This document shows positions 1-43,450 of a DNA stretch of 43,450 bases, piece after piece (the first letter of the stretch is position 1; every line of letters begins with the position of its first letter). The translations under genes and the position numbers were made by a program. The stretch is taken from contig JANYDS010000065.1 of assembly GCA_025363475.1 (NCBI GenBank), positions 1 through 43,450 of the forward strand, given 5' to 3'. The notes under the pieces are model-generated. The model saw only the letters and a list, made by a program, of their open reading frames with translations. It did no database searches and was not told the DNA's origin. The DNA comes from Terriglobia bacterium. Lineage in GTDB: Bacteria; Acidobacteriota; Terriglobia; Bryobacterales; Bryobacteraceae.

Positions 1-51
1 CCGACTGGCGGACGTGCATGAACATCGTCTGCCTAACCTTGAAGGACAAGC

Positions 52-606
52 CTAACCAACCCTAAAGTCAGAGAACTTCAGAGCTACCGAATTGATGCAA
101 TACCGCAATCCACCCGGAGGCGGTCCGTCATCAAACAGGTGGCCCAGATGTCCCCAGCATCGTGCGCACTTAACCTCAATTCGCCGCAACCCGAAATAAA
201 CATCCCAGCCTTCCACCACATTTTCCCGAGCCGCCGGCTCCGTGAAAGCTGGCCACCCAGTCCCCGAAGCATACTTCGCCCGCGAATCAAAAACTACCGT
301 TTCGCATCCGGCACAACGATATAACCCGGGTCGCTGAGACTTGTGGAACTCACCGGCAAATGCCAGCTCCGTATCTTTCTGCCGCAAAACCATATAGGAA
401 TCCAGCGGCAAACTCCCACGCCATTCTAAATCCGTTTTCCGAACGCCATCCACCTCAACCAGGCCCAACCGAACACCACTGGGATCGAACTGCACAATCG
501 ATACCCGACGGGCCACTTGCGGACCCGGAACCACAGGCCGTGTTGCAAACCACGCATACCCGGCACCACCCGCCGCCACAATTCCTAAAAAAGCGCGGCG
601 CACCAT
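52..606 (-). CDS. msrB: Exported methionine-R-sulfoxide reductase MsrB
   Basis: Reduces methionine-R-sulfoxide in oxidised proteins. The 184-residue protein starts with an Arg-Arg pair and a hydrophobic stretch (about residues 3-20), so it is probably exported or membrane-tethered, possibly by the Tat route. A linker of about 60 residues precedes the MsrB domain (about 70-180). The domain shows a CxxC zinc pair (CAGC), the SGTGWPAF motif, a second zinc pair (CARC), the GHLGHLFDDGP motif and the catalytic Cys in RYCINS. All expected catalytic and zinc residues are present, so it should be active. It is the last gene of a minus-strand run with the epimerase (6-bp gap) and ino1. The export signal suggests repair of envelope proteins. 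Confidence 0.93.
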   Translation of the reverse strand: MVRRAFLGIVAAGGAGYAWFATRPVVPGPQVARRVSIVQFDPSGVRLGLVEVDGVRKTDLEWRGSLPLDSYMVLRQKDTELAFAGEFHKSQRPGLYRCAGCETVVFDSRAKYASGTGWPAFTEPAARENVVEGWDVYFGLRRIEVKCARCWGHLGHLFDDGPPPGGLRYCINSVALKFSDFRVG

Positions 607-612
607 ATCGGA

Positions 613-1620
613 CTAGAACGACTGCCCCGCCCTCGCGGTTTGGCGCCCTTCAGCAATCAGCTTGTCTTCGAACCCAAAGTCGAGAGAATCCGCGGTACCC
701 TGATGCTTTAAATACCACTTATAAGTCTCCCGCAGCCCAGCTGCAAAAGGAGTCAGGGTCACATTCAAGACACGTTTAACCCGCCCAATCACCTCAGTAA
801 TCGGCGGCAAATCGTAATACGTACCGAAATAAAGCGGCTCACCCATCGCGTTGCCGCCATTCCGCACAATCACATCCCGCGGCACCCGCGCAATCACCGG
901 TTCCTTACCCAGCACCCGGGCAAACTCATGCACCACTTCCACCTGAGTCAGCGGCTTCTCATCCGCAACATTAAAGGCCCGGCCCGGTGCCGTATGCTTC
1001 TCCAGCGCGTTAAAACAAGCCGAAACCAGATCATCGACATAGACGAACTGCATCAGACGATTCCCGTCGCCTGGCACAATGACAGGCCGGTCCCGCCGCA
1101 TCCGGTCCCAGAAAAATGCCTCACGATAGAACGGGTTTTCCGGCCCATAAACAAACGGGGGCCGCATCGTAACCACAGGAAATCGGGACTCATGGTACAT
1201 CCGGAACAACGCTCGTTCGCTGGTAGCCTTATTGCGAACATAGGGATCCGGATGAATATCCGAAGCCAGCGGCTCATCCTCGCCATGGTTCAGCCCGTCG
1301 CCATAGGCCGCAACGCTCGACATAAAGATATAACGGGAAATATCACCTGGAATGGCCTTGGCGGTAGCCTCAACCTGAGCCCCCGTGGTACCCCGCTCCC
1401 AGTCGTAAGCAATATCGTAAACAGCGTCGAACTTCTGCCCGGCGAGCGCAGAACGAATCGAAGCAGCATCATTACGATCTGCCACAGCGTTCTTAACCCG
1501 CCGGCCAAACGGATGTTCAGCTTTCCGGTGCAGCAGCGTGACTTCGTGGCCGGCGGCCAGCAGCCGCTTGACCAGCGATTTACCAATAAACAGCGTCCCG
1601 CCGATTACCAGAACTCGCAT
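613..1620 (-). CDS. NAD-dependent epimerase/dehydratase family protein
   Basis: A 335-residue extended short-chain dehydrogenase/reductase. The N-terminus reads MRVLVIGGTLFIG, a Rossmann dinucleotide-binding loop of the GGTxFIG form typical of the CSP41-like/atypical epimerase group. Further features are the basic LLHRK after beta-2 (suggesting NADP preference), SSVAAYGDG near the catalytic Ser, and RPPFVYGPENPF in the substrate-binding half. The usual YxxxK is not obvious: YVRNKATSE supplies Y and K with suitable spacing. The substrate is probably a nucleotide sugar or an isoprenoid- or lipid-linked sugar, but this cannot be decided. It lies 12 bp downstream of ino1 and is likely cotranscribed with it. 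Confidence 0.85.
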   Translation of the reverse strand: MRVLVIGGTLFIGKSLVKRLLAAGHEVTLLHRKAEHPFGRRVKNAVADRNDAASIRSALAGQKFDAVYDIAYDWERGTTGAQVEATAKAIPGDISRYIFMSSVAAYGDGLNHGEDEPLASDIHPDPYVRNKATSERALFRMYHESRFPVVTMRPPFVYGPENPFYREAFFWDRMRRDRPVIVPGDGNRLMQFVYVDDLVSACFNALEKHTAPGRAFNVADEKPLTQVEVVHEFARVLGKEPVIARVPRDVIVRNGGNAMGEPLYFGTYYDLPPITEVIGRVKRVLNVTLTPFAAGLRETYKWYLKHQGTADSLDFGFEDKLIAEGRQTARAGQSF

Positions 1621-1632
1621 CGTGTCTACAAG

Positions 1633-2997
1633 TTAATCGTAATATTCCAAGCCGAGGTGCGTGATCAGGTTCTGCCCCTTCATCCAGCGCAGAGTATTCT
1701 TCAGCTTCATCAGCTGAATGAAAATATCGTGCTCAGGGTAAAGTCCTGGCGCAGTCATCGGAGCCTTGAAGAAGAAAGACAACCACTCCTGCACGCCCTT
1801 CATGCCGGTACGCTGTGCCAGATCAAGGAACAGCATGATATCAAGCACCAGCGGAGCCGCCAGAATGGAATCGCGGCACAGGAAGTTAATCTTGATCTGC
1901 ATCGGATACCCGAGCCAGCCAAAGATATCGATATTGTCCCAACCCTCTTTGGCATCGCCGCGCGGCTTGTAGTACTCAATCCGAACCTTGTGGTGAATGT
2001 CACCGTACAGTTCCGGATAAAGTTCTGGCTGTAGAATCTGTTCCAGCGCCGAAAGCTTCGACTCTTCCTTCGACTTGAACGAACCCGGGTCGTCCAGAAC
2101 TTCGCCATCCCGGTTGCCCAGGATATTGGTCGAGAACCAGCCCGAAACACCCAGCATGCGCGACTTCAAGCCCGGCGCAACCAGCGTCTTCATGAACGTC
2201 TGGCCGGTTTTGAAGTCCTTACCTGCGATGGGGATACAGCGCTCGCGCGCCATTTCCATCAGCGCCGGAGCGTCCACCGTCAGATGCGGCGCACCATTGG
2301 CATAGGGCACGCCCATCTTGAGCGCAGCATAAGCGTAAATCTGGCTGGGCGAAATTTCCGGATCACTCTTCGTCAGGCCTGCTTCGAACGACGCAATGTC
2401 ATGATGAACTGCCTGTGGACGGTGAAATACCTCCGTCGAACCACACCAGATCATGGCTAGCCGTGAAGAACCAGTCCGCGCCTTGAAGCTGCGGATATCA
2501 TCCATTAGCGCCTCCGCATGGTCCATCTTCGAGCCTTTCGGCTTGAGATTCGGTCCATTGATGCGCTTCACATAATCGTTATCAAAAACCGCCGACATCG
2601 GCTTGATTTTTTCGAGGGGACTGCGCAGACTTTCCACCAGATGCTTGTCCAGCACGCCCGCATGCAGCGCGGCTTCGTAACAGTTCTGGTCGAAAATATC
2701 CCAGCCGCCAAATTCCAGGTCTTCGAGGCTGGCCAGCGGAACAAAGTCCTTAATCTTGGGTGAGTTATTGTCGGTCCGCTTTCCCAGCCGGATCGTATTG
2801 AGCTGCGTGAGTGACCCGATCGGCTTGGCCATACCGAGCTTAATGGCTTCAACGCCGGCAATAAAAGTAGTGGTGACCGCGCCCATTCCGGGGATCAGAA
2901 TGCCCAGCTTACCCTCGGCTGGCTGGATCTTGGGCGTATCCTTCATTTCGGCGTCTGACGATGATGACAAAAGACTTAGCTCCTTGAGCGGCTTCAC
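1633..2997 (-). CDS. ino1: myo-Inositol-1-phosphate synthase
   Basis: Converts glucose-6-phosphate to 1L-myo-inositol-1-phosphate by an NAD-dependent oxidation, aldol cyclisation and reduction; first step of inositol and inositol-lipid synthesis. The 454-residue length fits the family. Visible signatures are the N-terminal LGILIPGMGAVTTTFIAG nucleotide-binding loop, the GWFSTNILGNRDGEVL block, IEYYKPRGDAKEGWDNIDIF, and GYPMQIKINFLCRDSILAAP carrying the Lys and Asp of the active site. About 28 residues precede the Rossmann strand, so initiation at an internal Met (MKDTPK) is possible. First gene of the ino1-epimerase-msrB run, divergent from the LytTR regulator. Confidence 0.94.
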   Translation of the reverse strand: MKPLKELSLLSSSSDAEMKDTPKIQPAEGKLGILIPGMGAVTTTFIAGVEAIKLGMAKPIGSLTQLNTIRLGKRTDNNSPKIKDFVPLASLEDLEFGGWDIFDQNCYEAALHAGVLDKHLVESLRSPLEKIKPMSAVFDNDYVKRINGPNLKPKGSKMDHAEALMDDIRSFKARTGSSRLAMIWCGSTEVFHRPQAVHHDIASFEAGLTKSDPEISPSQIYAYAALKMGVPYANGAPHLTVDAPALMEMARERCIPIAGKDFKTGQTFMKTLVAPGLKSRMLGVSGWFSTNILGNRDGEVLDDPGSFKSKEESKLSALEQILQPELYPELYGDIHHKVRIEYYKPRGDAKEGWDNIDIFGWLGYPMQIKINFLCRDSILAAPLVLDIMLFLDLAQRTGMKGVQEWLSFFFKAPMTAPGLYPEHDIFIQLMKLKNTLRWMKGQNLITHLGLEYYD

Positions 2998-3030
2998 TAT
3001 ACGTGAGTGAGAACCGCGCGTTTACCTGGC

Positions 3031-3061
3031 AGGACAGAGATGAATTACAATCCGATATAAT
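3031..3061 (+). promoter_or_regulatory. Candidate sigma70-type promoter of the LytTR regulator
   Basis: A perfect -10 hexamer TATAAT at 3056-3061 lies in the 72-bp divergent gap. The best -35 candidate is AGGACA at 3031-3036 (4 of 6 matches to TTGACA) with a long 19-bp spacer. Transcription would begin near 3068, so the upstream ATG at 3070 would be effectively leaderless, while the ATG at 3094 would have a leader of about 26 nt. Called by eye. Confidence 0.5.
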
Positions 3062-3069
3062 AGCAGTTC

Positions 3070-3843
3070 ATGCGAAGCCGCGCGACCGCTCCGATGAGCG
3101 CGATCATCGCCGACGACGAGCAGCTCGCACGCGAAGAGCTCAAGTTTCTGCTCGACCAGATAGGCGATATTGAGGTCGTAGCCACCGCAGTCAATGGCAT
3201 TGAAGCCCTCGACGCCATCGAGCGCCTTGACCCTGCCCTTGCCTTCCTCGATATCCAGATGCCCGGGCTTGACGGCCTGAGCGTGGTCCGCCGTCTCCGC
3301 GAACGCAATATCGATCCGCCCCACGTCATCTTTTCCACCGCCTACGATCAGTTTGCCGTGGAAGCCTTTCGGCTGGAAGCGATGGATTATCTGCTCAAAC
3401 CAGTAGACCGTGACCGGCTCGCGGAAACCGTAGCCCGCGCCCGCAAGGCGGTTTCAGACCGGATTCTGGAACCCCCGCCCCCGCTGTTGCCGAAAGCGCA
3501 GTCCGTGTTCACCCGCCTGTTACTGAGAAGCGGTAACAGGAACCTGATCGTCGATCCGAAAGAACTCATCTACGCCACCATCGACAGCGGTGTGATCTCA
3601 CTCGTGACCGGCCAACTGGAAGGTCAGGCAAACTTCCGCACGCTCGAAGACCTGCAGGCCACGCTCGACCCTGATATTTTCTGGCGCGCTCACCGGTCTT
3701 TTATCGTCAACATCAACAAAATTCGGGAAGTAGTCCCGTGGTTCAAATCTACTTATCAGTTAAAGATGGATGACAAAAAAGGCTCAGAAATCCCGGTAAG
3801 CCGCCTGCAAAGCCGCCGTCTCAGGGAAATGCTCAATCTCTAA
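3070..3843 (+). CDS. LytTR-family response regulator
   Basis: A two-component response regulator of the AlgR/LytR type. The receiver domain (about 9-130) has the acidic pair in IIADDE, phospho-acceptor Asp61 in FLDIQMPG, the Ser/Thr switch in FSTAYD and Lys110 in LLKPVD. A Pro-rich linker leads to a LytTR DNA-binding domain (about 155-257) with FWRAHRSFIVNINKI, characteristic of this fold. The start could equally be the ATG at 3094 (MSAIIADDE), closer to the usual family N-terminus; a TATAAT just upstream makes the 3070 start nearly leaderless. No partner LytS-type kinase is adjacent, so its sensor is encoded elsewhere. Confidence 0.92.
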   Translation: MRSRATAPMSAIIADDEQLAREELKFLLDQIGDIEVVATAVNGIEALDAIERLDPALAFLDIQMPGLDGLSVVRRLRERNIDPPHVIFSTAYDQFAVEAFRLEAMDYLLKPVDRDRLAETVARARKAVSDRILEPPPPLLPKAQSVFTRLLLRSGNRNLIVDPKELIYATIDSGVISLVTGQLEGQANFRTLEDLQATLDPDIFWRAHRSFIVNINKIREVVPWFKSTYQLKMDDKKGSEIPVSRLQSRRLREMLNL

Positions 3844-3860
3844 CGCTCCCCGGATAGCGC

Positions 3861-4250
3861 TCAACCCCGCTCCAAAGTCCGCATGGGCGTGTACTGCGCA
3901 ATGGTCCGAAAGTCATGGTCCCGATGCCAGACGGGAACATCATGATTGATTACGATCGCGGCGGTCAGGCAAGCCGTTGACGACCGGATCGTGAACCCGC
4001 GATTTCTCCCCGGCCGGTAGATGTCCGCCGCTTCCCGGAAAATCCTTTCCGGCAGCGGGTCGCAAATTCGGGAAACAGCATCGAATGTGAGCAGGAAGGC
4101 TCGCGCGTCCGAAAAATTCCGCATGGCCTGGGTGACTTCCTGAACCACGGGCCCGCATGTCACAATCTCGATCAGGATTTCAACAGGGACAGGGGAAGCG
4201 GATCGGGAGTTCAGCAGTTCGATTCAAACCGAGGTATCCGCCAGAATCAC
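3861..4250 (-). pseudogene. vapC: VapC-type PIN-domain toxin with in-frame TGA (probable pseudogene)
   Basis: The minus strand starting at GTG 4250 reads VILADTSV, then TGA at 4226-4224, then IELLNSRSASPV. Family members have DTSVWIELL here, so a single TGG-to-TGA change has replaced Trp. Downstream the frame stays open and PIN-like: CGPVVQEV keeps the second acidic residue, and TIRSSTACLTAAI and WHRDHDF match the third and fourth motifs. The Asp normally found in the third motif (RSSxDCL) is Ala here, a second loss. The GTG start overlaps the stop of the upstream antitoxin-like gene (GTGA), the classic vapBC coupling. A shorter product could start at GTG 4163 but would lack the first active-site Asp. 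Probably non-functional. Confidence 0.75.
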
Positions 4251-4543
4251 CGCGCTTTTGTCTCCGGGCGATCTTCCCGCATTTCCGACAACTGGCCCTC
4301 CCAGAGGTTCTTGCCAAAAAAGCCGGCTATCTGTACCAATTTGCTGCGCCGAACGGTTTCCGCCAGTGACTGATTGACGATGTATTCGACCGTGGTCGCG
4401 ACCGGAGCCACCGAGACCGGCTCAAGCGACATCCCGCATTTTGGACAACTGCCGAATCCCGCTTGTCGAACTTCGGGGTGCATCGGACACGAATATGCGC
4501 CTTGGTCAGCGGAAACCGGCGGCGTTGATATCGAATTGACCAT
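4247..4543 (-). CDS. Heavy-metal-binding domain fused to a VapB-like antitoxin tail
   Basis: A 98-residue protein in two parts. Residues about 17-43 form a heavy-metal-binding domain: YSCPMHPEVRQ followed by GSCPKCGMSLEP, the CPMHP...CPxCGM pattern known from copper ATPases and efflux adaptors. Residues about 50-98 (ETVRRSKLVQIAGFFGK, LWEGQLSEMRED) resemble the C-terminal, toxin-binding half of VapB antitoxins, where WEGxLxEMR is common. The N-terminal ribbon-helix-helix strand of VapB is missing and the metal domain sits in its place. Its stop overlaps the start of the broken vapC. The Met-rich gene ends 35 bp upstream in the same direction. It may be a recombination relic or a real metal-responsive fusion. 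Confidence 0.6.
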   Translation of the reverse strand: MVNSISTPPVSADQGAYSCPMHPEVRQAGFGSCPKCGMSLEPVSVAPVATTVEYIVNQSLAETVRRSKLVQIAGFFGKNLWEGQLSEMREDRPETKAR

Positions 4544-4578
4544 ATGCGGTCAGCCGGGCCCTGCGTGGTCACTGCACA

Positions 4579-4965
4579 CTATTTGTGTGAGTCCATGGGA
4601 TGTTTGTCCATAGCCCCCGGCATCATGCTCATCTGGTCGGACATCGCCTGCATGTGATCGGTCATCGTTTGCAGATGCCGGATCATCGCGTGCTGTAGAT
4701 CCATATCACTCTGCATCTTGGCCTTCTCGGCCTCCATGTGGGTTTTCATGGCCGCATCGGCCGCTTCCATCTTGGCCATATTGTTCCTCATCAAGGCTTG
4801 GACCTGCTCCATTTGAGCCCGCATCTGTTCCATCTCGGATTTCATCCCCTTCATATCCATACCGGAACTCTTGGGGGCTGTTTGATCTTGTGGCGGCGCG
4901 GCGGTTGCGGTACCCAAGGCGATAGCTAGCACCAACATCGGAAGTACCTTATTCATCAGTTTCAT
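4579..4965 (-). CDS. Exported Met-rich coiled-coil protein, possible copper binder
   Basis: A 128-residue protein with a clear signal peptide (MKLMNKVLPMLVLAIALGTATA, cleavage near residue 22). The mature part is a nearly continuous helix extremely rich in Met, Glu, Gln and Lys, with MDMKGMKSEMEQMRAQMEQ followed by more heptad-like segments and a His/Met tail (MDKHPMDSHK). Methionine clusters of this kind are common in periplasmic Cu(I) or silver-binding proteins, and the next gene carries a heavy-metal-binding domain, so copper handling is a reasonable inference. A purine-rich RBS (GAGAGG, complement of 4974-4979) sits 8 nt from the ATG. No named family was recognised. Confidence 0.7.
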   Translation of the reverse strand: MKLMNKVLPMLVLAIALGTATAAPPQDQTAPKSSGMDMKGMKSEMEQMRAQMEQVQALMRNNMAKMEAADAAMKTHMEAEKAKMQSDMDLQHAMIRHLQTMTDHMQAMSDQMSMMPGAMDKHPMDSHK

Positions 4966-5296
4966 TTCAACGACCTCTCTGCAAACTAAGCACGCCGGGG
5001 GCCGACTGACTGGTGCCCCGGCAAAGCGTCATCTAGCGCATAGAGCAGCGCCGTGTCACTCATTTTCACACTCCCTCGCCGACTGCATGCACAAAAAAGT
5101 GCGGCAGAACGCACTTGTCGACGGCCCGCCTGCCGCTTGGCTACACAAGTGCGTATATGTAAAGTGACCCTGGCCCGCAGCGTAAGTTGAGCGCAAAGTG
5201 GAACTGGGGTGAGTAAGAGCGCGACCCCGTCGTCGATTCAACTCTTTCGAACCAGTGCAAAACCGGCCCGGAGTTCATAAAGGAGATCTACCAATC
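4966..5296. other. Intergenic region between divergent small exported-protein genes
   Basis: This 331-bp stretch lies between the divergent Met-rich gene (minus) and the 126-residue exported protein (plus). A 61-codon minus-strand open frame (5056-5241) has no recognisable domain, no RBS and an unconvincing composition, so it is not called. The region holds a terminator-like hairpin on the minus strand (5091-5116) and the RBS of the plus gene. It must contain both promoters, but I could not assign either. Confidence 0.6.
5091..5116 (-). terminator. Terminator-like hairpin in the leader of the Met-rich gene
   Basis: Read on the minus strand: stem AAGTGCG, loop TTCTGC, stem CGCACTT, running into a T-tract (six Ts counting the last two of the stem). 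This is a 7-bp stem with the form of an intrinsic terminator. No gene lies upstream of it on the minus strand, so it would end either a short leader/small RNA or act as an attenuator 125 nt before the Met-rich gene. Function is inference. Confidence 0.4.
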
Positions 5297-5677
5297 ATGA
5301 CGAAAAACCACATCTTATCCGCCGCACTCGCTGTCCTGCTCGGTGTCAGCACCATGTCTATGGCTTCGGCTGCAGAGCATGCCCTCACCCGCAGCGAACT
5401 AAAGACTGCTATCCAAAATGCGGATACCCCGCAGGATCATCACCGCATCGCCGCCTACTATAAGGCAGAGGCGAACCGCATGATGGCCGAAGCAAAGGAC
5501 CATGACGAACTGGCCGAGACCTACGCCAACGCCGGCGACCCTCATAAAATGAAACACACAATGTCCGGCCTGACAGCCGATCACTGCAGAATGTTTGCGG
5601 CGTCTGCCCGGAAAGCAGCCGCAGAATCGGAAGCCATGGCGAAGATGCATGAAGATATGGCCAAAGGTTCCAAATAA
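5297..5677 (+). CDS. Small exported His/Met-containing helical protein
   Basis: The start at ATG 5297 is chosen because a strong RBS, AAGGAG at 5280-5285, lies 11 nt upstream, and the protein then begins with a normal signal peptide (MTKNHILSAALAVLLGVSTM, cleavage after ASA). The open frame extends upstream to 5255 but has no RBS there. The mature part (about 100 residues) is Ala-rich and helical with many His, Met and Asp/Glu residues (TPQDHHRIAAYYKAEA, DHDELAETYA, HKMKHTMS, ADHCRMF), the look of a periplasmic four-helix protein that may bind metal. I do not recognise a named family. It is divergent from the Met-rich gene, and both may serve one metal or stress response. Confidence 0.72.
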   Translation: MTKNHILSAALAVLLGVSTMSMASAAEHALTRSELKTAIQNADTPQDHHRIAAYYKAEANRMMAEAKDHDELAETYANAGDPHKMKHTMSGLTADHCRMFAASARKAAAESEAMAKMHEDMAKGSK

Positions 5678-5689
5678 CAGCCCGCATAT

Positions 5690-5723
5690 ACCCGGCGGAA
5701 GTTATCCACAGATTTCGCCGGGT
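5690..5723. terminator. Hairpin between convergent genes, with a DnaA-box match in its loop
   Basis: ACCCGGCG (5690-5697) pairs with CGCCGGGT (5716-5723), an 8-bp GC-rich stem with an 18-nt loop. It lies between the convergent exported-protein gene and the ECF sigma gene and may act as a bidirectional terminator, although no good T-tract follows. The loop contains TTATCCACA (5702-5710), a perfect consensus DnaA box; as a single copy it is probably chance. Confidence 0.4.
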
Positions 5724-5731
5724 TCAGTGTT

Positions 5732-6295
5732 CTATGCGATCCGCGCCAGCTCCCGCTGGAGCCAGGCCTGCCCCAGCCGCAAATCCCGCCTGATTGTCTC
5801 AACCGAAACATCCAGCAATTCCGCCGATTCCTCAGCCGTCAATCCACCAAAAAATCGCATCTCAATCACCCGCGCCTTCCGCGGATCACGCTCTTCCAGT
5901 TTCTTCAGCGCAAAATCCAAATCCAAAAACGCCTCAGGCTGCGAGTCACTCAAATCAGCCACAAGGTCGACCGAAAGATTCGCCTCGCCCCCGCCCCGTT
6001 TCCCTGCATTGCGGCTGCGGGCATGATCCACCAGAATCTGCCGCATCAACTGCGCCGCCACGCCGAAAAAGTGTGAACGATTCCGGTAATCCGGCTGGTC
6101 CTGCCCCACCAGGCGAAGATACGCTTCATTCACCAAGGCCGTCGGCTGCAGCGTATGGTTCGTGCGCTCATTACGCAAATAACTGTCAGCTAACCGCCGC
6201 AGTTCCGCATAGGCAAGCGGCACCAGAACGTCCAGCGCTGATTTATCACCATCCTTGACCTGTCGCAGCAGAACGGTAAGGGCCGGACGTTCCAT
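5732..6295 (-). CDS. ECF-type RNA polymerase sigma factor (TIGR02999-like)
   Basis: A 187-residue sigma-70 family factor of the extracytoplasmic-function group common in Acidobacteriota and Planctomycetes. Region 2 is represented by LVPLAYAELRRLADSYL, HTLQPTALVNEAYLRL and FFGVAAQLMRQILVDHAR, the signature of the TIGR02999-type subfamily. Region 4 is RVIEMRFFGGLTAEESAELL with the recognition helix around VSVETIRRDLRLGQAWL. No anti-sigma factor or membrane sensor is encoded next to it, which is usual for this subgroup, whose partner is often a distant protein kinase. Targets cannot be read from this window. Confidence 0.93.
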   Translation of the reverse strand: MERPALTVLLRQVKDGDKSALDVLVPLAYAELRRLADSYLRNERTNHTLQPTALVNEAYLRLVGQDQPDYRNRSHFFGVAAQLMRQILVDHARSRNAGKRGGGEANLSVDLVADLSDSQPEAFLDLDFALKKLEERDPRKARVIEMRFFGGLTAEESAELLDVSVETIRRDLRLGQAWLQRELARIA

Positions 6296-6328
6296 TCAGC
6301 TTCCGATTCTAGCAATTCCCGTCAGGGC

Positions 6329-9300
6329 GTGAGTACCGGCACGCAGCCCAACGGTGTTATCTTTTGGATAGCTTTGACTTCTCTACGCCTGTTGCCCATT
6401 CGGCTCGTTCCCGCTCCCCTGATCCTCGCGCTGCTGGCCCAGTCGCTGTCTGCGCAGGCCCTGTTTGTGAAACCGGTCCGGGTGCTGGGCGACCCCCACT
6501 TCATTGCCACCGCAGCCAATCCCCTGGCCATCAGTTCGGCCGGACCAAATGGCGTGGAGGGTAAGGAACTTCAGGCGCCCACCAGCGTTGCGCTCGACAA
6601 ATCGGTTTCCCCGCCCATCCTCTATATCGCGGACAGCAGCAACAACCGCGTCCTGGGCTATCAGTACACCACCCAGACGTCTGCCGGTGCGGTTGCGGAT
6701 CTTATCCTGGGTCAGCCAGACCGTTTCACCACAAACTCGACTGCCACTACCGCGCTCCGTTTTCCCACCGGTCTGGCCGTGGATTCAACCGGAAATTTAT
6801 ATGTGGCGGACAACGGGAACAATCGTGTCGTCCGTTACCCAAAACCGTTCGCGCAGCCCGCAGGGTATCAGTTCCCAGACTTGATTCTGGGCCAGACAAC
6901 CTTTGCCGGAACCGCAGCCAATACGGGCGGCGTCAAAGGCACAACTCTGTCCCTGCTTGTTGGCGGCGCCGCCGCCGGTCGGGCCGGCCTCGCGCTTGAC
7001 AGCACCGGTAACCTGTTTGTGGCCGATCTCGGCAATAATCGCGTACTCCGATTTCCCCCCGCCGTACTCAAAGCAGGTCAGAACGGACCAGCCGCAGATC
7101 TCGCTATCGGTCAGGCTGACCTGGTCTCCGCTGTCGCTGCGACTGTACGCACCAGCAAGATTGGTTTGTCACGCCCTACCGGAGTCGCTTTCGATGCCAG
7201 CGGACGTCTTTTCATCACCGACGCCCTGGCACGTGTAGTGGTTTACCTGCCCGGTTTCGGCCTGAACGCCCGCGCGAGCCGGATTCTGGGTGTTGATCCC
7301 AATTCCGCCACCAATGCCGCCAGTGCCATTACACTGGGCGGTCAGTCACAAAGCGTGGCTTTGGTTGGCTCGAATACTATAGTTACCGACTCCGCCAACA
7401 GCCGCCTGCTGGTCTATGGTGCTGCGGAAAGCTGGCCCGTTGAATCCACCCAATTCTCTCCCTCCGCCACACAGGTCATCGGACAAACTTCGTTCAGCGG
7501 CTCACTCTCGAATGGCGGAGATGTTGAGTCGAGTGCCAGCGCGCTCAGCGTGCCGCAGGATGTTGCCGCCAGCAGTACCGAGTTGTATGTCGCAGACAGC
7601 GGCAACAACCGGGTGCTGGTTTATCCGGTTAGCGCTGGTGTAGTCGCAGCCACTGCAGGCCGGGTGATTGGCCAGCCCGGTTATCCCTATCGTGGCGCGA
7701 ACCAGGTTAGTGCTTCGGAGTTCTCCAGCGCAGTCGCAGGCTCAGCTATTCTTGATACGAAATCCGTGCCTCCGCACCTGTATGTTGCAGATACGTTGAA
7801 TAACCGCGTGCTCGGGTATCGTGATTTTACCTCGGTCAAGACCGGCCAGCCGGCGGATATCGTGATCGGTCAGCCTGATTTTCTGCGCTCCGGGACCAAC
7901 TACCCCTCCGGGAAAGCCGCCCAGCCCAGCCGCCAGGGACTTAACGGACCACGGGGTTTGGCGCTCGATTCCGATGGCAACCTTTACGTTGCCGATACCC
8001 AGAACGCCCGCGTATTGCGCTTCCCTGCTCCTTTCATTTCCGGAGTATCCACGCTGGAGAACGCCGATCTGGTCATTGGGCAGAACGATTTCAGTTCCAT
8101 CGTTACAGACCCGACGCGGCGTACCCTCGGTGCCCCTATCGCCCTGGCACTGTCGAAAGATGGTTTCGATGTCACCCAGCCAAACACTGGCTGGCTGCTG
8201 GTTGCCGATGCTGCTCAAAACCGGGTCATGCTTTTCTCGAAACCCTTTTCGAGCGGCATGATCGCTTCCAATGTTCTGGGAACTCAGGATTTCACGTCCG
8301 GCGCGGACGGTACTGCCAATTCGCTTTCAACGCCGGGCGGAGTGGCCTCCGATCCCAATGACCGTGTCGTCGTTGCCGATAGCGGCAACGGACGAATTCT
8401 CATATATCCGGCCATTGCCGCGTTGGCGCAGGGTGGTACTCCGCCTTCGGTTGTCATGACAACGGGACTCAATCAGCCCATCACCATCGCGATGGCTCCG
8501 GACGGCAAGTTCTGGGTTGCTGACAACGGCCAAAACGTGTTGCTGCACTACACCACTATTGATCAGCTGCCACTCGCCACTCCAGCCTACAGCCCGGATG
8601 CCAGCCTTGCGGCACGCACTCCGCGGTCGGCTTTTGTGGACCAGTACAACAACCTGCTCATCGCTGATGGAGCCAACCGCGTTCTGTATTACGCACCCAG
8701 GGTGAATGTGGCCAATGCGGCCAATTACATTGACGGCCGCGCGCTGGCGGCGGGCACTTTTGCCTCCATCTTTGCCGTGGGTACCAGTGTCCTGTCGATT
8801 GATACAGCCGCCAGTACCACGCAACCGCTGCCCACGGTTTCGGCTGACACTCAGGTAATCGTAAACGGCAAAGCTACGGCGCTGTCTTATGTTTCGCCGG
8901 CACAGATCAATCTTCCGCTGGCTCTGAGTTTGCCCGCGGGCGGTACGGTTGATCTGCAGGTGGTCCGCAAGTCCACAGGCCAGATTTACGGGGGTGCGGA
9001 GGTTCCGTTGTCATCCGCTTCACCTGCGTTGTTTGTGCTGGGTGGCCAGCAAAGCGGTCCGGTAGCTGCGCTGAATACCGATAACACCGTGAACACCGCT
9101 ACGAACCCGGTACCCCGCGGCACTATCATTCAACTCTTTGGCACCGGTCAGGGGCCGGTTCTGAATCCGCCACCGGATGGCGAATCGAGTCCCGGTCCGG
9201 TGGAAACCGCAGTCCGGCCGCAGGTGATTCTTGGTTCTCCCGGTGTCCAGGTTCCCGTGGAAAACATTAAATATTCCGGCCTCGCGCCCAACTTCGTTGG

Positions 9301-9439
9301 CCTCTGGCAAATTAATGTGGAGATTCCGCTGATCGCTCCCAGCGGCTCCAGCATTCCGATTACGGTCTATATGAACAGCATCCCCAGTACGAATCCATCT
9401 GTTCCCACTCAGGTAGTTACAACGATTTCGATTAAGTAA
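6329..9439 (+). CDS. Exported NHL-repeat beta-propeller protein with Solibacter-type C-terminal domain
   Basis: A 1036-residue extracytoplasmic protein with a GTG start and a hydrophobic segment about residues 24-44 (LVPAPLILALLAQSLSAQA), consistent with a long signal peptide. Roughly residues 60-790 hold a long series of NHL-type repeats, recognisable from recurring LYVADxxNNRVLxYP and DLVIGQ units, which should fold into one or two beta-propellers. The last 220 residues (VNAANYIDGRALAAGTFASI... NINVEIP-type ending at GLWQINVEIP) match the TIGR03437 C-terminal domain typical of Solibacter relatives (VSPAQINLPL, QLFGTGQGP). Probably a cell-surface or secreted binding protein; ligand unknown. 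Stands alone, divergent from the ECF sigma gene. Confidence 0.88.
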   Translation: MSTGTQPNGVIFWIALTSLRLLPIRLVPAPLILALLAQSLSAQALFVKPVRVLGDPHFIATAANPLAISSAGPNGVEGKELQAPTSVALDKSVSPPILYIADSSNNRVLGYQYTTQTSAGAVADLILGQPDRFTTNSTATTALRFPTGLAVDSTGNLYVADNGNNRVVRYPKPFAQPAGYQFPDLILGQTTFAGTAANTGGVKGTTLSLLVGGAAAGRAGLALDSTGNLFVADLGNNRVLRFPPAVLKAGQNGPAADLAIGQADLVSAVAATVRTSKIGLSRPTGVAFDASGRLFITDALARVVVYLPGFGLNARASRILGVDPNSATNAASAITLGGQSQSVALVGSNTIVTDSANSRLLVYGAAESWPVESTQFSPSATQVIGQTSFSGSLSNGGDVESSASALSVPQDVAASSTELYVADSGNNRVLVYPVSAGVVAATAGRVIGQPGYPYRGANQVSASEFSSAVAGSAILDTKSVPPHLYVADTLNNRVLGYRDFTSVKTGQPADIVIGQPDFLRSGTNYPSGKAAQPSRQGLNGPRGLALDSDGNLYVADTQNARVLRFPAPFISGVSTLENADLVIGQNDFSSIVTDPTRRTLGAPIALALSKDGFDVTQPNTGWLLVADAAQNRVMLFSKPFSSGMIASNVLGTQDFTSGADGTANSLSTPGGVASDPNDRVVVADSGNGRILIYPAIAALAQGGTPPSVVMTTGLNQPITIAMAPDGKFWVADNGQNVLLHYTTIDQLPLATPAYSPDASLAARTPRSAFVDQYNNLLIADGANRVLYYAPRVNVANAANYIDGRALAAGTFASIFAVGTSVLSIDTAASTTQPLPTVSADTQVIVNGKATALSYVSPAQINLPLALSLPAGGTVDLQVVRKSTGQIYGGAEVPLSSASPALFVLGGQQSGPVAALNTDNTVNTATNPVPRGTIIQLFGTGQGPVLNPPPDGESSPGPVETAVRPQVILGSPGVQVPVENIKYSGLAPNFVGLWQINVEIPLIAPSGSSIPITVYMNSIPSTNPSVPTQVVTTISIK

Positions 9440-9447
9440 CTGAGCTG

Positions 9448-9480
9448 CCGGGTGTTGCCCGGGTGTTGCCCGGGTGCTAT
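9448..9480. repeat. 11-bp tandem repeat, CCGGGTGTTGC
   Basis: Two exact copies of CCGGGTGTTGC at 9448-9458 and 9459-9469, followed by a degenerate third (CCGGGTGCTAT, 9470-9480). It lies directly after the stop of the NHL-repeat gene. Adjacent CCGGG and CCCGG segments can pair, so it might contribute to transcription termination, but there is no T-tract. Confidence 0.7.
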
Positions 9481-9557
9481 CAGCTCTTGCATTCGGCCCC
9501 ACCCTGCAGGATAATTAAAAAGTAGTAGGGCAATTGAAACCGTACTGGAGTTAACCT

Positions 9558-9893
9558 TTGGCAGTGATCGCCTCACGCTCTTTCCTGGTTGGTGCTCTCC
9601 TCCGATACACGGTTCCTTCGCATCGTCATTCTGTTTTCCTTTTTCTCCGCGGTTTGTCTCAGGGTGAACTGGAATGCCTGGCCGATTTCCAGGGTGCGGT
9701 CATTCTTGAAAGCCAATGCGGGCGCGTAAGTACTTATCGGCTGATGGAAGATTTTTTTCATCCCGATCAGTCAGGTCAATGGAATTCTCCTTCTGAGCGG
9801 ACCCATAAATCCTTTATCGTTCTTACTTACCTCGATCATTTCCACTTCTCCCTGCTGCACCATAATCAGCCCGTCCAGTTAAACGCGGCCTGA
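9558..9893 (+). CDS. Hypothetical 111-residue protein
   Basis: A possible small gene starting at TTG 9558, supported by GGAG at 9547-9550 with 7-nt spacing. The product is 111 residues, rich in His, Phe and Ser, with internal segments such as LECLADFQGAVILESQ and TYRLMEDFFHPDQ. I recognise no domain, signal peptide or membrane segment. The region's base composition is less GC-biased at third positions than in its neighbours, so it may be a weakly conserved orphan or not a gene. It lies 40 bp upstream of comEC on the same strand. Confidence 0.4.
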   Translation: MAVIASRSFLVGALLRYTVPSHRHSVFLFLRGLSQGELECLADFQGAVILESQCGRVSTYRLMEDFFHPDQSGQWNSPSERTHKSFIVLTYLDHFHFSLLHHNQPVQLNAA

Positions 9894-9933
9894 ACCAGTG
9901 AGAATCCTGCCTCATTTCAGCCACTAAGGCTGC

Positions 9934-12405
9934 GTGCGGTTTCGTGAACCCCTGTTATTTCCAGTAGCGGCCATAGGCCTAGGCATCACGCTGGCGGCAT
10001 ATTTCCCGGTGGAAACGTTGCCGCTTGTGAGTGCGGCAGTCGGAATCTCGGTGCTCTCCTCCGTTGCTTTTCGCCCGGGTTTTCTTGTCGCGCTGGTTTT
10101 TGCGGGCATGGCGGTATATTCGCTGTCGCCCCTACCCCCCGCCCCGGCGCTTTCCGTACCAGACAACACGCTGGCAATCTTTGAAGGGTGCGTGACCGAA
10201 CCCGCCATGGTTGCCAATGACCGGGAACGTTTCACGGTACAACTGGCGCCGCACGCCCGCGCCCGCGTCATCCTTTACGCAAGGGAAGGCGAGCAATTCC
10301 CGGCGCTCCCCTACGGCACCCGTGTCGAATTCGAGGGGAAAGTCCGCCAGCCCCGCAATTACGAAGACCCTGGAACCTTTGATAATGTCTATTACCTCGC
10401 CCGCCAGCAGGTCTACTGGACGGCATCAGCCGATGCTTCGCGTGTTAAAGCGTTACCGGGAAAATGCGGCAATGCGCTGATTGGCTTCGTTTTTTCAATT
10501 CGGGCCGCCGCTCTAAGTCGTCTCGAAAGCCTTTACAAGGGCGATGCCTATGCACTCGGCATGATGCAGGCAATTCTGATCGGCGAAACCGCGCGTCTCG
10601 ACCGGATCTGGACAAACGATTACCGCTCCACCGGCACCTTTCACGCCCTGGTGATTTCCGGCAGCCATGTCGCCGTGCTGGCGGCCATGCTGCTGTTCCT
10701 GCTGCGCATCTGCGGACTGCCTGAAGCCATCGCTCTTCCGCTCACCGTTGTTGCCGCGTGGCTGTATGCCGGTATTACCGGCTGGCAGGCACCAGTATTG
10801 CGGTCTGCCGCAGGCATGAGCCTGTACGTGGTTGCTCGTTTTTTCTACCGGGGTCAGCGCCTGCTGAATACGGTTGCAGCCGTCGCCCTGTTGTTCCTGC
10901 TTGCCGATCCCCGCCAGCTCTTTGACCCCAGCTTTCAGCTCTCCTTTCTCGCCGTCGCGCTGATTGGCGCATTTGTCATCCCGGCGCTCGGTGCCACTTC
11001 CGGGCCGCTTGCCAGCGCCCTTACGGACCTGGACGACGCTAAGAAAGACGTGCGGCTGGCTCCGGTCTCCGCTCAGTTTCGTATTGAGCTGCGCCTGCTG
11101 GCGGAAACGCTGTACCTGCTGACCCGGCTCCCCAGGCGTTTCGCCCTGGGCGTGGTCGCAACCTTTGCCCGGGTGGCACTTTACATGTACGAAATTTTTG
11201 TGACCTCCCTGTTTATTCAGGTCGGACTCGCGCTTCCCATGGCTGTCTATTTCCATCGGCTGTCGGCGTCAGGGCTTACGGCGAACGCGCTGGTGGTACC
11301 GATTCTGACCGCACTGGTGCCGCTCGGCTTTGGAGCCATCCTGACCAATTCGCACCTTCTCGCGCGTTTCTGTGCGTGGCTGCTTTCCGTGGCCCGCGTC
11401 GCGGTCAGCTTTCATGCACGCTGGGAACCGGACTGGCGCATCCCTGCCCCACCCTTCTGGCTTGCCTGTCTGTTTGTATTGCTTTTGATAGCAGCAGCGC
11501 TGCGCAGGCAGAAACGCTGGAGTCTGATTGCCGTTTGGTGTGGAGTTGCCGTCGTTCTTGCCGTCATCATCCTGCATCCGTTCCAGCCGCGTATCGAAGC
11601 GGGTCGGTTTGAACTGAGTGTCCTTGATGTGGGCCAGGGAGACAGTCTGCTGGCCGTTTTCCCCGGCGGTAAACTCATGCTGATTGACGCGGGCGGCATC
11701 CCGTCGTTTGGCCGGACGAAACGAGCGGGGATTGACCTTGGCGAAGATGTTGTTTCGCCCTATCTCTGGTCGCGGTCCATTCGCCATCTCGACGTCGTGG
11801 TGATGACCCATGCGCATGAAGATCACATGGGCGGCATGAACGCGGTGCTGCGCAATTTCCATCCTGCCGAGCTCTGGACCGGAGCAACTCCGGCGAGTCC
11901 TGAATGGAACTCAGTGCGTGCCACGGCTGAGCAACTGCATATCAGGATTATTCCGCAGCGGCGGGGTGTACCGTTTCAGTGGAGTGGCACTACCGTTCAA
12001 ATCCTCTCACCCGGGGCCGATTATGTGCCGGAGGCAACGCCGAAAAATAACGATTCTCTGGCGATGAGGGTTAAATTCGGCGCGACTTCGTTCCTGCTCA
12101 CCGGTGACATGGAAAAGCAGATCGAACGGGAGCTGGCTGCTGAAGGGCTGTTCCAGCATGATGACGTTTTGAAAGTGGGTCACCATGGGAGCCGGACATC
12201 CACAACGGACGCTTTGCTGGAAGCGGAACGCCCGGTCTTCGCCTTTATCTCTGCAGGCTTTGAAAACAGTTACGGTCATCCTCATCCGCTCATTGTTCAG
12301 GCACTAAGGAACCAGCACGCGACGATATATCGAACCGACCAGGACGGACTGGTGAGCATTTCCAGCGATGGCCGGCGACTGCGAATTGAGAAGACTCTAC
12401 CGTGA
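9934..12405 (+). CDS. comEC: ComEC/Rec2-type DNA uptake channel
   Basis: Inner-membrane channel that brings single-stranded DNA into the cytoplasm during natural transformation. The 823-residue GTG-started protein has the three expected parts: an N-terminal soluble DUF4131-type domain flanked by membrane helices (about 1-170), the polytopic Competence domain (about 200-540, with FHALVISGSHVAVLAAML), and a C-terminal metallo-beta-lactamase-like domain (about 555-823). The last shows LDVGQGDSLLAVFP, DAGG, the metal motif THAHEDHMGG, LLTGDME and KVGHHGSRTST. All metal ligands are retained. No other competence gene is nearby. Confidence 0.95.
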   Translation: MRFREPLLFPVAAIGLGITLAAYFPVETLPLVSAAVGISVLSSVAFRPGFLVALVFAGMAVYSLSPLPPAPALSVPDNTLAIFEGCVTEPAMVANDRERFTVQLAPHARARVILYAREGEQFPALPYGTRVEFEGKVRQPRNYEDPGTFDNVYYLARQQVYWTASADASRVKALPGKCGNALIGFVFSIRAAALSRLESLYKGDAYALGMMQAILIGETARLDRIWTNDYRSTGTFHALVISGSHVAVLAAMLLFLLRICGLPEAIALPLTVVAAWLYAGITGWQAPVLRSAAGMSLYVVARFFYRGQRLLNTVAAVALLFLLADPRQLFDPSFQLSFLAVALIGAFVIPALGATSGPLASALTDLDDAKKDVRLAPVSAQFRIELRLLAETLYLLTRLPRRFALGVVATFARVALYMYEIFVTSLFIQVGLALPMAVYFHRLSASGLTANALVVPILTALVPLGFGAILTNSHLLARFCAWLLSVARVAVSFHARWEPDWRIPAPPFWLACLFVLLLIAAALRRQKRWSLIAVWCGVAVVLAVIILHPFQPRIEAGRFELSVLDVGQGDSLLAVFPGGKLMLIDAGGIPSFGRTKRAGIDLGEDVVSPYLWSRSIRHLDVVVMTHAHEDHMGGMNAVLRNFHPAELWTGATPASPEWNSVRATAEQLHIRIIPQRRGVPFQWSGTTVQILSPGADYVPEATPKNNDSLAMRVKFGATSFLLTGDMEKQIERELAAEGLFQHDDVLKVGHHGSRTSTTDALLEAERPVFAFISAGFENSYGHPHPLIVQALRNQHATIYRTDQDGLVSISSDGRRLRIEKTLP

Positions 12406-12420
12406 TAGCATTTCCTGCAT

Positions 12421-13231
12421 ATGAGGAAGCTCGCCGCAGTTGCGCTGATTTCTTGTTCACTGTGCCTCGCGCAGTCCCCGCAGTTTGAAGTGGCCGTGAT
12501 CAAGCCCAATGTCAGCGGTGGTGGCAACATGTTCTTCCGTCCCACCCCGGGCAGATTCAACGCTGAAAACATGCAGTTGAAGGAACTCATCATGGTGGCA
12601 TATGGCGTGAAGGGCTTTCAGATCCAGGGCGGACCGGCGTGGATTGAATCTGCCCGCTTCGACATCACGGCGAAAGCTGAGAACAACGCGGCCATGCCGC
12701 AAATGCTGCCGATGTTGCAGTCTCTTCTGGAAGACCACTTCAAACTCTCAATTCGCCGGGAACAAAAAGACCTCCCTGTATACGTGCTGGTCCCGGCAAA
12801 GGGCGGGGTTCAAACTACCGGAATCGAAGGAAGGCAGCTGCGTCGTGCGTACTCCTGGCGTGATGCCGCCGCCGCAACGTAATTCAGATCCGCTACCGTT
12901 ATTTTGTGGCGACATGAGAATGAGCATGAAAGGGATAATTGGCTCCGGGATCGACATGAAAAGGCTGACGGACATGCTCTCGGCGCTAACCGGACGGACA
13001 GTGCTTGACCAGACAGGGTATACGGGATCATTTAACGTCCACCTCGAATGGACACCCGATCAGAGTACGCCCGGTCCCGGTGGTTTGGCTCAGTTCGCGC
13101 CACCGGTCGATACTGGCGGTCCGTCGATCTTCACAGCGTTGCAGGAACAACTCGGCCTCAAACTGGAATCGAAGAAAGCACCCGTGGAGATTCTGGTGAT
13201 CGACCACGCGGAGAAACCGTCAGAGAATTAG
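12421..13231 (+). pseudogene. TIGR03435-family exported protein, interrupted by a frameshift
   Basis: The first frame (from ATG 12421) gives a signal peptide (MRKLAAVALISCSLCLAQ) and the family start FEVAVIKPN, FNAENMQLKELI, YGVKGFQIQGGPAWI and LLEDHFKLSIRRE, ending in VLVPAKGG, then goes to a premature stop at 12882. Family sequence resumes in the +1 frame from about 12811 (FKLPESKEGSCVVR) and continues to 13231 with MRMSMKG, VLDQTGYTGSFNVHLEWTPD and PVEILVIDH. The switch falls at the G-run 12805-12808, so a 1-nt loss is the simplest cause. If repaired the protein would be about 270 residues, the normal length. Family function is unknown; it is strongly expanded in Solibacter-like Acidobacteriota. 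A sequencing error remains possible. Confidence 0.82.
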
Positions 13232-13246
13232 GCGATCAGGACCCGT

Positions 13247-13996
13247 ATGCAAAATCATCGTGTACGAACATGTCTCGTGATGGCTGTCGGCCTGGCACCC
13301 TTTATGGCGGGCACCGCCCAGACTCCGCCCGCTTCGCTTGCGCACCCCGAGTTTGAAGTGGCCTCGGTCAAACCACACACGGGAGCTGCATATTCATCGA
13401 TAAACGCAAATTCGGCAGGCAGGTTTAATGTTGAAAACGTGCCTCTCAAATACCTGATCAGTGAGGCCTGGGAGATGACCGGTCCCGAAATTCCGGGCGG
13501 ACCCGGCTGGATTTTGACAGCCCCATTCGACGTCTCCGCAAAGGCGGAAAGCCGAGCCACGTATTCCGAAATGCGGGTAATGTTGAGAACGCTTCTCGAA
13601 GAACGTTTCAAGCTTGCAGTCCATCGCGAGACCAAAGAACTCACCACCCTGGTCCTGATACCACCAAAAGGTTCGACTAAACTCGTTAAATCCGAACAGG
13701 GGGGCAAGGACGGCCTTCGAGCTATCAGATACGGGATGGCTGGTACCGGCGTGTCCATCAACGACCTGGCCCGGGCGTTGTCAGTTTTGCTCGGAGTCGT
13801 CGTACTCGACCAGACCGGATTGACGGACAAGTACCACGTCCATTTCGAATGGTCCCCCTATCAACCGGGATCGAATGCCCCAGGAGTCTCGATCTTTTCA
13901 GACGTGCCGGAACAACTCGGCCTCAGGCTGGAATCGAAGAAAGGACCCGTGGAGATTCTGGTGATCGACCATGTGGAGAAACCCACAGAAAACTGA
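13247..13996 (+). CDS. TIGR03435-family exported protein
   Basis: An intact 249-residue paralogue of the preceding broken gene. It has an N-terminal signal segment (about 1-24, ending GTAQT), then the family blocks FEVASVKPH, RFNVENVPLKYLI, IPGGPGWI, FDVSAKAE, MLRTLLEERFKLAVHRETKEL, VVLDQTGLTDKYHVHFEWSP and PVEILVIDHVEKP. It lacks the Cys-containing middle block (SCVV...FCG) found in the neighbour. Members are exported proteins of unknown function known mainly from Acidobacteriota. Its 3' end is nearly identical to that of the upstream copy, showing a recent tandem duplication or gene conversion. Confidence 0.88.
   Translation: MQNHRVRTCLVMAVGLAPFMAGTAQTPPASLAHPEFEVASVKPHTGAAYSSINANSAGRFNVENVPLKYLISEAWEMTGPEIPGGPGWILTAPFDVSAKAESRATYSEMRVMLRTLLEERFKLAVHRETKELTTLVLIPPKGSTKLVKSEQGGKDGLRAIRYGMAGTGVSINDLARALSVLLGVVVLDQTGLTDKYHVHFEWSPYQPGSNAPGVSIFSDVPEQLGLRLESKKGPVEILVIDHVEKPTEN
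13910..13996 (+). repeat. Direct repeat of the TIGR03435 3' end (first copy 13145-13231)
   Basis: The last 87 bp of the intact TIGR03435 gene align without gaps to 13145-13231, the end of the frameshifted copy; I count 76 identical positions. The remainder of the two genes is clearly more divergent, which fits local gene conversion or stronger constraint on the C-terminus. Confidence 0.8.
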
Positions 13997-14013
13997 GGCG
14001 CTAACCTGAAGCT

Positions 14014-15747
14014 ATGCGCTTCAAGTCTTGTCTGGCTCTGCTGGCGATCTCCGCCTTTGCTCAAACCCCTCCTGCCTGGGTTGCGAAAAGTAATCAAAAC
14101 GCCCAACTGCTCATCAACATCGACGCGAAATATTCGCCCGAAAGCGCGGCGTCCGATGGCGTGATGGGGCTGGACGCAGAGATTACAGTGCCTGATGAAG
14201 CCCGTGCGCATGCACGTCGCGATGAAACCCGGGTCGTGATGAAAGAACTCCAGTCGCGCCTCGCTACCGAAACTGACCCTGCGGTCAAACAGGATCTGGA
14301 GATTCTGATCGGTGCCGCCGACCGCCGCATCCGCTCATCTGAAATCTACGAGAAAGTCTTTCTGCCCTACGACAACCCAGGCTCAACCATCTTCTTCGGC
14401 GTCAAGAGCCTGCTCGACGATCAGATCGCTGCTGACCGCCATCCCGCCGCTCTGGTGCGCCTGAAGAAATATACCGGCTTAACGCCGGGCTTCACCCCGT
14501 TCACCACCATTCTGGAACGCCAGTACAGAGCCAAACTCACAACACCCGGCCTGCTCGGTCCGTCGAAAATCGAAGTAGAAAAAGATCTGGGCAACACCAG
14601 CGCGTACGTGAATGGCATCGGTCTGCTGCTCGAAAAATACAAGCTCCAGGGTTATGGCGATGCCTTCACCAAACTGAAAGAACAACTCGCCGAATATGAC
14701 ACTTTCATCCGTGCCGAAGTCCTGCCCAAGTCGCGTTCCGATTTCCGTCTGCCGCCTGCCGTTTATACGCTCCAGCTGGAACGCTACGGAGTGGACTACA
14801 CGTCTGTGGAACTCACCCGCCTTGCCCACCAGAGTTTCACGGATATTCAGAAAGAAATGCGCCCCATCGCGATCCGTATCGCCAAGGCTCGTCACCTGCC
14901 TGCGAGCGACTACCGGTCAGTGATTGCAGCGCTGAAGAAAGAACAACTGGACGGGGACAAGATCCTGCCTCACTACCTGGCACGGCTGACGGAAATTGAA
15001 GAGATTGTCCGCAAGAATCATCTGGTCACACTGCCAGACCGCCCAGCCATGATCCGCATCGCAACCGCGGCCGAAACCGCCCAGCAGCCCGCGCCGCACA
15101 TGCAGCCTGCACCGCTGCTGAACAACCACGGCGAGCGCGGCGCGTTCGTTCTCCCCCTCGAAACCACAGGTACCGGCGGGGCAGCGTTGAAATATGACGA
15201 CTTTACTTTCGCAGCCGCTTCGTGGACTCTGACTGCGCACGAAGCACGTCCCGGCCATGAACTGCAGTTCGACGCCATGATCGAACACGGCGTCTCTCTC
15301 GCGCGCGCCATGTTCGCCTTCAACAGCACCAACGCCGAAGGCTGGGGACTCTACTCCGAGTGGTACATGCTGCCTTACATGCCGGACGAAGGCAAGCTCA
15401 TTTCCCTGCAGTTCCGCATGCTCCGCGCCGCGCGCGCGTTTCTTGATCCTGAATTGCAGCAGGGCAAGATCACTCCGGACCAGGCGATGCAGATTCTTGA
15501 ACGGGATGTCGTCTGTTCCAAAGCCTTTGCGACGGAAGAAGTGGAACGGTTTACGTTCCGGTCGCCCGGTCAGGCTGTGTCGTACTTTGACGGCATGATG
15601 CGGTTGCTGGAAATCCGCCACGCAGCGGAGAAGGCCATGGGATCAAAGTTCGATGCGGGCAAGTTTCACGACTTCATCCTGTCGCAGGGTTTACTGCCGC
15701 CGTCACTCTTGCGAAAGGCAGTCATGACCGACTTCGTCAGAAACTAA
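14014..15747 (+). CDS. DUF885-family exported metallopeptidase-like protein
   Basis: A 577-residue protein with a short signal peptide (MRFKSCLALLAISAFAQ). It carries the DUF885 signature: FTLTAHEARPGHELQF-like sequence (HEARPGHELQ, zinc-ligand HExxxGH form), followed by EGWGLYSEWY and, near the C-terminus, FRSPGQAVSYFDGMM. The family is regarded as a gluzincin-like metallopeptidase of unknown natural substrate, expanded in soil bacteria. The C-terminal 4 bp overlap the convergent cytochrome gene. Likely periplasmic; peptide scavenging is a guess. Confidence 0.88.
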   Translation: MRFKSCLALLAISAFAQTPPAWVAKSNQNAQLLINIDAKYSPESAASDGVMGLDAEITVPDEARAHARRDETRVVMKELQSRLATETDPAVKQDLEILIGAADRRIRSSEIYEKVFLPYDNPGSTIFFGVKSLLDDQIAADRHPAALVRLKKYTGLTPGFTPFTTILERQYRAKLTTPGLLGPSKIEVEKDLGNTSAYVNGIGLLLEKYKLQGYGDAFTKLKEQLAEYDTFIRAEVLPKSRSDFRLPPAVYTLQLERYGVDYTSVELTRLAHQSFTDIQKEMRPIAIRIAKARHLPASDYRSVIAALKKEQLDGDKILPHYLARLTEIEEIVRKNHLVTLPDRPAMIRIATAAETAQQPAPHMQPAPLLNNHGERGAFVLPLETTGTGGAALKYDDFTFAAASWTLTAHEARPGHELQFDAMIEHGVSLARAMFAFNSTNAEGWGLYSEWYMLPYMPDEGKLISLQFRMLRAARAFLDPELQQGKITPDQAMQILERDVVCSKAFATEEVERFTFRSPGQAVSYFDGMMRLLEIRHAAEKAMGSKFDAGKFHDFILSQGLLPPSLLRKAVMTDFVRN

Positions 15748-17663
15748 GGCGAACCCGCTTTGATGTGTTGCTCCCCTTCAGCCGTTCTGCCCGCACGGAG
15801 CAACATCAGACCGTAGTTCAAATGCGCCAGCTTGTAGTCCGGGCGGTAGCGCAGCGCTCGTTCATAATGAAATCCAGCCTCGTCGAATCGTTTGAAGTTG
15901 GAGAGGATGACGGCAAGGTTCAAATGCGCCTGACTGTAGTCGGGTTGCAGTCGGATGGCTTCCCGAAATGAGGCCTCAGCCCGAATGGGATCGCCACGTT
16001 CCGTCCAGAACACGCCGAGCGCATAGTGGGTCTCCGGGACTTCTGAATCAAATTCCAAAGATTTGGCGAAGGCATTTTTCGCCTCGTCGACACGGCGCAA
16101 CCTCATCCTGGTTTCTCCCAGCATTTGCCAGGCTAGAGGATTCTCAGGTATGAATTGGGTGGCTCGCTCGTAAGCGCCCGCAGCATCCGCGGTGCCCCCG
16201 ATTGCTTCCAACGTCCGCCCCAGGCCGAGCAATCCTGCCAGAGAATCAGGACGCACTTCGAGCGCTTCGCGGTATACCGGAAGTGCATCGGTGGCCTTGC
16301 CATTGCGCAGAATCGCTGCCGCAAGCTCCACGTAGTATTCCGCTTGCCGCGGCTGCTGTGTCCGAATCGCCTCTGTCAGCCGCTTGATGCCCGACAACGC
16401 ATTTACATCGAAGCTCACCTGGGCCAGCGCCAGCGCGAGTTCACCTGGTTTGGCAGGATAGTAAGGCAAAACCTCTCCCTTGTACACCACCGCAGGCCCG
16501 TTCAGTTCCGGCTTCTCCGCAAGCAAATCACGACCCGGTTTCCAGCGCTGGATCAGGTGATCAGTCATCACCGCATGCACCACGTCATCGGTCCGGCGCT
16601 TCGGCATGTGGCAATCCGTGCAATTGGCCTCGGCGGTATGTTTGCCCGCCGCCACCGTCACCTGAAATTCGGAATTGTGGCACTCCCGGCAAACCTGATT
16701 CACGGGCTTCACTTCAGCACCATGAGGGTCATGGCACGTAGTGCATTGCAGCTTGCCGCCGCTCTTCAGAAAACACGCCGACATCCGCAGGCGGTATACC
16801 GAATTCACGATTTGAAACCGGTCGTCGTCACCCGGTGTGGCAGGAGCATGATCGAAGTACGCGGTGTGCTCCGCCAGCGATTGACCCGCCTCGAATGAAA
16901 ACGGAGCGCGATCAAACCGCGAGATCGAATGCGGAAACGGGAAGCTGGTGGTTTCGAGATGGCACTGCATACAAACCTCCAGCTGCCGGTCTGCGGACAG
17001 CTTCGATGGATTCACCACTGCGGCGCGGATCGCCTCGATTTTTGCCCCGGGTGTTTGCGCGGCTCGAACATGCTGGTCGCCGGAGCCATGGCAGCGCTGG
17101 CAATCAATCCCTTCCGGTAGTGTGCCCGAATAAAGCGGCTCGGCCTGCAACTGAGCATGACCCGAAGGAATCTGCGGGTAGGCGTTGTGACAACCCATGC
17201 ACTCGTAGTTGATCTTTCGCCGCGAGTTAGGCTGGTCCGGGTTGTCATACCCTGGGTTCATCGCCCAATAACCGCCCTTTTCTGCATACCAGGCGAGAGG
17301 CAGCTCCTGCAACACTCCTGAAGATGTCTTATGCAAGTAAGTCCGAACGTGATTCCCCGACCCCATCACATAGTCGATAGATTTCTCTTCGACATTGGTT
17401 TCTTTGCCATCAAAACCGGTCTGCAAACGCCGCTGATAGTATTGGCCATCGCGAAGCAAGACAGCGAAATGAGTATCTGACGCCGCGTGGTAAAAATCCT
17501 CTACCGGCGTAACTTCTGAAGCTCGGTAAAACGACCGCGCCATCGCCGTTTTCTGATACTTTTCGTAAATCGCCGAGTGGCAGGCAGCGCAGACACGGGA
17601 GTCTGCCCGGGCAACTTCCGGCAACAAACAAACCGCCGCCAGAATCAGCCACCTCAATTTCAC
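15744..17663 (-). CDS. Seven-haem c-type cytochrome with C-terminal TPR domain
   Basis: A 639-residue periplasmic protein. After a signal peptide (about 1-20, cleaved near ARA) come seven CxxCH haem-binding motifs: CAACH, CMGCH, CQRCH, CMQCH, CTTCH, CRECH and CTDCH, within about residues 25-350. The C-terminal third (about 400-639) is a run of tetratricopeptide repeats (AIRLQPDYSQAHLNLAVIL and similar). This architecture recurs in Acidobacteriota and is thought to act in periplasmic electron transfer or as a scaffold. The 5' end overlaps the amidase stop by 4 bp, so it is probably cotranscribed with the thioredoxin and amidase genes, an unusual grouping. Confidence 0.9.
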   Translation of the reverse strand: MKLRWLILAAVCLLPEVARADSRVCAACHSAIYEKYQKTAMARSFYRASEVTPVEDFYHAASDTHFAVLLRDGQYYQRRLQTGFDGKETNVEEKSIDYVMGSGNHVRTYLHKTSSGVLQELPLAWYAEKGGYWAMNPGYDNPDQPNSRRKINYECMGCHNAYPQIPSGHAQLQAEPLYSGTLPEGIDCQRCHGSGDQHVRAAQTPGAKIEAIRAAVVNPSKLSADRQLEVCMQCHLETTSFPFPHSISRFDRAPFSFEAGQSLAEHTAYFDHAPATPGDDDRFQIVNSVYRLRMSACFLKSGGKLQCTTCHDPHGAEVKPVNQVCRECHNSEFQVTVAAGKHTAEANCTDCHMPKRRTDDVVHAVMTDHLIQRWKPGRDLLAEKPELNGPAVVYKGEVLPYYPAKPGELALALAQVSFDVNALSGIKRLTEAIRTQQPRQAEYYVELAAAILRNGKATDALPVYREALEVRPDSLAGLLGLGRTLEAIGGTADAAGAYERATQFIPENPLAWQMLGETRMRLRRVDEAKNAFAKSLEFDSEVPETHYALGVFWTERGDPIRAEASFREAIRLQPDYSQAHLNLAVILSNFKRFDEAGFHYERALRYRPDYKLAHLNYGLMLLRAGRTAEGEQHIKAGSP

Positions 17664-19033
17664 GGAACGCGCTCCAGGACTTTGGCCACCGCTAGCGCAA
17701 GGTCTTCACGCCAGGGTCGGGCTACAATTTGTACCCCAATGGGCAGCCCCGACTGCGAGGTACCGCAACGCACCACAGCGGCCGGCCACCCGGTCAGATT
17801 GTGAGTCATTGTATAGCTGAAGCCGAGGAAAACAGAATCGTCGATCGAGGTGCCGTGTGGCACCGCAGGCTGCGAAGCTACCGGCGACAGGATCACATCG
17901 AAGTCATCCATATAAGTGAACATTTGAGAACGGAACTCATCGAGTTCTGCCCAATACTCGCCGAAGCCCTTGATGTCGGTCCGGTACGGTTCCAGTTTGG
18001 CGAGCCAGCCTTCCAGCAAGGGGTGAGTCTGATGGCTGCCGATGTCGGTCAGGTAATGCCGCAGGGCGTCGCCGCCATCCGGCCCGATCAGCTTCATTTC
18101 GATGTCGTAGCTTTGTTCGATACCCGCCGGTCTGCGTTCTTCCACAGATTGGGTTTGTTTCTCCAAAAAACCGGCCGCCTCGCGAACCACGCGATCAGTA
18201 TCCGAATCCGCCGCCAGAATCCCGTTGTCGGTGAAATAGCCCACGCGCAGCTTTGCCAGATCCACATCCGCCGGATTCCTCCACGGCACCGGCATCAACG
18301 AAGGGTCGCGCGGATCTTCGCCGACCAGCAACGGCATCAGAGTCCAGAGGTCTTCTACCCTGCGCGCCATGGGTCCGATTTGCCAAACCATTTCCAGCCA
18401 GCCACCCGCAGGAGGCATATGACCGGCACGGGACAGTCTGCGCGTGGTGGGTTTGATGGTCGAAATTCCGCAATAATGCGCAGGCAAACGGACGCTTCCC
18501 GCCGCGTCGCTCCCCAATCCGAAAGGCGAACCACCGGCAGCGATCAGCGCCGCCTCACCCCCGCTGGATCCGCCCGAACTTCGGGTTACATCGAACGGAT
18601 TGTTGGTCCGCCCAAAAATCAGATTGTCGCTTTCGAAGGCAAAAAGCAGGTCGGGAAGGTTGGTCCGGGCAAGGGGAATGGCACCGGCGGCACGCAAACG
18701 CGCTACCAGTGTGGCATCTTCCACCGATTTGGCTTCGTTTTGTCGACCCAGCGTACCGGCGGAACAGACGGTCCCGGCGACTTCAATCGAATCTTTAACC
18801 GAGAACGGCACGCCTTCCAGAGGCCGCAGTTCCCTGCCCGCCGCCCGGCGCTGGTCCACGGCACGGGCTTCCAGCAGCGCCGATTCCGCCAGAACCTCTA
18901 CGACAGCGTTAAGAATTGGGTTCGTTTCGCAAATGCGTCCGAGGTGCGCCTCAATCAGTTCGACTGACGAAACCTCACCGTTCCTGATCAGTGCCGCTTG
19001 CTGCGTCCCCGATATTTCCAGTAGTTCCCTCAA
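17660..19033 (-). CDS. Amidase-signature family hydrolase
   Basis: A 457-residue cytoplasmic amidase of the GatA/fatty-acid-amide-hydrolase superfamily. The Ser-cisSer-Lys triad is visible: Lys in GVPFSVKDSIEV, the glycine/serine-rich RSSGGSSGGEAALIA with the cis-Ser, and the nucleophile Ser in GSDAAGSVRLPAHYCG. The C-terminus ends with the usual GLPIGVQIVARPW. No gatB or gatC neighbour is present and the sequence is shorter than typical GatA, so a stand-alone amide hydrolase is more likely; the substrate is unknown. It lies 6 bp downstream of the thioredoxin-like gene and overlaps the cytochrome gene. Confidence 0.9.
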   Translation of the reverse strand: MRELLEISGTQQAALIRNGEVSSVELIEAHLGRICETNPILNAVVEVLAESALLEARAVDQRRAAGRELRPLEGVPFSVKDSIEVAGTVCSAGTLGRQNEAKSVEDATLVARLRAAGAIPLARTNLPDLLFAFESDNLIFGRTNNPFDVTRSSGGSSGGEAALIAAGGSPFGLGSDAAGSVRLPAHYCGISTIKPTTRRLSRAGHMPPAGGWLEMVWQIGPMARRVEDLWTLMPLLVGEDPRDPSLMPVPWRNPADVDLAKLRVGYFTDNGILAADSDTDRVVREAAGFLEKQTQSVEERRPAGIEQSYDIEMKLIGPDGGDALRHYLTDIGSHQTHPLLEGWLAKLEPYRTDIKGFGEYWAELDEFRSQMFTYMDDFDVILSPVASQPAVPHGTSIDDSVFLGFSYTMTHNLTGWPAAVVRCGTSQSGLPIGVQIVARPWREDLALAVAKVLERVP

Positions 19034-19039
19034 AGGATT

Positions 19040-19537
19040 CTACCGCGGTGCCGGTCCGGTTCGCGGACCTGTCGCCCAGCCCAGTCGCTGTTCCAACTGT
19101 GCCGATTTCATCTCGCCTTTAACCCGCGAATAGATAACTCCGGTCTTGTCGATGAACAGCGTGGCGGGAATCGCTTCGCCCAAATCCAACCGCTCAACGT
19201 CGGCATCCTTCACTCCGGTCCAGACCGGAAACGCGATCTTATTGGCCGTGACAAAAGCCGGAATCCCCTTCTGGTCCCGTTCATCATCGAGCGAAGCCGC
19301 GATAAACACGACCCCCTGCGCTTTCCATTTCTTCTCTGCCGCCACGATCATGGGCATCTCGGCTTTGCAGGGTCCGCACCAGGTGGCCCAGAAATTCAAT
19401 ACCACCAGTTTGCCCCGGTAATCGCGCAGGTGGACCGGTTTCCCGGCAACATCAGTCAGGTCCAGTTCCGCCGGTTTGGGGGCCGGAGCGGCAAGAGCAA
19501 CAAAGGCAAAGGCGAGAGCAAGCAGTGTCCGTGACAT
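19040..19537 (-). CDS. TlpA-like exported thioredoxin-fold protein
   Basis: A 165-residue TlpA/ResA-type thiol-disulfide oxidoreductase. It has a signal peptide (MSRTLLALAFAFVALAAPA), then a redoxin-like domain with the active site NFWATWCGPCKAEMP (WCGPC), ATLFIDKTGVIYSRVKGE containing the cis-Pro region, and a normal C-terminal helix. Proteins of this type reduce disulfides in the periplasm, classically keeping apocytochrome c Cys pairs reduced for haem attachment. That fits the multihaem cytochrome two genes downstream. Divergent from the sensor kinase gene, with a 22-bp gap. Confidence 0.92.
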   Translation of the reverse strand: MSRTLLALAFAFVALAAPAPKPAELDLTDVAGKPVHLRDYRGKLVVLNFWATWCGPCKAEMPMIVAAEKKWKAQGVVFIAASLDDERDQKGIPAFVTANKIAFPVWTGVKDADVERLDLGEAIPATLFIDKTGVIYSRVKGEMKSAQLEQRLGWATGPRTGPAPR

Positions 19538-19559
19538 CTGGAGCTTAGGTTATCGCATA

Positions 19560-20903
19560 ATGGGCAAACCGGTGACTCCTGCCCACCAATCTCCCACCAG
19601 TCGCCTGATTGCGGGCCTCGCCATCACGCTGGCAGTCGTGGGCGCGTTCTGTTTTTACGCCCTGCACCAGATCGCCGGCCTGCGGCAACTGCAGAATCAG
19701 ATTATCGAAAGCAACCGCAAAGACTCGCTGCAACTGCTGCGAATTCAGAACAATCTGAGTGCCTTGGGCCTCGCGATCCGGGACATGCTGAATGGCGATG
19801 AACCGTATCCGCTTTATGCCTGGGACGCTCAATTCGACCGCATCCGCAAGGATATGACAGATGCCCTCCGGCTGGAGGCGGAACTCAAGCCGGCAGGAGA
19901 AAACCTCGACCGGCAGGTCTACCTGACCCGAACCCTGTCGCAGTTCTGGATTTCCACCGATCAGATCTTTACCCTGGCCCGCAATAGCCAGGAATCACAG
20001 GCCCGCGCCCTGCTCCGAAACTCTCTGCAAGCCCAGCAGGCTACCCTCGTAAACGCTGTTTCGCGGCTGCTGGTCGAAAATAATGAAACACAACAGCGAA
20101 CTGCGGCACGTGTTGGTGTGATCTATGACGGCGTGGAACGGCAAATCTACTGGCTGCTGGTGGCAGCCCTGTTTGCCATATCAGGCACCAGCCTGATGCT
20201 GATTCGCGCTAACCGGACGATCTTCCGTGAAATCGAACAGCTTTCAGACCAGCGAAGCGGCCTGGCGCGCAAGCTGATTACGATGCAGGAAGAGCTGTTC
20301 CGATCCATCTCGCGGGAGCTTCACGACGAGTTCGGCCAGATGCTGACGGCCGTCGGAGCCATGATCTCCCGGACACGGCGCCGTAACTGTCCCCCGGAAT
20401 TGACCGCCGATCTGGACGAGATCCGCGCTGCCGCCCAGCAGGCGCTGGACAAGACGCGCAGTCTCAGCCAGGCACTTCATCCAGCGATTTTAGATGACGG
20501 CGGGCTGGAAGAAGCCATCGACTGGTATCTGTCGGTGTTTGAAAGGCAGACCGGGATTCACGTGGATTTGAAGAAATCGGGCGTCGGGGGCGAACTCGGG
20601 GACGAAATGCCCATCCATGTGTATCGGGTTTTGCAGGAGGCTCTGAATAACCTGGCCCGGCATTCCAAATCCGCTGAGGCCTGGGTCCGTGTCAATTTCT
20701 CGCATGACCGACTGCTGATGGAAGTGGAAGATCGTGGCGTGGGCCTTGAGTTTGAGGGGCTGGAACCCCGCCGCCGGGGAATGGGTATGATTGCGATGCG
20801 GGAGCGCGCCGAGTTGTTACACGGTACCATCGAGTTCTCCCGGCCTGAAGCTGGCGGTACTTTAGTCCGGTTAGATGTGCCACTCAATGCTGAACAATCA
20901 TGA
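19560..20903 (+). CDS. NarL-type sensor histidine kinase
   Basis: The ATG at 19560 is chosen because the longer frame from 19476 would overlap the divergent thioredoxin gene and puts 28 non-hydrophobic residues before the first membrane helix. The 447-residue protein has TM1 (about 15-36), an extracytoplasmic helical sensor region of about 155 residues, TM2 (about 195-215), a HisKA_3 dimerisation domain with His255 in SRELHDEFGQ, and a HATPase_c domain (VLQEALNNLARHSKSAE, DRGVGLEFEG, GMGMIAMRERAELLHG). The signal is unknown. The stop overlaps the response regulator ATG (ATGA), so the two are translationally coupled. Confidence 0.93.
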   Translation: MGKPVTPAHQSPTSRLIAGLAITLAVVGAFCFYALHQIAGLRQLQNQIIESNRKDSLQLLRIQNNLSALGLAIRDMLNGDEPYPLYAWDAQFDRIRKDMTDALRLEAELKPAGENLDRQVYLTRTLSQFWISTDQIFTLARNSQESQARALLRNSLQAQQATLVNAVSRLLVENNETQQRTAARVGVIYDGVERQIYWLLVAALFAISGTSLMLIRANRTIFREIEQLSDQRSGLARKLITMQEELFRSISRELHDEFGQMLTAVGAMISRTRRRNCPPELTADLDEIRAAAQQALDKTRSLSQALHPAILDDGGLEEAIDWYLSVFERQTGIHVDLKKSGVGGELGDEMPIHVYRVLQEALNNLARHSKSAEAWVRVNFSHDRLLMEVEDRGVGLEFEGLEPRRRGMGMIAMRERAELLHGTIEFSRPEAGGTLVRLDVPLNAEQS

Positions 20904-21529
20904 CTAGTGACATTCGGGTTCTTCTTGCAGATGATCATTCGCTGGTGCGGCGGGGCTTCCGGCGTTTACTCGATGATGAACCTGGGATTCAGGTTGTGGG
21001 CGAGGCCTGCAGTGGCACCGAAGCTATTGAACTTACCCGCAAGATCCGGCCCGACATCATCATCATGGATATGTCGATGCCCGGTCTGAACGGCACTCAG
21101 GCCACGATCGAGATTCTGAAATTCCTGCCCGGTGTGGGCATCATCATCCTCAGCATGTATGAGGAAGCGAATTACGTCCGTAACGCGATGCGCGCCGGCG
21201 CCCGCGGCTATCTTTTGAAAAACGCTTCCGAAGTGGACCTTGCGGCTGCCATCAAAGATGTCGCGCGGGGTAAGAAAGTAGTGGACCCGAAGCTCCAGCA
21301 TCCTCTCGATATCAAGACCGAAAGCGATGTCGACCTTACGCCGCGCGAACGGCAGATTTTGCAGTTGATCGCGGAAGCGAAGTCCACTCGCGAAATTGCA
21401 GCATTGCTGGAACTAAGCGTCAACACGGTTGCGGTGCACCGGGCCAACATTATGGACCGCCTCAATCTGCATAAGACTGCGGAACTGGTGCTCTATGCCA
21501 TTCGCAACGGTATTGCTCAGGTCCCATGA
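20900..21529 (+). CDS. NarL/LuxR-type response regulator
   Basis: A 209-residue transcription regulator, cognate to the preceding kinase. The receiver domain (1-120) has the acidic pair in LLADDHS, phospho-acceptor Asp57 in IIIMDMSMPG and Lys in GYLLKNASE. The C-terminal LuxR-type helix-turn-helix (about 142-205) reads LTPRERQILQLIAEAKSTRE, then LELSVNTVAVHRANIM. Its stop overlaps the ATG of an exported CRTAC1 protein, so kinase, regulator and beta-propeller form one coupled unit. A natural candidate target is the promoter at 23190-23270 in front of the large operon; this is inference. Confidence 0.94.
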   Translation: MTSDIRVLLADDHSLVRRGFRRLLDDEPGIQVVGEACSGTEAIELTRKIRPDIIIMDMSMPGLNGTQATIEILKFLPGVGIIILSMYEEANYVRNAMRAGARGYLLKNASEVDLAAAIKDVARGKKVVDPKLQHPLDIKTESDVDLTPRERQILQLIAEAKSTREIAALLELSVNTVAVHRANIMDRLNLHKTAELVLYAIRNGIAQVP

Positions 21530-23187
21530 GGCTTCTGTGGGCGGTTCCGGCTGTGGCTTTGGTGTTGTTTGCAGCCGAGCCGGGTTTCCGTCTGGTTGAT
21601 GTCACCAGACAGGCAGGCATCTCGTTCGTTCACAACAACGGGGCCTTCGGCGGGAAGTATTTGCCGGAGACACTTGGGTCCGGTGGGGCTTTCCTCGATT
21701 TCGATCAGGATGGCTGGCAGGACATACTGCTGGTGAATGGCGCGGACTGGCCCGGCCACAAGACCCGCCGTACCACGATGTCGCTGTATCGGAATAACCA
21801 CAACGGCACGTTCACCGATGTCACCCGGGCGGCGGGACTGGACATTGAAATGTATGGGATGGGTGTTGCGGCGGGCGATTTCAATAACGACGGTTTCCCT
21901 GACCTGTTCATCACGGCTGTGGGCCAAAGCCGGCTTTTCCAGAACAGCGGCAAAGGCACCTTCATTGATGTGACAGAACGAAGCCAAATCGCCGGGCATT
22001 CGGGCCTGAGTACGTCAGCAATCTGGTTCGACTATGACCGCGATGGCAAACTCGACCTCTTCGTTTCCAACTACGTGAAGTGGTCTGAAGCGCAGGACGT
22101 ATTTTGCAGTCTTGACGGCAAACACAAGTCTTACTGCACGCCCGAAGCGTACCGTGGCAGCAGCAACTGGCTGTTCCATAACCGGGGCGACGGCACTTTT
22201 GAAGACGTGACAGCGAAGAGCGGGATCTTCGATAGCACCTCGAAATCCCTTGGTGTGGCCATGCTCGACTACGATCATGACGGCTGGCCTGATCTGTTTG
22301 TGGCCAATGACACCCAGCCGAATAAGCTCTATCGCAACCGCCACGACGGCACTTTCCAGGATGTGGCAGTGGAAGCGGGCGTCGCATTCAGCGAGGACGG
22401 CAAGGCACGGGCAGGCATGGGTGTCGATTCCGCAGACTACGAGAATTCCGGTTATCCGGGGATTGCGGTCACCAATTTCGACGGCGAAATGATCGGACTT
22501 TACCGGGGGTCCCAGGCCGGAAACTACGCAGACGTCGCTCTGAACTCAGGCGTCGGCAAGGCGTCGCGGCGCAGTCTGGGGTTTGGCTGCTTCTTCTTTG
22601 ATGCGAACCTGGATGGATTACTGGAACTGCTGGTGGTGAACGGGCATATCGATGACACCGTCCGCAATATTCAACCCGGCGTACGTTACGAACAACCTCC
22701 ACATCTGTTTGTAAATATCGGGAAACAAGGATTTTATGACGCAGCGCCGGCAGTTGGTTCCGGCTTTGCCGAACCCAAAGTGGGGCGAGGAGCTGCGTTT
22801 GGAGATTTTGACAACGACGGGGATCTTGATGTCCTTGTTACCACCAGCCATGGCGCTGCCCATTTATACCGGAATGATTTGATAGCACCGAAGCAATCGC
22901 TGCGCTTCAGAATGGTGGGGACAAAATCGAACCGGGACGCGATTGGGGCCGTGGTGCGGGTTTATTATGGAAGCCATTACGCTTCATTGATGGTGAAGAG
23001 CGGGTCCAGTTACCTTTCGCAGTCCGAGTTGCCTGTGACGTTTGGACTTGGGGAACAGACAAAGGTTGACCGTGTGGTGGCCGAATGGCCCAGTGGCCTG
23101 ACAGAAACTCTTCCCTCGCTTAGTGTCGGACGGTACGTCTGGACGGAAGGACACGGTGCTAAAATCGACAAAACGAAGCCAAACTAA
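21526..23187 (+). CDS. Exported CRTAC1-type FG-GAP/ASPIC-UnbV beta-propeller protein
   Basis: A 553-residue protein with a signal peptide (about 1-17). Residues about 40-440 contain FG-GAP/VCBS repeats with calcium-loop motifs such as DFDQDGWQDILLV, DFNNDGFPDLFIT, DYDRDGKLDLFV and DYDHDGWPDLFVA, expected to form an integrin-alpha-like propeller. The C-terminal ASPIC/UnbV domain (about 455-545) has GTKSNRDAIGAVVRV, VTFGLGEQTKVDRVVAEWPSG. Such proteins are secreted or periplasmic; UnbV homologues occur in enediyne clusters but their chemistry is unknown. The start overlaps the response regulator stop. It is separated by 86 bp from the 15-gene operon, whose first genes encode paralogues. Confidence 0.92.
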   Translation: MRLLWAVPAVALVLFAAEPGFRLVDVTRQAGISFVHNNGAFGGKYLPETLGSGGAFLDFDQDGWQDILLVNGADWPGHKTRRTTMSLYRNNHNGTFTDVTRAAGLDIEMYGMGVAAGDFNNDGFPDLFITAVGQSRLFQNSGKGTFIDVTERSQIAGHSGLSTSAIWFDYDRDGKLDLFVSNYVKWSEAQDVFCSLDGKHKSYCTPEAYRGSSNWLFHNRGDGTFEDVTAKSGIFDSTSKSLGVAMLDYDHDGWPDLFVANDTQPNKLYRNRHDGTFQDVAVEAGVAFSEDGKARAGMGVDSADYENSGYPGIAVTNFDGEMIGLYRGSQAGNYADVALNSGVGKASRRSLGFGCFFFDANLDGLLELLVVNGHIDDTVRNIQPGVRYEQPPHLFVNIGKQGFYDAAPAVGSGFAEPKVGRGAAFGDFDNDGDLDVLVTTSHGAAHLYRNDLIAPKQSLRFRMVGTKSNRDAIGAVVRVYYGSHYASLMVKSGSSYLSQSELPVTFGLGEQTKVDRVVAEWPSGLTETLPSLSVGRYVWTEGHGAKIDKTKPN

Positions 23188-23201
23188 TGGTTTTACATTA
23201 G

Positions 23202-23250
23202 GTGAAATCATTAATTCACTTGTCCTGAAACATATAGTACGTTCATACTA
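23202..23250 (+). promoter_or_regulatory. Candidate operator/promoter region of the large operon
   Basis: The 86-bp gap 23188-23273 is the only break of more than 15 bp within the plus-strand genes from 23274 on and is AT-rich against its surroundings. It holds GTGAA (23202-23206) with its inverse TTCAC (23215-23219), and TAGTA (23235-23239) with its inverse TACTA (23246-23250). A -10-like TATAGT (23233-23238) overlaps the second repeat, but no good -35 was found at the right distance. The repeats are candidate sites for the TetR protein encoded in the operon or the upstream NarL-type regulator. Confidence 0.4.
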
Positions 23251-23273
23251 CTAGGTACGGGAGGCGATCATTC

Positions 23274-25652
23274 TTGGCAAAATCGCGGGTGTTTGTAAAG
23301 TTCGTACTGGTTCCGGTGGTGGTGATACTCGCGACAGGCGCGGGAGGCATGGCCTACCTCGACTCAGCCGGAAATCGTTTCTTCGATCAGGGGAAAGAGA
23401 TCACTGGCACGCTGATCGATCTTGGTCATGCACTGAAGGCAAAAGACTTTGCCAAAATTGAAAGCTTCTATGCCGCGGACTTCCACGGCTCACAGCTAGG
23501 GATTAACACTCTTAAAGAGAGTGAAGTGCGGGACGGAATCCATAAGGTTCTGTTTTCCAGCGCTGGAGGAACAGAGGACCGCACAGCCGCGCTTGCGGAG
23601 TGGAAGACTTACCTCGATTCCTTTACCTCCATTGACGAACTCACTTTCCATATTCATCTGCTGGACACCTGGGGCTCGCGGGACAAGCTGGAAGCCACGG
23701 TCCGCTTTGAGTTGATCGGCACACCCCATGGCGCGCCTTTCAGCGGGATCGACCGGGGCTACTTCAAAGTCGGCTTTCACGGAACCGATAAAGGGCTACA
23801 GATCGTTTCAGCCACGCTGGTCTCGGGCGACCGGTCTATCAGCGACAAGCCGCAGTTTTCGGATGTCTCGGCGGAAGCGGGGATCGACTTCAAGAATCAA
23901 TATTATCCTGCGTTCCTGAACCAGAAGCTTAAGTTCGCCATGATCAAATACGGCCCCGGTGGAATCACTGCGGCCGATTACGACAACGACGGCCTTTACG
24001 ACATCATGATTCCGGATGGAGTCAGTTCCCGTTTGTTCCACAATCTGGGCAACGGCAAATTTGAAGACGTAACGGAGAAGGCGGGTCTTGCAGGGTTGGA
24101 CGGCGTGGGGGTGGCGCTTTTCGCCGACTACGACAATGATGGCCAGAAAGATCTTTTCGTCAGCCGGACCTTTAAGCCCAACCAGCTTTTCCACAACAAC
24201 GGTGATGGAACCTTTACTGATGTTACGGCGAAATCGGGCATTGGAGAAGACTGCTGCACGACTGTTGCGTCCTGGGCTGATTACGATAACGATGGTTTCC
24301 TCGACCTCTATGTAGGCCGCTATCTGGACCCGCGCACCGATATTCCCACTACGTTCTATGCTCGCAACGGCTTACCGAATCAGCTCTATCACAACAATGG
24401 TGACGGCACTTTCACTAATGTGACGGTGAAGGCTGGCGTGGGTGAAATCGGTCTTTGTCTCGGCACGGTGTTCGCTGACTACAACGACGACGGCTTCCCT
24501 GATCTTTATGTGGTGAACGATTTCGGACGAAAGACGCTTTACAAGAACAACGGCAACGGCACGTTTACAGACGTCACGGTGAAAGCCGGAACCCTGGCCT
24601 ATGGTGCCGGAATGAACGCGAGTTTTGCCGACTACAATAATGACGGCAAGATGGATATTTACGTCACCAATATCCGCTCTGATGAAGCCTGGTACGCACA
24701 GTGGCCGACAGTTGGCCGTTACATGATTAACTCCTGGCGGCAGGGTGTCTGGATTACGGACATGCCGCTCTACTTTCAGATCTTCCAGCAGTCGGGCATG
24801 AACTTCATCAAGGTTTTCCAGGACATGGCGTCCGGCAACAACCTGCTGATGAACAAGGGCGACGGCACCTTTGAAGACACCACAGTAAAGAACAACGCCA
24901 ACCCGCTGGGCTGGTTCTGGGGAGCGAGCTTTGCCGATTTCGATAACGACGGCTGGCAGGATATTTACGCAGCCAACGGCTGGGTCTACAACGATAAAGA
25001 CACAGAAATCGAACTCGACTTCCTAAACAATGTGGTCAGTGAGCAGAAGCTCTATAAGACCGGTATTCTGTTCGACCCGGCTCACTTTGGCCATACTTCG
25101 TGGCATGGCTGGGAACACAACCGCTACCTGCGCAATCGGGGAGATGGCTCGTTTGAAGAAGTGGGCCATGCTGCCGGGAATGATTTGTTGCTGAACAGTC
25201 GTGGTGTGGCTGTGGCTGATTTCTGGAATCGTGGCGTGATGGATATCGCGGTTTCGGCTTCTGACGACAAGCACAAACTGCTGAGGAACGATGTGGGAGT
25301 GGATCGTCGCTGGCTCCAGGTGGAACTGGTGGGAACCAAATCCAACCGGGATGCAGTCGGTGCCAGGGTCACCATCAAGGCCGATGGCGGCAAGTTGCAA
25401 ATGCGCGAAGTGATTCTGGGCGACGGTTACGGTTCGCAGAATTCACTGCGGCAGCACTTTGGTCTTGGCAAGGGTACTTCCGCAGAAGAGATCGTGGTCA
25501 AGTGGCCGCGTTCCGGCACGGTGCAGACGTTCAAGAATGTACCGGGCAACAGGATCATTCAGATCACCGAAGGCAGTGATCAGATTGTGGAGAAAAACTA
25601 CTCTGTTCCGGCGGCGAAGAAGCCTGCGGGTATGAAAGTCGCCGCGAAATGA
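23274..25652 (+). CDS. Membrane-anchored CRTAC1/UnbV beta-propeller protein with NTF2-like N-terminal domain
   Basis: First gene of the 15-gene operon; TTG start with GGGAGG at 23259-23264. The 792-residue protein begins with an uncleaved-looking anchor (VFVKFVLVPVVVILATGAGG). Residues about 40-190 look like an NTF2/SnoaL-type fold (LKAKDFAKIESFYAADFHG, and a late TVRFELIGTPHG strand); this part is absent from the other propellers here. Then follow many FG-GAP repeats (ADYDNDGLYDIMI, ADYDNDGQKDLFV, ADYNNDGKMDIYV, ADFDNDGWQDIYA) to about residue 670 and a C-terminal ASPIC/UnbV domain (GTKSNRDAVGARVTIKADGG, FGLGKGTSAEEIVVKWP). The stop overlaps the next ATG. Confidence 0.88.
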   Translation: MAKSRVFVKFVLVPVVVILATGAGGMAYLDSAGNRFFDQGKEITGTLIDLGHALKAKDFAKIESFYAADFHGSQLGINTLKESEVRDGIHKVLFSSAGGTEDRTAALAEWKTYLDSFTSIDELTFHIHLLDTWGSRDKLEATVRFELIGTPHGAPFSGIDRGYFKVGFHGTDKGLQIVSATLVSGDRSISDKPQFSDVSAEAGIDFKNQYYPAFLNQKLKFAMIKYGPGGITAADYDNDGLYDIMIPDGVSSRLFHNLGNGKFEDVTEKAGLAGLDGVGVALFADYDNDGQKDLFVSRTFKPNQLFHNNGDGTFTDVTAKSGIGEDCCTTVASWADYDNDGFLDLYVGRYLDPRTDIPTTFYARNGLPNQLYHNNGDGTFTNVTVKAGVGEIGLCLGTVFADYNDDGFPDLYVVNDFGRKTLYKNNGNGTFTDVTVKAGTLAYGAGMNASFADYNNDGKMDIYVTNIRSDEAWYAQWPTVGRYMINSWRQGVWITDMPLYFQIFQQSGMNFIKVFQDMASGNNLLMNKGDGTFEDTTVKNNANPLGWFWGASFADFDNDGWQDIYAANGWVYNDKDTEIELDFLNNVVSEQKLYKTGILFDPAHFGHTSWHGWEHNRYLRNRGDGSFEEVGHAAGNDLLLNSRGVAVADFWNRGVMDIAVSASDDKHKLLRNDVGVDRRWLQVELVGTKSNRDAVGARVTIKADGGKLQMREVILGDGYGSQNSLRQHFGLGKGTSAEEIVVKWPRSGTVQTFKNVPGNRIIQITEGSDQIVEKNYSVPAAKKPAGMKVAAK

Positions 25653-27364
25653 AAAGGTTAGTCATCACTGCCGGAGCTTATCTGGGTTGTATCGGAGCCG
25701 TGCTGATTGCGGCTGAGGCAACGGGCGCGCGCTGGTTTGAAGATGTGACGAAGAAGGCCGGGATTAACGCCCGGCACGGCAATCGTGTGTTCGACAATCC
25801 TTACGCGAAAATTATGGCCGGGTACACCGCGCTTGGTGCCTCCGCCTCTGTTGCCGACTATGATGGTGATGGTTTCGATGATGTCTTCGTCACTGATTCC
25901 AAGCTTGGCGGCAAAAATCATCTGTATCACAACAACGGCAACATGACGTTTACTGACGTTGCCGAAAGTGCCGGAGTGGCCAACGCCAACGACGACAAGA
26001 ATGCCGTGGCGGATTCACTCTGGTTCGATTTCAACAATGACGGGCGGCCTGATCTTCTTGTAGTGCGCTTTGGCCACAATCAGCTTTACCAAAACATGGG
26101 CAACGGAAAATTCAAAGACGTTTCCCACGCTGCCGGGATTGATGGCTATAAGAACGCCATTACGGCTATCGCATTCGACTATGATCGCGACGGCAAGCTG
26201 GATCTTTTTGTGGGTTCCTATTTTCAACCCATCAATATTTTCAATCCGGAAACGCCGCGCTTCTTCCCTGAGAGTTTTGAGACTGCGAATAATGGTGGCG
26301 GCGTTACTGTATACCACAACAACGGCAATGGGACGTTTACCGATGTTACTGACAAGACCGGCCTGCGCCTGAGCGGCTGGACCCTTGATCTTGGCCATGC
26401 TGACGCAGATAACGATGGCTGGGACGATCTGTATGTCGCGGCTGATTTCGGCACTGATCGTTTTTTTCACAACAACGGCAACGGCACCTTCACTGACATC
26501 ACCGAGACGGCTATCGGCATTGATTCCAAGAAGGGCATGAATGTCGACTGGGGCGATTTCGATAACGATGGTTTGCTCGACATCTACGTCACTAACATTA
26601 CTGACGATTACATGCGCGAAGGTAATTTCCTGTGGCATAACAACGGGAATCTGACTTTCTCTGACGTCTCGCGTGAAACCAACTCATTTGAAACCGGCTG
26701 GGGCTGGGGTGCTAAGTTTTTTGACTACGACAACGATGGCTGGCTGGATCTTTACGTAACTAACGGCTGGGTTTCCGCCGGTAAAGACAGCTATGTCCCG
26801 GACATTTTCAACATGGTGACCAAGCCGGGTATTGATTTCGCCGATGCCCGCAACTGGCCTCCCATGGGCAACAAGAGCCTTAGCGGTTATGAGAAGAAAA
26901 AGCTCTTCCATAACGAACACGGGCAACTGTTTAAGGATCAGGCTGCGCGCCACGGCGTTGATTCGCAGAAGGATGGCCGGGGCGTGGCGATCGCCGATTT
27001 CGACAATGACGGTCGGCTGGACATGTTCGTGGCGAATGCCAGCGGCGAACCGAATCTTTACCGCAACACGATGCCGGCCGGTGCTCACTGGGTCCAGTTT
27101 GCGCTGCAGGGCACAAAATCAAACCGCACCGCGATTGGCGCGCAGGTTCGTCTGACTGCGGGCGGCAGCACGCGACTTCAGTTCATCAGCGGTGGCAACA
27201 GTTTCGCCGGCCAATCGAGCAACCGGGTTCACTTTGGGCTGGGCGATGTGGCGAAAATCGATCAGATTGAAGTCCGCTGGCCGAACGGTGAAAAAGAAGT
27301 GTTCACAGGCATCGCAGTAGACAAACTTCAGAAGATTGTGGAAGGGAGCAGCAAGAGGAAATAA
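25649..27364 (+). CDS. Exported CRTAC1-type FG-GAP/ASPIC-UnbV protein (paralogue A)
   Basis: A 571-residue protein with signal peptide (about 1-22). FG-GAP repeats with acidic loops (DYDGDGFDDVFVT, DFNNDGRPDLLVV, DYDRDGKLDLFVG, DFDNDGLLDIYVT, DYDNDGWLDLYVT, DFDNDGRLDMFVA) fill residues about 55-475; an ASPIC/UnbV domain closes the protein (GTKSNRTAIGAQVRLTAGG, HFGLGDVAKIDQIEVRWPNG). It is closely similar over its whole length to the protein at 28158-29885, including the rare block GMNVDxxDxDNDGxLDIYVT, so the two arose by duplication. It shares the A of TAATG with the next gene. Confidence 0.92.
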   Translation: MKRLVITAGAYLGCIGAVLIAAEATGARWFEDVTKKAGINARHGNRVFDNPYAKIMAGYTALGASASVADYDGDGFDDVFVTDSKLGGKNHLYHNNGNMTFTDVAESAGVANANDDKNAVADSLWFDFNNDGRPDLLVVRFGHNQLYQNMGNGKFKDVSHAAGIDGYKNAITAIAFDYDRDGKLDLFVGSYFQPINIFNPETPRFFPESFETANNGGGVTVYHNNGNGTFTDVTDKTGLRLSGWTLDLGHADADNDGWDDLYVAADFGTDRFFHNNGNGTFTDITETAIGIDSKKGMNVDWGDFDNDGLLDIYVTNITDDYMREGNFLWHNNGNLTFSDVSRETNSFETGWGWGAKFFDYDNDGWLDLYVTNGWVSAGKDSYVPDIFNMVTKPGIDFADARNWPPMGNKSLSGYEKKKLFHNEHGQLFKDQAARHGVDSQKDGRGVAIADFDNDGRLDMFVANASGEPNLYRNTMPAGAHWVQFALQGTKSNRTAIGAQVRLTAGGSTRLQFISGGNSFAGQSSNRVHFGLGDVAKIDQIEVRWPNGEKEVFTGIAVDKLQKIVEGSSKRK

Positions 27365-28161
27365 TGAATTACCGGAACAGAGTATTCCTGACAGCGGTTC
27401 TGACGGCATTGCCGCTGTTGATTGTTACGCCGGCTTTTGCTGCTGATGACGAATTTGAGAAGGCTGAGCAGGCGCTCGCTTCCAAAGACTACAAGACCGC
27501 TATTCCGATCCTAGAAAAGCTGGTGGAGGCGGATCCGGACAGTTCCCGCAATGCGAGTGAGTACCGTCAGGCGATTCTGCGTCAGTCCATTGCCGGGCAT
27601 CCGAAAGAAGGTGCGGTTTTGGACTTTGACAAGGAAATTTCGTTCTTCGAAAAGCAGGCTGCCGCGCATCCGAATTCCTCTAATATCTATCTGCACTATG
27701 GCTTTGCTTATGTGGACAAGATTGCCGCTGCGGGTTCCATTACACAGGTGATTCTGGCAAATACTGCGCTGACTCAGTTCACGAAATCTCTCGAACTGAA
27801 GCCAACCTGGATTGGACTCTATACACGGGGCAACAGTTATCTATATTGGCCCAGAATTTTTGGCCGTACTTCGCTGGGCGTCTCCGACCTTGAAAGAGCG
27901 TATGCGATGCAGAAGGCCGAGCCGAAGAAAAGTTTCCACGTCCGTGTTTACATCTCGCTGGGTGATGGCTACTGGAAGTCGGACAACATTGATAAAGCTG
28001 TTGCCGTCTGGCGGGAGGGCGTTACGCAGTTCCCCAACAGCCAGCCTCTGAAAGACCGGCTTTCGCGGCAGGGCGAAGATCTGCGGGCGTATATTGATAA
28101 CGTTTTGGATCCGGGCCGCCGGGTTGATACCGACCTGCGCGAACTCTGGGGGCAGCCGTGA
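27364..28161 (+). CDS. Exported TPR-repeat protein
   Basis: A 265-residue periplasmic protein with a strong signal peptide (about 1-26, cleavage after PAFA). The mature part consists of tetratricopeptide-like helical pairs, for example AEQALASKDYKTAIPILEKL, LTQFTKSLELKPTWIGLYTR and IDKAVAVWREGVTQFPNS. TPR proteins of this size typically hold protein complexes together, so it may organise the neighbouring beta-propeller proteins in the periplasm. It lies exactly between two duplicated CRTAC1 genes and overlaps both, with TAATG at the start and GTGA at the end. Confidence 0.85.
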   Translation: MNYRNRVFLTAVLTALPLLIVTPAFAADDEFEKAEQALASKDYKTAIPILEKLVEADPDSSRNASEYRQAILRQSIAGHPKEGAVLDFDKEISFFEKQAAAHPNSSNIYLHYGFAYVDKIAAAGSITQVILANTALTQFTKSLELKPTWIGLYTRGNSYLYWPRIFGRTSLGVSDLERAYAMQKAEPKKSFHVRVYISLGDGYWKSDNIDKAVAVWREGVTQFPNSQPLKDRLSRQGEDLRAYIDNVLDPGRRVDTDLRELWGQP

Positions 28162-29885
28162 AGTTTCTAGCCAACAAATTCGTACTGGCGGCTCTGTTGC
28201 TCGGCGTCCCGGCTGCAGTGATTGCGTTTGAAGGAATTGAAGCGAAGATCAGGTTCACCGATATTGCCGCGAAGGCTGGCGTGCAGACGCAGCATCACAC
28301 CCGCAAGTACAACGGCAAGAGCGCGGAAGTGCTGGGGATGTTTACTTCGGGCGGTTCTTCTGCCGCAGTAGGTGACTTTGACGGTGATGGTCTGGACGAC
28401 ATTTTTGTAACTGATTCCGACAAGGGCAAGTTGAACCACCTTTTCCATAACAATGGCAACATGACATTCACTGATGTTGCGGTGGCTGCCGGTGTGGCGG
28501 GCGGGAATGATCCGCTTTCCATCGTGGCGGATGCGCTGTGGTTTGATTACGACAATGATGGCAGGCAGGATCTCTTAGTTGCGCGGTTCGGCACGCCGAT
28601 TTTGTATCACAACGAGGGCGGCGGGAAGTTTAAGGACGTTTCGAAAGGCTCCGGTTTCAACAAATTCGGTAACACAATTGCGGTGATCGCCTTTGATTAC
28701 GACAATGACGGTTTGCTGGATGTGATGCTGGGCAACTATTTCAAGCCGGAGAATTTGCTCGAACTAAAAGACCCGCATGTGTTGCCGAACGACCTCGATA
28801 ACGCGATCAACGGCGGCGGCGTTACGCTGTGGCACAACCAGGGCAAGGGCGTTTTCGTCGATGTGACGGTGAAGGCCGGCTTTGGTAAACACACCGGCTG
28901 GACCCTCGACATCGGGCATGGCGATTACGATAACGACGGCTTCCAGGATATCTATCTGGCCTGCGATTACGGGACTGACCGGATCTTCTTTAATAACGGC
29001 GATGGCACGTTTACTGATACCACGGAAAAGTCGATTGGCTTTGATACTCGCAAAGGTATGAACGTCGATGTGGCTGATTACGATAACGACGGGTATCTGG
29101 ATATTTACGTCACCAATATCACTGATGAATACATGAAAGAGTGCAACATGATGTGGCACAACAATCATGACCGCACGTTCACGGATGTTTCGCGAGAAAC
29201 CAATACCTGTGAAACTTTGTGGGGCTGGTCAGCGAAGTTCGGTGACTTTGATAATGACGGCTGGCCGGATCTGTTTGTGGTAAACGGTCTGCGTTCCGCA
29301 GGTAAAGAAAATTACATTCCGGTGCTGGTAAATCTGATCACGCAGCCGGGGGTTGATTTCACTGATGCGCGGCTCTGGCCGAACATCGGCAACATGACCT
29401 GGAGCGGTTACCAGAAGAAGAAAATGTTCCGCAATCTGGGCGGCCAGGCGTTCAAGGAAATCTCCGCTGAAGCGGGCGTTGATAACGACAAAGACGGCCG
29501 CGGCATTGCCATGGGCGACTTTGATAACGATGGCAGGCTTGACCTTTTTCAGGCGAATGCTGATCAGCCGGCGATCTTCTATCGGGGTGTGACTGAAGGC
29601 GGGGGCAACTGGATTCAGTTCAAACTGACCGGGACGAAATCGAACAGGGATGCGGTTGGTGCAAGGATCACTTTGACCGCTGGCGGCTTGAAGCAGATGC
29701 ATGAGATTAACGGTGCCAATGGCTATGCGGGTCAGAGCATGAGCCGTGCGCATTTTGGCATTGGCAAGGCGGCGACAGTTGATTCGGTGGAGATTCGCTG
29801 GCCCAACGGACTTATTGAAAAGGTCAGCGGCGTGGCAGTCAATAAGATCAACAAAGTGACCGAAGGAAAGGGTCTGCAGCGCTAA
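28158..29885 (+). CDS. Exported CRTAC1-type FG-GAP/ASPIC-UnbV protein (paralogue B)
   Basis: A 575-residue GTG-started protein with signal peptide (about 1-24). The repeat loops include DFDGDGLDDIFVT, DYDNDGRQDLLVA, DYDNDGLLDVMLG, DYDNDGFQDIYLA, DYDNDGYLDIYVT, DFDNDGWPDLFVV and DFDNDGRLDLFQA, followed by an ASPIC/UnbV domain (GTKSNRDAVGARITLTAGG, HFGIGKAATVDSVEIRWPNG). It matches paralogue A block for block (SAGKxxY, GYxKKKxF, DVSRETN). A difference is two Cys residues in the region MKECNMMWHN / RETNTCETLWGW, not present in A, which could form a disulfide. Overlaps both neighbours. Confidence 0.92.
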   Translation: MKFLANKFVLAALLLGVPAAVIAFEGIEAKIRFTDIAAKAGVQTQHHTRKYNGKSAEVLGMFTSGGSSAAVGDFDGDGLDDIFVTDSDKGKLNHLFHNNGNMTFTDVAVAAGVAGGNDPLSIVADALWFDYDNDGRQDLLVARFGTPILYHNEGGGKFKDVSKGSGFNKFGNTIAVIAFDYDNDGLLDVMLGNYFKPENLLELKDPHVLPNDLDNAINGGGVTLWHNQGKGVFVDVTVKAGFGKHTGWTLDIGHGDYDNDGFQDIYLACDYGTDRIFFNNGDGTFTDTTEKSIGFDTRKGMNVDVADYDNDGYLDIYVTNITDEYMKECNMMWHNNHDRTFTDVSRETNTCETLWGWSAKFGDFDNDGWPDLFVVNGLRSAGKENYIPVLVNLITQPGVDFTDARLWPNIGNMTWSGYQKKKMFRNLGGQAFKEISAEAGVDNDKDGRGIAMGDFDNDGRLDLFQANADQPAIFYRGVTEGGGNWIQFKLTGTKSNRDAVGARITLTAGGLKQMHEINGANGYAGQSMSRAHFGIGKAATVDSVEIRWPNGLIEKVSGVAVNKINKVTEGKGLQR

Positions 29886-32800
29886 TGAAGACATTCGTCT
29901 TACTCGCCGGACTGGTCGGCATTTCACTGTTTGCTTTTCAAACGAGTGATTTACCACAACAGGAGAAGCTCGCACAGGCACGCAATCTGGGCAAGGCATT
30001 TTACGAAAATCCGACCACTCAGACACAGGCACTGGACGAATTCAAAAAAGCGTTCGACTTAAATCCGGAGTCAGCCCGCGAACGGGTGAACTACGGATTG
30101 GCGTTGCTTCATGCTGCCAAAACGGCAGAAGGTATTGCGGAACTGGAAAAGGCCCAGAAGCAGGACCCGACAATTCCACACACGTGGTTTAACCTGGGTA
30201 TCGCTTATAAGAAAGACTCGCAGTATGAGAAAGCGATCGAGCAGTTTGAGGGCATTGTAAAGCTGGTTCCGAATGAGCCCATTTCGCATTACAATCTGGG
30301 CGTTCTTTATAAGCTGACTGGCAAGACCGAAGACGCGCTGCGCGAGTTTGAACTTACGGCGAAACTGAATCCGGCGCTGGCTGGTCCGCACTTCCAGTTG
30401 TTCAATACTTATCGTGGTTCCGGTCGTCCGGCGGATGCGGCGCGGGAACAGGCTGTTTTCCAGGAAATCAAGAAACGGCAGGCAGGTGCGGCTGTTCCGG
30501 AGGATTTGGAATGGAGTTTCTTTTCCGAGATTTATGACATGCCTGAGGCTGCCAGTGCGGCTGATGTCGATGCCGGCAAGCCGGTGAAGCTGACCGCCCG
30601 TAAACTCGGCGACGGGTTTGAAGGCGTGACCACTTCCGATGTTGATGGCGACGGCAATCCTGAGATCGTGGCATGGTCTGCCGCTGGCGTGAAGGTGTTC
30701 AAGAATGGTGTGGCTGCGGCTGTCGAGTGTGGGTTGGGAGGGGTGAGAGATGTTGTGTCCATCACCTCAGCTGACTTCAACAATGACGCTCTGGCCGATT
30801 TGACGATCATCACCAAAACCGGCGCGGAATTATGGATTAACCGCAAGGGCAAGTTTGAGAAGTCCCCGATTGTGATTCCTGAAGGTCATTACGCGAAAGC
30901 GGTATGGCTGGATTATGACCATGATTACGACCTGGATCTCTTCCTGCTCGGTGAGAAGTCTCTGCTGCTGCGGAACAATGGTGCCGCCGGTTTCAGTGAC
31001 GAAACGAAGACATTCCCGTTTGTGCTTGCACGTGCGACCGACGGTACCTTGTTTGACGCGGTGCCCGACACCGATGGCATGGATCTGGTTGTTACTTACG
31101 CCGATCACGTGGGCGTTCTCTACGTAGACAAACTTGGGGGCAAGTATGAAGCCCAGGACCTCGCACCAGTTCCAGCAGGCGTAAAGTCCATACATGCAAT
31201 GGACCTGAATAATGACGCGGTCACTGATTTGCTGATTGCAAATGTTCCGGTCTACCACCGCCAGGGCACATTTCAAGCCGCAGCGCCGTTCGCCAGCGTT
31301 TTGGCAGGTATCGATTTTTCTAATTCCGGGCAGTTGTCCAGCGCAGCAGGAGCCGATGCCGTTTCGTATGCAGCGGTTGATTTCGACGGTGACGGAAAGA
31401 CCGATGTCGCAGCGGTAGAGCATGATGGTTCGCTGGTGCTGCTGCACAATGAAACCGAAACAACTAATGGCTGGCTGCGTGTTTCACTCACCGGTGTCAA
31501 GAATGTTAAACTCGCGTTTGGCTCGAAAGTCGAAGTCAAAGCGGGTACTTTGTACCAGAAGCGCACTTACTATGGACAACCGCTGGTCTTTGGGCTGCGC
31601 GGGTACAAGGAAGCTGAGACAGTCCGTATCACCTGGCCCAACGGCTTAATTCAGAACGAAGTCCATCAGGCTGCGGGGAAGGCTTACAGCTATAAAGAAG
31701 CGCAACGCCTTTCGGGCTCCTGCCCTATGATTTTCACGTGGAACGGTAAGGGCTTTCAGTTCCTGACCGACGTACTCGGCGTTGCGCCACTTGGTGCCAG
31801 TGCCGGTGATGGCACTTACTTCCCGGTAGATCATGACGAGTACGTGCAGATTCCCGGCGAAGCAATGGTACCGAAAGATGGCAAATACGAAATCCGCATT
31901 ACTGAAGAGCTTCGTGAGGTTTCGTATCTTGACCGCATTCAACTCATTGCAGTCGATCATCCGGCGACAGCTGCCATTTACACAAACGATAAGTTCAAGT
32001 CGCCGCCCTTTCCTGAGTTTCGGCTTTTTGGCGTGACCAGGCCTGTTTCGCCTGTGGCTGCACATGACGATCTGGGCAACGATGTGCTGGCGAAGGTTCA
32101 GAAGAAAGACGGCCAGTATCCCGATGCGTTCTCCCGCGACTATACGGGTGTGGCTTCGCTGCATCACCTTGATCTCGACTTCGGCAAGGCCGCAGCGGCG
32201 AACCGTGCGGTCCTGATTCTAAACGGTTGGGTGGATTGGGCTGATGGCAGCACGTTTCTGGGTCAGTCACGCGAATCCAAAGAGGGCCTGATTATGCCGT
32301 ACTTACAAGTTAAAGACGCGCAGGGCCAGTGGAAAACGGTGATTGCAGATATGGGCATTCCCGCCGGTAAACCGAAGACGATCAGTGTTGACCTGAGCGG
32401 CAAATTTCTTTCGGCTTCGCGTGAGGTTCGAATCGTTACCAACATGTGCGTTTATTGGGATGAAATCTTCCTGAGTGAAGACACTTCTACCCCCGCGACC
32501 ACCCTCACCAAACTCGACGCGGCCAGTGCAGACCTGCACTTCCGGGGCTTTTCTAAACCAGTGATTCATCCCGAGCGCCGGCAGCCCGAAAACTTTCTCT
32601 ATAACGAAACCTCGCCGGTATCATCATGGAACCCGACACCGGGGCGCTATACCCGCTTCGGCGATGTCAGAACATTACTCGCGAAGACTGATGACGAAAT
32701 GACTATCATGGGCGCGGGCGATGAACTTACTTTGCAGTTCGATATGAGCCGCTTCCCCGCCCTCCGTTCGGGCTGGAAACGTGATTTTCTGCTCCTTGTG

Positions 32801-33004
32801 GATGGCTGGGCCAAGGACGCTGACGCCAACACAGCATTTTCGAGGACTGTGGAACCGCTACCGTTCCACCACATGAGTGCCTATCCCTACCCCGCGACCG
32901 AACGCTTTCCCGGCGACGCTGCACATCGCGGGTACAGGGATGTATATAATGTCCGGCCGGCGCTTCGTCTGTTGCGCCCGCTGAACGAACAGCCGGGATA
33001 CTAA
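29885..33004 (+). CDS. Exported TPR + FG-GAP + ASPIC-like fusion with a large unassigned C-terminal region
   Basis: A 1039-residue protein with signal peptide (about 1-18). Residues about 30-200 are TPR repeats (HTWFNLGIAYKKDSQYEKAI, HYNLGVLYKLTGKTEDALRE). Residues about 235-520 are FG-GAP-like repeats (DVDGDGNPEIVAW, DYDHDYDLDLFLL, DFDGDGKTDVAAV), some with degenerate loops. An ASPIC-like segment (about 530-600: LTGVKNVKLAFGSKVEVKAG, RITWPNGLI) follows. The last 430 residues, from SGSCPMIFTWNGKGFQFLTD on, form a region I cannot assign, probably beta-rich. It joins in one chain the TPR and propeller modules that the upstream genes encode separately. Last exported product before the biosynthetic genes. 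Confidence 0.85.
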   Translation: MKTFVLLAGLVGISLFAFQTSDLPQQEKLAQARNLGKAFYENPTTQTQALDEFKKAFDLNPESARERVNYGLALLHAAKTAEGIAELEKAQKQDPTIPHTWFNLGIAYKKDSQYEKAIEQFEGIVKLVPNEPISHYNLGVLYKLTGKTEDALREFELTAKLNPALAGPHFQLFNTYRGSGRPADAAREQAVFQEIKKRQAGAAVPEDLEWSFFSEIYDMPEAASAADVDAGKPVKLTARKLGDGFEGVTTSDVDGDGNPEIVAWSAAGVKVFKNGVAAAVECGLGGVRDVVSITSADFNNDALADLTIITKTGAELWINRKGKFEKSPIVIPEGHYAKAVWLDYDHDYDLDLFLLGEKSLLLRNNGAAGFSDETKTFPFVLARATDGTLFDAVPDTDGMDLVVTYADHVGVLYVDKLGGKYEAQDLAPVPAGVKSIHAMDLNNDAVTDLLIANVPVYHRQGTFQAAAPFASVLAGIDFSNSGQLSSAAGADAVSYAAVDFDGDGKTDVAAVEHDGSLVLLHNETETTNGWLRVSLTGVKNVKLAFGSKVEVKAGTLYQKRTYYGQPLVFGLRGYKEAETVRITWPNGLIQNEVHQAAGKAYSYKEAQRLSGSCPMIFTWNGKGFQFLTDVLGVAPLGASAGDGTYFPVDHDEYVQIPGEAMVPKDGKYEIRITEELREVSYLDRIQLIAVDHPATAAIYTNDKFKSPPFPEFRLFGVTRPVSPVAAHDDLGNDVLAKVQKKDGQYPDAFSRDYTGVASLHHLDLDFGKAAAANRAVLILNGWVDWADGSTFLGQSRESKEGLIMPYLQVKDAQGQWKTVIADMGIPAGKPKTISVDLSGKFLSASREVRIVTNMCVYWDEIFLSEDTSTPATTLTKLDAASADLHFRGFSKPVIHPERRQPENFLYNETSPVSSWNPTPGRYTRFGDVRTLLAKTDDEMTIMGAGDELTLQFDMSRFPALRSGWKRDFLLLVDGWAKDADANTAFSRTVEPLPFHHMSAYPYPATERFPGDAAHRGYRDVYNVRPALRLLRPLNEQPGY

Positions 33005-33015
33005 GAGGAAGACAA

Positions 33016-33297
33016 ATGGCAGACGTAACTTATACATCAGATCAGATCCGGGTGGAAATTAGACGCATGATCGCCAACGTCACGGAGCGCGAGCCGGATG
33101 AAGTGCCGGACACTGCCCATTTCATGGACGAACTGGGCGTTGATTCACTTATGGCGATGGAGGTGATGATCGCCATCGACAAGAAGTTCAAAATCGATAT
33201 CCCCGAAGAAGATTTTAATAAGGCGACCAACGTGAACGAGTCTGTTGCGATGGTTGAGGAATGGCTCGCAGCTAAAGCAGTAACGGTGTCGGCATAG
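33016..33297 (+). CDS. Acyl carrier protein
   Basis: A 93-residue stand-alone ACP. The phosphopantetheine attachment site is Ser44 in ELGVDSLMAMEV, followed by the normal helix III region (IDIPEEDFNKATNVNESVAM). The spacing DSLxxMEV is typical of type II fatty-acid and polyketide carriers. RBS GAGGAA at 33005-33010, 5 nt from ATG. It lies 11 bp after the TPR-propeller fusion gene and 6 bp before the ketosynthase gene, which puts it with the KS/CLF pair rather than with primary fatty-acid synthesis. It should be loaded by a phosphopantetheinyl transferase encoded elsewhere. Confidence 0.94.
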   Translation: MADVTYTSDQIRVEIRRMIANVTEREPDEVPDTAHFMDELGVDSLMAMEVMIAIDKKFKIDIPEEDFNKATNVNESVAMVEEWLAAKAVTVSA

Positions 33298-33303
33298 ACC
33301 CTT

Positions 33304-34521
33304 ATGCGACGGGTGGTCATAACAGGCATAGGTGTCATCACGCCGATTGGTTCGGGTAAGGATGTTTTTTGGAAGGCGCTGCTGGCTGGTACTTCGGGCG
33401 TCTCTACCATTACGTCGTTTGATTCAGCGAAATATGCTGCGCACCTGGGTGGTGAGGTACGCGATTTTGACGCTGGGCAGTATGTAAAACGGCAGAATCC
33501 GGATGGCATGGGGCGCGCTTCGCAGATGGCCATTGGGGCTGCTGGTCTGGCGCTGCAGGATTCCGGTCTTGATCTTGAATCCATCCCCCGGCGGCGTCGC
33601 GGTGTGTCGATGGGGACTACTTCCGGAGAGCCTGTTTTTGTTGAACGGTATAACGATATCAAGCTTGCAAGCGGTGAAGATGCCGTGCCTGCTGAGGTAT
33701 TTGCCTGCTATCCCTGTCATGTGATCCCGACTCATATCGCGATTGAATTCGATTTGGGCGGGCCGTCGATTATGATTCCTACTGCTTGCGCCGCTGGGAA
33801 TTACGCGATTGGTTATGGTTACGATTTGATTCGCACCGGGCGTGCGGATGTGATGCTTTGCGGTGGCGCGGATGCTTTCTCCCGCATCCCCTATCAGGGT
33901 TTTGCGCGACTTGGAGCTATTGCGCCGGAACGTTGTCAGCCGTTCGACAAGAATCGCAAGGGGATGGTGCCTGGTGAAGGAAGCGGTATGCTGCTGCTGG
34001 AATCTCTCGATGCGGCACTGGGGCGCGGGGCGAAGATTTATGCGGAAATTCTGGGTTATGGCGTAAGCTGTGATGCGCATCATATGACGGCCGCTCATCC
34101 ACAGGGTGACGGTGCGGTGCGTGCCATGAAATCTGCCATCAAAGAGAGTGGCCTCTCGACGGATGACATTGATTACATCAGTGCGCATGGCACGGGGACG
34201 CCGACTAATGACCGTATTGAATCGATAGCGGTTCATGCACTGTTTGGAGAGCGTGCTCCGCTGGTTCCGATGAGTTCCATTAAATCAATGCTGGGCCATA
34301 CGATGGGTGCGGCGAGTGCTATTGAAGCGGCTGCGTGCGCACTTGCGCTCGATTCCGGCTGGATTCCGCCTACCATCAATCACGATGAAGCGGACCCGGA
34401 TTGCGGTCTGGATATTGTTCCCAATACGGCGCGGCTTACGAATCCGAAAGTGGTGTTGAATAACTCCTATGCTTTTGGTGGGAACAATGCCGCTATGTGT
34501 CTGGGAAGGTATGAGGCTTAG
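33304..34521 (+). CDS. Beta-ketoacyl-ACP synthase, catalytic subunit (KS-alpha, FabF-like)
   Basis: A 405-residue thiolase-fold enzyme that extends an acyl chain by decarboxylative condensation with malonyl-ACP. All active-site residues are present: nucleophile Cys162 in PTACAAGNYAIG, His295 in SAHGTGTPTND, Lys327 in SSIKSMLGH and His332 in the same block; the GGNNA C-terminal motif is also present (NSYAFGGNNA). It is followed after 3 bp by a related protein lacking these residues, giving the KS-alpha/KS-beta arrangement of type II polyketide synthases. Family FabF/KAS II by sequence; the starter and chain length cannot be read. No strong RBS, so translation may be coupled to the ACP gene. 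Confidence 0.94.
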   Translation: MRRVVITGIGVITPIGSGKDVFWKALLAGTSGVSTITSFDSAKYAAHLGGEVRDFDAGQYVKRQNPDGMGRASQMAIGAAGLALQDSGLDLESIPRRRRGVSMGTTSGEPVFVERYNDIKLASGEDAVPAEVFACYPCHVIPTHIAIEFDLGGPSIMIPTACAAGNYAIGYGYDLIRTGRADVMLCGGADAFSRIPYQGFARLGAIAPERCQPFDKNRKGMVPGEGSGMLLLESLDAALGRGAKIYAEILGYGVSCDAHHMTAAHPQGDGAVRAMKSAIKESGLSTDDIDYISAHGTGTPTNDRIESIAVHALFGERAPLVPMSSIKSMLGHTMGAASAIEAAACALALDSGWIPPTINHDEADPDCGLDIVPNTARLTNPKVVLNNSYAFGGNNAAMCLGRYEA

Positions 34522-34524
34522 GCC

Positions 34525-35733
34525 ATGATGAGCCCTCGTATTGTTGTGACTGGAGTTGGTGTTGTGTCGCCGCTGGGTATAGGGATTGATGCATTTGCTG
34601 AAGGCCTTTATAGCGGAGTAACTGCGATCACATCCAGCCCCCGATTTCTTAATTCCACTACGGCTGAAATGGGCGAATTCAATCCTGCGCCGTGGCTCGG
34701 AAATAAGGGTGTTCGCGTTCTTGATCGCGGGACTCGATTACTAACTGTAGCGGCGCAAATGGCGCTGACGGCAACTGGTCTTTCGCAGGACCCTGCCGGC
34801 GAGGGTGATGCGGAGCTGGGCATGGTTTGTGGCACGATGTTTGGGGGCGTCCACAGCATTGCGTCTTTCGACTGGACCGGACTTACAGAAGGGCCTTCCT
34901 ATGTCAGTCCGCTGGAATTCCCCAATACGGTAATCAATGCTCCTGCTGGTCAGGCTGCGATTAAACTCAAGCTGCGCGGTGTGAATTCAACCGTCTGTGG
35001 GGGACTCGCGTCAGGCCTGGTGGCGATCAACTATGCCGCGGAATTTCTTCGCTTCGGCAGAGCACGCTGGCTGATGGCAGGCGGCATGGAAGAGGTCTGT
35101 GATGAAGCTGCGCTGGGCTTCAATAAGCTGGGCCTGTCATCGCCCACCTGTTCTGTCCGTCCCTTCTCGCGCGACGCCGATGGGACGGCAGCGGGTGAAG
35201 GTGCGGCGCTCTGGATGCTCGAAACTGAAGAGAGCGCAGAGCAGCGGGGCGCAGAACCCTGGCTCGAAATCTGCGGCTTCGGGCAGTGTAATGATGCGAA
35301 GACGATTCTAGGTTTCGACGCACGCGCGACTGGTGCGATTGCTGCAATCGAACAGGCTCTGGAAGACGCCGGAACTGGTGTGGGTGAGATTGCCTGTATT
35401 ATTGCCGGTGCCAGTGGCAGTCCGACAGGCGATGCCATGGAAGCGCGGGCGTTGCGGCATGTCTTTGGTGATCACCTGTTGAAGGTCCCTGTATCTGCAC
35501 CCAAAGCCGCATTCGGTGAAGTGATGGGTGCATCCGGAGCGTTCTGCGCGGTGGCCGCCGGTCTTGCTTTGCAGCGTCAGGCAGCCCCGCCTACGGCAGG
35601 TTTCACTTCCACTGATTCGGGCTTGCTTATTTCTTCCGCAGCCCAGGCATTCTCGGGCGAATACGCCCTTGTGAACGCATTCAGCTGTGACGGCAACAAT
35701 ACCGCTCTCGTGATCCGACTATGGAAGAAGTAG
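34525..35733 (+). CDS. Ketosynthase-like chain-length factor (KS-beta/CLF), catalytic residues lost
   Basis: A 402-residue FabF homologue that aligns with the preceding ketosynthase but lacks its chemistry. The nucleophile position is Leu161 (NSTVCGGLASGLVAI; the nearby Cys158 is three residues off). The first active-site His is Gly295 (AGASGSP against AHGTGTP) and the second is Glu332 (PKAAFGEVMGA), while Lys327 is kept. Loss of Cys and His with retention of the fold is what chain-length factors of type II polyketide synthases show, although classical CLFs have Gln at the Cys position. It probably forms a heterodimer with KS-alpha. Overlaps the next gene by 13 bp. Confidence 0.88.
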   Translation: MMSPRIVVTGVGVVSPLGIGIDAFAEGLYSGVTAITSSPRFLNSTTAEMGEFNPAPWLGNKGVRVLDRGTRLLTVAAQMALTATGLSQDPAGEGDAELGMVCGTMFGGVHSIASFDWTGLTEGPSYVSPLEFPNTVINAPAGQAAIKLKLRGVNSTVCGGLASGLVAINYAAEFLRFGRARWLMAGGMEEVCDEAALGFNKLGLSSPTCSVRPFSRDADGTAAGEGAALWMLETEESAEQRGAEPWLEICGFGQCNDAKTILGFDARATGAIAAIEQALEDAGTGVGEIACIIAGASGSPTGDAMEARALRHVFGDHLLKVPVSAPKAAFGEVMGASGAFCAVAAGLALQRQAAPPTAGFTSTDSGLLISSAAQAFSGEYALVNAFSCDGNNTALVIRLWKK

Positions 35734-36926
35734 AAGAAGTAGTGGCGATTGAAATTGGGCCGGAAGACCTGCTGCCGCGTCTTAAAGACAACGGTTACGA
35801 TACCGAGCGTGTATCGAAACGCCGCGCGTGGGTAGAACGCAGAACCGGTGCCGACCTTACTCATGCGGGCAAAGGTTCGTGGGACCCGGAACTGATGCGT
35901 GGCAACATCGAGAACCCTATTGGAGTTACTCAGATTCCGCTGGGTGTCGCCGGCCCGGTATTGATTCATGGGCAGAATGCGCATGGGCTGTTCTATGTCC
36001 CGATGGCCACTACAGAAGGCGCGCTGATTCGCAGTTATGAACGTGGCATGGTGGCGCTGACGAAAGCCGGTGGCGTGCAAACCGCGCTCATCAGCGATGA
36101 GAATCAGACGGCCCCCACTTTCTTTTTTGAGAACGTGACCCTTGCCAGCGTCTTCCCTGCGTGGATTGAAGAGAATCTTCCGGCCATTCGTGAAGTGGTC
36201 GCGGGGACTACCAGTCACGGCAAACTTACCGGCGCGACCTGTTATCACGTGGGGCGTCAGGTCATCGTCAATTTCGGTTTCAGCACCGGTGACGCGCAGG
36301 GCATGAATATGATTGTGCGCGCGACCGATGCCGTCTGTCATTGGATTCAGGATCATTACCCGATTGGCAGTTACTTTCTGTTTAGCGGTATGTGTTCGGA
36401 AAAGCGCGCCAGCGGTTTTGTTCATACGCGCGGTAAGGGCAAGCGTGTTACGGCAGGGGCGCTGCTGCCGCATGATGTGATGCGGCTCTATCTGCATACC
36501 AACGCTGCTGATCTTTTCAAGGTCTGGCAATCCACTGTGGTGGGGCATCTGCAGGCCGGTTCCATTGGTTATAACGCTCATGCGGCCAATGGCCTTACGG
36601 CAATCTTTATCGCCACCGGGCAGGATGTCGCCAACGTTGTAAATTCGGCGTCTGCCATCACGATTTTCGAACCACATCCGGAAGGGCTGTACGTCAGTAC
36701 GACGCTGACCGCGCTTTCCATCGCTACGGTGGGCGGCGGCACCAACCTGCCTTCCCAGCGCGAAGCTCTGAGCATGATGGATTGTCATGGGAGAGGTAAA
36801 GCGCCGAAGCTGGCAGAGGTGATTGCCGCTACAATTTTGGGCGGAGAAATCTCAATGGGGGCGGCTATTGCCTCCCGCGAATTTGTTGGCGCGCATGAGC
36901 GTTATGGAAGGAACCGACCCGCATGA
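35721..36926 (+). CDS. HMG-CoA reductase homologue (class I-like) in a PKS operon
   Basis: HMG-CoA reductases reduce a thioester to a primary alcohol with two NADPH. This 401-residue protein has the ENPIGVTQIPLGVAGPV block, catalytic Glu99 in ATTEGALIRS, the dinucleotide loop DAQGMNM (DAMGMNM in class I), Lys228 in CSEKRASG, Asp302 in FIATGQD, TVGGGTNLPSQ and His392 in VGAHERYGRN. All four catalytic residues are therefore present. Differences from class I enzymes: one Gly fewer in GSIGYNAHAAN, and loss of PSIEIG before TVGGGT (here TALSIA). No mevalonate-pathway gene is nearby. A role as reductase of an acyl thioester made by the KS/CLF is plausible inference. Confidence 0.85.
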   Translation: MEEVEEVVAIEIGPEDLLPRLKDNGYDTERVSKRRAWVERRTGADLTHAGKGSWDPELMRGNIENPIGVTQIPLGVAGPVLIHGQNAHGLFYVPMATTEGALIRSYERGMVALTKAGGVQTALISDENQTAPTFFFENVTLASVFPAWIEENLPAIREVVAGTTSHGKLTGATCYHVGRQVIVNFGFSTGDAQGMNMIVRATDAVCHWIQDHYPIGSYFLFSGMCSEKRASGFVHTRGKGKRVTAGALLPHDVMRLYLHTNAADLFKVWQSTVVGHLQAGSIGYNAHAANGLTAIFIATGQDVANVVNSASAITIFEPHPEGLYVSTTLTALSIATVGGGTNLPSQREALSMMDCHGRGKAPKLAEVIAATILGGEISMGAAIASREFVGAHERYGRNRPA

Positions 36927-37648
36927 ATGTCGCGCTCATTACCGGAGGCAGCCGTGGCATCGGGCAGGCCATGGTGGAAGAATTTGTTGCCGCCGGATAC
37001 GCCGTTGCCTTCACCTATAGTTCCAATGTGCAGGCTGCGGAAGCGCTGGAAGGTGCGATCGCATTTAAGGGTGGGCGCGCTGTCGGGTTTCAGGCTGAGG
37101 TCCGTGATTTCGCCCGGGCGGGTGAAGTGATCAAAGCGGCGCAGGAACAGCTGGGGCCGATCACCACACTGATCAACAACGCGGGCATTAAGAAAGACGG
37201 CCCGCTGATGCGTATGGACCCGTCGGCCTGGCAGGATGTTATTGACACCAACCTGACCGGTACGTTTAACTACTCCCGCGCGCTCATTGGCGAACTGGTG
37301 CGGAGGGGTGGCTCCATTATCAATGTCACGAGCACCAGCGGAGTAGTCGGGATGGCGGGTCAAACTAACTACAGTGCGTCGAAGGCGGGCATTATTGGCT
37401 TCACCCGTGCGCTGGCGAAAGAGGTCGTACGTTTTGACGTTCGCGTCAACGCCATCGCGCCGGGCTTTATCGAAACAGATATGACGGCCGGTCTGGATGA
37501 AGCGGTTCGGAAGAAGCTTTACGCACAGATCCCGATGGGGCAACCCGGCAGTGCGCGTGATGTGGCGAAACTTGCGGTTTACCTTGCCAGTGAGGATGCA
37601 AAATACGTTACCGGCCAGGTTTGGAATATGGACGGCGGCTTAACTTAA
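36923..37648 (+). CDS. FabG-type 3-oxoacyl-ACP reductase (SDR)
   Basis: A 241-residue classical short-chain dehydrogenase/reductase. It has the NADPH loop TGGSRGIG, the NNAG motif (85-88), catalytic Ser137 in NVTSTSGVVG, and Tyr150/Lys154 in YSASK, with the C-terminal VTGQVWNMDGGLT typical of FabG. It would reduce beta-ketoacyl-ACP formed by the neighbouring ketosynthase to the 3-hydroxy form. Overlaps the HMGR homologue gene by 4 bp (ATGA). No dehydratase or enoyl reductase gene was seen in the operon, so full reduction would need enzymes from primary metabolism. Confidence 0.93.
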   Translation: MNVALITGGSRGIGQAMVEEFVAAGYAVAFTYSSNVQAAEALEGAIAFKGGRAVGFQAEVRDFARAGEVIKAAQEQLGPITTLINNAGIKKDGPLMRMDPSAWQDVIDTNLTGTFNYSRALIGELVRRGGSIINVTSTSGVVGMAGQTNYSASKAGIIGFTRALAKEVVRFDVRVNAIAPGFIETDMTAGLDEAVRKKLYAQIPMGQPGSARDVAKLAVYLASEDAKYVTGQVWNMDGGLT

Positions 37649-37660
37649 ACGAGAGGGCGC

Positions 37661-39229
37661 TTGAAGCAGAAATCCCATCTCATCTTCGGACGCGAGTACC
37701 CGCAGCAATACGATGCTATCGTCATCGGCGCGGGTGTGGGTGGATTGTTCTGTGCGAATATTCTGGCGCGCGGCGGCATGAAAGTGCTGCTGCTGGAGCG
37801 TCATTATATGCTGGGCGGTTTCTGCTCGACATTCCGCCGCAAGGGTTTTATCTTCGACGCTGCAACGCACTTTTATCCCCTGCTGGGCAACCCCTCCACT
37901 ATGACGGGGAAACTGCTGAAGGAGCTGGAAATCCCCACGGAATGGGTCAAAATGGACCCAGTCGATCAGTTCCATCTTCCCGGTATGCCACCCTTCGCGG
38001 TGCCTTCTGAATTCGGGCCTTATGTGCAGCGTCTCAAAGAGTGGTTCCCGGATGAAGCGGCGAATGTGGATGCCTACTTTGCAGAACTCAAACAGGCTTA
38101 CATGTATGGCCTGCTCTATTACTTCAAGGGCGTTTCCAATGATCAGGTGGAGCGTCTGGAAAAGTTCACCATGACGGGCAAGCTGGATCAGCATTTTCGT
38201 GATCCGCGCCTCAAGGTGATCATGATGGCCGATGCGCCGCACTGGGGTTCGACACCAGACAAAACATCTTACGTTTTCGACGCGATGTTGCGGCTGTCTT
38301 ACTTCCTGGGCAATTACTATCCCAAGGGCAGTTCGCAGAAGTTTGCTGACGATCTGGGTAAAGCTTTCACTGACCTTGGTGGCAAGATTCTGAAGTGCGC
38401 GGAGGTGGAACAGATCACGACGGACCACGGCAAAGCTAAAGGCGTGCGCATCCGTACGATCTCGAAGCGCGATGCTGAGGTGTTTGAATTCGATGCGCCG
38501 GTGGTTGTCTCCAATGCCGATGCGCTCCACACCTATCGCGACATGCTGGGCGAACAGCATTGCGGCCCGTGGATGATTCAGCATCTGGAATCGCTCAAAC
38601 CGAGTTTTGCCTGCTTCCTGACTCACATTGGTTTGCGCGGTATGGACCCGGAGAAACTATCCGCAGCTGAGGGTTATTACTGGAAGACGCTCGATACGGC
38701 GAACATCATTCGGGACGTTTTTAAGATTTTCATTCCCACACATTTTGATGCTTCAATTGCGCCACCGGGATGCCAGACGCTGATCGTGCAGCGGCCCTCG
38801 CCGGTGCGTGTGGATGAAGTGACGGACTGGGCGGCACATAAAGCCGAAGTTGAAGCCACCACGATGGACCGGCTGCGGCATTTGCTGCCTGGCATTGATG
38901 ACCATATCGTGGTGAAGACCAGTGCCAGTGCGCACACGTCCTGGCGTTTCACCAATAATTTGAACGGCGCTATGCTGGGCTGGGAAATGTCTCCGGAACA
39001 ACTGGGGGCGCGGCGACTGCCGATTTATACGCCGGTGGATAACGTGTTCCTCACCGGGCACTGGACCCAACCCGGCGGCGGCATTACGCCCGTGATTGTT
39101 TCCGCTCAGCAGGTCGCCAAAACCATTCTGACCGGACGCGATCAGGGCCGTGAAATGGCTGCGCAGTACTTCCAGTTCAACGCCGGATCACCTGCAATCA
39201 TGCCTAAGGAGGCATCAGTTTCCCAATGA
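37661..39229 (+). CDS. CrtI/CrtISO-type FAD-dependent oxidoreductase
   Basis: A 522-residue flavoprotein of the phytoene desaturase/carotenoid isomerase family. The FAD-binding motif is AIVIGAGVGGLFCANILARG (about 19-38) with LLLERHYMLGGFCSTF following; the C-terminal FAD motif is NVFLTGHWTQPGGGITPVI. TTG start, with GAGAGGG at 37650-37656. Relatives desaturate or isomerise long polyenes, and homologues are also known in non-carotenoid lipid clusters. No phytoene synthase or prenyl transferase gene is near, so a carotenoid substrate is unlikely; desaturation or isomerisation of the polyketide or acyl chain is a fair inference. The stop overlaps the TetR ATG. Confidence 0.88.
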   Translation: MKQKSHLIFGREYPQQYDAIVIGAGVGGLFCANILARGGMKVLLLERHYMLGGFCSTFRRKGFIFDAATHFYPLLGNPSTMTGKLLKELEIPTEWVKMDPVDQFHLPGMPPFAVPSEFGPYVQRLKEWFPDEAANVDAYFAELKQAYMYGLLYYFKGVSNDQVERLEKFTMTGKLDQHFRDPRLKVIMMADAPHWGSTPDKTSYVFDAMLRLSYFLGNYYPKGSSQKFADDLGKAFTDLGGKILKCAEVEQITTDHGKAKGVRIRTISKRDAEVFEFDAPVVVSNADALHTYRDMLGEQHCGPWMIQHLESLKPSFACFLTHIGLRGMDPEKLSAAEGYYWKTLDTANIIRDVFKIFIPTHFDASIAPPGCQTLIVQRPSPVRVDEVTDWAAHKAEVEATTMDRLRHLLPGIDDHIVVKTSASAHTSWRFTNNLNGAMLGWEMSPEQLGARRLPIYTPVDNVFLTGHWTQPGGGITPVIVSAQQVAKTILTGRDQGREMAAQYFQFNAGSPAIMPKEASVSQ

Positions 39230-39831
39230 AGAATATGGATGCGGATCAGGTCCGTATTGTACTCGATACCGCCATGCAGCTCTTCTCGAAAGTTGAGTTG
39301 CGTGAGATTACGCTGGACAAGCTGACCAAGGCCTCAGGCGTACCGGCGTTTGACATTATTCGCCATTTTCAGTCGAGTGAAAATATTCTCAAAGCGGTGC
39401 TGGAGCGCGAACTGGAATTGATGGCCGCAGCCGCGCAGGCGCCGGAACTGCGCATGCCGGGGGAAACGCTGGGTGATGAACTCCACGTCCTGGCGGGCGT
39501 CATTCTCGACCAGTACCGCAAACGAATTCCCTTCCTGGGTAAATTACTGCCGGAAGCGATGACTGATCCCAAGGTTGGGGCCCTTTTTTACAGTACTTTC
39601 ATTGTGCAGGGCCGTTTGCTGTTCACTGAGTTTCTGCGTGTTCGCAGAGAATTCGGTGAATTGCGCGATGAAGTGGATATCGAAGCCGCAGCCGCTATTT
39701 TTCTGGCCTCGCTAACGGGTATTCTGTTGATGCATGACCTGTTCGGGGGCAAGCAAGTTGAGGTTTTAGACGACGAACGGGTGCTGAAACAGATGTGTGA
39801 CACATTTTTGCACGGTATTACCCGAAAATAG
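39226..39831 (+). CDS. TetR-family transcriptional regulator
   Basis: A 201-residue regulator with an N-terminal helix-turn-helix (about 10-55: AMQLFSKVELREITLDKLTK, then VPAFDIIRHFQSSENIL) and a helical ligand-binding C-terminal domain (about 75-200) typical of TetR proteins. The recognition helix (VPAFDIIRHF) departs from the common VSxxTLYxYF. It sits inside the biosynthetic operon, overlapping the FAD enzyme gene, and probably senses a pathway intermediate or acyl-CoA and represses the operon. A candidate operator is the GTGAA-N8-TTCAC inverted repeat at 23202-23219. Confidence 0.88.
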   Translation: MKNMDADQVRIVLDTAMQLFSKVELREITLDKLTKASGVPAFDIIRHFQSSENILKAVLERELELMAAAAQAPELRMPGETLGDELHVLAGVILDQYRKRIPFLGKLLPEAMTDPKVGALFYSTFIVQGRLLFTEFLRVRREFGELRDEVDIEAAAAIFLASLTGILLMHDLFGGKQVEVLDDERVLKQMCDTFLHGITRK

Positions 39832-39846
39832 CGTTACAATCGACCA

Positions 39847-41418
39847 ATGAAAATCGCACTCTGCGGCTTTACGGGGCCAGTGGCACTGGCGGCGCGGGCG
39901 GAACTGATCAGTCGGGGGCATGATGTCCAGACTTCCCCTGCTGGCGCTGAGTGTGTCATTTTTTCCCCAGGCAAATCCGAAGAACTGGAAACTCTCGTAA
40001 ATCAGCCGGGACTACGGAGGCTGGTGGTCCGCAGCCACGCTTACGCGTACGGTGCGAATCCAAAAAATCCGGGATTGATGGATGAATCCCGTATCTCTCT
40101 TTTGCCTCCGACAGACCCGGCGCAGCGCTGGCTCAAAGCGGAAGAGATCGTGGCGCGGCATCCGAACTATGCATCCGTCCGCCTGTCAAATGTCCTGGCC
40201 CCGGAAGAAGGGGACTCGATAGTCACCAAGCTGACAAAGGGCATTACCAGAACGATTACCGGCCGCAATCCCAACGTCCAGTTCATTAGCGTTGCGGATG
40301 CTGCGCGGGCGCTGGTGGCTGCTGCTGAATCGAACGCGACCGGCATCTTTAATGCCTCAGGGTCTGGTGCCATTCCGCTGGTGAAAGCCTTCCGCGCTGC
40401 CCGTACCCGACAGGTGGGTGTTCCGTCCGCCAGGAATCTCGAATCACTCGAATACAACTGGACTGTCTCAGGTGACCGGGCGGCCCGCGAACTTGGCTTC
40501 ATCCCCGAGCAATCCACCGTCGAAGCCCTGAAAGAATTTTTGCTCAAGAAGCCAGGGGCACAACCCGGTGAACTGCTTTCCGCCTATGACGACTGGGGCC
40601 TCGACATCCCTTATATCCGCAACTGGGGAACCTGGTTCGCCTTTCTGACCAAGGTTTACTGGCGCATCGAAACTGAAGGAATGGACCACATCCCGTCGGA
40701 AGGCAAGGGTCTTTTTATCGCCAACCATCGCGGCTTCATGCCTCTCGATGCGGTAATGCATCTGTCACTGCTCTTCACGCTCCGCAACCGTGTGCCGCGT
40801 TTTCTCATCGCACACACCCTGCTGCGCACTCCAGGTATGATGAATTTCCTGACGAAGCTTGGCGGCGTTGTCGCCAGTCAGGAGAACGCGAAAAAGCTGT
40901 TCGACCAGGGCGCGTTGGTGGGCATGTTCCCGGAAGGCATTAGGGGCACCTTTTCGCCCTATAAAACTACTTACCGGTTGCGTAATTTTTCCAAGGGCGG
41001 CTTCGCCCGCATGGCAGTGGAAAACCAGTCGCCGATCTATCCGGCAGCGGTTGTCGGACACGCCGAAATTTTCCCGATCATCGGCCGCATTGATTCCAGT
41101 TTTGTGGTGAAGGAACTGGGCTGGCCTTATCTTCCTATCGCTCCGCTGTTCCCGCTGGCTCCAATTCCTCTGCCGTCGAAGTGGCACGTCCGGATGCTGA
41201 AACCGGTATCGCTACAGGGCCTGACGGTAGCCGACGCAGAGAACAACCGACTCATGAAGAGCTTCAGCGAATACGTGCAAAGTATTGTCCAGGCCAACAT
41301 TGACGACATGCTGCCGCGCCGCACCAGCATTTTCTGGGGAAACAAAGTTCTTAACGGTCAGGAGCCTGCTGTTCCTCCATTCCAGCCTAAAGCGAGACAG
41401 GCAAGTGCCCATGAGTAA
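39847..41418 (+). CDS. Rossmann epimerase-like domain fused to a PlsC-type acyltransferase
   Basis: A 523-residue two-domain protein. Residues about 1-235 resemble an extended SDR/epimerase (MKIALCGFTGPVALAARAEL, FISVADAARALVAAAE), but the glycine motif is degenerate and no YxxxK is seen (QRWLK at the expected place), so this half may only bind ligand. Residues about 255-500 are a lysophospholipid/glycerol acyltransferase-like domain with His294 and Asp301 in ANHRGFMPLDA and Glu363 in MFPEGIRGTF. It could transfer the operon's acyl product to a glycerol, sugar or other hydroxyl acceptor. The final ATGAGTAA overlaps the next gene by 8 bp. Confidence 0.85.
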   Translation: MKIALCGFTGPVALAARAELISRGHDVQTSPAGAECVIFSPGKSEELETLVNQPGLRRLVVRSHAYAYGANPKNPGLMDESRISLLPPTDPAQRWLKAEEIVARHPNYASVRLSNVLAPEEGDSIVTKLTKGITRTITGRNPNVQFISVADAARALVAAAESNATGIFNASGSGAIPLVKAFRAARTRQVGVPSARNLESLEYNWTVSGDRAARELGFIPEQSTVEALKEFLLKKPGAQPGELLSAYDDWGLDIPYIRNWGTWFAFLTKVYWRIETEGMDHIPSEGKGLFIANHRGFMPLDAVMHLSLLFTLRNRVPRFLIAHTLLRTPGMMNFLTKLGGVVASQENAKKLFDQGALVGMFPEGIRGTFSPYKTTYRLRNFSKGGFARMAVENQSPIYPAAVVGHAEIFPIIGRIDSSFVVKELGWPYLPIAPLFPLAPIPLPSKWHVRMLKPVSLQGLTVADAENNRLMKSFSEYVQSIVQANIDDMLPRRTSIFWGNKVLNGQEPAVPPFQPKARQASAHE

Positions 41419-42502
41419 GGCTGAACCCTGGAGCTTTGACATACGCTCCGGTTTCGGTGCAGCAGTGGGACTGATGCAGCGCTCCGCAGAGATGATGTCA
41501 GGAATCCTGCCGGGCCATGAATGGAATGAGACGGGCAACAAACTGGAATGCTTCCGTCTGTTCGCCTGGGTAGATCAGGAACTTGGTTTCCCAAAGTCGC
41601 ACCTTCAACCCCTCGATCAACTCGCAGCCCGTGCGCTCAAGCTGAATGACTTCCGCTCGATCTGGGCACTCGAAGGTGTGGCCAATTACTACACATCCGC
41701 CTGTCTAAGCGCCGGTGCGGGACAACCAATGAAAGGAATGTTGTCCACCGGAGCCGGTGCCAGTCTCCCTGCGAAGACGCTCGTGTCGATGCATGCCGGC
41801 ATGGGTACGGCGCTCTCGCGCGCGATTCTCGCGGCACTTGGTGACAAGCCATCAAAGGCTGCCCTGCGCGACGCCGTGACGCGTTTCTTTGACCAGTGCC
41901 GTGACAACGCCCGAGAAGGCTGGTACGAGAGTGCCATCGAACCACTGGGGCTTTCCGTTCGGACGATGCACCCGCACCTGTCGCGCGTGGTCAGCGATGT
42001 GATTGGAGATATCGACCCTGCCGCTCGTCTGCTTTTCTGGCATGGAGTGGGCCGGTCACTCTATTTCGTCCCCACCAACTTCGTCAGCTTTGGCTCCTCT
42101 CATGAACGCGCTTTACAGACCGCCATTCGCGAGGCTCCGGGAATGGAAGAACGCCGCAATGCGGTAGCTGGACTTGTGTGGGCTGTGACCCTGGTAAACC
42201 TCAGAAATCCGGGCGTTCTGCGCAATCTGATCCGGGAGTGCGAGAGAATTCACATGCCGGAAGCGGTCATGAATGGCATCACTTCGGCTCTGATGATCTG
42301 GAAATTCATGGTGCCTGGCGATTCGTCCCTGCTCTCTTTTTATTCCCGCCCTGCCGGTGGTAATGCATCGGACGCCGTGCGCTGGAACCGGTTCGTCATG
42401 CGCGCGGCTTCGAAGGCGTTCGCAGAAGATTTCCCGCCGCTGCTTGAGAGTGGCTCAGTTTCAAAGCTGTTCGCATTCGGCCCTGCATCCAAAACATCAT
42501 GA
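41411..42502 (+). CDS. DUF1702-like protein (enediyne-cassette family)
   Basis: The ATG at 41411 is chosen because it overlaps the previous stop (ATGAGTAA), and the upstream extension to 41285 lies inside the acyltransferase gene. The 363-residue product has no signal peptide. It resembles DUF1702 proteins by memory: ALEGVANYYTSACL against the family EGAAM block, HAGMGTALSR, and FWHGVGRSLYFVPTNF against the family DQGxGRxLWFV block, followed by an Ala/Gly-rich helix (AVAGLVWAVTLVN). DUF1702 genes are best known from enediyne cassettes, also rich in UnbV proteins. The assignment rests on motif resemblance only. Function is unknown; cytoplasmic or membrane-associated. Overlaps the DinB-like gene (ATGA). 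Confidence 0.55.
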   Translation: MSKAEPWSFDIRSGFGAAVGLMQRSAEMMSGILPGHEWNETGNKLECFRLFAWVDQELGFPKSHLQPLDQLAARALKLNDFRSIWALEGVANYYTSACLSAGAGQPMKGMLSTGAGASLPAKTLVSMHAGMGTALSRAILAALGDKPSKAALRDAVTRFFDQCRDNAREGWYESAIEPLGLSVRTMHPHLSRVVSDVIGDIDPAARLLFWHGVGRSLYFVPTNFVSFGSSHERALQTAIREAPGMEERRNAVAGLVWAVTLVNLRNPGVLRNLIRECERIHMPEAVMNGITSALMIWKFMVPGDSSLLSFYSRPAGGNASDAVRWNRFVMRAASKAFAEDFPPLLESGSVSKLFAFGPASKTS

Positions 42503-43206
42503 GTAACGATTTCACTAAATCCATCGACAGCGCTATTTCCCGTGTCGTACAAAGTCTGGTTTCGCCGGTCACTACACAGACCGTGGACTGGAACAAGCTT
42601 GTGCAGGCGTTGCGCGCCATCCGCGAGCGTTCCATTGCACAGTTGCAGAATCTGAGTCAGGAGCAGGCAGACTTCGCGCCGGCAAAAGGCACCTGGTCCA
42701 TCGCACAGAATGCTGACCACGTGCTGCTGGGCGAAAAGCTCTACCGGACCCAGATCGGCAGGCTTATGGATCTGGCCCGCGCCGGCGGCAAAACCACACT
42801 TGAAATTGGTTTCGATGAAATCAATCCGTCACTCGCCTTCATCCCCAATGAGGTGATGGCGCTGATGGCGGCACCTCTTACATTCGTTAACAGGTTTGTG
42901 CCTGGCGTAGTTCGCGAAGCCATCATTCGCTATCCGCTCATCCCTGCCACAACACCTTCCGTGATGGAACCGGCGAAGACGCGGCCCATCGCTGAACTCG
43001 TCGAGCACATGGCGACGTCTATCGCAGCGACAGAAGAATTATTCCGTGACCGTGTTCCGGCAAACCTCAGGATTGTTTCGATGAGCCACCCGCTGTTGGG
43101 GAACAACAACGTGCAAGATATCTTCGGGCTGATGTGTGCCCACGAGGCACGTCATCAGGACACAATAAAAAAGATTTCGGAGAACCGCCTGTTTCCAGCG
43201 AGGTAA
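42499..43206 (+). CDS. DinB-like (DinB_2) four-helix protein
   Basis: A 235-residue protein of the DinB/YfiT superfamily, whose members bind a divalent metal with three His residues and often act as thiol-dependent transferases (bacillithiol, mycothiol, glutathione). The first His is in GTWSIAQNADHVLLGE and the other two in CAHEARHQDTI, so the triad is complete. An extra N-terminal segment of about 25 residues precedes the domain. Last gene of the operon, overlapping the DUF1702-like gene by 4 bp. It could handle a reactive intermediate or add a small thiol, but this is a guess. Confidence 0.85.
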   Translation: MSNDFTKSIDSAISRVVQSLVSPVTTQTVDWNKLVQALRAIRERSIAQLQNLSQEQADFAPAKGTWSIAQNADHVLLGEKLYRTQIGRLMDLARAGGKTTLEIGFDEINPSLAFIPNEVMALMAAPLTFVNRFVPGVVREAIIRYPLIPATTPSVMEPAKTRPIAELVEHMATSIAATEELFRDRVPANLRIVSMSHPLLGNNNVQDIFGLMCAHEARHQDTIKKISENRLFPAR

Positions 43207-43227
43207 CGCCTGTCAGAGGACAGGTGT
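43206..43227. terminator. Hairpin between convergent operon end and SDR gene
   Basis: Stem 43206-43214 pairs with 43219-43227 (nine pairs, one G-T), with core CCTGTC-AGAG-GACAGG and a 4-nt loop. It begins at the last base of the DinB-like stop codon and overlaps the SDR stop on the other strand. No T-tract follows, so it may be a bidirectional or Rho-assisted terminator. Confidence 0.45.
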
Positions 43228-43450
43228 CAGGCCGCTGCCTGCGATCTGGTACGCAGACGCGGGCCACTGTTGCGGTAGGAAGTGCATATCCGCCACGGCT
43301 TGTCCCAGGATTTCCGGTGTCAGTGGCGGGCCCAGTCTCTTCGTGAATTCTTCGGGCGAAATTCCGGCCCTATCCGCATACGATGCAATCGCTGCCGGAC
43401 CGATTCCACTCGGACTCAACATCGGAAGCAGACATTGAATTCTTAGCCCT
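43213..43450 (-). CDS. Short-chain dehydrogenase/reductase, C-terminal part (runs off the window)
   Basis: The minus-strand frame is open to the window edge; only about 78 C-terminal residues are visible. The sequence GLRIQCLLPMLSPSGIG just inside the edge matches the SDR strand after the catalytic helix (G-I/L-R-V-x-x-L-x-P), and GPPLTPEILGQAVADM plus the end AYQIAGSGLTPVL fit SDR C-termini. The Rossmann motif and the YxxxK lie outside the window, so activity cannot be judged. Convergent with the DinB-like gene across a 6-bp gap. Apparently not part of the big operon. Confidence 0.65.
   Translation of the reverse strand, partial: GLRIQCLLPMLSPSGIGPAAIASYADRAGISPEEFTKRLGPPLTPEILGQAVADMHFLPQQWPASAYQIAGSGLTPVL

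Follow-up and report, generated by a model that had tools for sequence, protein, structure and literature searches.

A conserved acidobacterial gene cluster combining UnbV propellers, a type II polyketide-like synthase and an HMG-CoA-reductase-fold protein

Parts of the gene set described here occur in systems that are already known. The anammox cluster proposed for ladderane synthesis encodes an acyl carrier protein (ACP), FabF, a second FabF without the catalytic histidines and a phytoene-desaturase-like protein, according to the available sections of two reports (PMC4790861, PMC2649909). The same sections cover the Kuenenia kuste3603-3608 and Desulfotalea FASII clusters, which have these components in common with our locus (as a complete set in one Kuenenia cluster) but additionally encode FabZ and radical SAM proteins, whereas our locus has an HMG-CoA reductase (HMGR) homologue, an acyltransferase fusion, UnbV proteins and a TetR regulator. 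Type II polyene synthases, such as those for ishigamide and aryl polyenes, likewise combine a ketosynthase (KS), a chain-length-factor-like partner (CLF) and an ACP, but the cluster described here lacks a dehydratase and contains HMGR and UnbV genes. Enediyne polyketide synthase (PKS) cassettes share UnbV proteins with it and probably a DUF1702-superfamily member, by a distant relationship; they are built around an iterative type I PKS rather than type II genes.

Judged by its sequences, the KS/CLF/ACP/CrtI core resembles both the anammox candidate ladderane cluster and the polyene type II synthases. A preliminary description of this DNA knew of no pathway with the full gene set. We also found none in the literature, although that core has a precedent in the anammox cluster as far as the sections cited above describe it.

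Organization of the gene cluster

The window is the whole stretch of DNA analysed, 43,450 nucleotides from a Terriglobia bacterium. It carries 15 co-oriented plus-strand open reading frames (ORFs) between positions 23274 and 43206, and all 15 given in the preliminary description were recovered. From g1 to the last gene the intervals are -4, -1, -4, -1, +11, +6, +3, -13, -4, +12, -4, +15, -8 and -4 bp, the widest gap thus being 15 bp. The contig ends at position 43450, and the 3' side of the cluster is seen only that far.

The first five products had been taken for exported TPR/FG-GAP/ASPIC proteins. Pfam detects FG-GAP/ASPIC domains in g1 (23274..25652), g2 (25649..27364), g4 (28158..29885) and g5 (29885..33004), the last of which combines TPR repeats with a degenerate UnbV propeller whose ASPIC match falls slightly below the whole-protein cut-off in one Pfam search and above it in another. 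The third protein, g3 (27364..28161), has TPR repeats only. Judged by eye, g2 to g5 have the signal-peptide-like N-termini expected of exported proteins and g1 has a membrane anchor instead.

Pfam backs the assignments originally made for nine of the remaining genes. These encode an ACP with its DSL serine (33016..33297), a KS with an intact Cys-His-His triad (33304..34521), a KS-like CLF that retains the Cys and has lost both catalytic His residues (34525..35733), an HMGR homologue with catalytic residues present and HMG-pocket residues altered (35721..36926), a FabG-type SDR ketoreductase (KR; 36923..37648), a flavoprotein of the amine-oxidase/CrtI family (37661..39229), a TetR-family regulator (39226..39831), a PlsC-type acyltransferase fused to an N-terminal SDR-like Rossmann domain recognized by eye (39847..41418) and a DinB_2 four-helix protein (42499..43206). 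The DUF1702-like gene, here D1702, required correction: its start is the ATG at 41411 rather than 41285 (41411..42502), and Pfam gives no match for it.

Three further plus-strand genes precede g1. A sensor histidine kinase (19476..20903; HisKA_3 and HATPase_c), a LuxR-type response regulator (20900..21529; Response_reg and GerE) and g0, an exported FG-GAP/UnbV propeller by Pfam (21526..23187), are joined by successive 4-bp overlaps, and this block stops 86 bp short of g1. Kinases of the same family adjoin the cluster in L026, L028 and L037, and related response regulators lie upstream of the ACP gene in L026, L028, L032, L037, L039 and L041. The two-component system and g0 probably belong to the operon, which would then extend upstream. 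UnbV genes are concentrated here: of the 11 UnbV matches in the genome, five fall within 9 kb of this region, which none of 20,000 random placements reproduced.

Conservation of the two halves

Relatives were gathered by scanning for the HMGR homologue, without using UnbV, which gave 40 usable loci, mostly from Acidobacteriota; the per-gene denominators of 29, 30, 26 and 19 are the relatives with sufficient flanking sequence. ACP, KS and CLF genes each lie beside HMGR in 27 of 29 relatives; CrtI does so in 28 of 30 and the Rossmann-acyltransferase in 23 of 26. UnbV genes occur within 10 kb of the HMGR core in 15 of 19, and in two of these 15 they are 7-9 kb away from HMGR rather than adjoining. 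Thus, at the level of sequence, the ACP/KS/CLF/HMGR/CrtI half and the propeller half do travel together, and this synteny across Acidobacteriota is the comparison that the preliminary description had named as able to refute it. At eight other HMGR loci used as controls (14.7-19 kb each), ACP, KS, CLF, CrtI and UnbV were found in none. The remaining genes are more variable, with KR in 17, TetR in 10 and the DinB-like gene in 4 of the 40 relatives. Among the 29 loci with sufficient flank, two (L036 and L044) have HMGR, CrtI and acyltransferase but no ACP, KS or CLF.

The propeller genes might still form a separate periplasmic system that has only its neighbourhood and regulator in common with the enzymes. 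The UnbV family is large, occurring in 65 of 149 Acidobacteriota genomes (at least 37 matches in each of two), and UnbV is missing beside the core in 4 of the 19 relatives. Against this, 15 of 19 far exceeds the roughly 5 to at least 14% expected per 20 kb. UnbV genes are also mostly found before ACP in the window's clade and mostly after CrtI in the other, so the link survives rearrangement and is maintained in two gene orders. We therefore regard independence as distinctly unlikely.

Synthase core, proposed release step and candidate products

The minimal type II PKS is present in the window and its relatives, with an ACP Ser, a KS Cys-His-His triad and a His-less partner. The phosphopantetheine Ser is retained in 28 of 28 ACPs and the KS triad in all 29 sequences that cover the three sites (one further sequence is partial); all 31 CLFs have lost the catalytic His pair wherever it is covered. 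For KS and CLF the top PDB matches come from a single entry, whose chains 9S5H_B and 9S5H_C are 56% and 37% identical to them, respectively; for the ACP they are 7QV0_D, 7AUF_A, 7ZM7_O and 9S5I_E. The ishigamide entry 6KXD is second-best for the KS by sequence and first by structure, tied with FabF.

The HMGR homologue matches Pfam HMG-CoA_red with 362 bits, and its relatives retain Glu559, Lys691, Asp767 and His866 wherever these are covered. The substrate pocket has diverged: Lys735 has been substituted in 40 of 40 sequences, one relative (L059/L095) keeping it, Asp690 has given way to Glu in 41 of 41, and Arg590 survives in 21 of 41. The window protein has Ala, Ser and Glu at the HMG-binding positions Arg590, Lys735 and Asp690, and the genome has no PF01154 match for HMG-CoA synthase. 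Because catalytic residues are retained while substrate-binding residues and HMG-CoA synthase are missing, the protein is probably a thioester-releasing reductase. Its score and catalytic residues would also suit an ordinary mevalonate enzyme, a reading made extremely improbable by the substituted pocket, the missing synthase and the existence of separate HMGR groups in the phylum, one member of which (L089) lies beside GHMP- and amino-acid-kinase-family genes.

We propose that KS-CLF would build an acyl chain of fixed length on the ACP, with reduction and dehydration carried out by KR or the cell's FabG and by a dehydratase encoded elsewhere. CrtI-type oxidation could add or lengthen conjugated double bonds, after which NAD(P)H-dependent reduction by the HMGR-fold enzyme would cleave the thioester and free the chain as an alcohol or aldehyde, and the Rossmann-acyltransferase would acylate it. 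The lipid would then reach the exported UnbV propellers, to be modified or bound in the periplasm. A polyene would need borrowed enzymes, since Pfam finds no dehydratase among the window's cluster genes and 23 of 40 relatives have no KR. The product would probably be an unusual, polyene-like lipid. We are evenly divided on whether the operon is one conserved pathway running from the KS-CLF chain through HMGR release to the propellers. Co-inheritance of the halves bears out that part of the single-pathway reading first put forward; a polyketide or polyene product, its export and propeller action on it are what we infer. Such a pathway, recurrent in hard-to-culture phyla and not found described in the literature, would be a new use of the HMGR fold.

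Other products have to be weighed. Instead of a conjugated polyene, the cluster could make a membrane lipid that is ladderane-like or polyunsaturated without conjugation, the kind put forward for the anammox and Desulfotalea FASII clusters. Such a product would fit the core shared with the anammox cluster in the available sections of its descriptions (an ACP, a FabF and its His-less counterpart, and a phytoene-desaturase-like protein; PMC4790861, PMC2649909), and the identities to 9S5H would add to this only if 9S5H is itself ladderane-type. We consider it unlikely, as neither FabZ nor radical SAM is encoded among the window's cluster genes and the carotenoid-oxygenase-family enzyme of sister loci suggests oxygen-dependent alkene chemistry. 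The co-occurrence of KS, CLF, ACP and KR could also point to an ordinary aromatic type II polyketide pathway, as could a family found near L025, L028 and L037, in which the L037 protein has matches to DUF4440/SnoaL-like domains. The cluster genes of the window include no aromatase/cyclase, however, the lipid-type acyltransferase is conserved, and the KS is nearer to 9S5H (512 bits) and ishigamide KS (376 bits) than to actinorhodin KS (257 bits), which makes an aromatic product highly improbable.

The desaturation chemistry has partial parallels among carotenoid enzymes, with a CrtI-family flavoprotein in the operon and RPE65 (carotenoid-oxygenase) family members in sister loci and on contig C6 of the same genome. 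The window's cluster has no phytoene synthase, and scores stay below curated cut-offs: the CrtI-family protein reaches 174 bits against TIGR02734 (phytoene desaturase; cut-off 238 bits). CrtI-like proteins of the anammox cluster made no lycopene in E. coli, according to the available part of PMC4790861. The C6 locus, a second one in this genome, encodes two UnbV proteins, then an FAD enzyme and an adjoining RPE65-family enzyme; these enzymes, which in some relatives stand beside the core cluster, might cut or oxidize the unsaturated chain. RPE65-family genes occur in 7 and the FAD enzyme in 6 of 40 sister loci, and four His are conserved in 8 of 8 carotenoid-oxygenase-family proteins. The RPE65-family protein tested scored highest with lignostilbene rather than carotenoid dioxygenases, far under the cut-off; this sits poorly with the proposed pathway, as do the four relatives without UnbV, the two with UnbV 7-9 kb from HMGR, the two loci without ACP, KS and CLF, and the retention of Lys735 in L059/L095 and of Arg590 in 21 of 41.

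UnbV propellers, D1702 and an in-frame UGA

The parallel drawn earlier between UnbV and enediyne PKS genes is real at the family level. Two Acidobacteriota loci combine UnbV and DUF1702 genes with large synthases, L114 with a 1921-residue KS-AT-KR-DH PKS and L117 with a 1926-residue ORF that has a KS match. PF08012 is silent throughout the window's genome at E≤10, but profile-profile comparison by hhalign relates D1702 to DUF1702 with 93% probability (none of 17 control families exceeding 1.2%), and D1702 is, by this profile match, probably a distant relative of the DUF1702 proteins of enediyne clusters. We know of no role for UnbV or DUF1702 proteins in enediyne biosynthesis. Linking these unexplained components to a second, non-enediyne synthase would open their function to study there.

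In ten sister clusters, an UnbV gene contains a single in-frame UGA at a fixed site. Coding constraint continues downstream of it, a covarying SECIS-like hairpin follows, and the genomes encode SelA and tRNA-Sec, all as in known bacterial selenoproteins, from which these proteins differ in being FG-GAP/UnbV propellers. The folding z-scores of the hairpin equal those of control windows, and in L136 (group 2) two of six pairs are broken. Homologues have E, Y, G, A, S, N, D, other residues or gaps at the site, and Cys was never found there among the UnbV homologues compared. A 2026 review of the prokaryotic selenoproteome (PMC13188914) has no FG-GAP or UnbV propeller terms in its main text. The sister-cluster proteins are thus apparently a candidate for an undescribed selenoprotein family, and the apparent selenocysteine suggests that these propellers act as enzymes and are not just passive scaffolds. 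The UGA directs attention to a single residue and a single type of chemistry, by which UnbV function becomes testable enzymology. We raise, as a tentative possibility, that UnbV proteins are redox enzymes of the periplasm, with selenoenzymes among them in the sister operons, acting on unsaturated acyl or polyketide chains, and that UnbV and DUF1702-superfamily proteins together make up a portable module common to this type II, HMGR-released lipid pathway and to enediyne biosynthesis. The window's own propellers are without the UGA; g1 belongs to the type whose relatives carry it and has Glu at the site.

Conserved linkage of propeller and synthase genes

The 15 tightly spaced plus-strand genes at 23274-43206 in the preliminary description are all present, with spacings between neighbours of -13 to +15 bp. 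Pfam and NCBIfam agree with the gene list drawn up there, but one start had to be moved to 41411. The contig ends at 43450. Upstream, at 19476-23187, genes for a histidine kinase, a LuxR-type response regulator and an UnbV propeller overlap one another by 4 bp, and the end of this trio lies 86 bp from the start of g1, one of the exported or membrane-anchored propeller and TPR genes; related two-component genes adjoin the cluster in several relatives. The genome contains 11 UnbV matches, five of them inside this stretch, and random placement of 11 matches put five within 8.8 kb in 0 of 20,000 trials. Near the operon, the minus strand encodes a TPR plus multihaem cytochrome c-like protein (15744-17663); seven of the 40 relatives likewise have TPR-cytochrome genes 5' of ACP.

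Scanning genome contigs with the HMGR homologue as query gave 41 related loci, of which the outlier L049 was left out, leaving 40 loci from 38 MAGs. Counting only loci with long enough flanks, ACP, KS and CLF were each found at 27 of 29, CrtI at 28 of 30, the Rossmann-acyltransferase at 23 of 26 and UnbV genes at 15 of 19, including two loci (L044 and L047) at which UnbV is 7-9 kb from HMGR and non-adjacent. Across all 40 loci, short flanks counted, we found KR at 17, a UbiB-type kinase at 12, TetR at 10, an RPE65-family oxygenase at 7, an FAD enzyme at 6, D1702 (the distant DUF1702 homologue) at 6 and DinB at 4. None of ACP, KS, CLF, CrtI or UnbV occurred in eight control loci of 14.7-19 kb around other HMGR homologues. 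UnbV genes are widespread (65 of 149 genomes, two of them with at least 37 matches). Because the chance of meeting one per 20 kb is only about 5% at the density of the window's genome, or about 14% at a density of at least 37 per 5.3 Mb, 15 of 19 is improbable (2e-16 and 3e-10, respectively, for relatives that are not independent). The proposed link between exported propellers and the synthase is thus confirmed at the level of synteny.

The loci form two clades. The usual place of the UnbV genes is ahead of ACP in the window's clade (L010-L013 have one after CrtI as well) and behind CrtI in the second clade, where L029 has one before ACP. The hosts are mostly Acidobacteria, with one MAG each from Zixiibacteriota (L030, whose left flank is too short to reveal ACP, KS and CLF), Poribacteria (L031), Opitutales (L044, which lacks KS) and Latescibacterota (L048, on a short contig).

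The synthase core, the HMGR homologue and accessory genes

In each of the 29 KS sequences covering them, the active-site Cys and the His pair are intact; ACP likewise retains its Ser in 28 of 28. CLF has lost both His in all 31 sequences where they are covered; its Cys survives throughout the window's clade, except in L022, and is gone from the second clade. The top PDB matches are 9S5H chain B for KS (512 bits, followed by the ishigamide KS at 376 bits and FabF) and 9S5H chain C for CLF (246 bits), and FastTree places these chains as sisters to the KS clade and to the CLFs, respectively. According to the portions of PMC4790861 and PMC2649909 consulted, Kuenenia kuste3603-3608 encodes ACP, FabF, a His-less FabF and a phytoene-desaturase-like protein, a core shared with the window; FabZ and a radical SAM enzyme, also encoded there, are absent from the window cluster. 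Ladderane-labelled clusters outside anammox bacteria are mentioned in the parts seen of PMC7298704 and PMC11968836.

The HMGR homologue keeps the four catalytic residues wherever they are covered in the window and the 40 relatives. Lys735 is substituted in 40 of 40, Asp690 is replaced by Glu in 41 of 41, Arg590 is gone in 20 of 41, including the window's protein, and 41 of 41 have Phe seven positions ahead of the catalytic Lys, or a loop shorter by one residue. Among 18 further entries, several of them duplicates, Lys735 is retained by one gene (L059/L095). The window's genome has no HMG-CoA synthase. In FastTree the homologues are monophyletic with modest support (0.71), and the three HMGR sequences taken as canonical are not a clade. 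Most likely, we infer, the homologue reduces another acyl thioester, releasing the chain; judged by homology, the most economical reading of the product chemistry would be an unsaturated acyl or polyketide lipid released by the HMGR homologue. Another divergent Acidobacteriota HMGR clade (L062-L080 and L083-L088; 25 entries with repeats, 42-47% identity, monophyletic at 0.999) carries Thr and Val/Ile where HMG would bind and lies outside this cluster type, in some cases next to a UbiB kinase.

In some relatives the cluster's neighbours include RPE65-family oxygenases and an FAD enzyme with a weak tryptophan-halogenase/lycopene-cyclase signal, and an aldehyde dehydrogenase comes next in two (L035 and L044). 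All eight oxygenases have the four conserved His. The L035 oxygenase, the one tested against NCBIfam, is nearest to lignostilbene dioxygenases but far under the cut-off, which makes a polyene substrate no more than a guess. In the window's genome, contig C6 carries the sole RPE65-family gene, preceded by two UnbV genes and an FAD enzyme assigned by 48% identity only. Judged by gene content, the same set thus occurs at a second locus of this genome (L100, 6386-14422 of G000:C6), whose other strand carries an NMT1-type ABC transporter and further UnbV/TPR-cytochrome genes.

D1702 (41411-42502) was not detected in a PF08012 search. Aligned by hhalign, eight D1702 and eight acidobacterial DUF1702 sequences matched with 93% probability (E 3e-7); the highest values against 17 control families were 0.9% for D1702 and 1.2% for DUF1702. 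In Acidobacteriota, 11 of 396 genomes contain PF08012, and the seven loci fetched have a KS-type match (7 of 7) and an UnbV match (6 of 7) within ~10 kb. Two resemble enediyne cassettes in combining UnbV, DUF1702 and a large KS-bearing ORF: L114 (3060-13350), with a 1921-aa KS-AT-KR-DH PKS, and L117 (10435-19132), whose 1926-aa ORF matches KS. Type II KS/CLF/KR/ACP matches occur at L113 and L119. The pairing of UnbV with DUF1702 is therefore seen beside more than one kind of synthase.

In-frame UGA codons in propeller genes of the second clade

In relatives from the second clade, every UnbV gene behind CrtI ends at a TGA and resumes in frame into the ASPIC domain. All 13 TGA-split pairs share the frame, a single TGA and the motif DL-UGA-LP, and the read-through frames place 15 HMGR-linked sites from 10 loci in one alignment column (two sites each in L026, L028, L031, L037 and L040; one each in L027, L032, L036, L038 and L039). 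A phylum scan with one TGA-type UnbV protein, scoring two candidates per genome, returned 59 places in 52 of 396 genomes: 32 had exactly one TGA, 27 none, and none had TAA or TAG, compared with TAG in three, TAA in one and TGA in one of five interrupted HMGR matches. All 32 TGA places, when fetched, had it at query columns 600-602 within the same motif. Apart from the ten HMGR-linked loci, UnbV/CRTAC1 genes with the in-frame TGA are at L120-L122, L128, L130-L133, L136, L139, L146 and L150-L169. Mean identity among 24 group-1 frames (249 pairs) is 49.7% after the TGA versus 56.4% before it, and downstream differences (pairs 55-90% identical) number 3567, 2947 and 6823 by codon position, the third dominating. 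Counting against selenocysteine, Cys occupies this position in none of the homologues examined. In the window, g1 has Glu there, and none of the propellers encoded in the window is a selenoprotein.

A hairpin, GNGC-GGUC-GCNC, lies at +20 to +31 in all 20 unique group-1 genes, with one pair C-G in 14 and U-A in 6, the other three invariant and none broken. This loop is also that of the E. coli fdhF element, where it stands about as far from the UGA. The stem differs in group 2: five of seven unique genes have GGUC shifted three bases closer to the TGA, and six of seven form all six pairs, G-U counted, while L136 breaks two. Among a further 20 TGA loci, GGUC is present in 18 and missing in L156 and L158. 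A point against the hairpin is that its folding energy showed no excess over control windows.

All 10 genomes that carry HMGR-linked TGA genes, and 14 of 20 others including the window's, have tRNA-Sec scoring at least 60 bits; at Rfam's own 47-bit cut-off it was found in 25 of 30, and weak matches appeared in all 14 controls. SelA (<1e-50) was present in 28 of 29 TGA genomes versus 11 of 23 without TGA (Fisher p 6e-5), or in 29 and 14, respectively, at 1e-3; the window's genome has it.

On this sequence evidence, the UnbV/CRTAC1 propellers with a conserved TGA and SECIS-like hairpin are a candidate new selenoprotein family, and the UGA in these genes suggests that UnbV propellers are enzymes. 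In the literature as far as consulted, no paper was found joining selenocysteine with UnbV, ASPIC or FG-GAP. The main text of a 2026 review of the prokaryotic selenoproteome (PMC13188914) contains none of FG-GAP, VCBS, propeller, UnbV, CRTAC or Acidobacteri, and the portion seen of PMC1794560 (2006) lists three families in Acidobacteria and lacks the terms FG-GAP and propeller. Outside anammox bacteria, hydrazine-synthase-like genes too have CRTAC1-family FG-GAP genes at their flanks (PMC12758564, in the part seen), which is one more hint of redox partnership.
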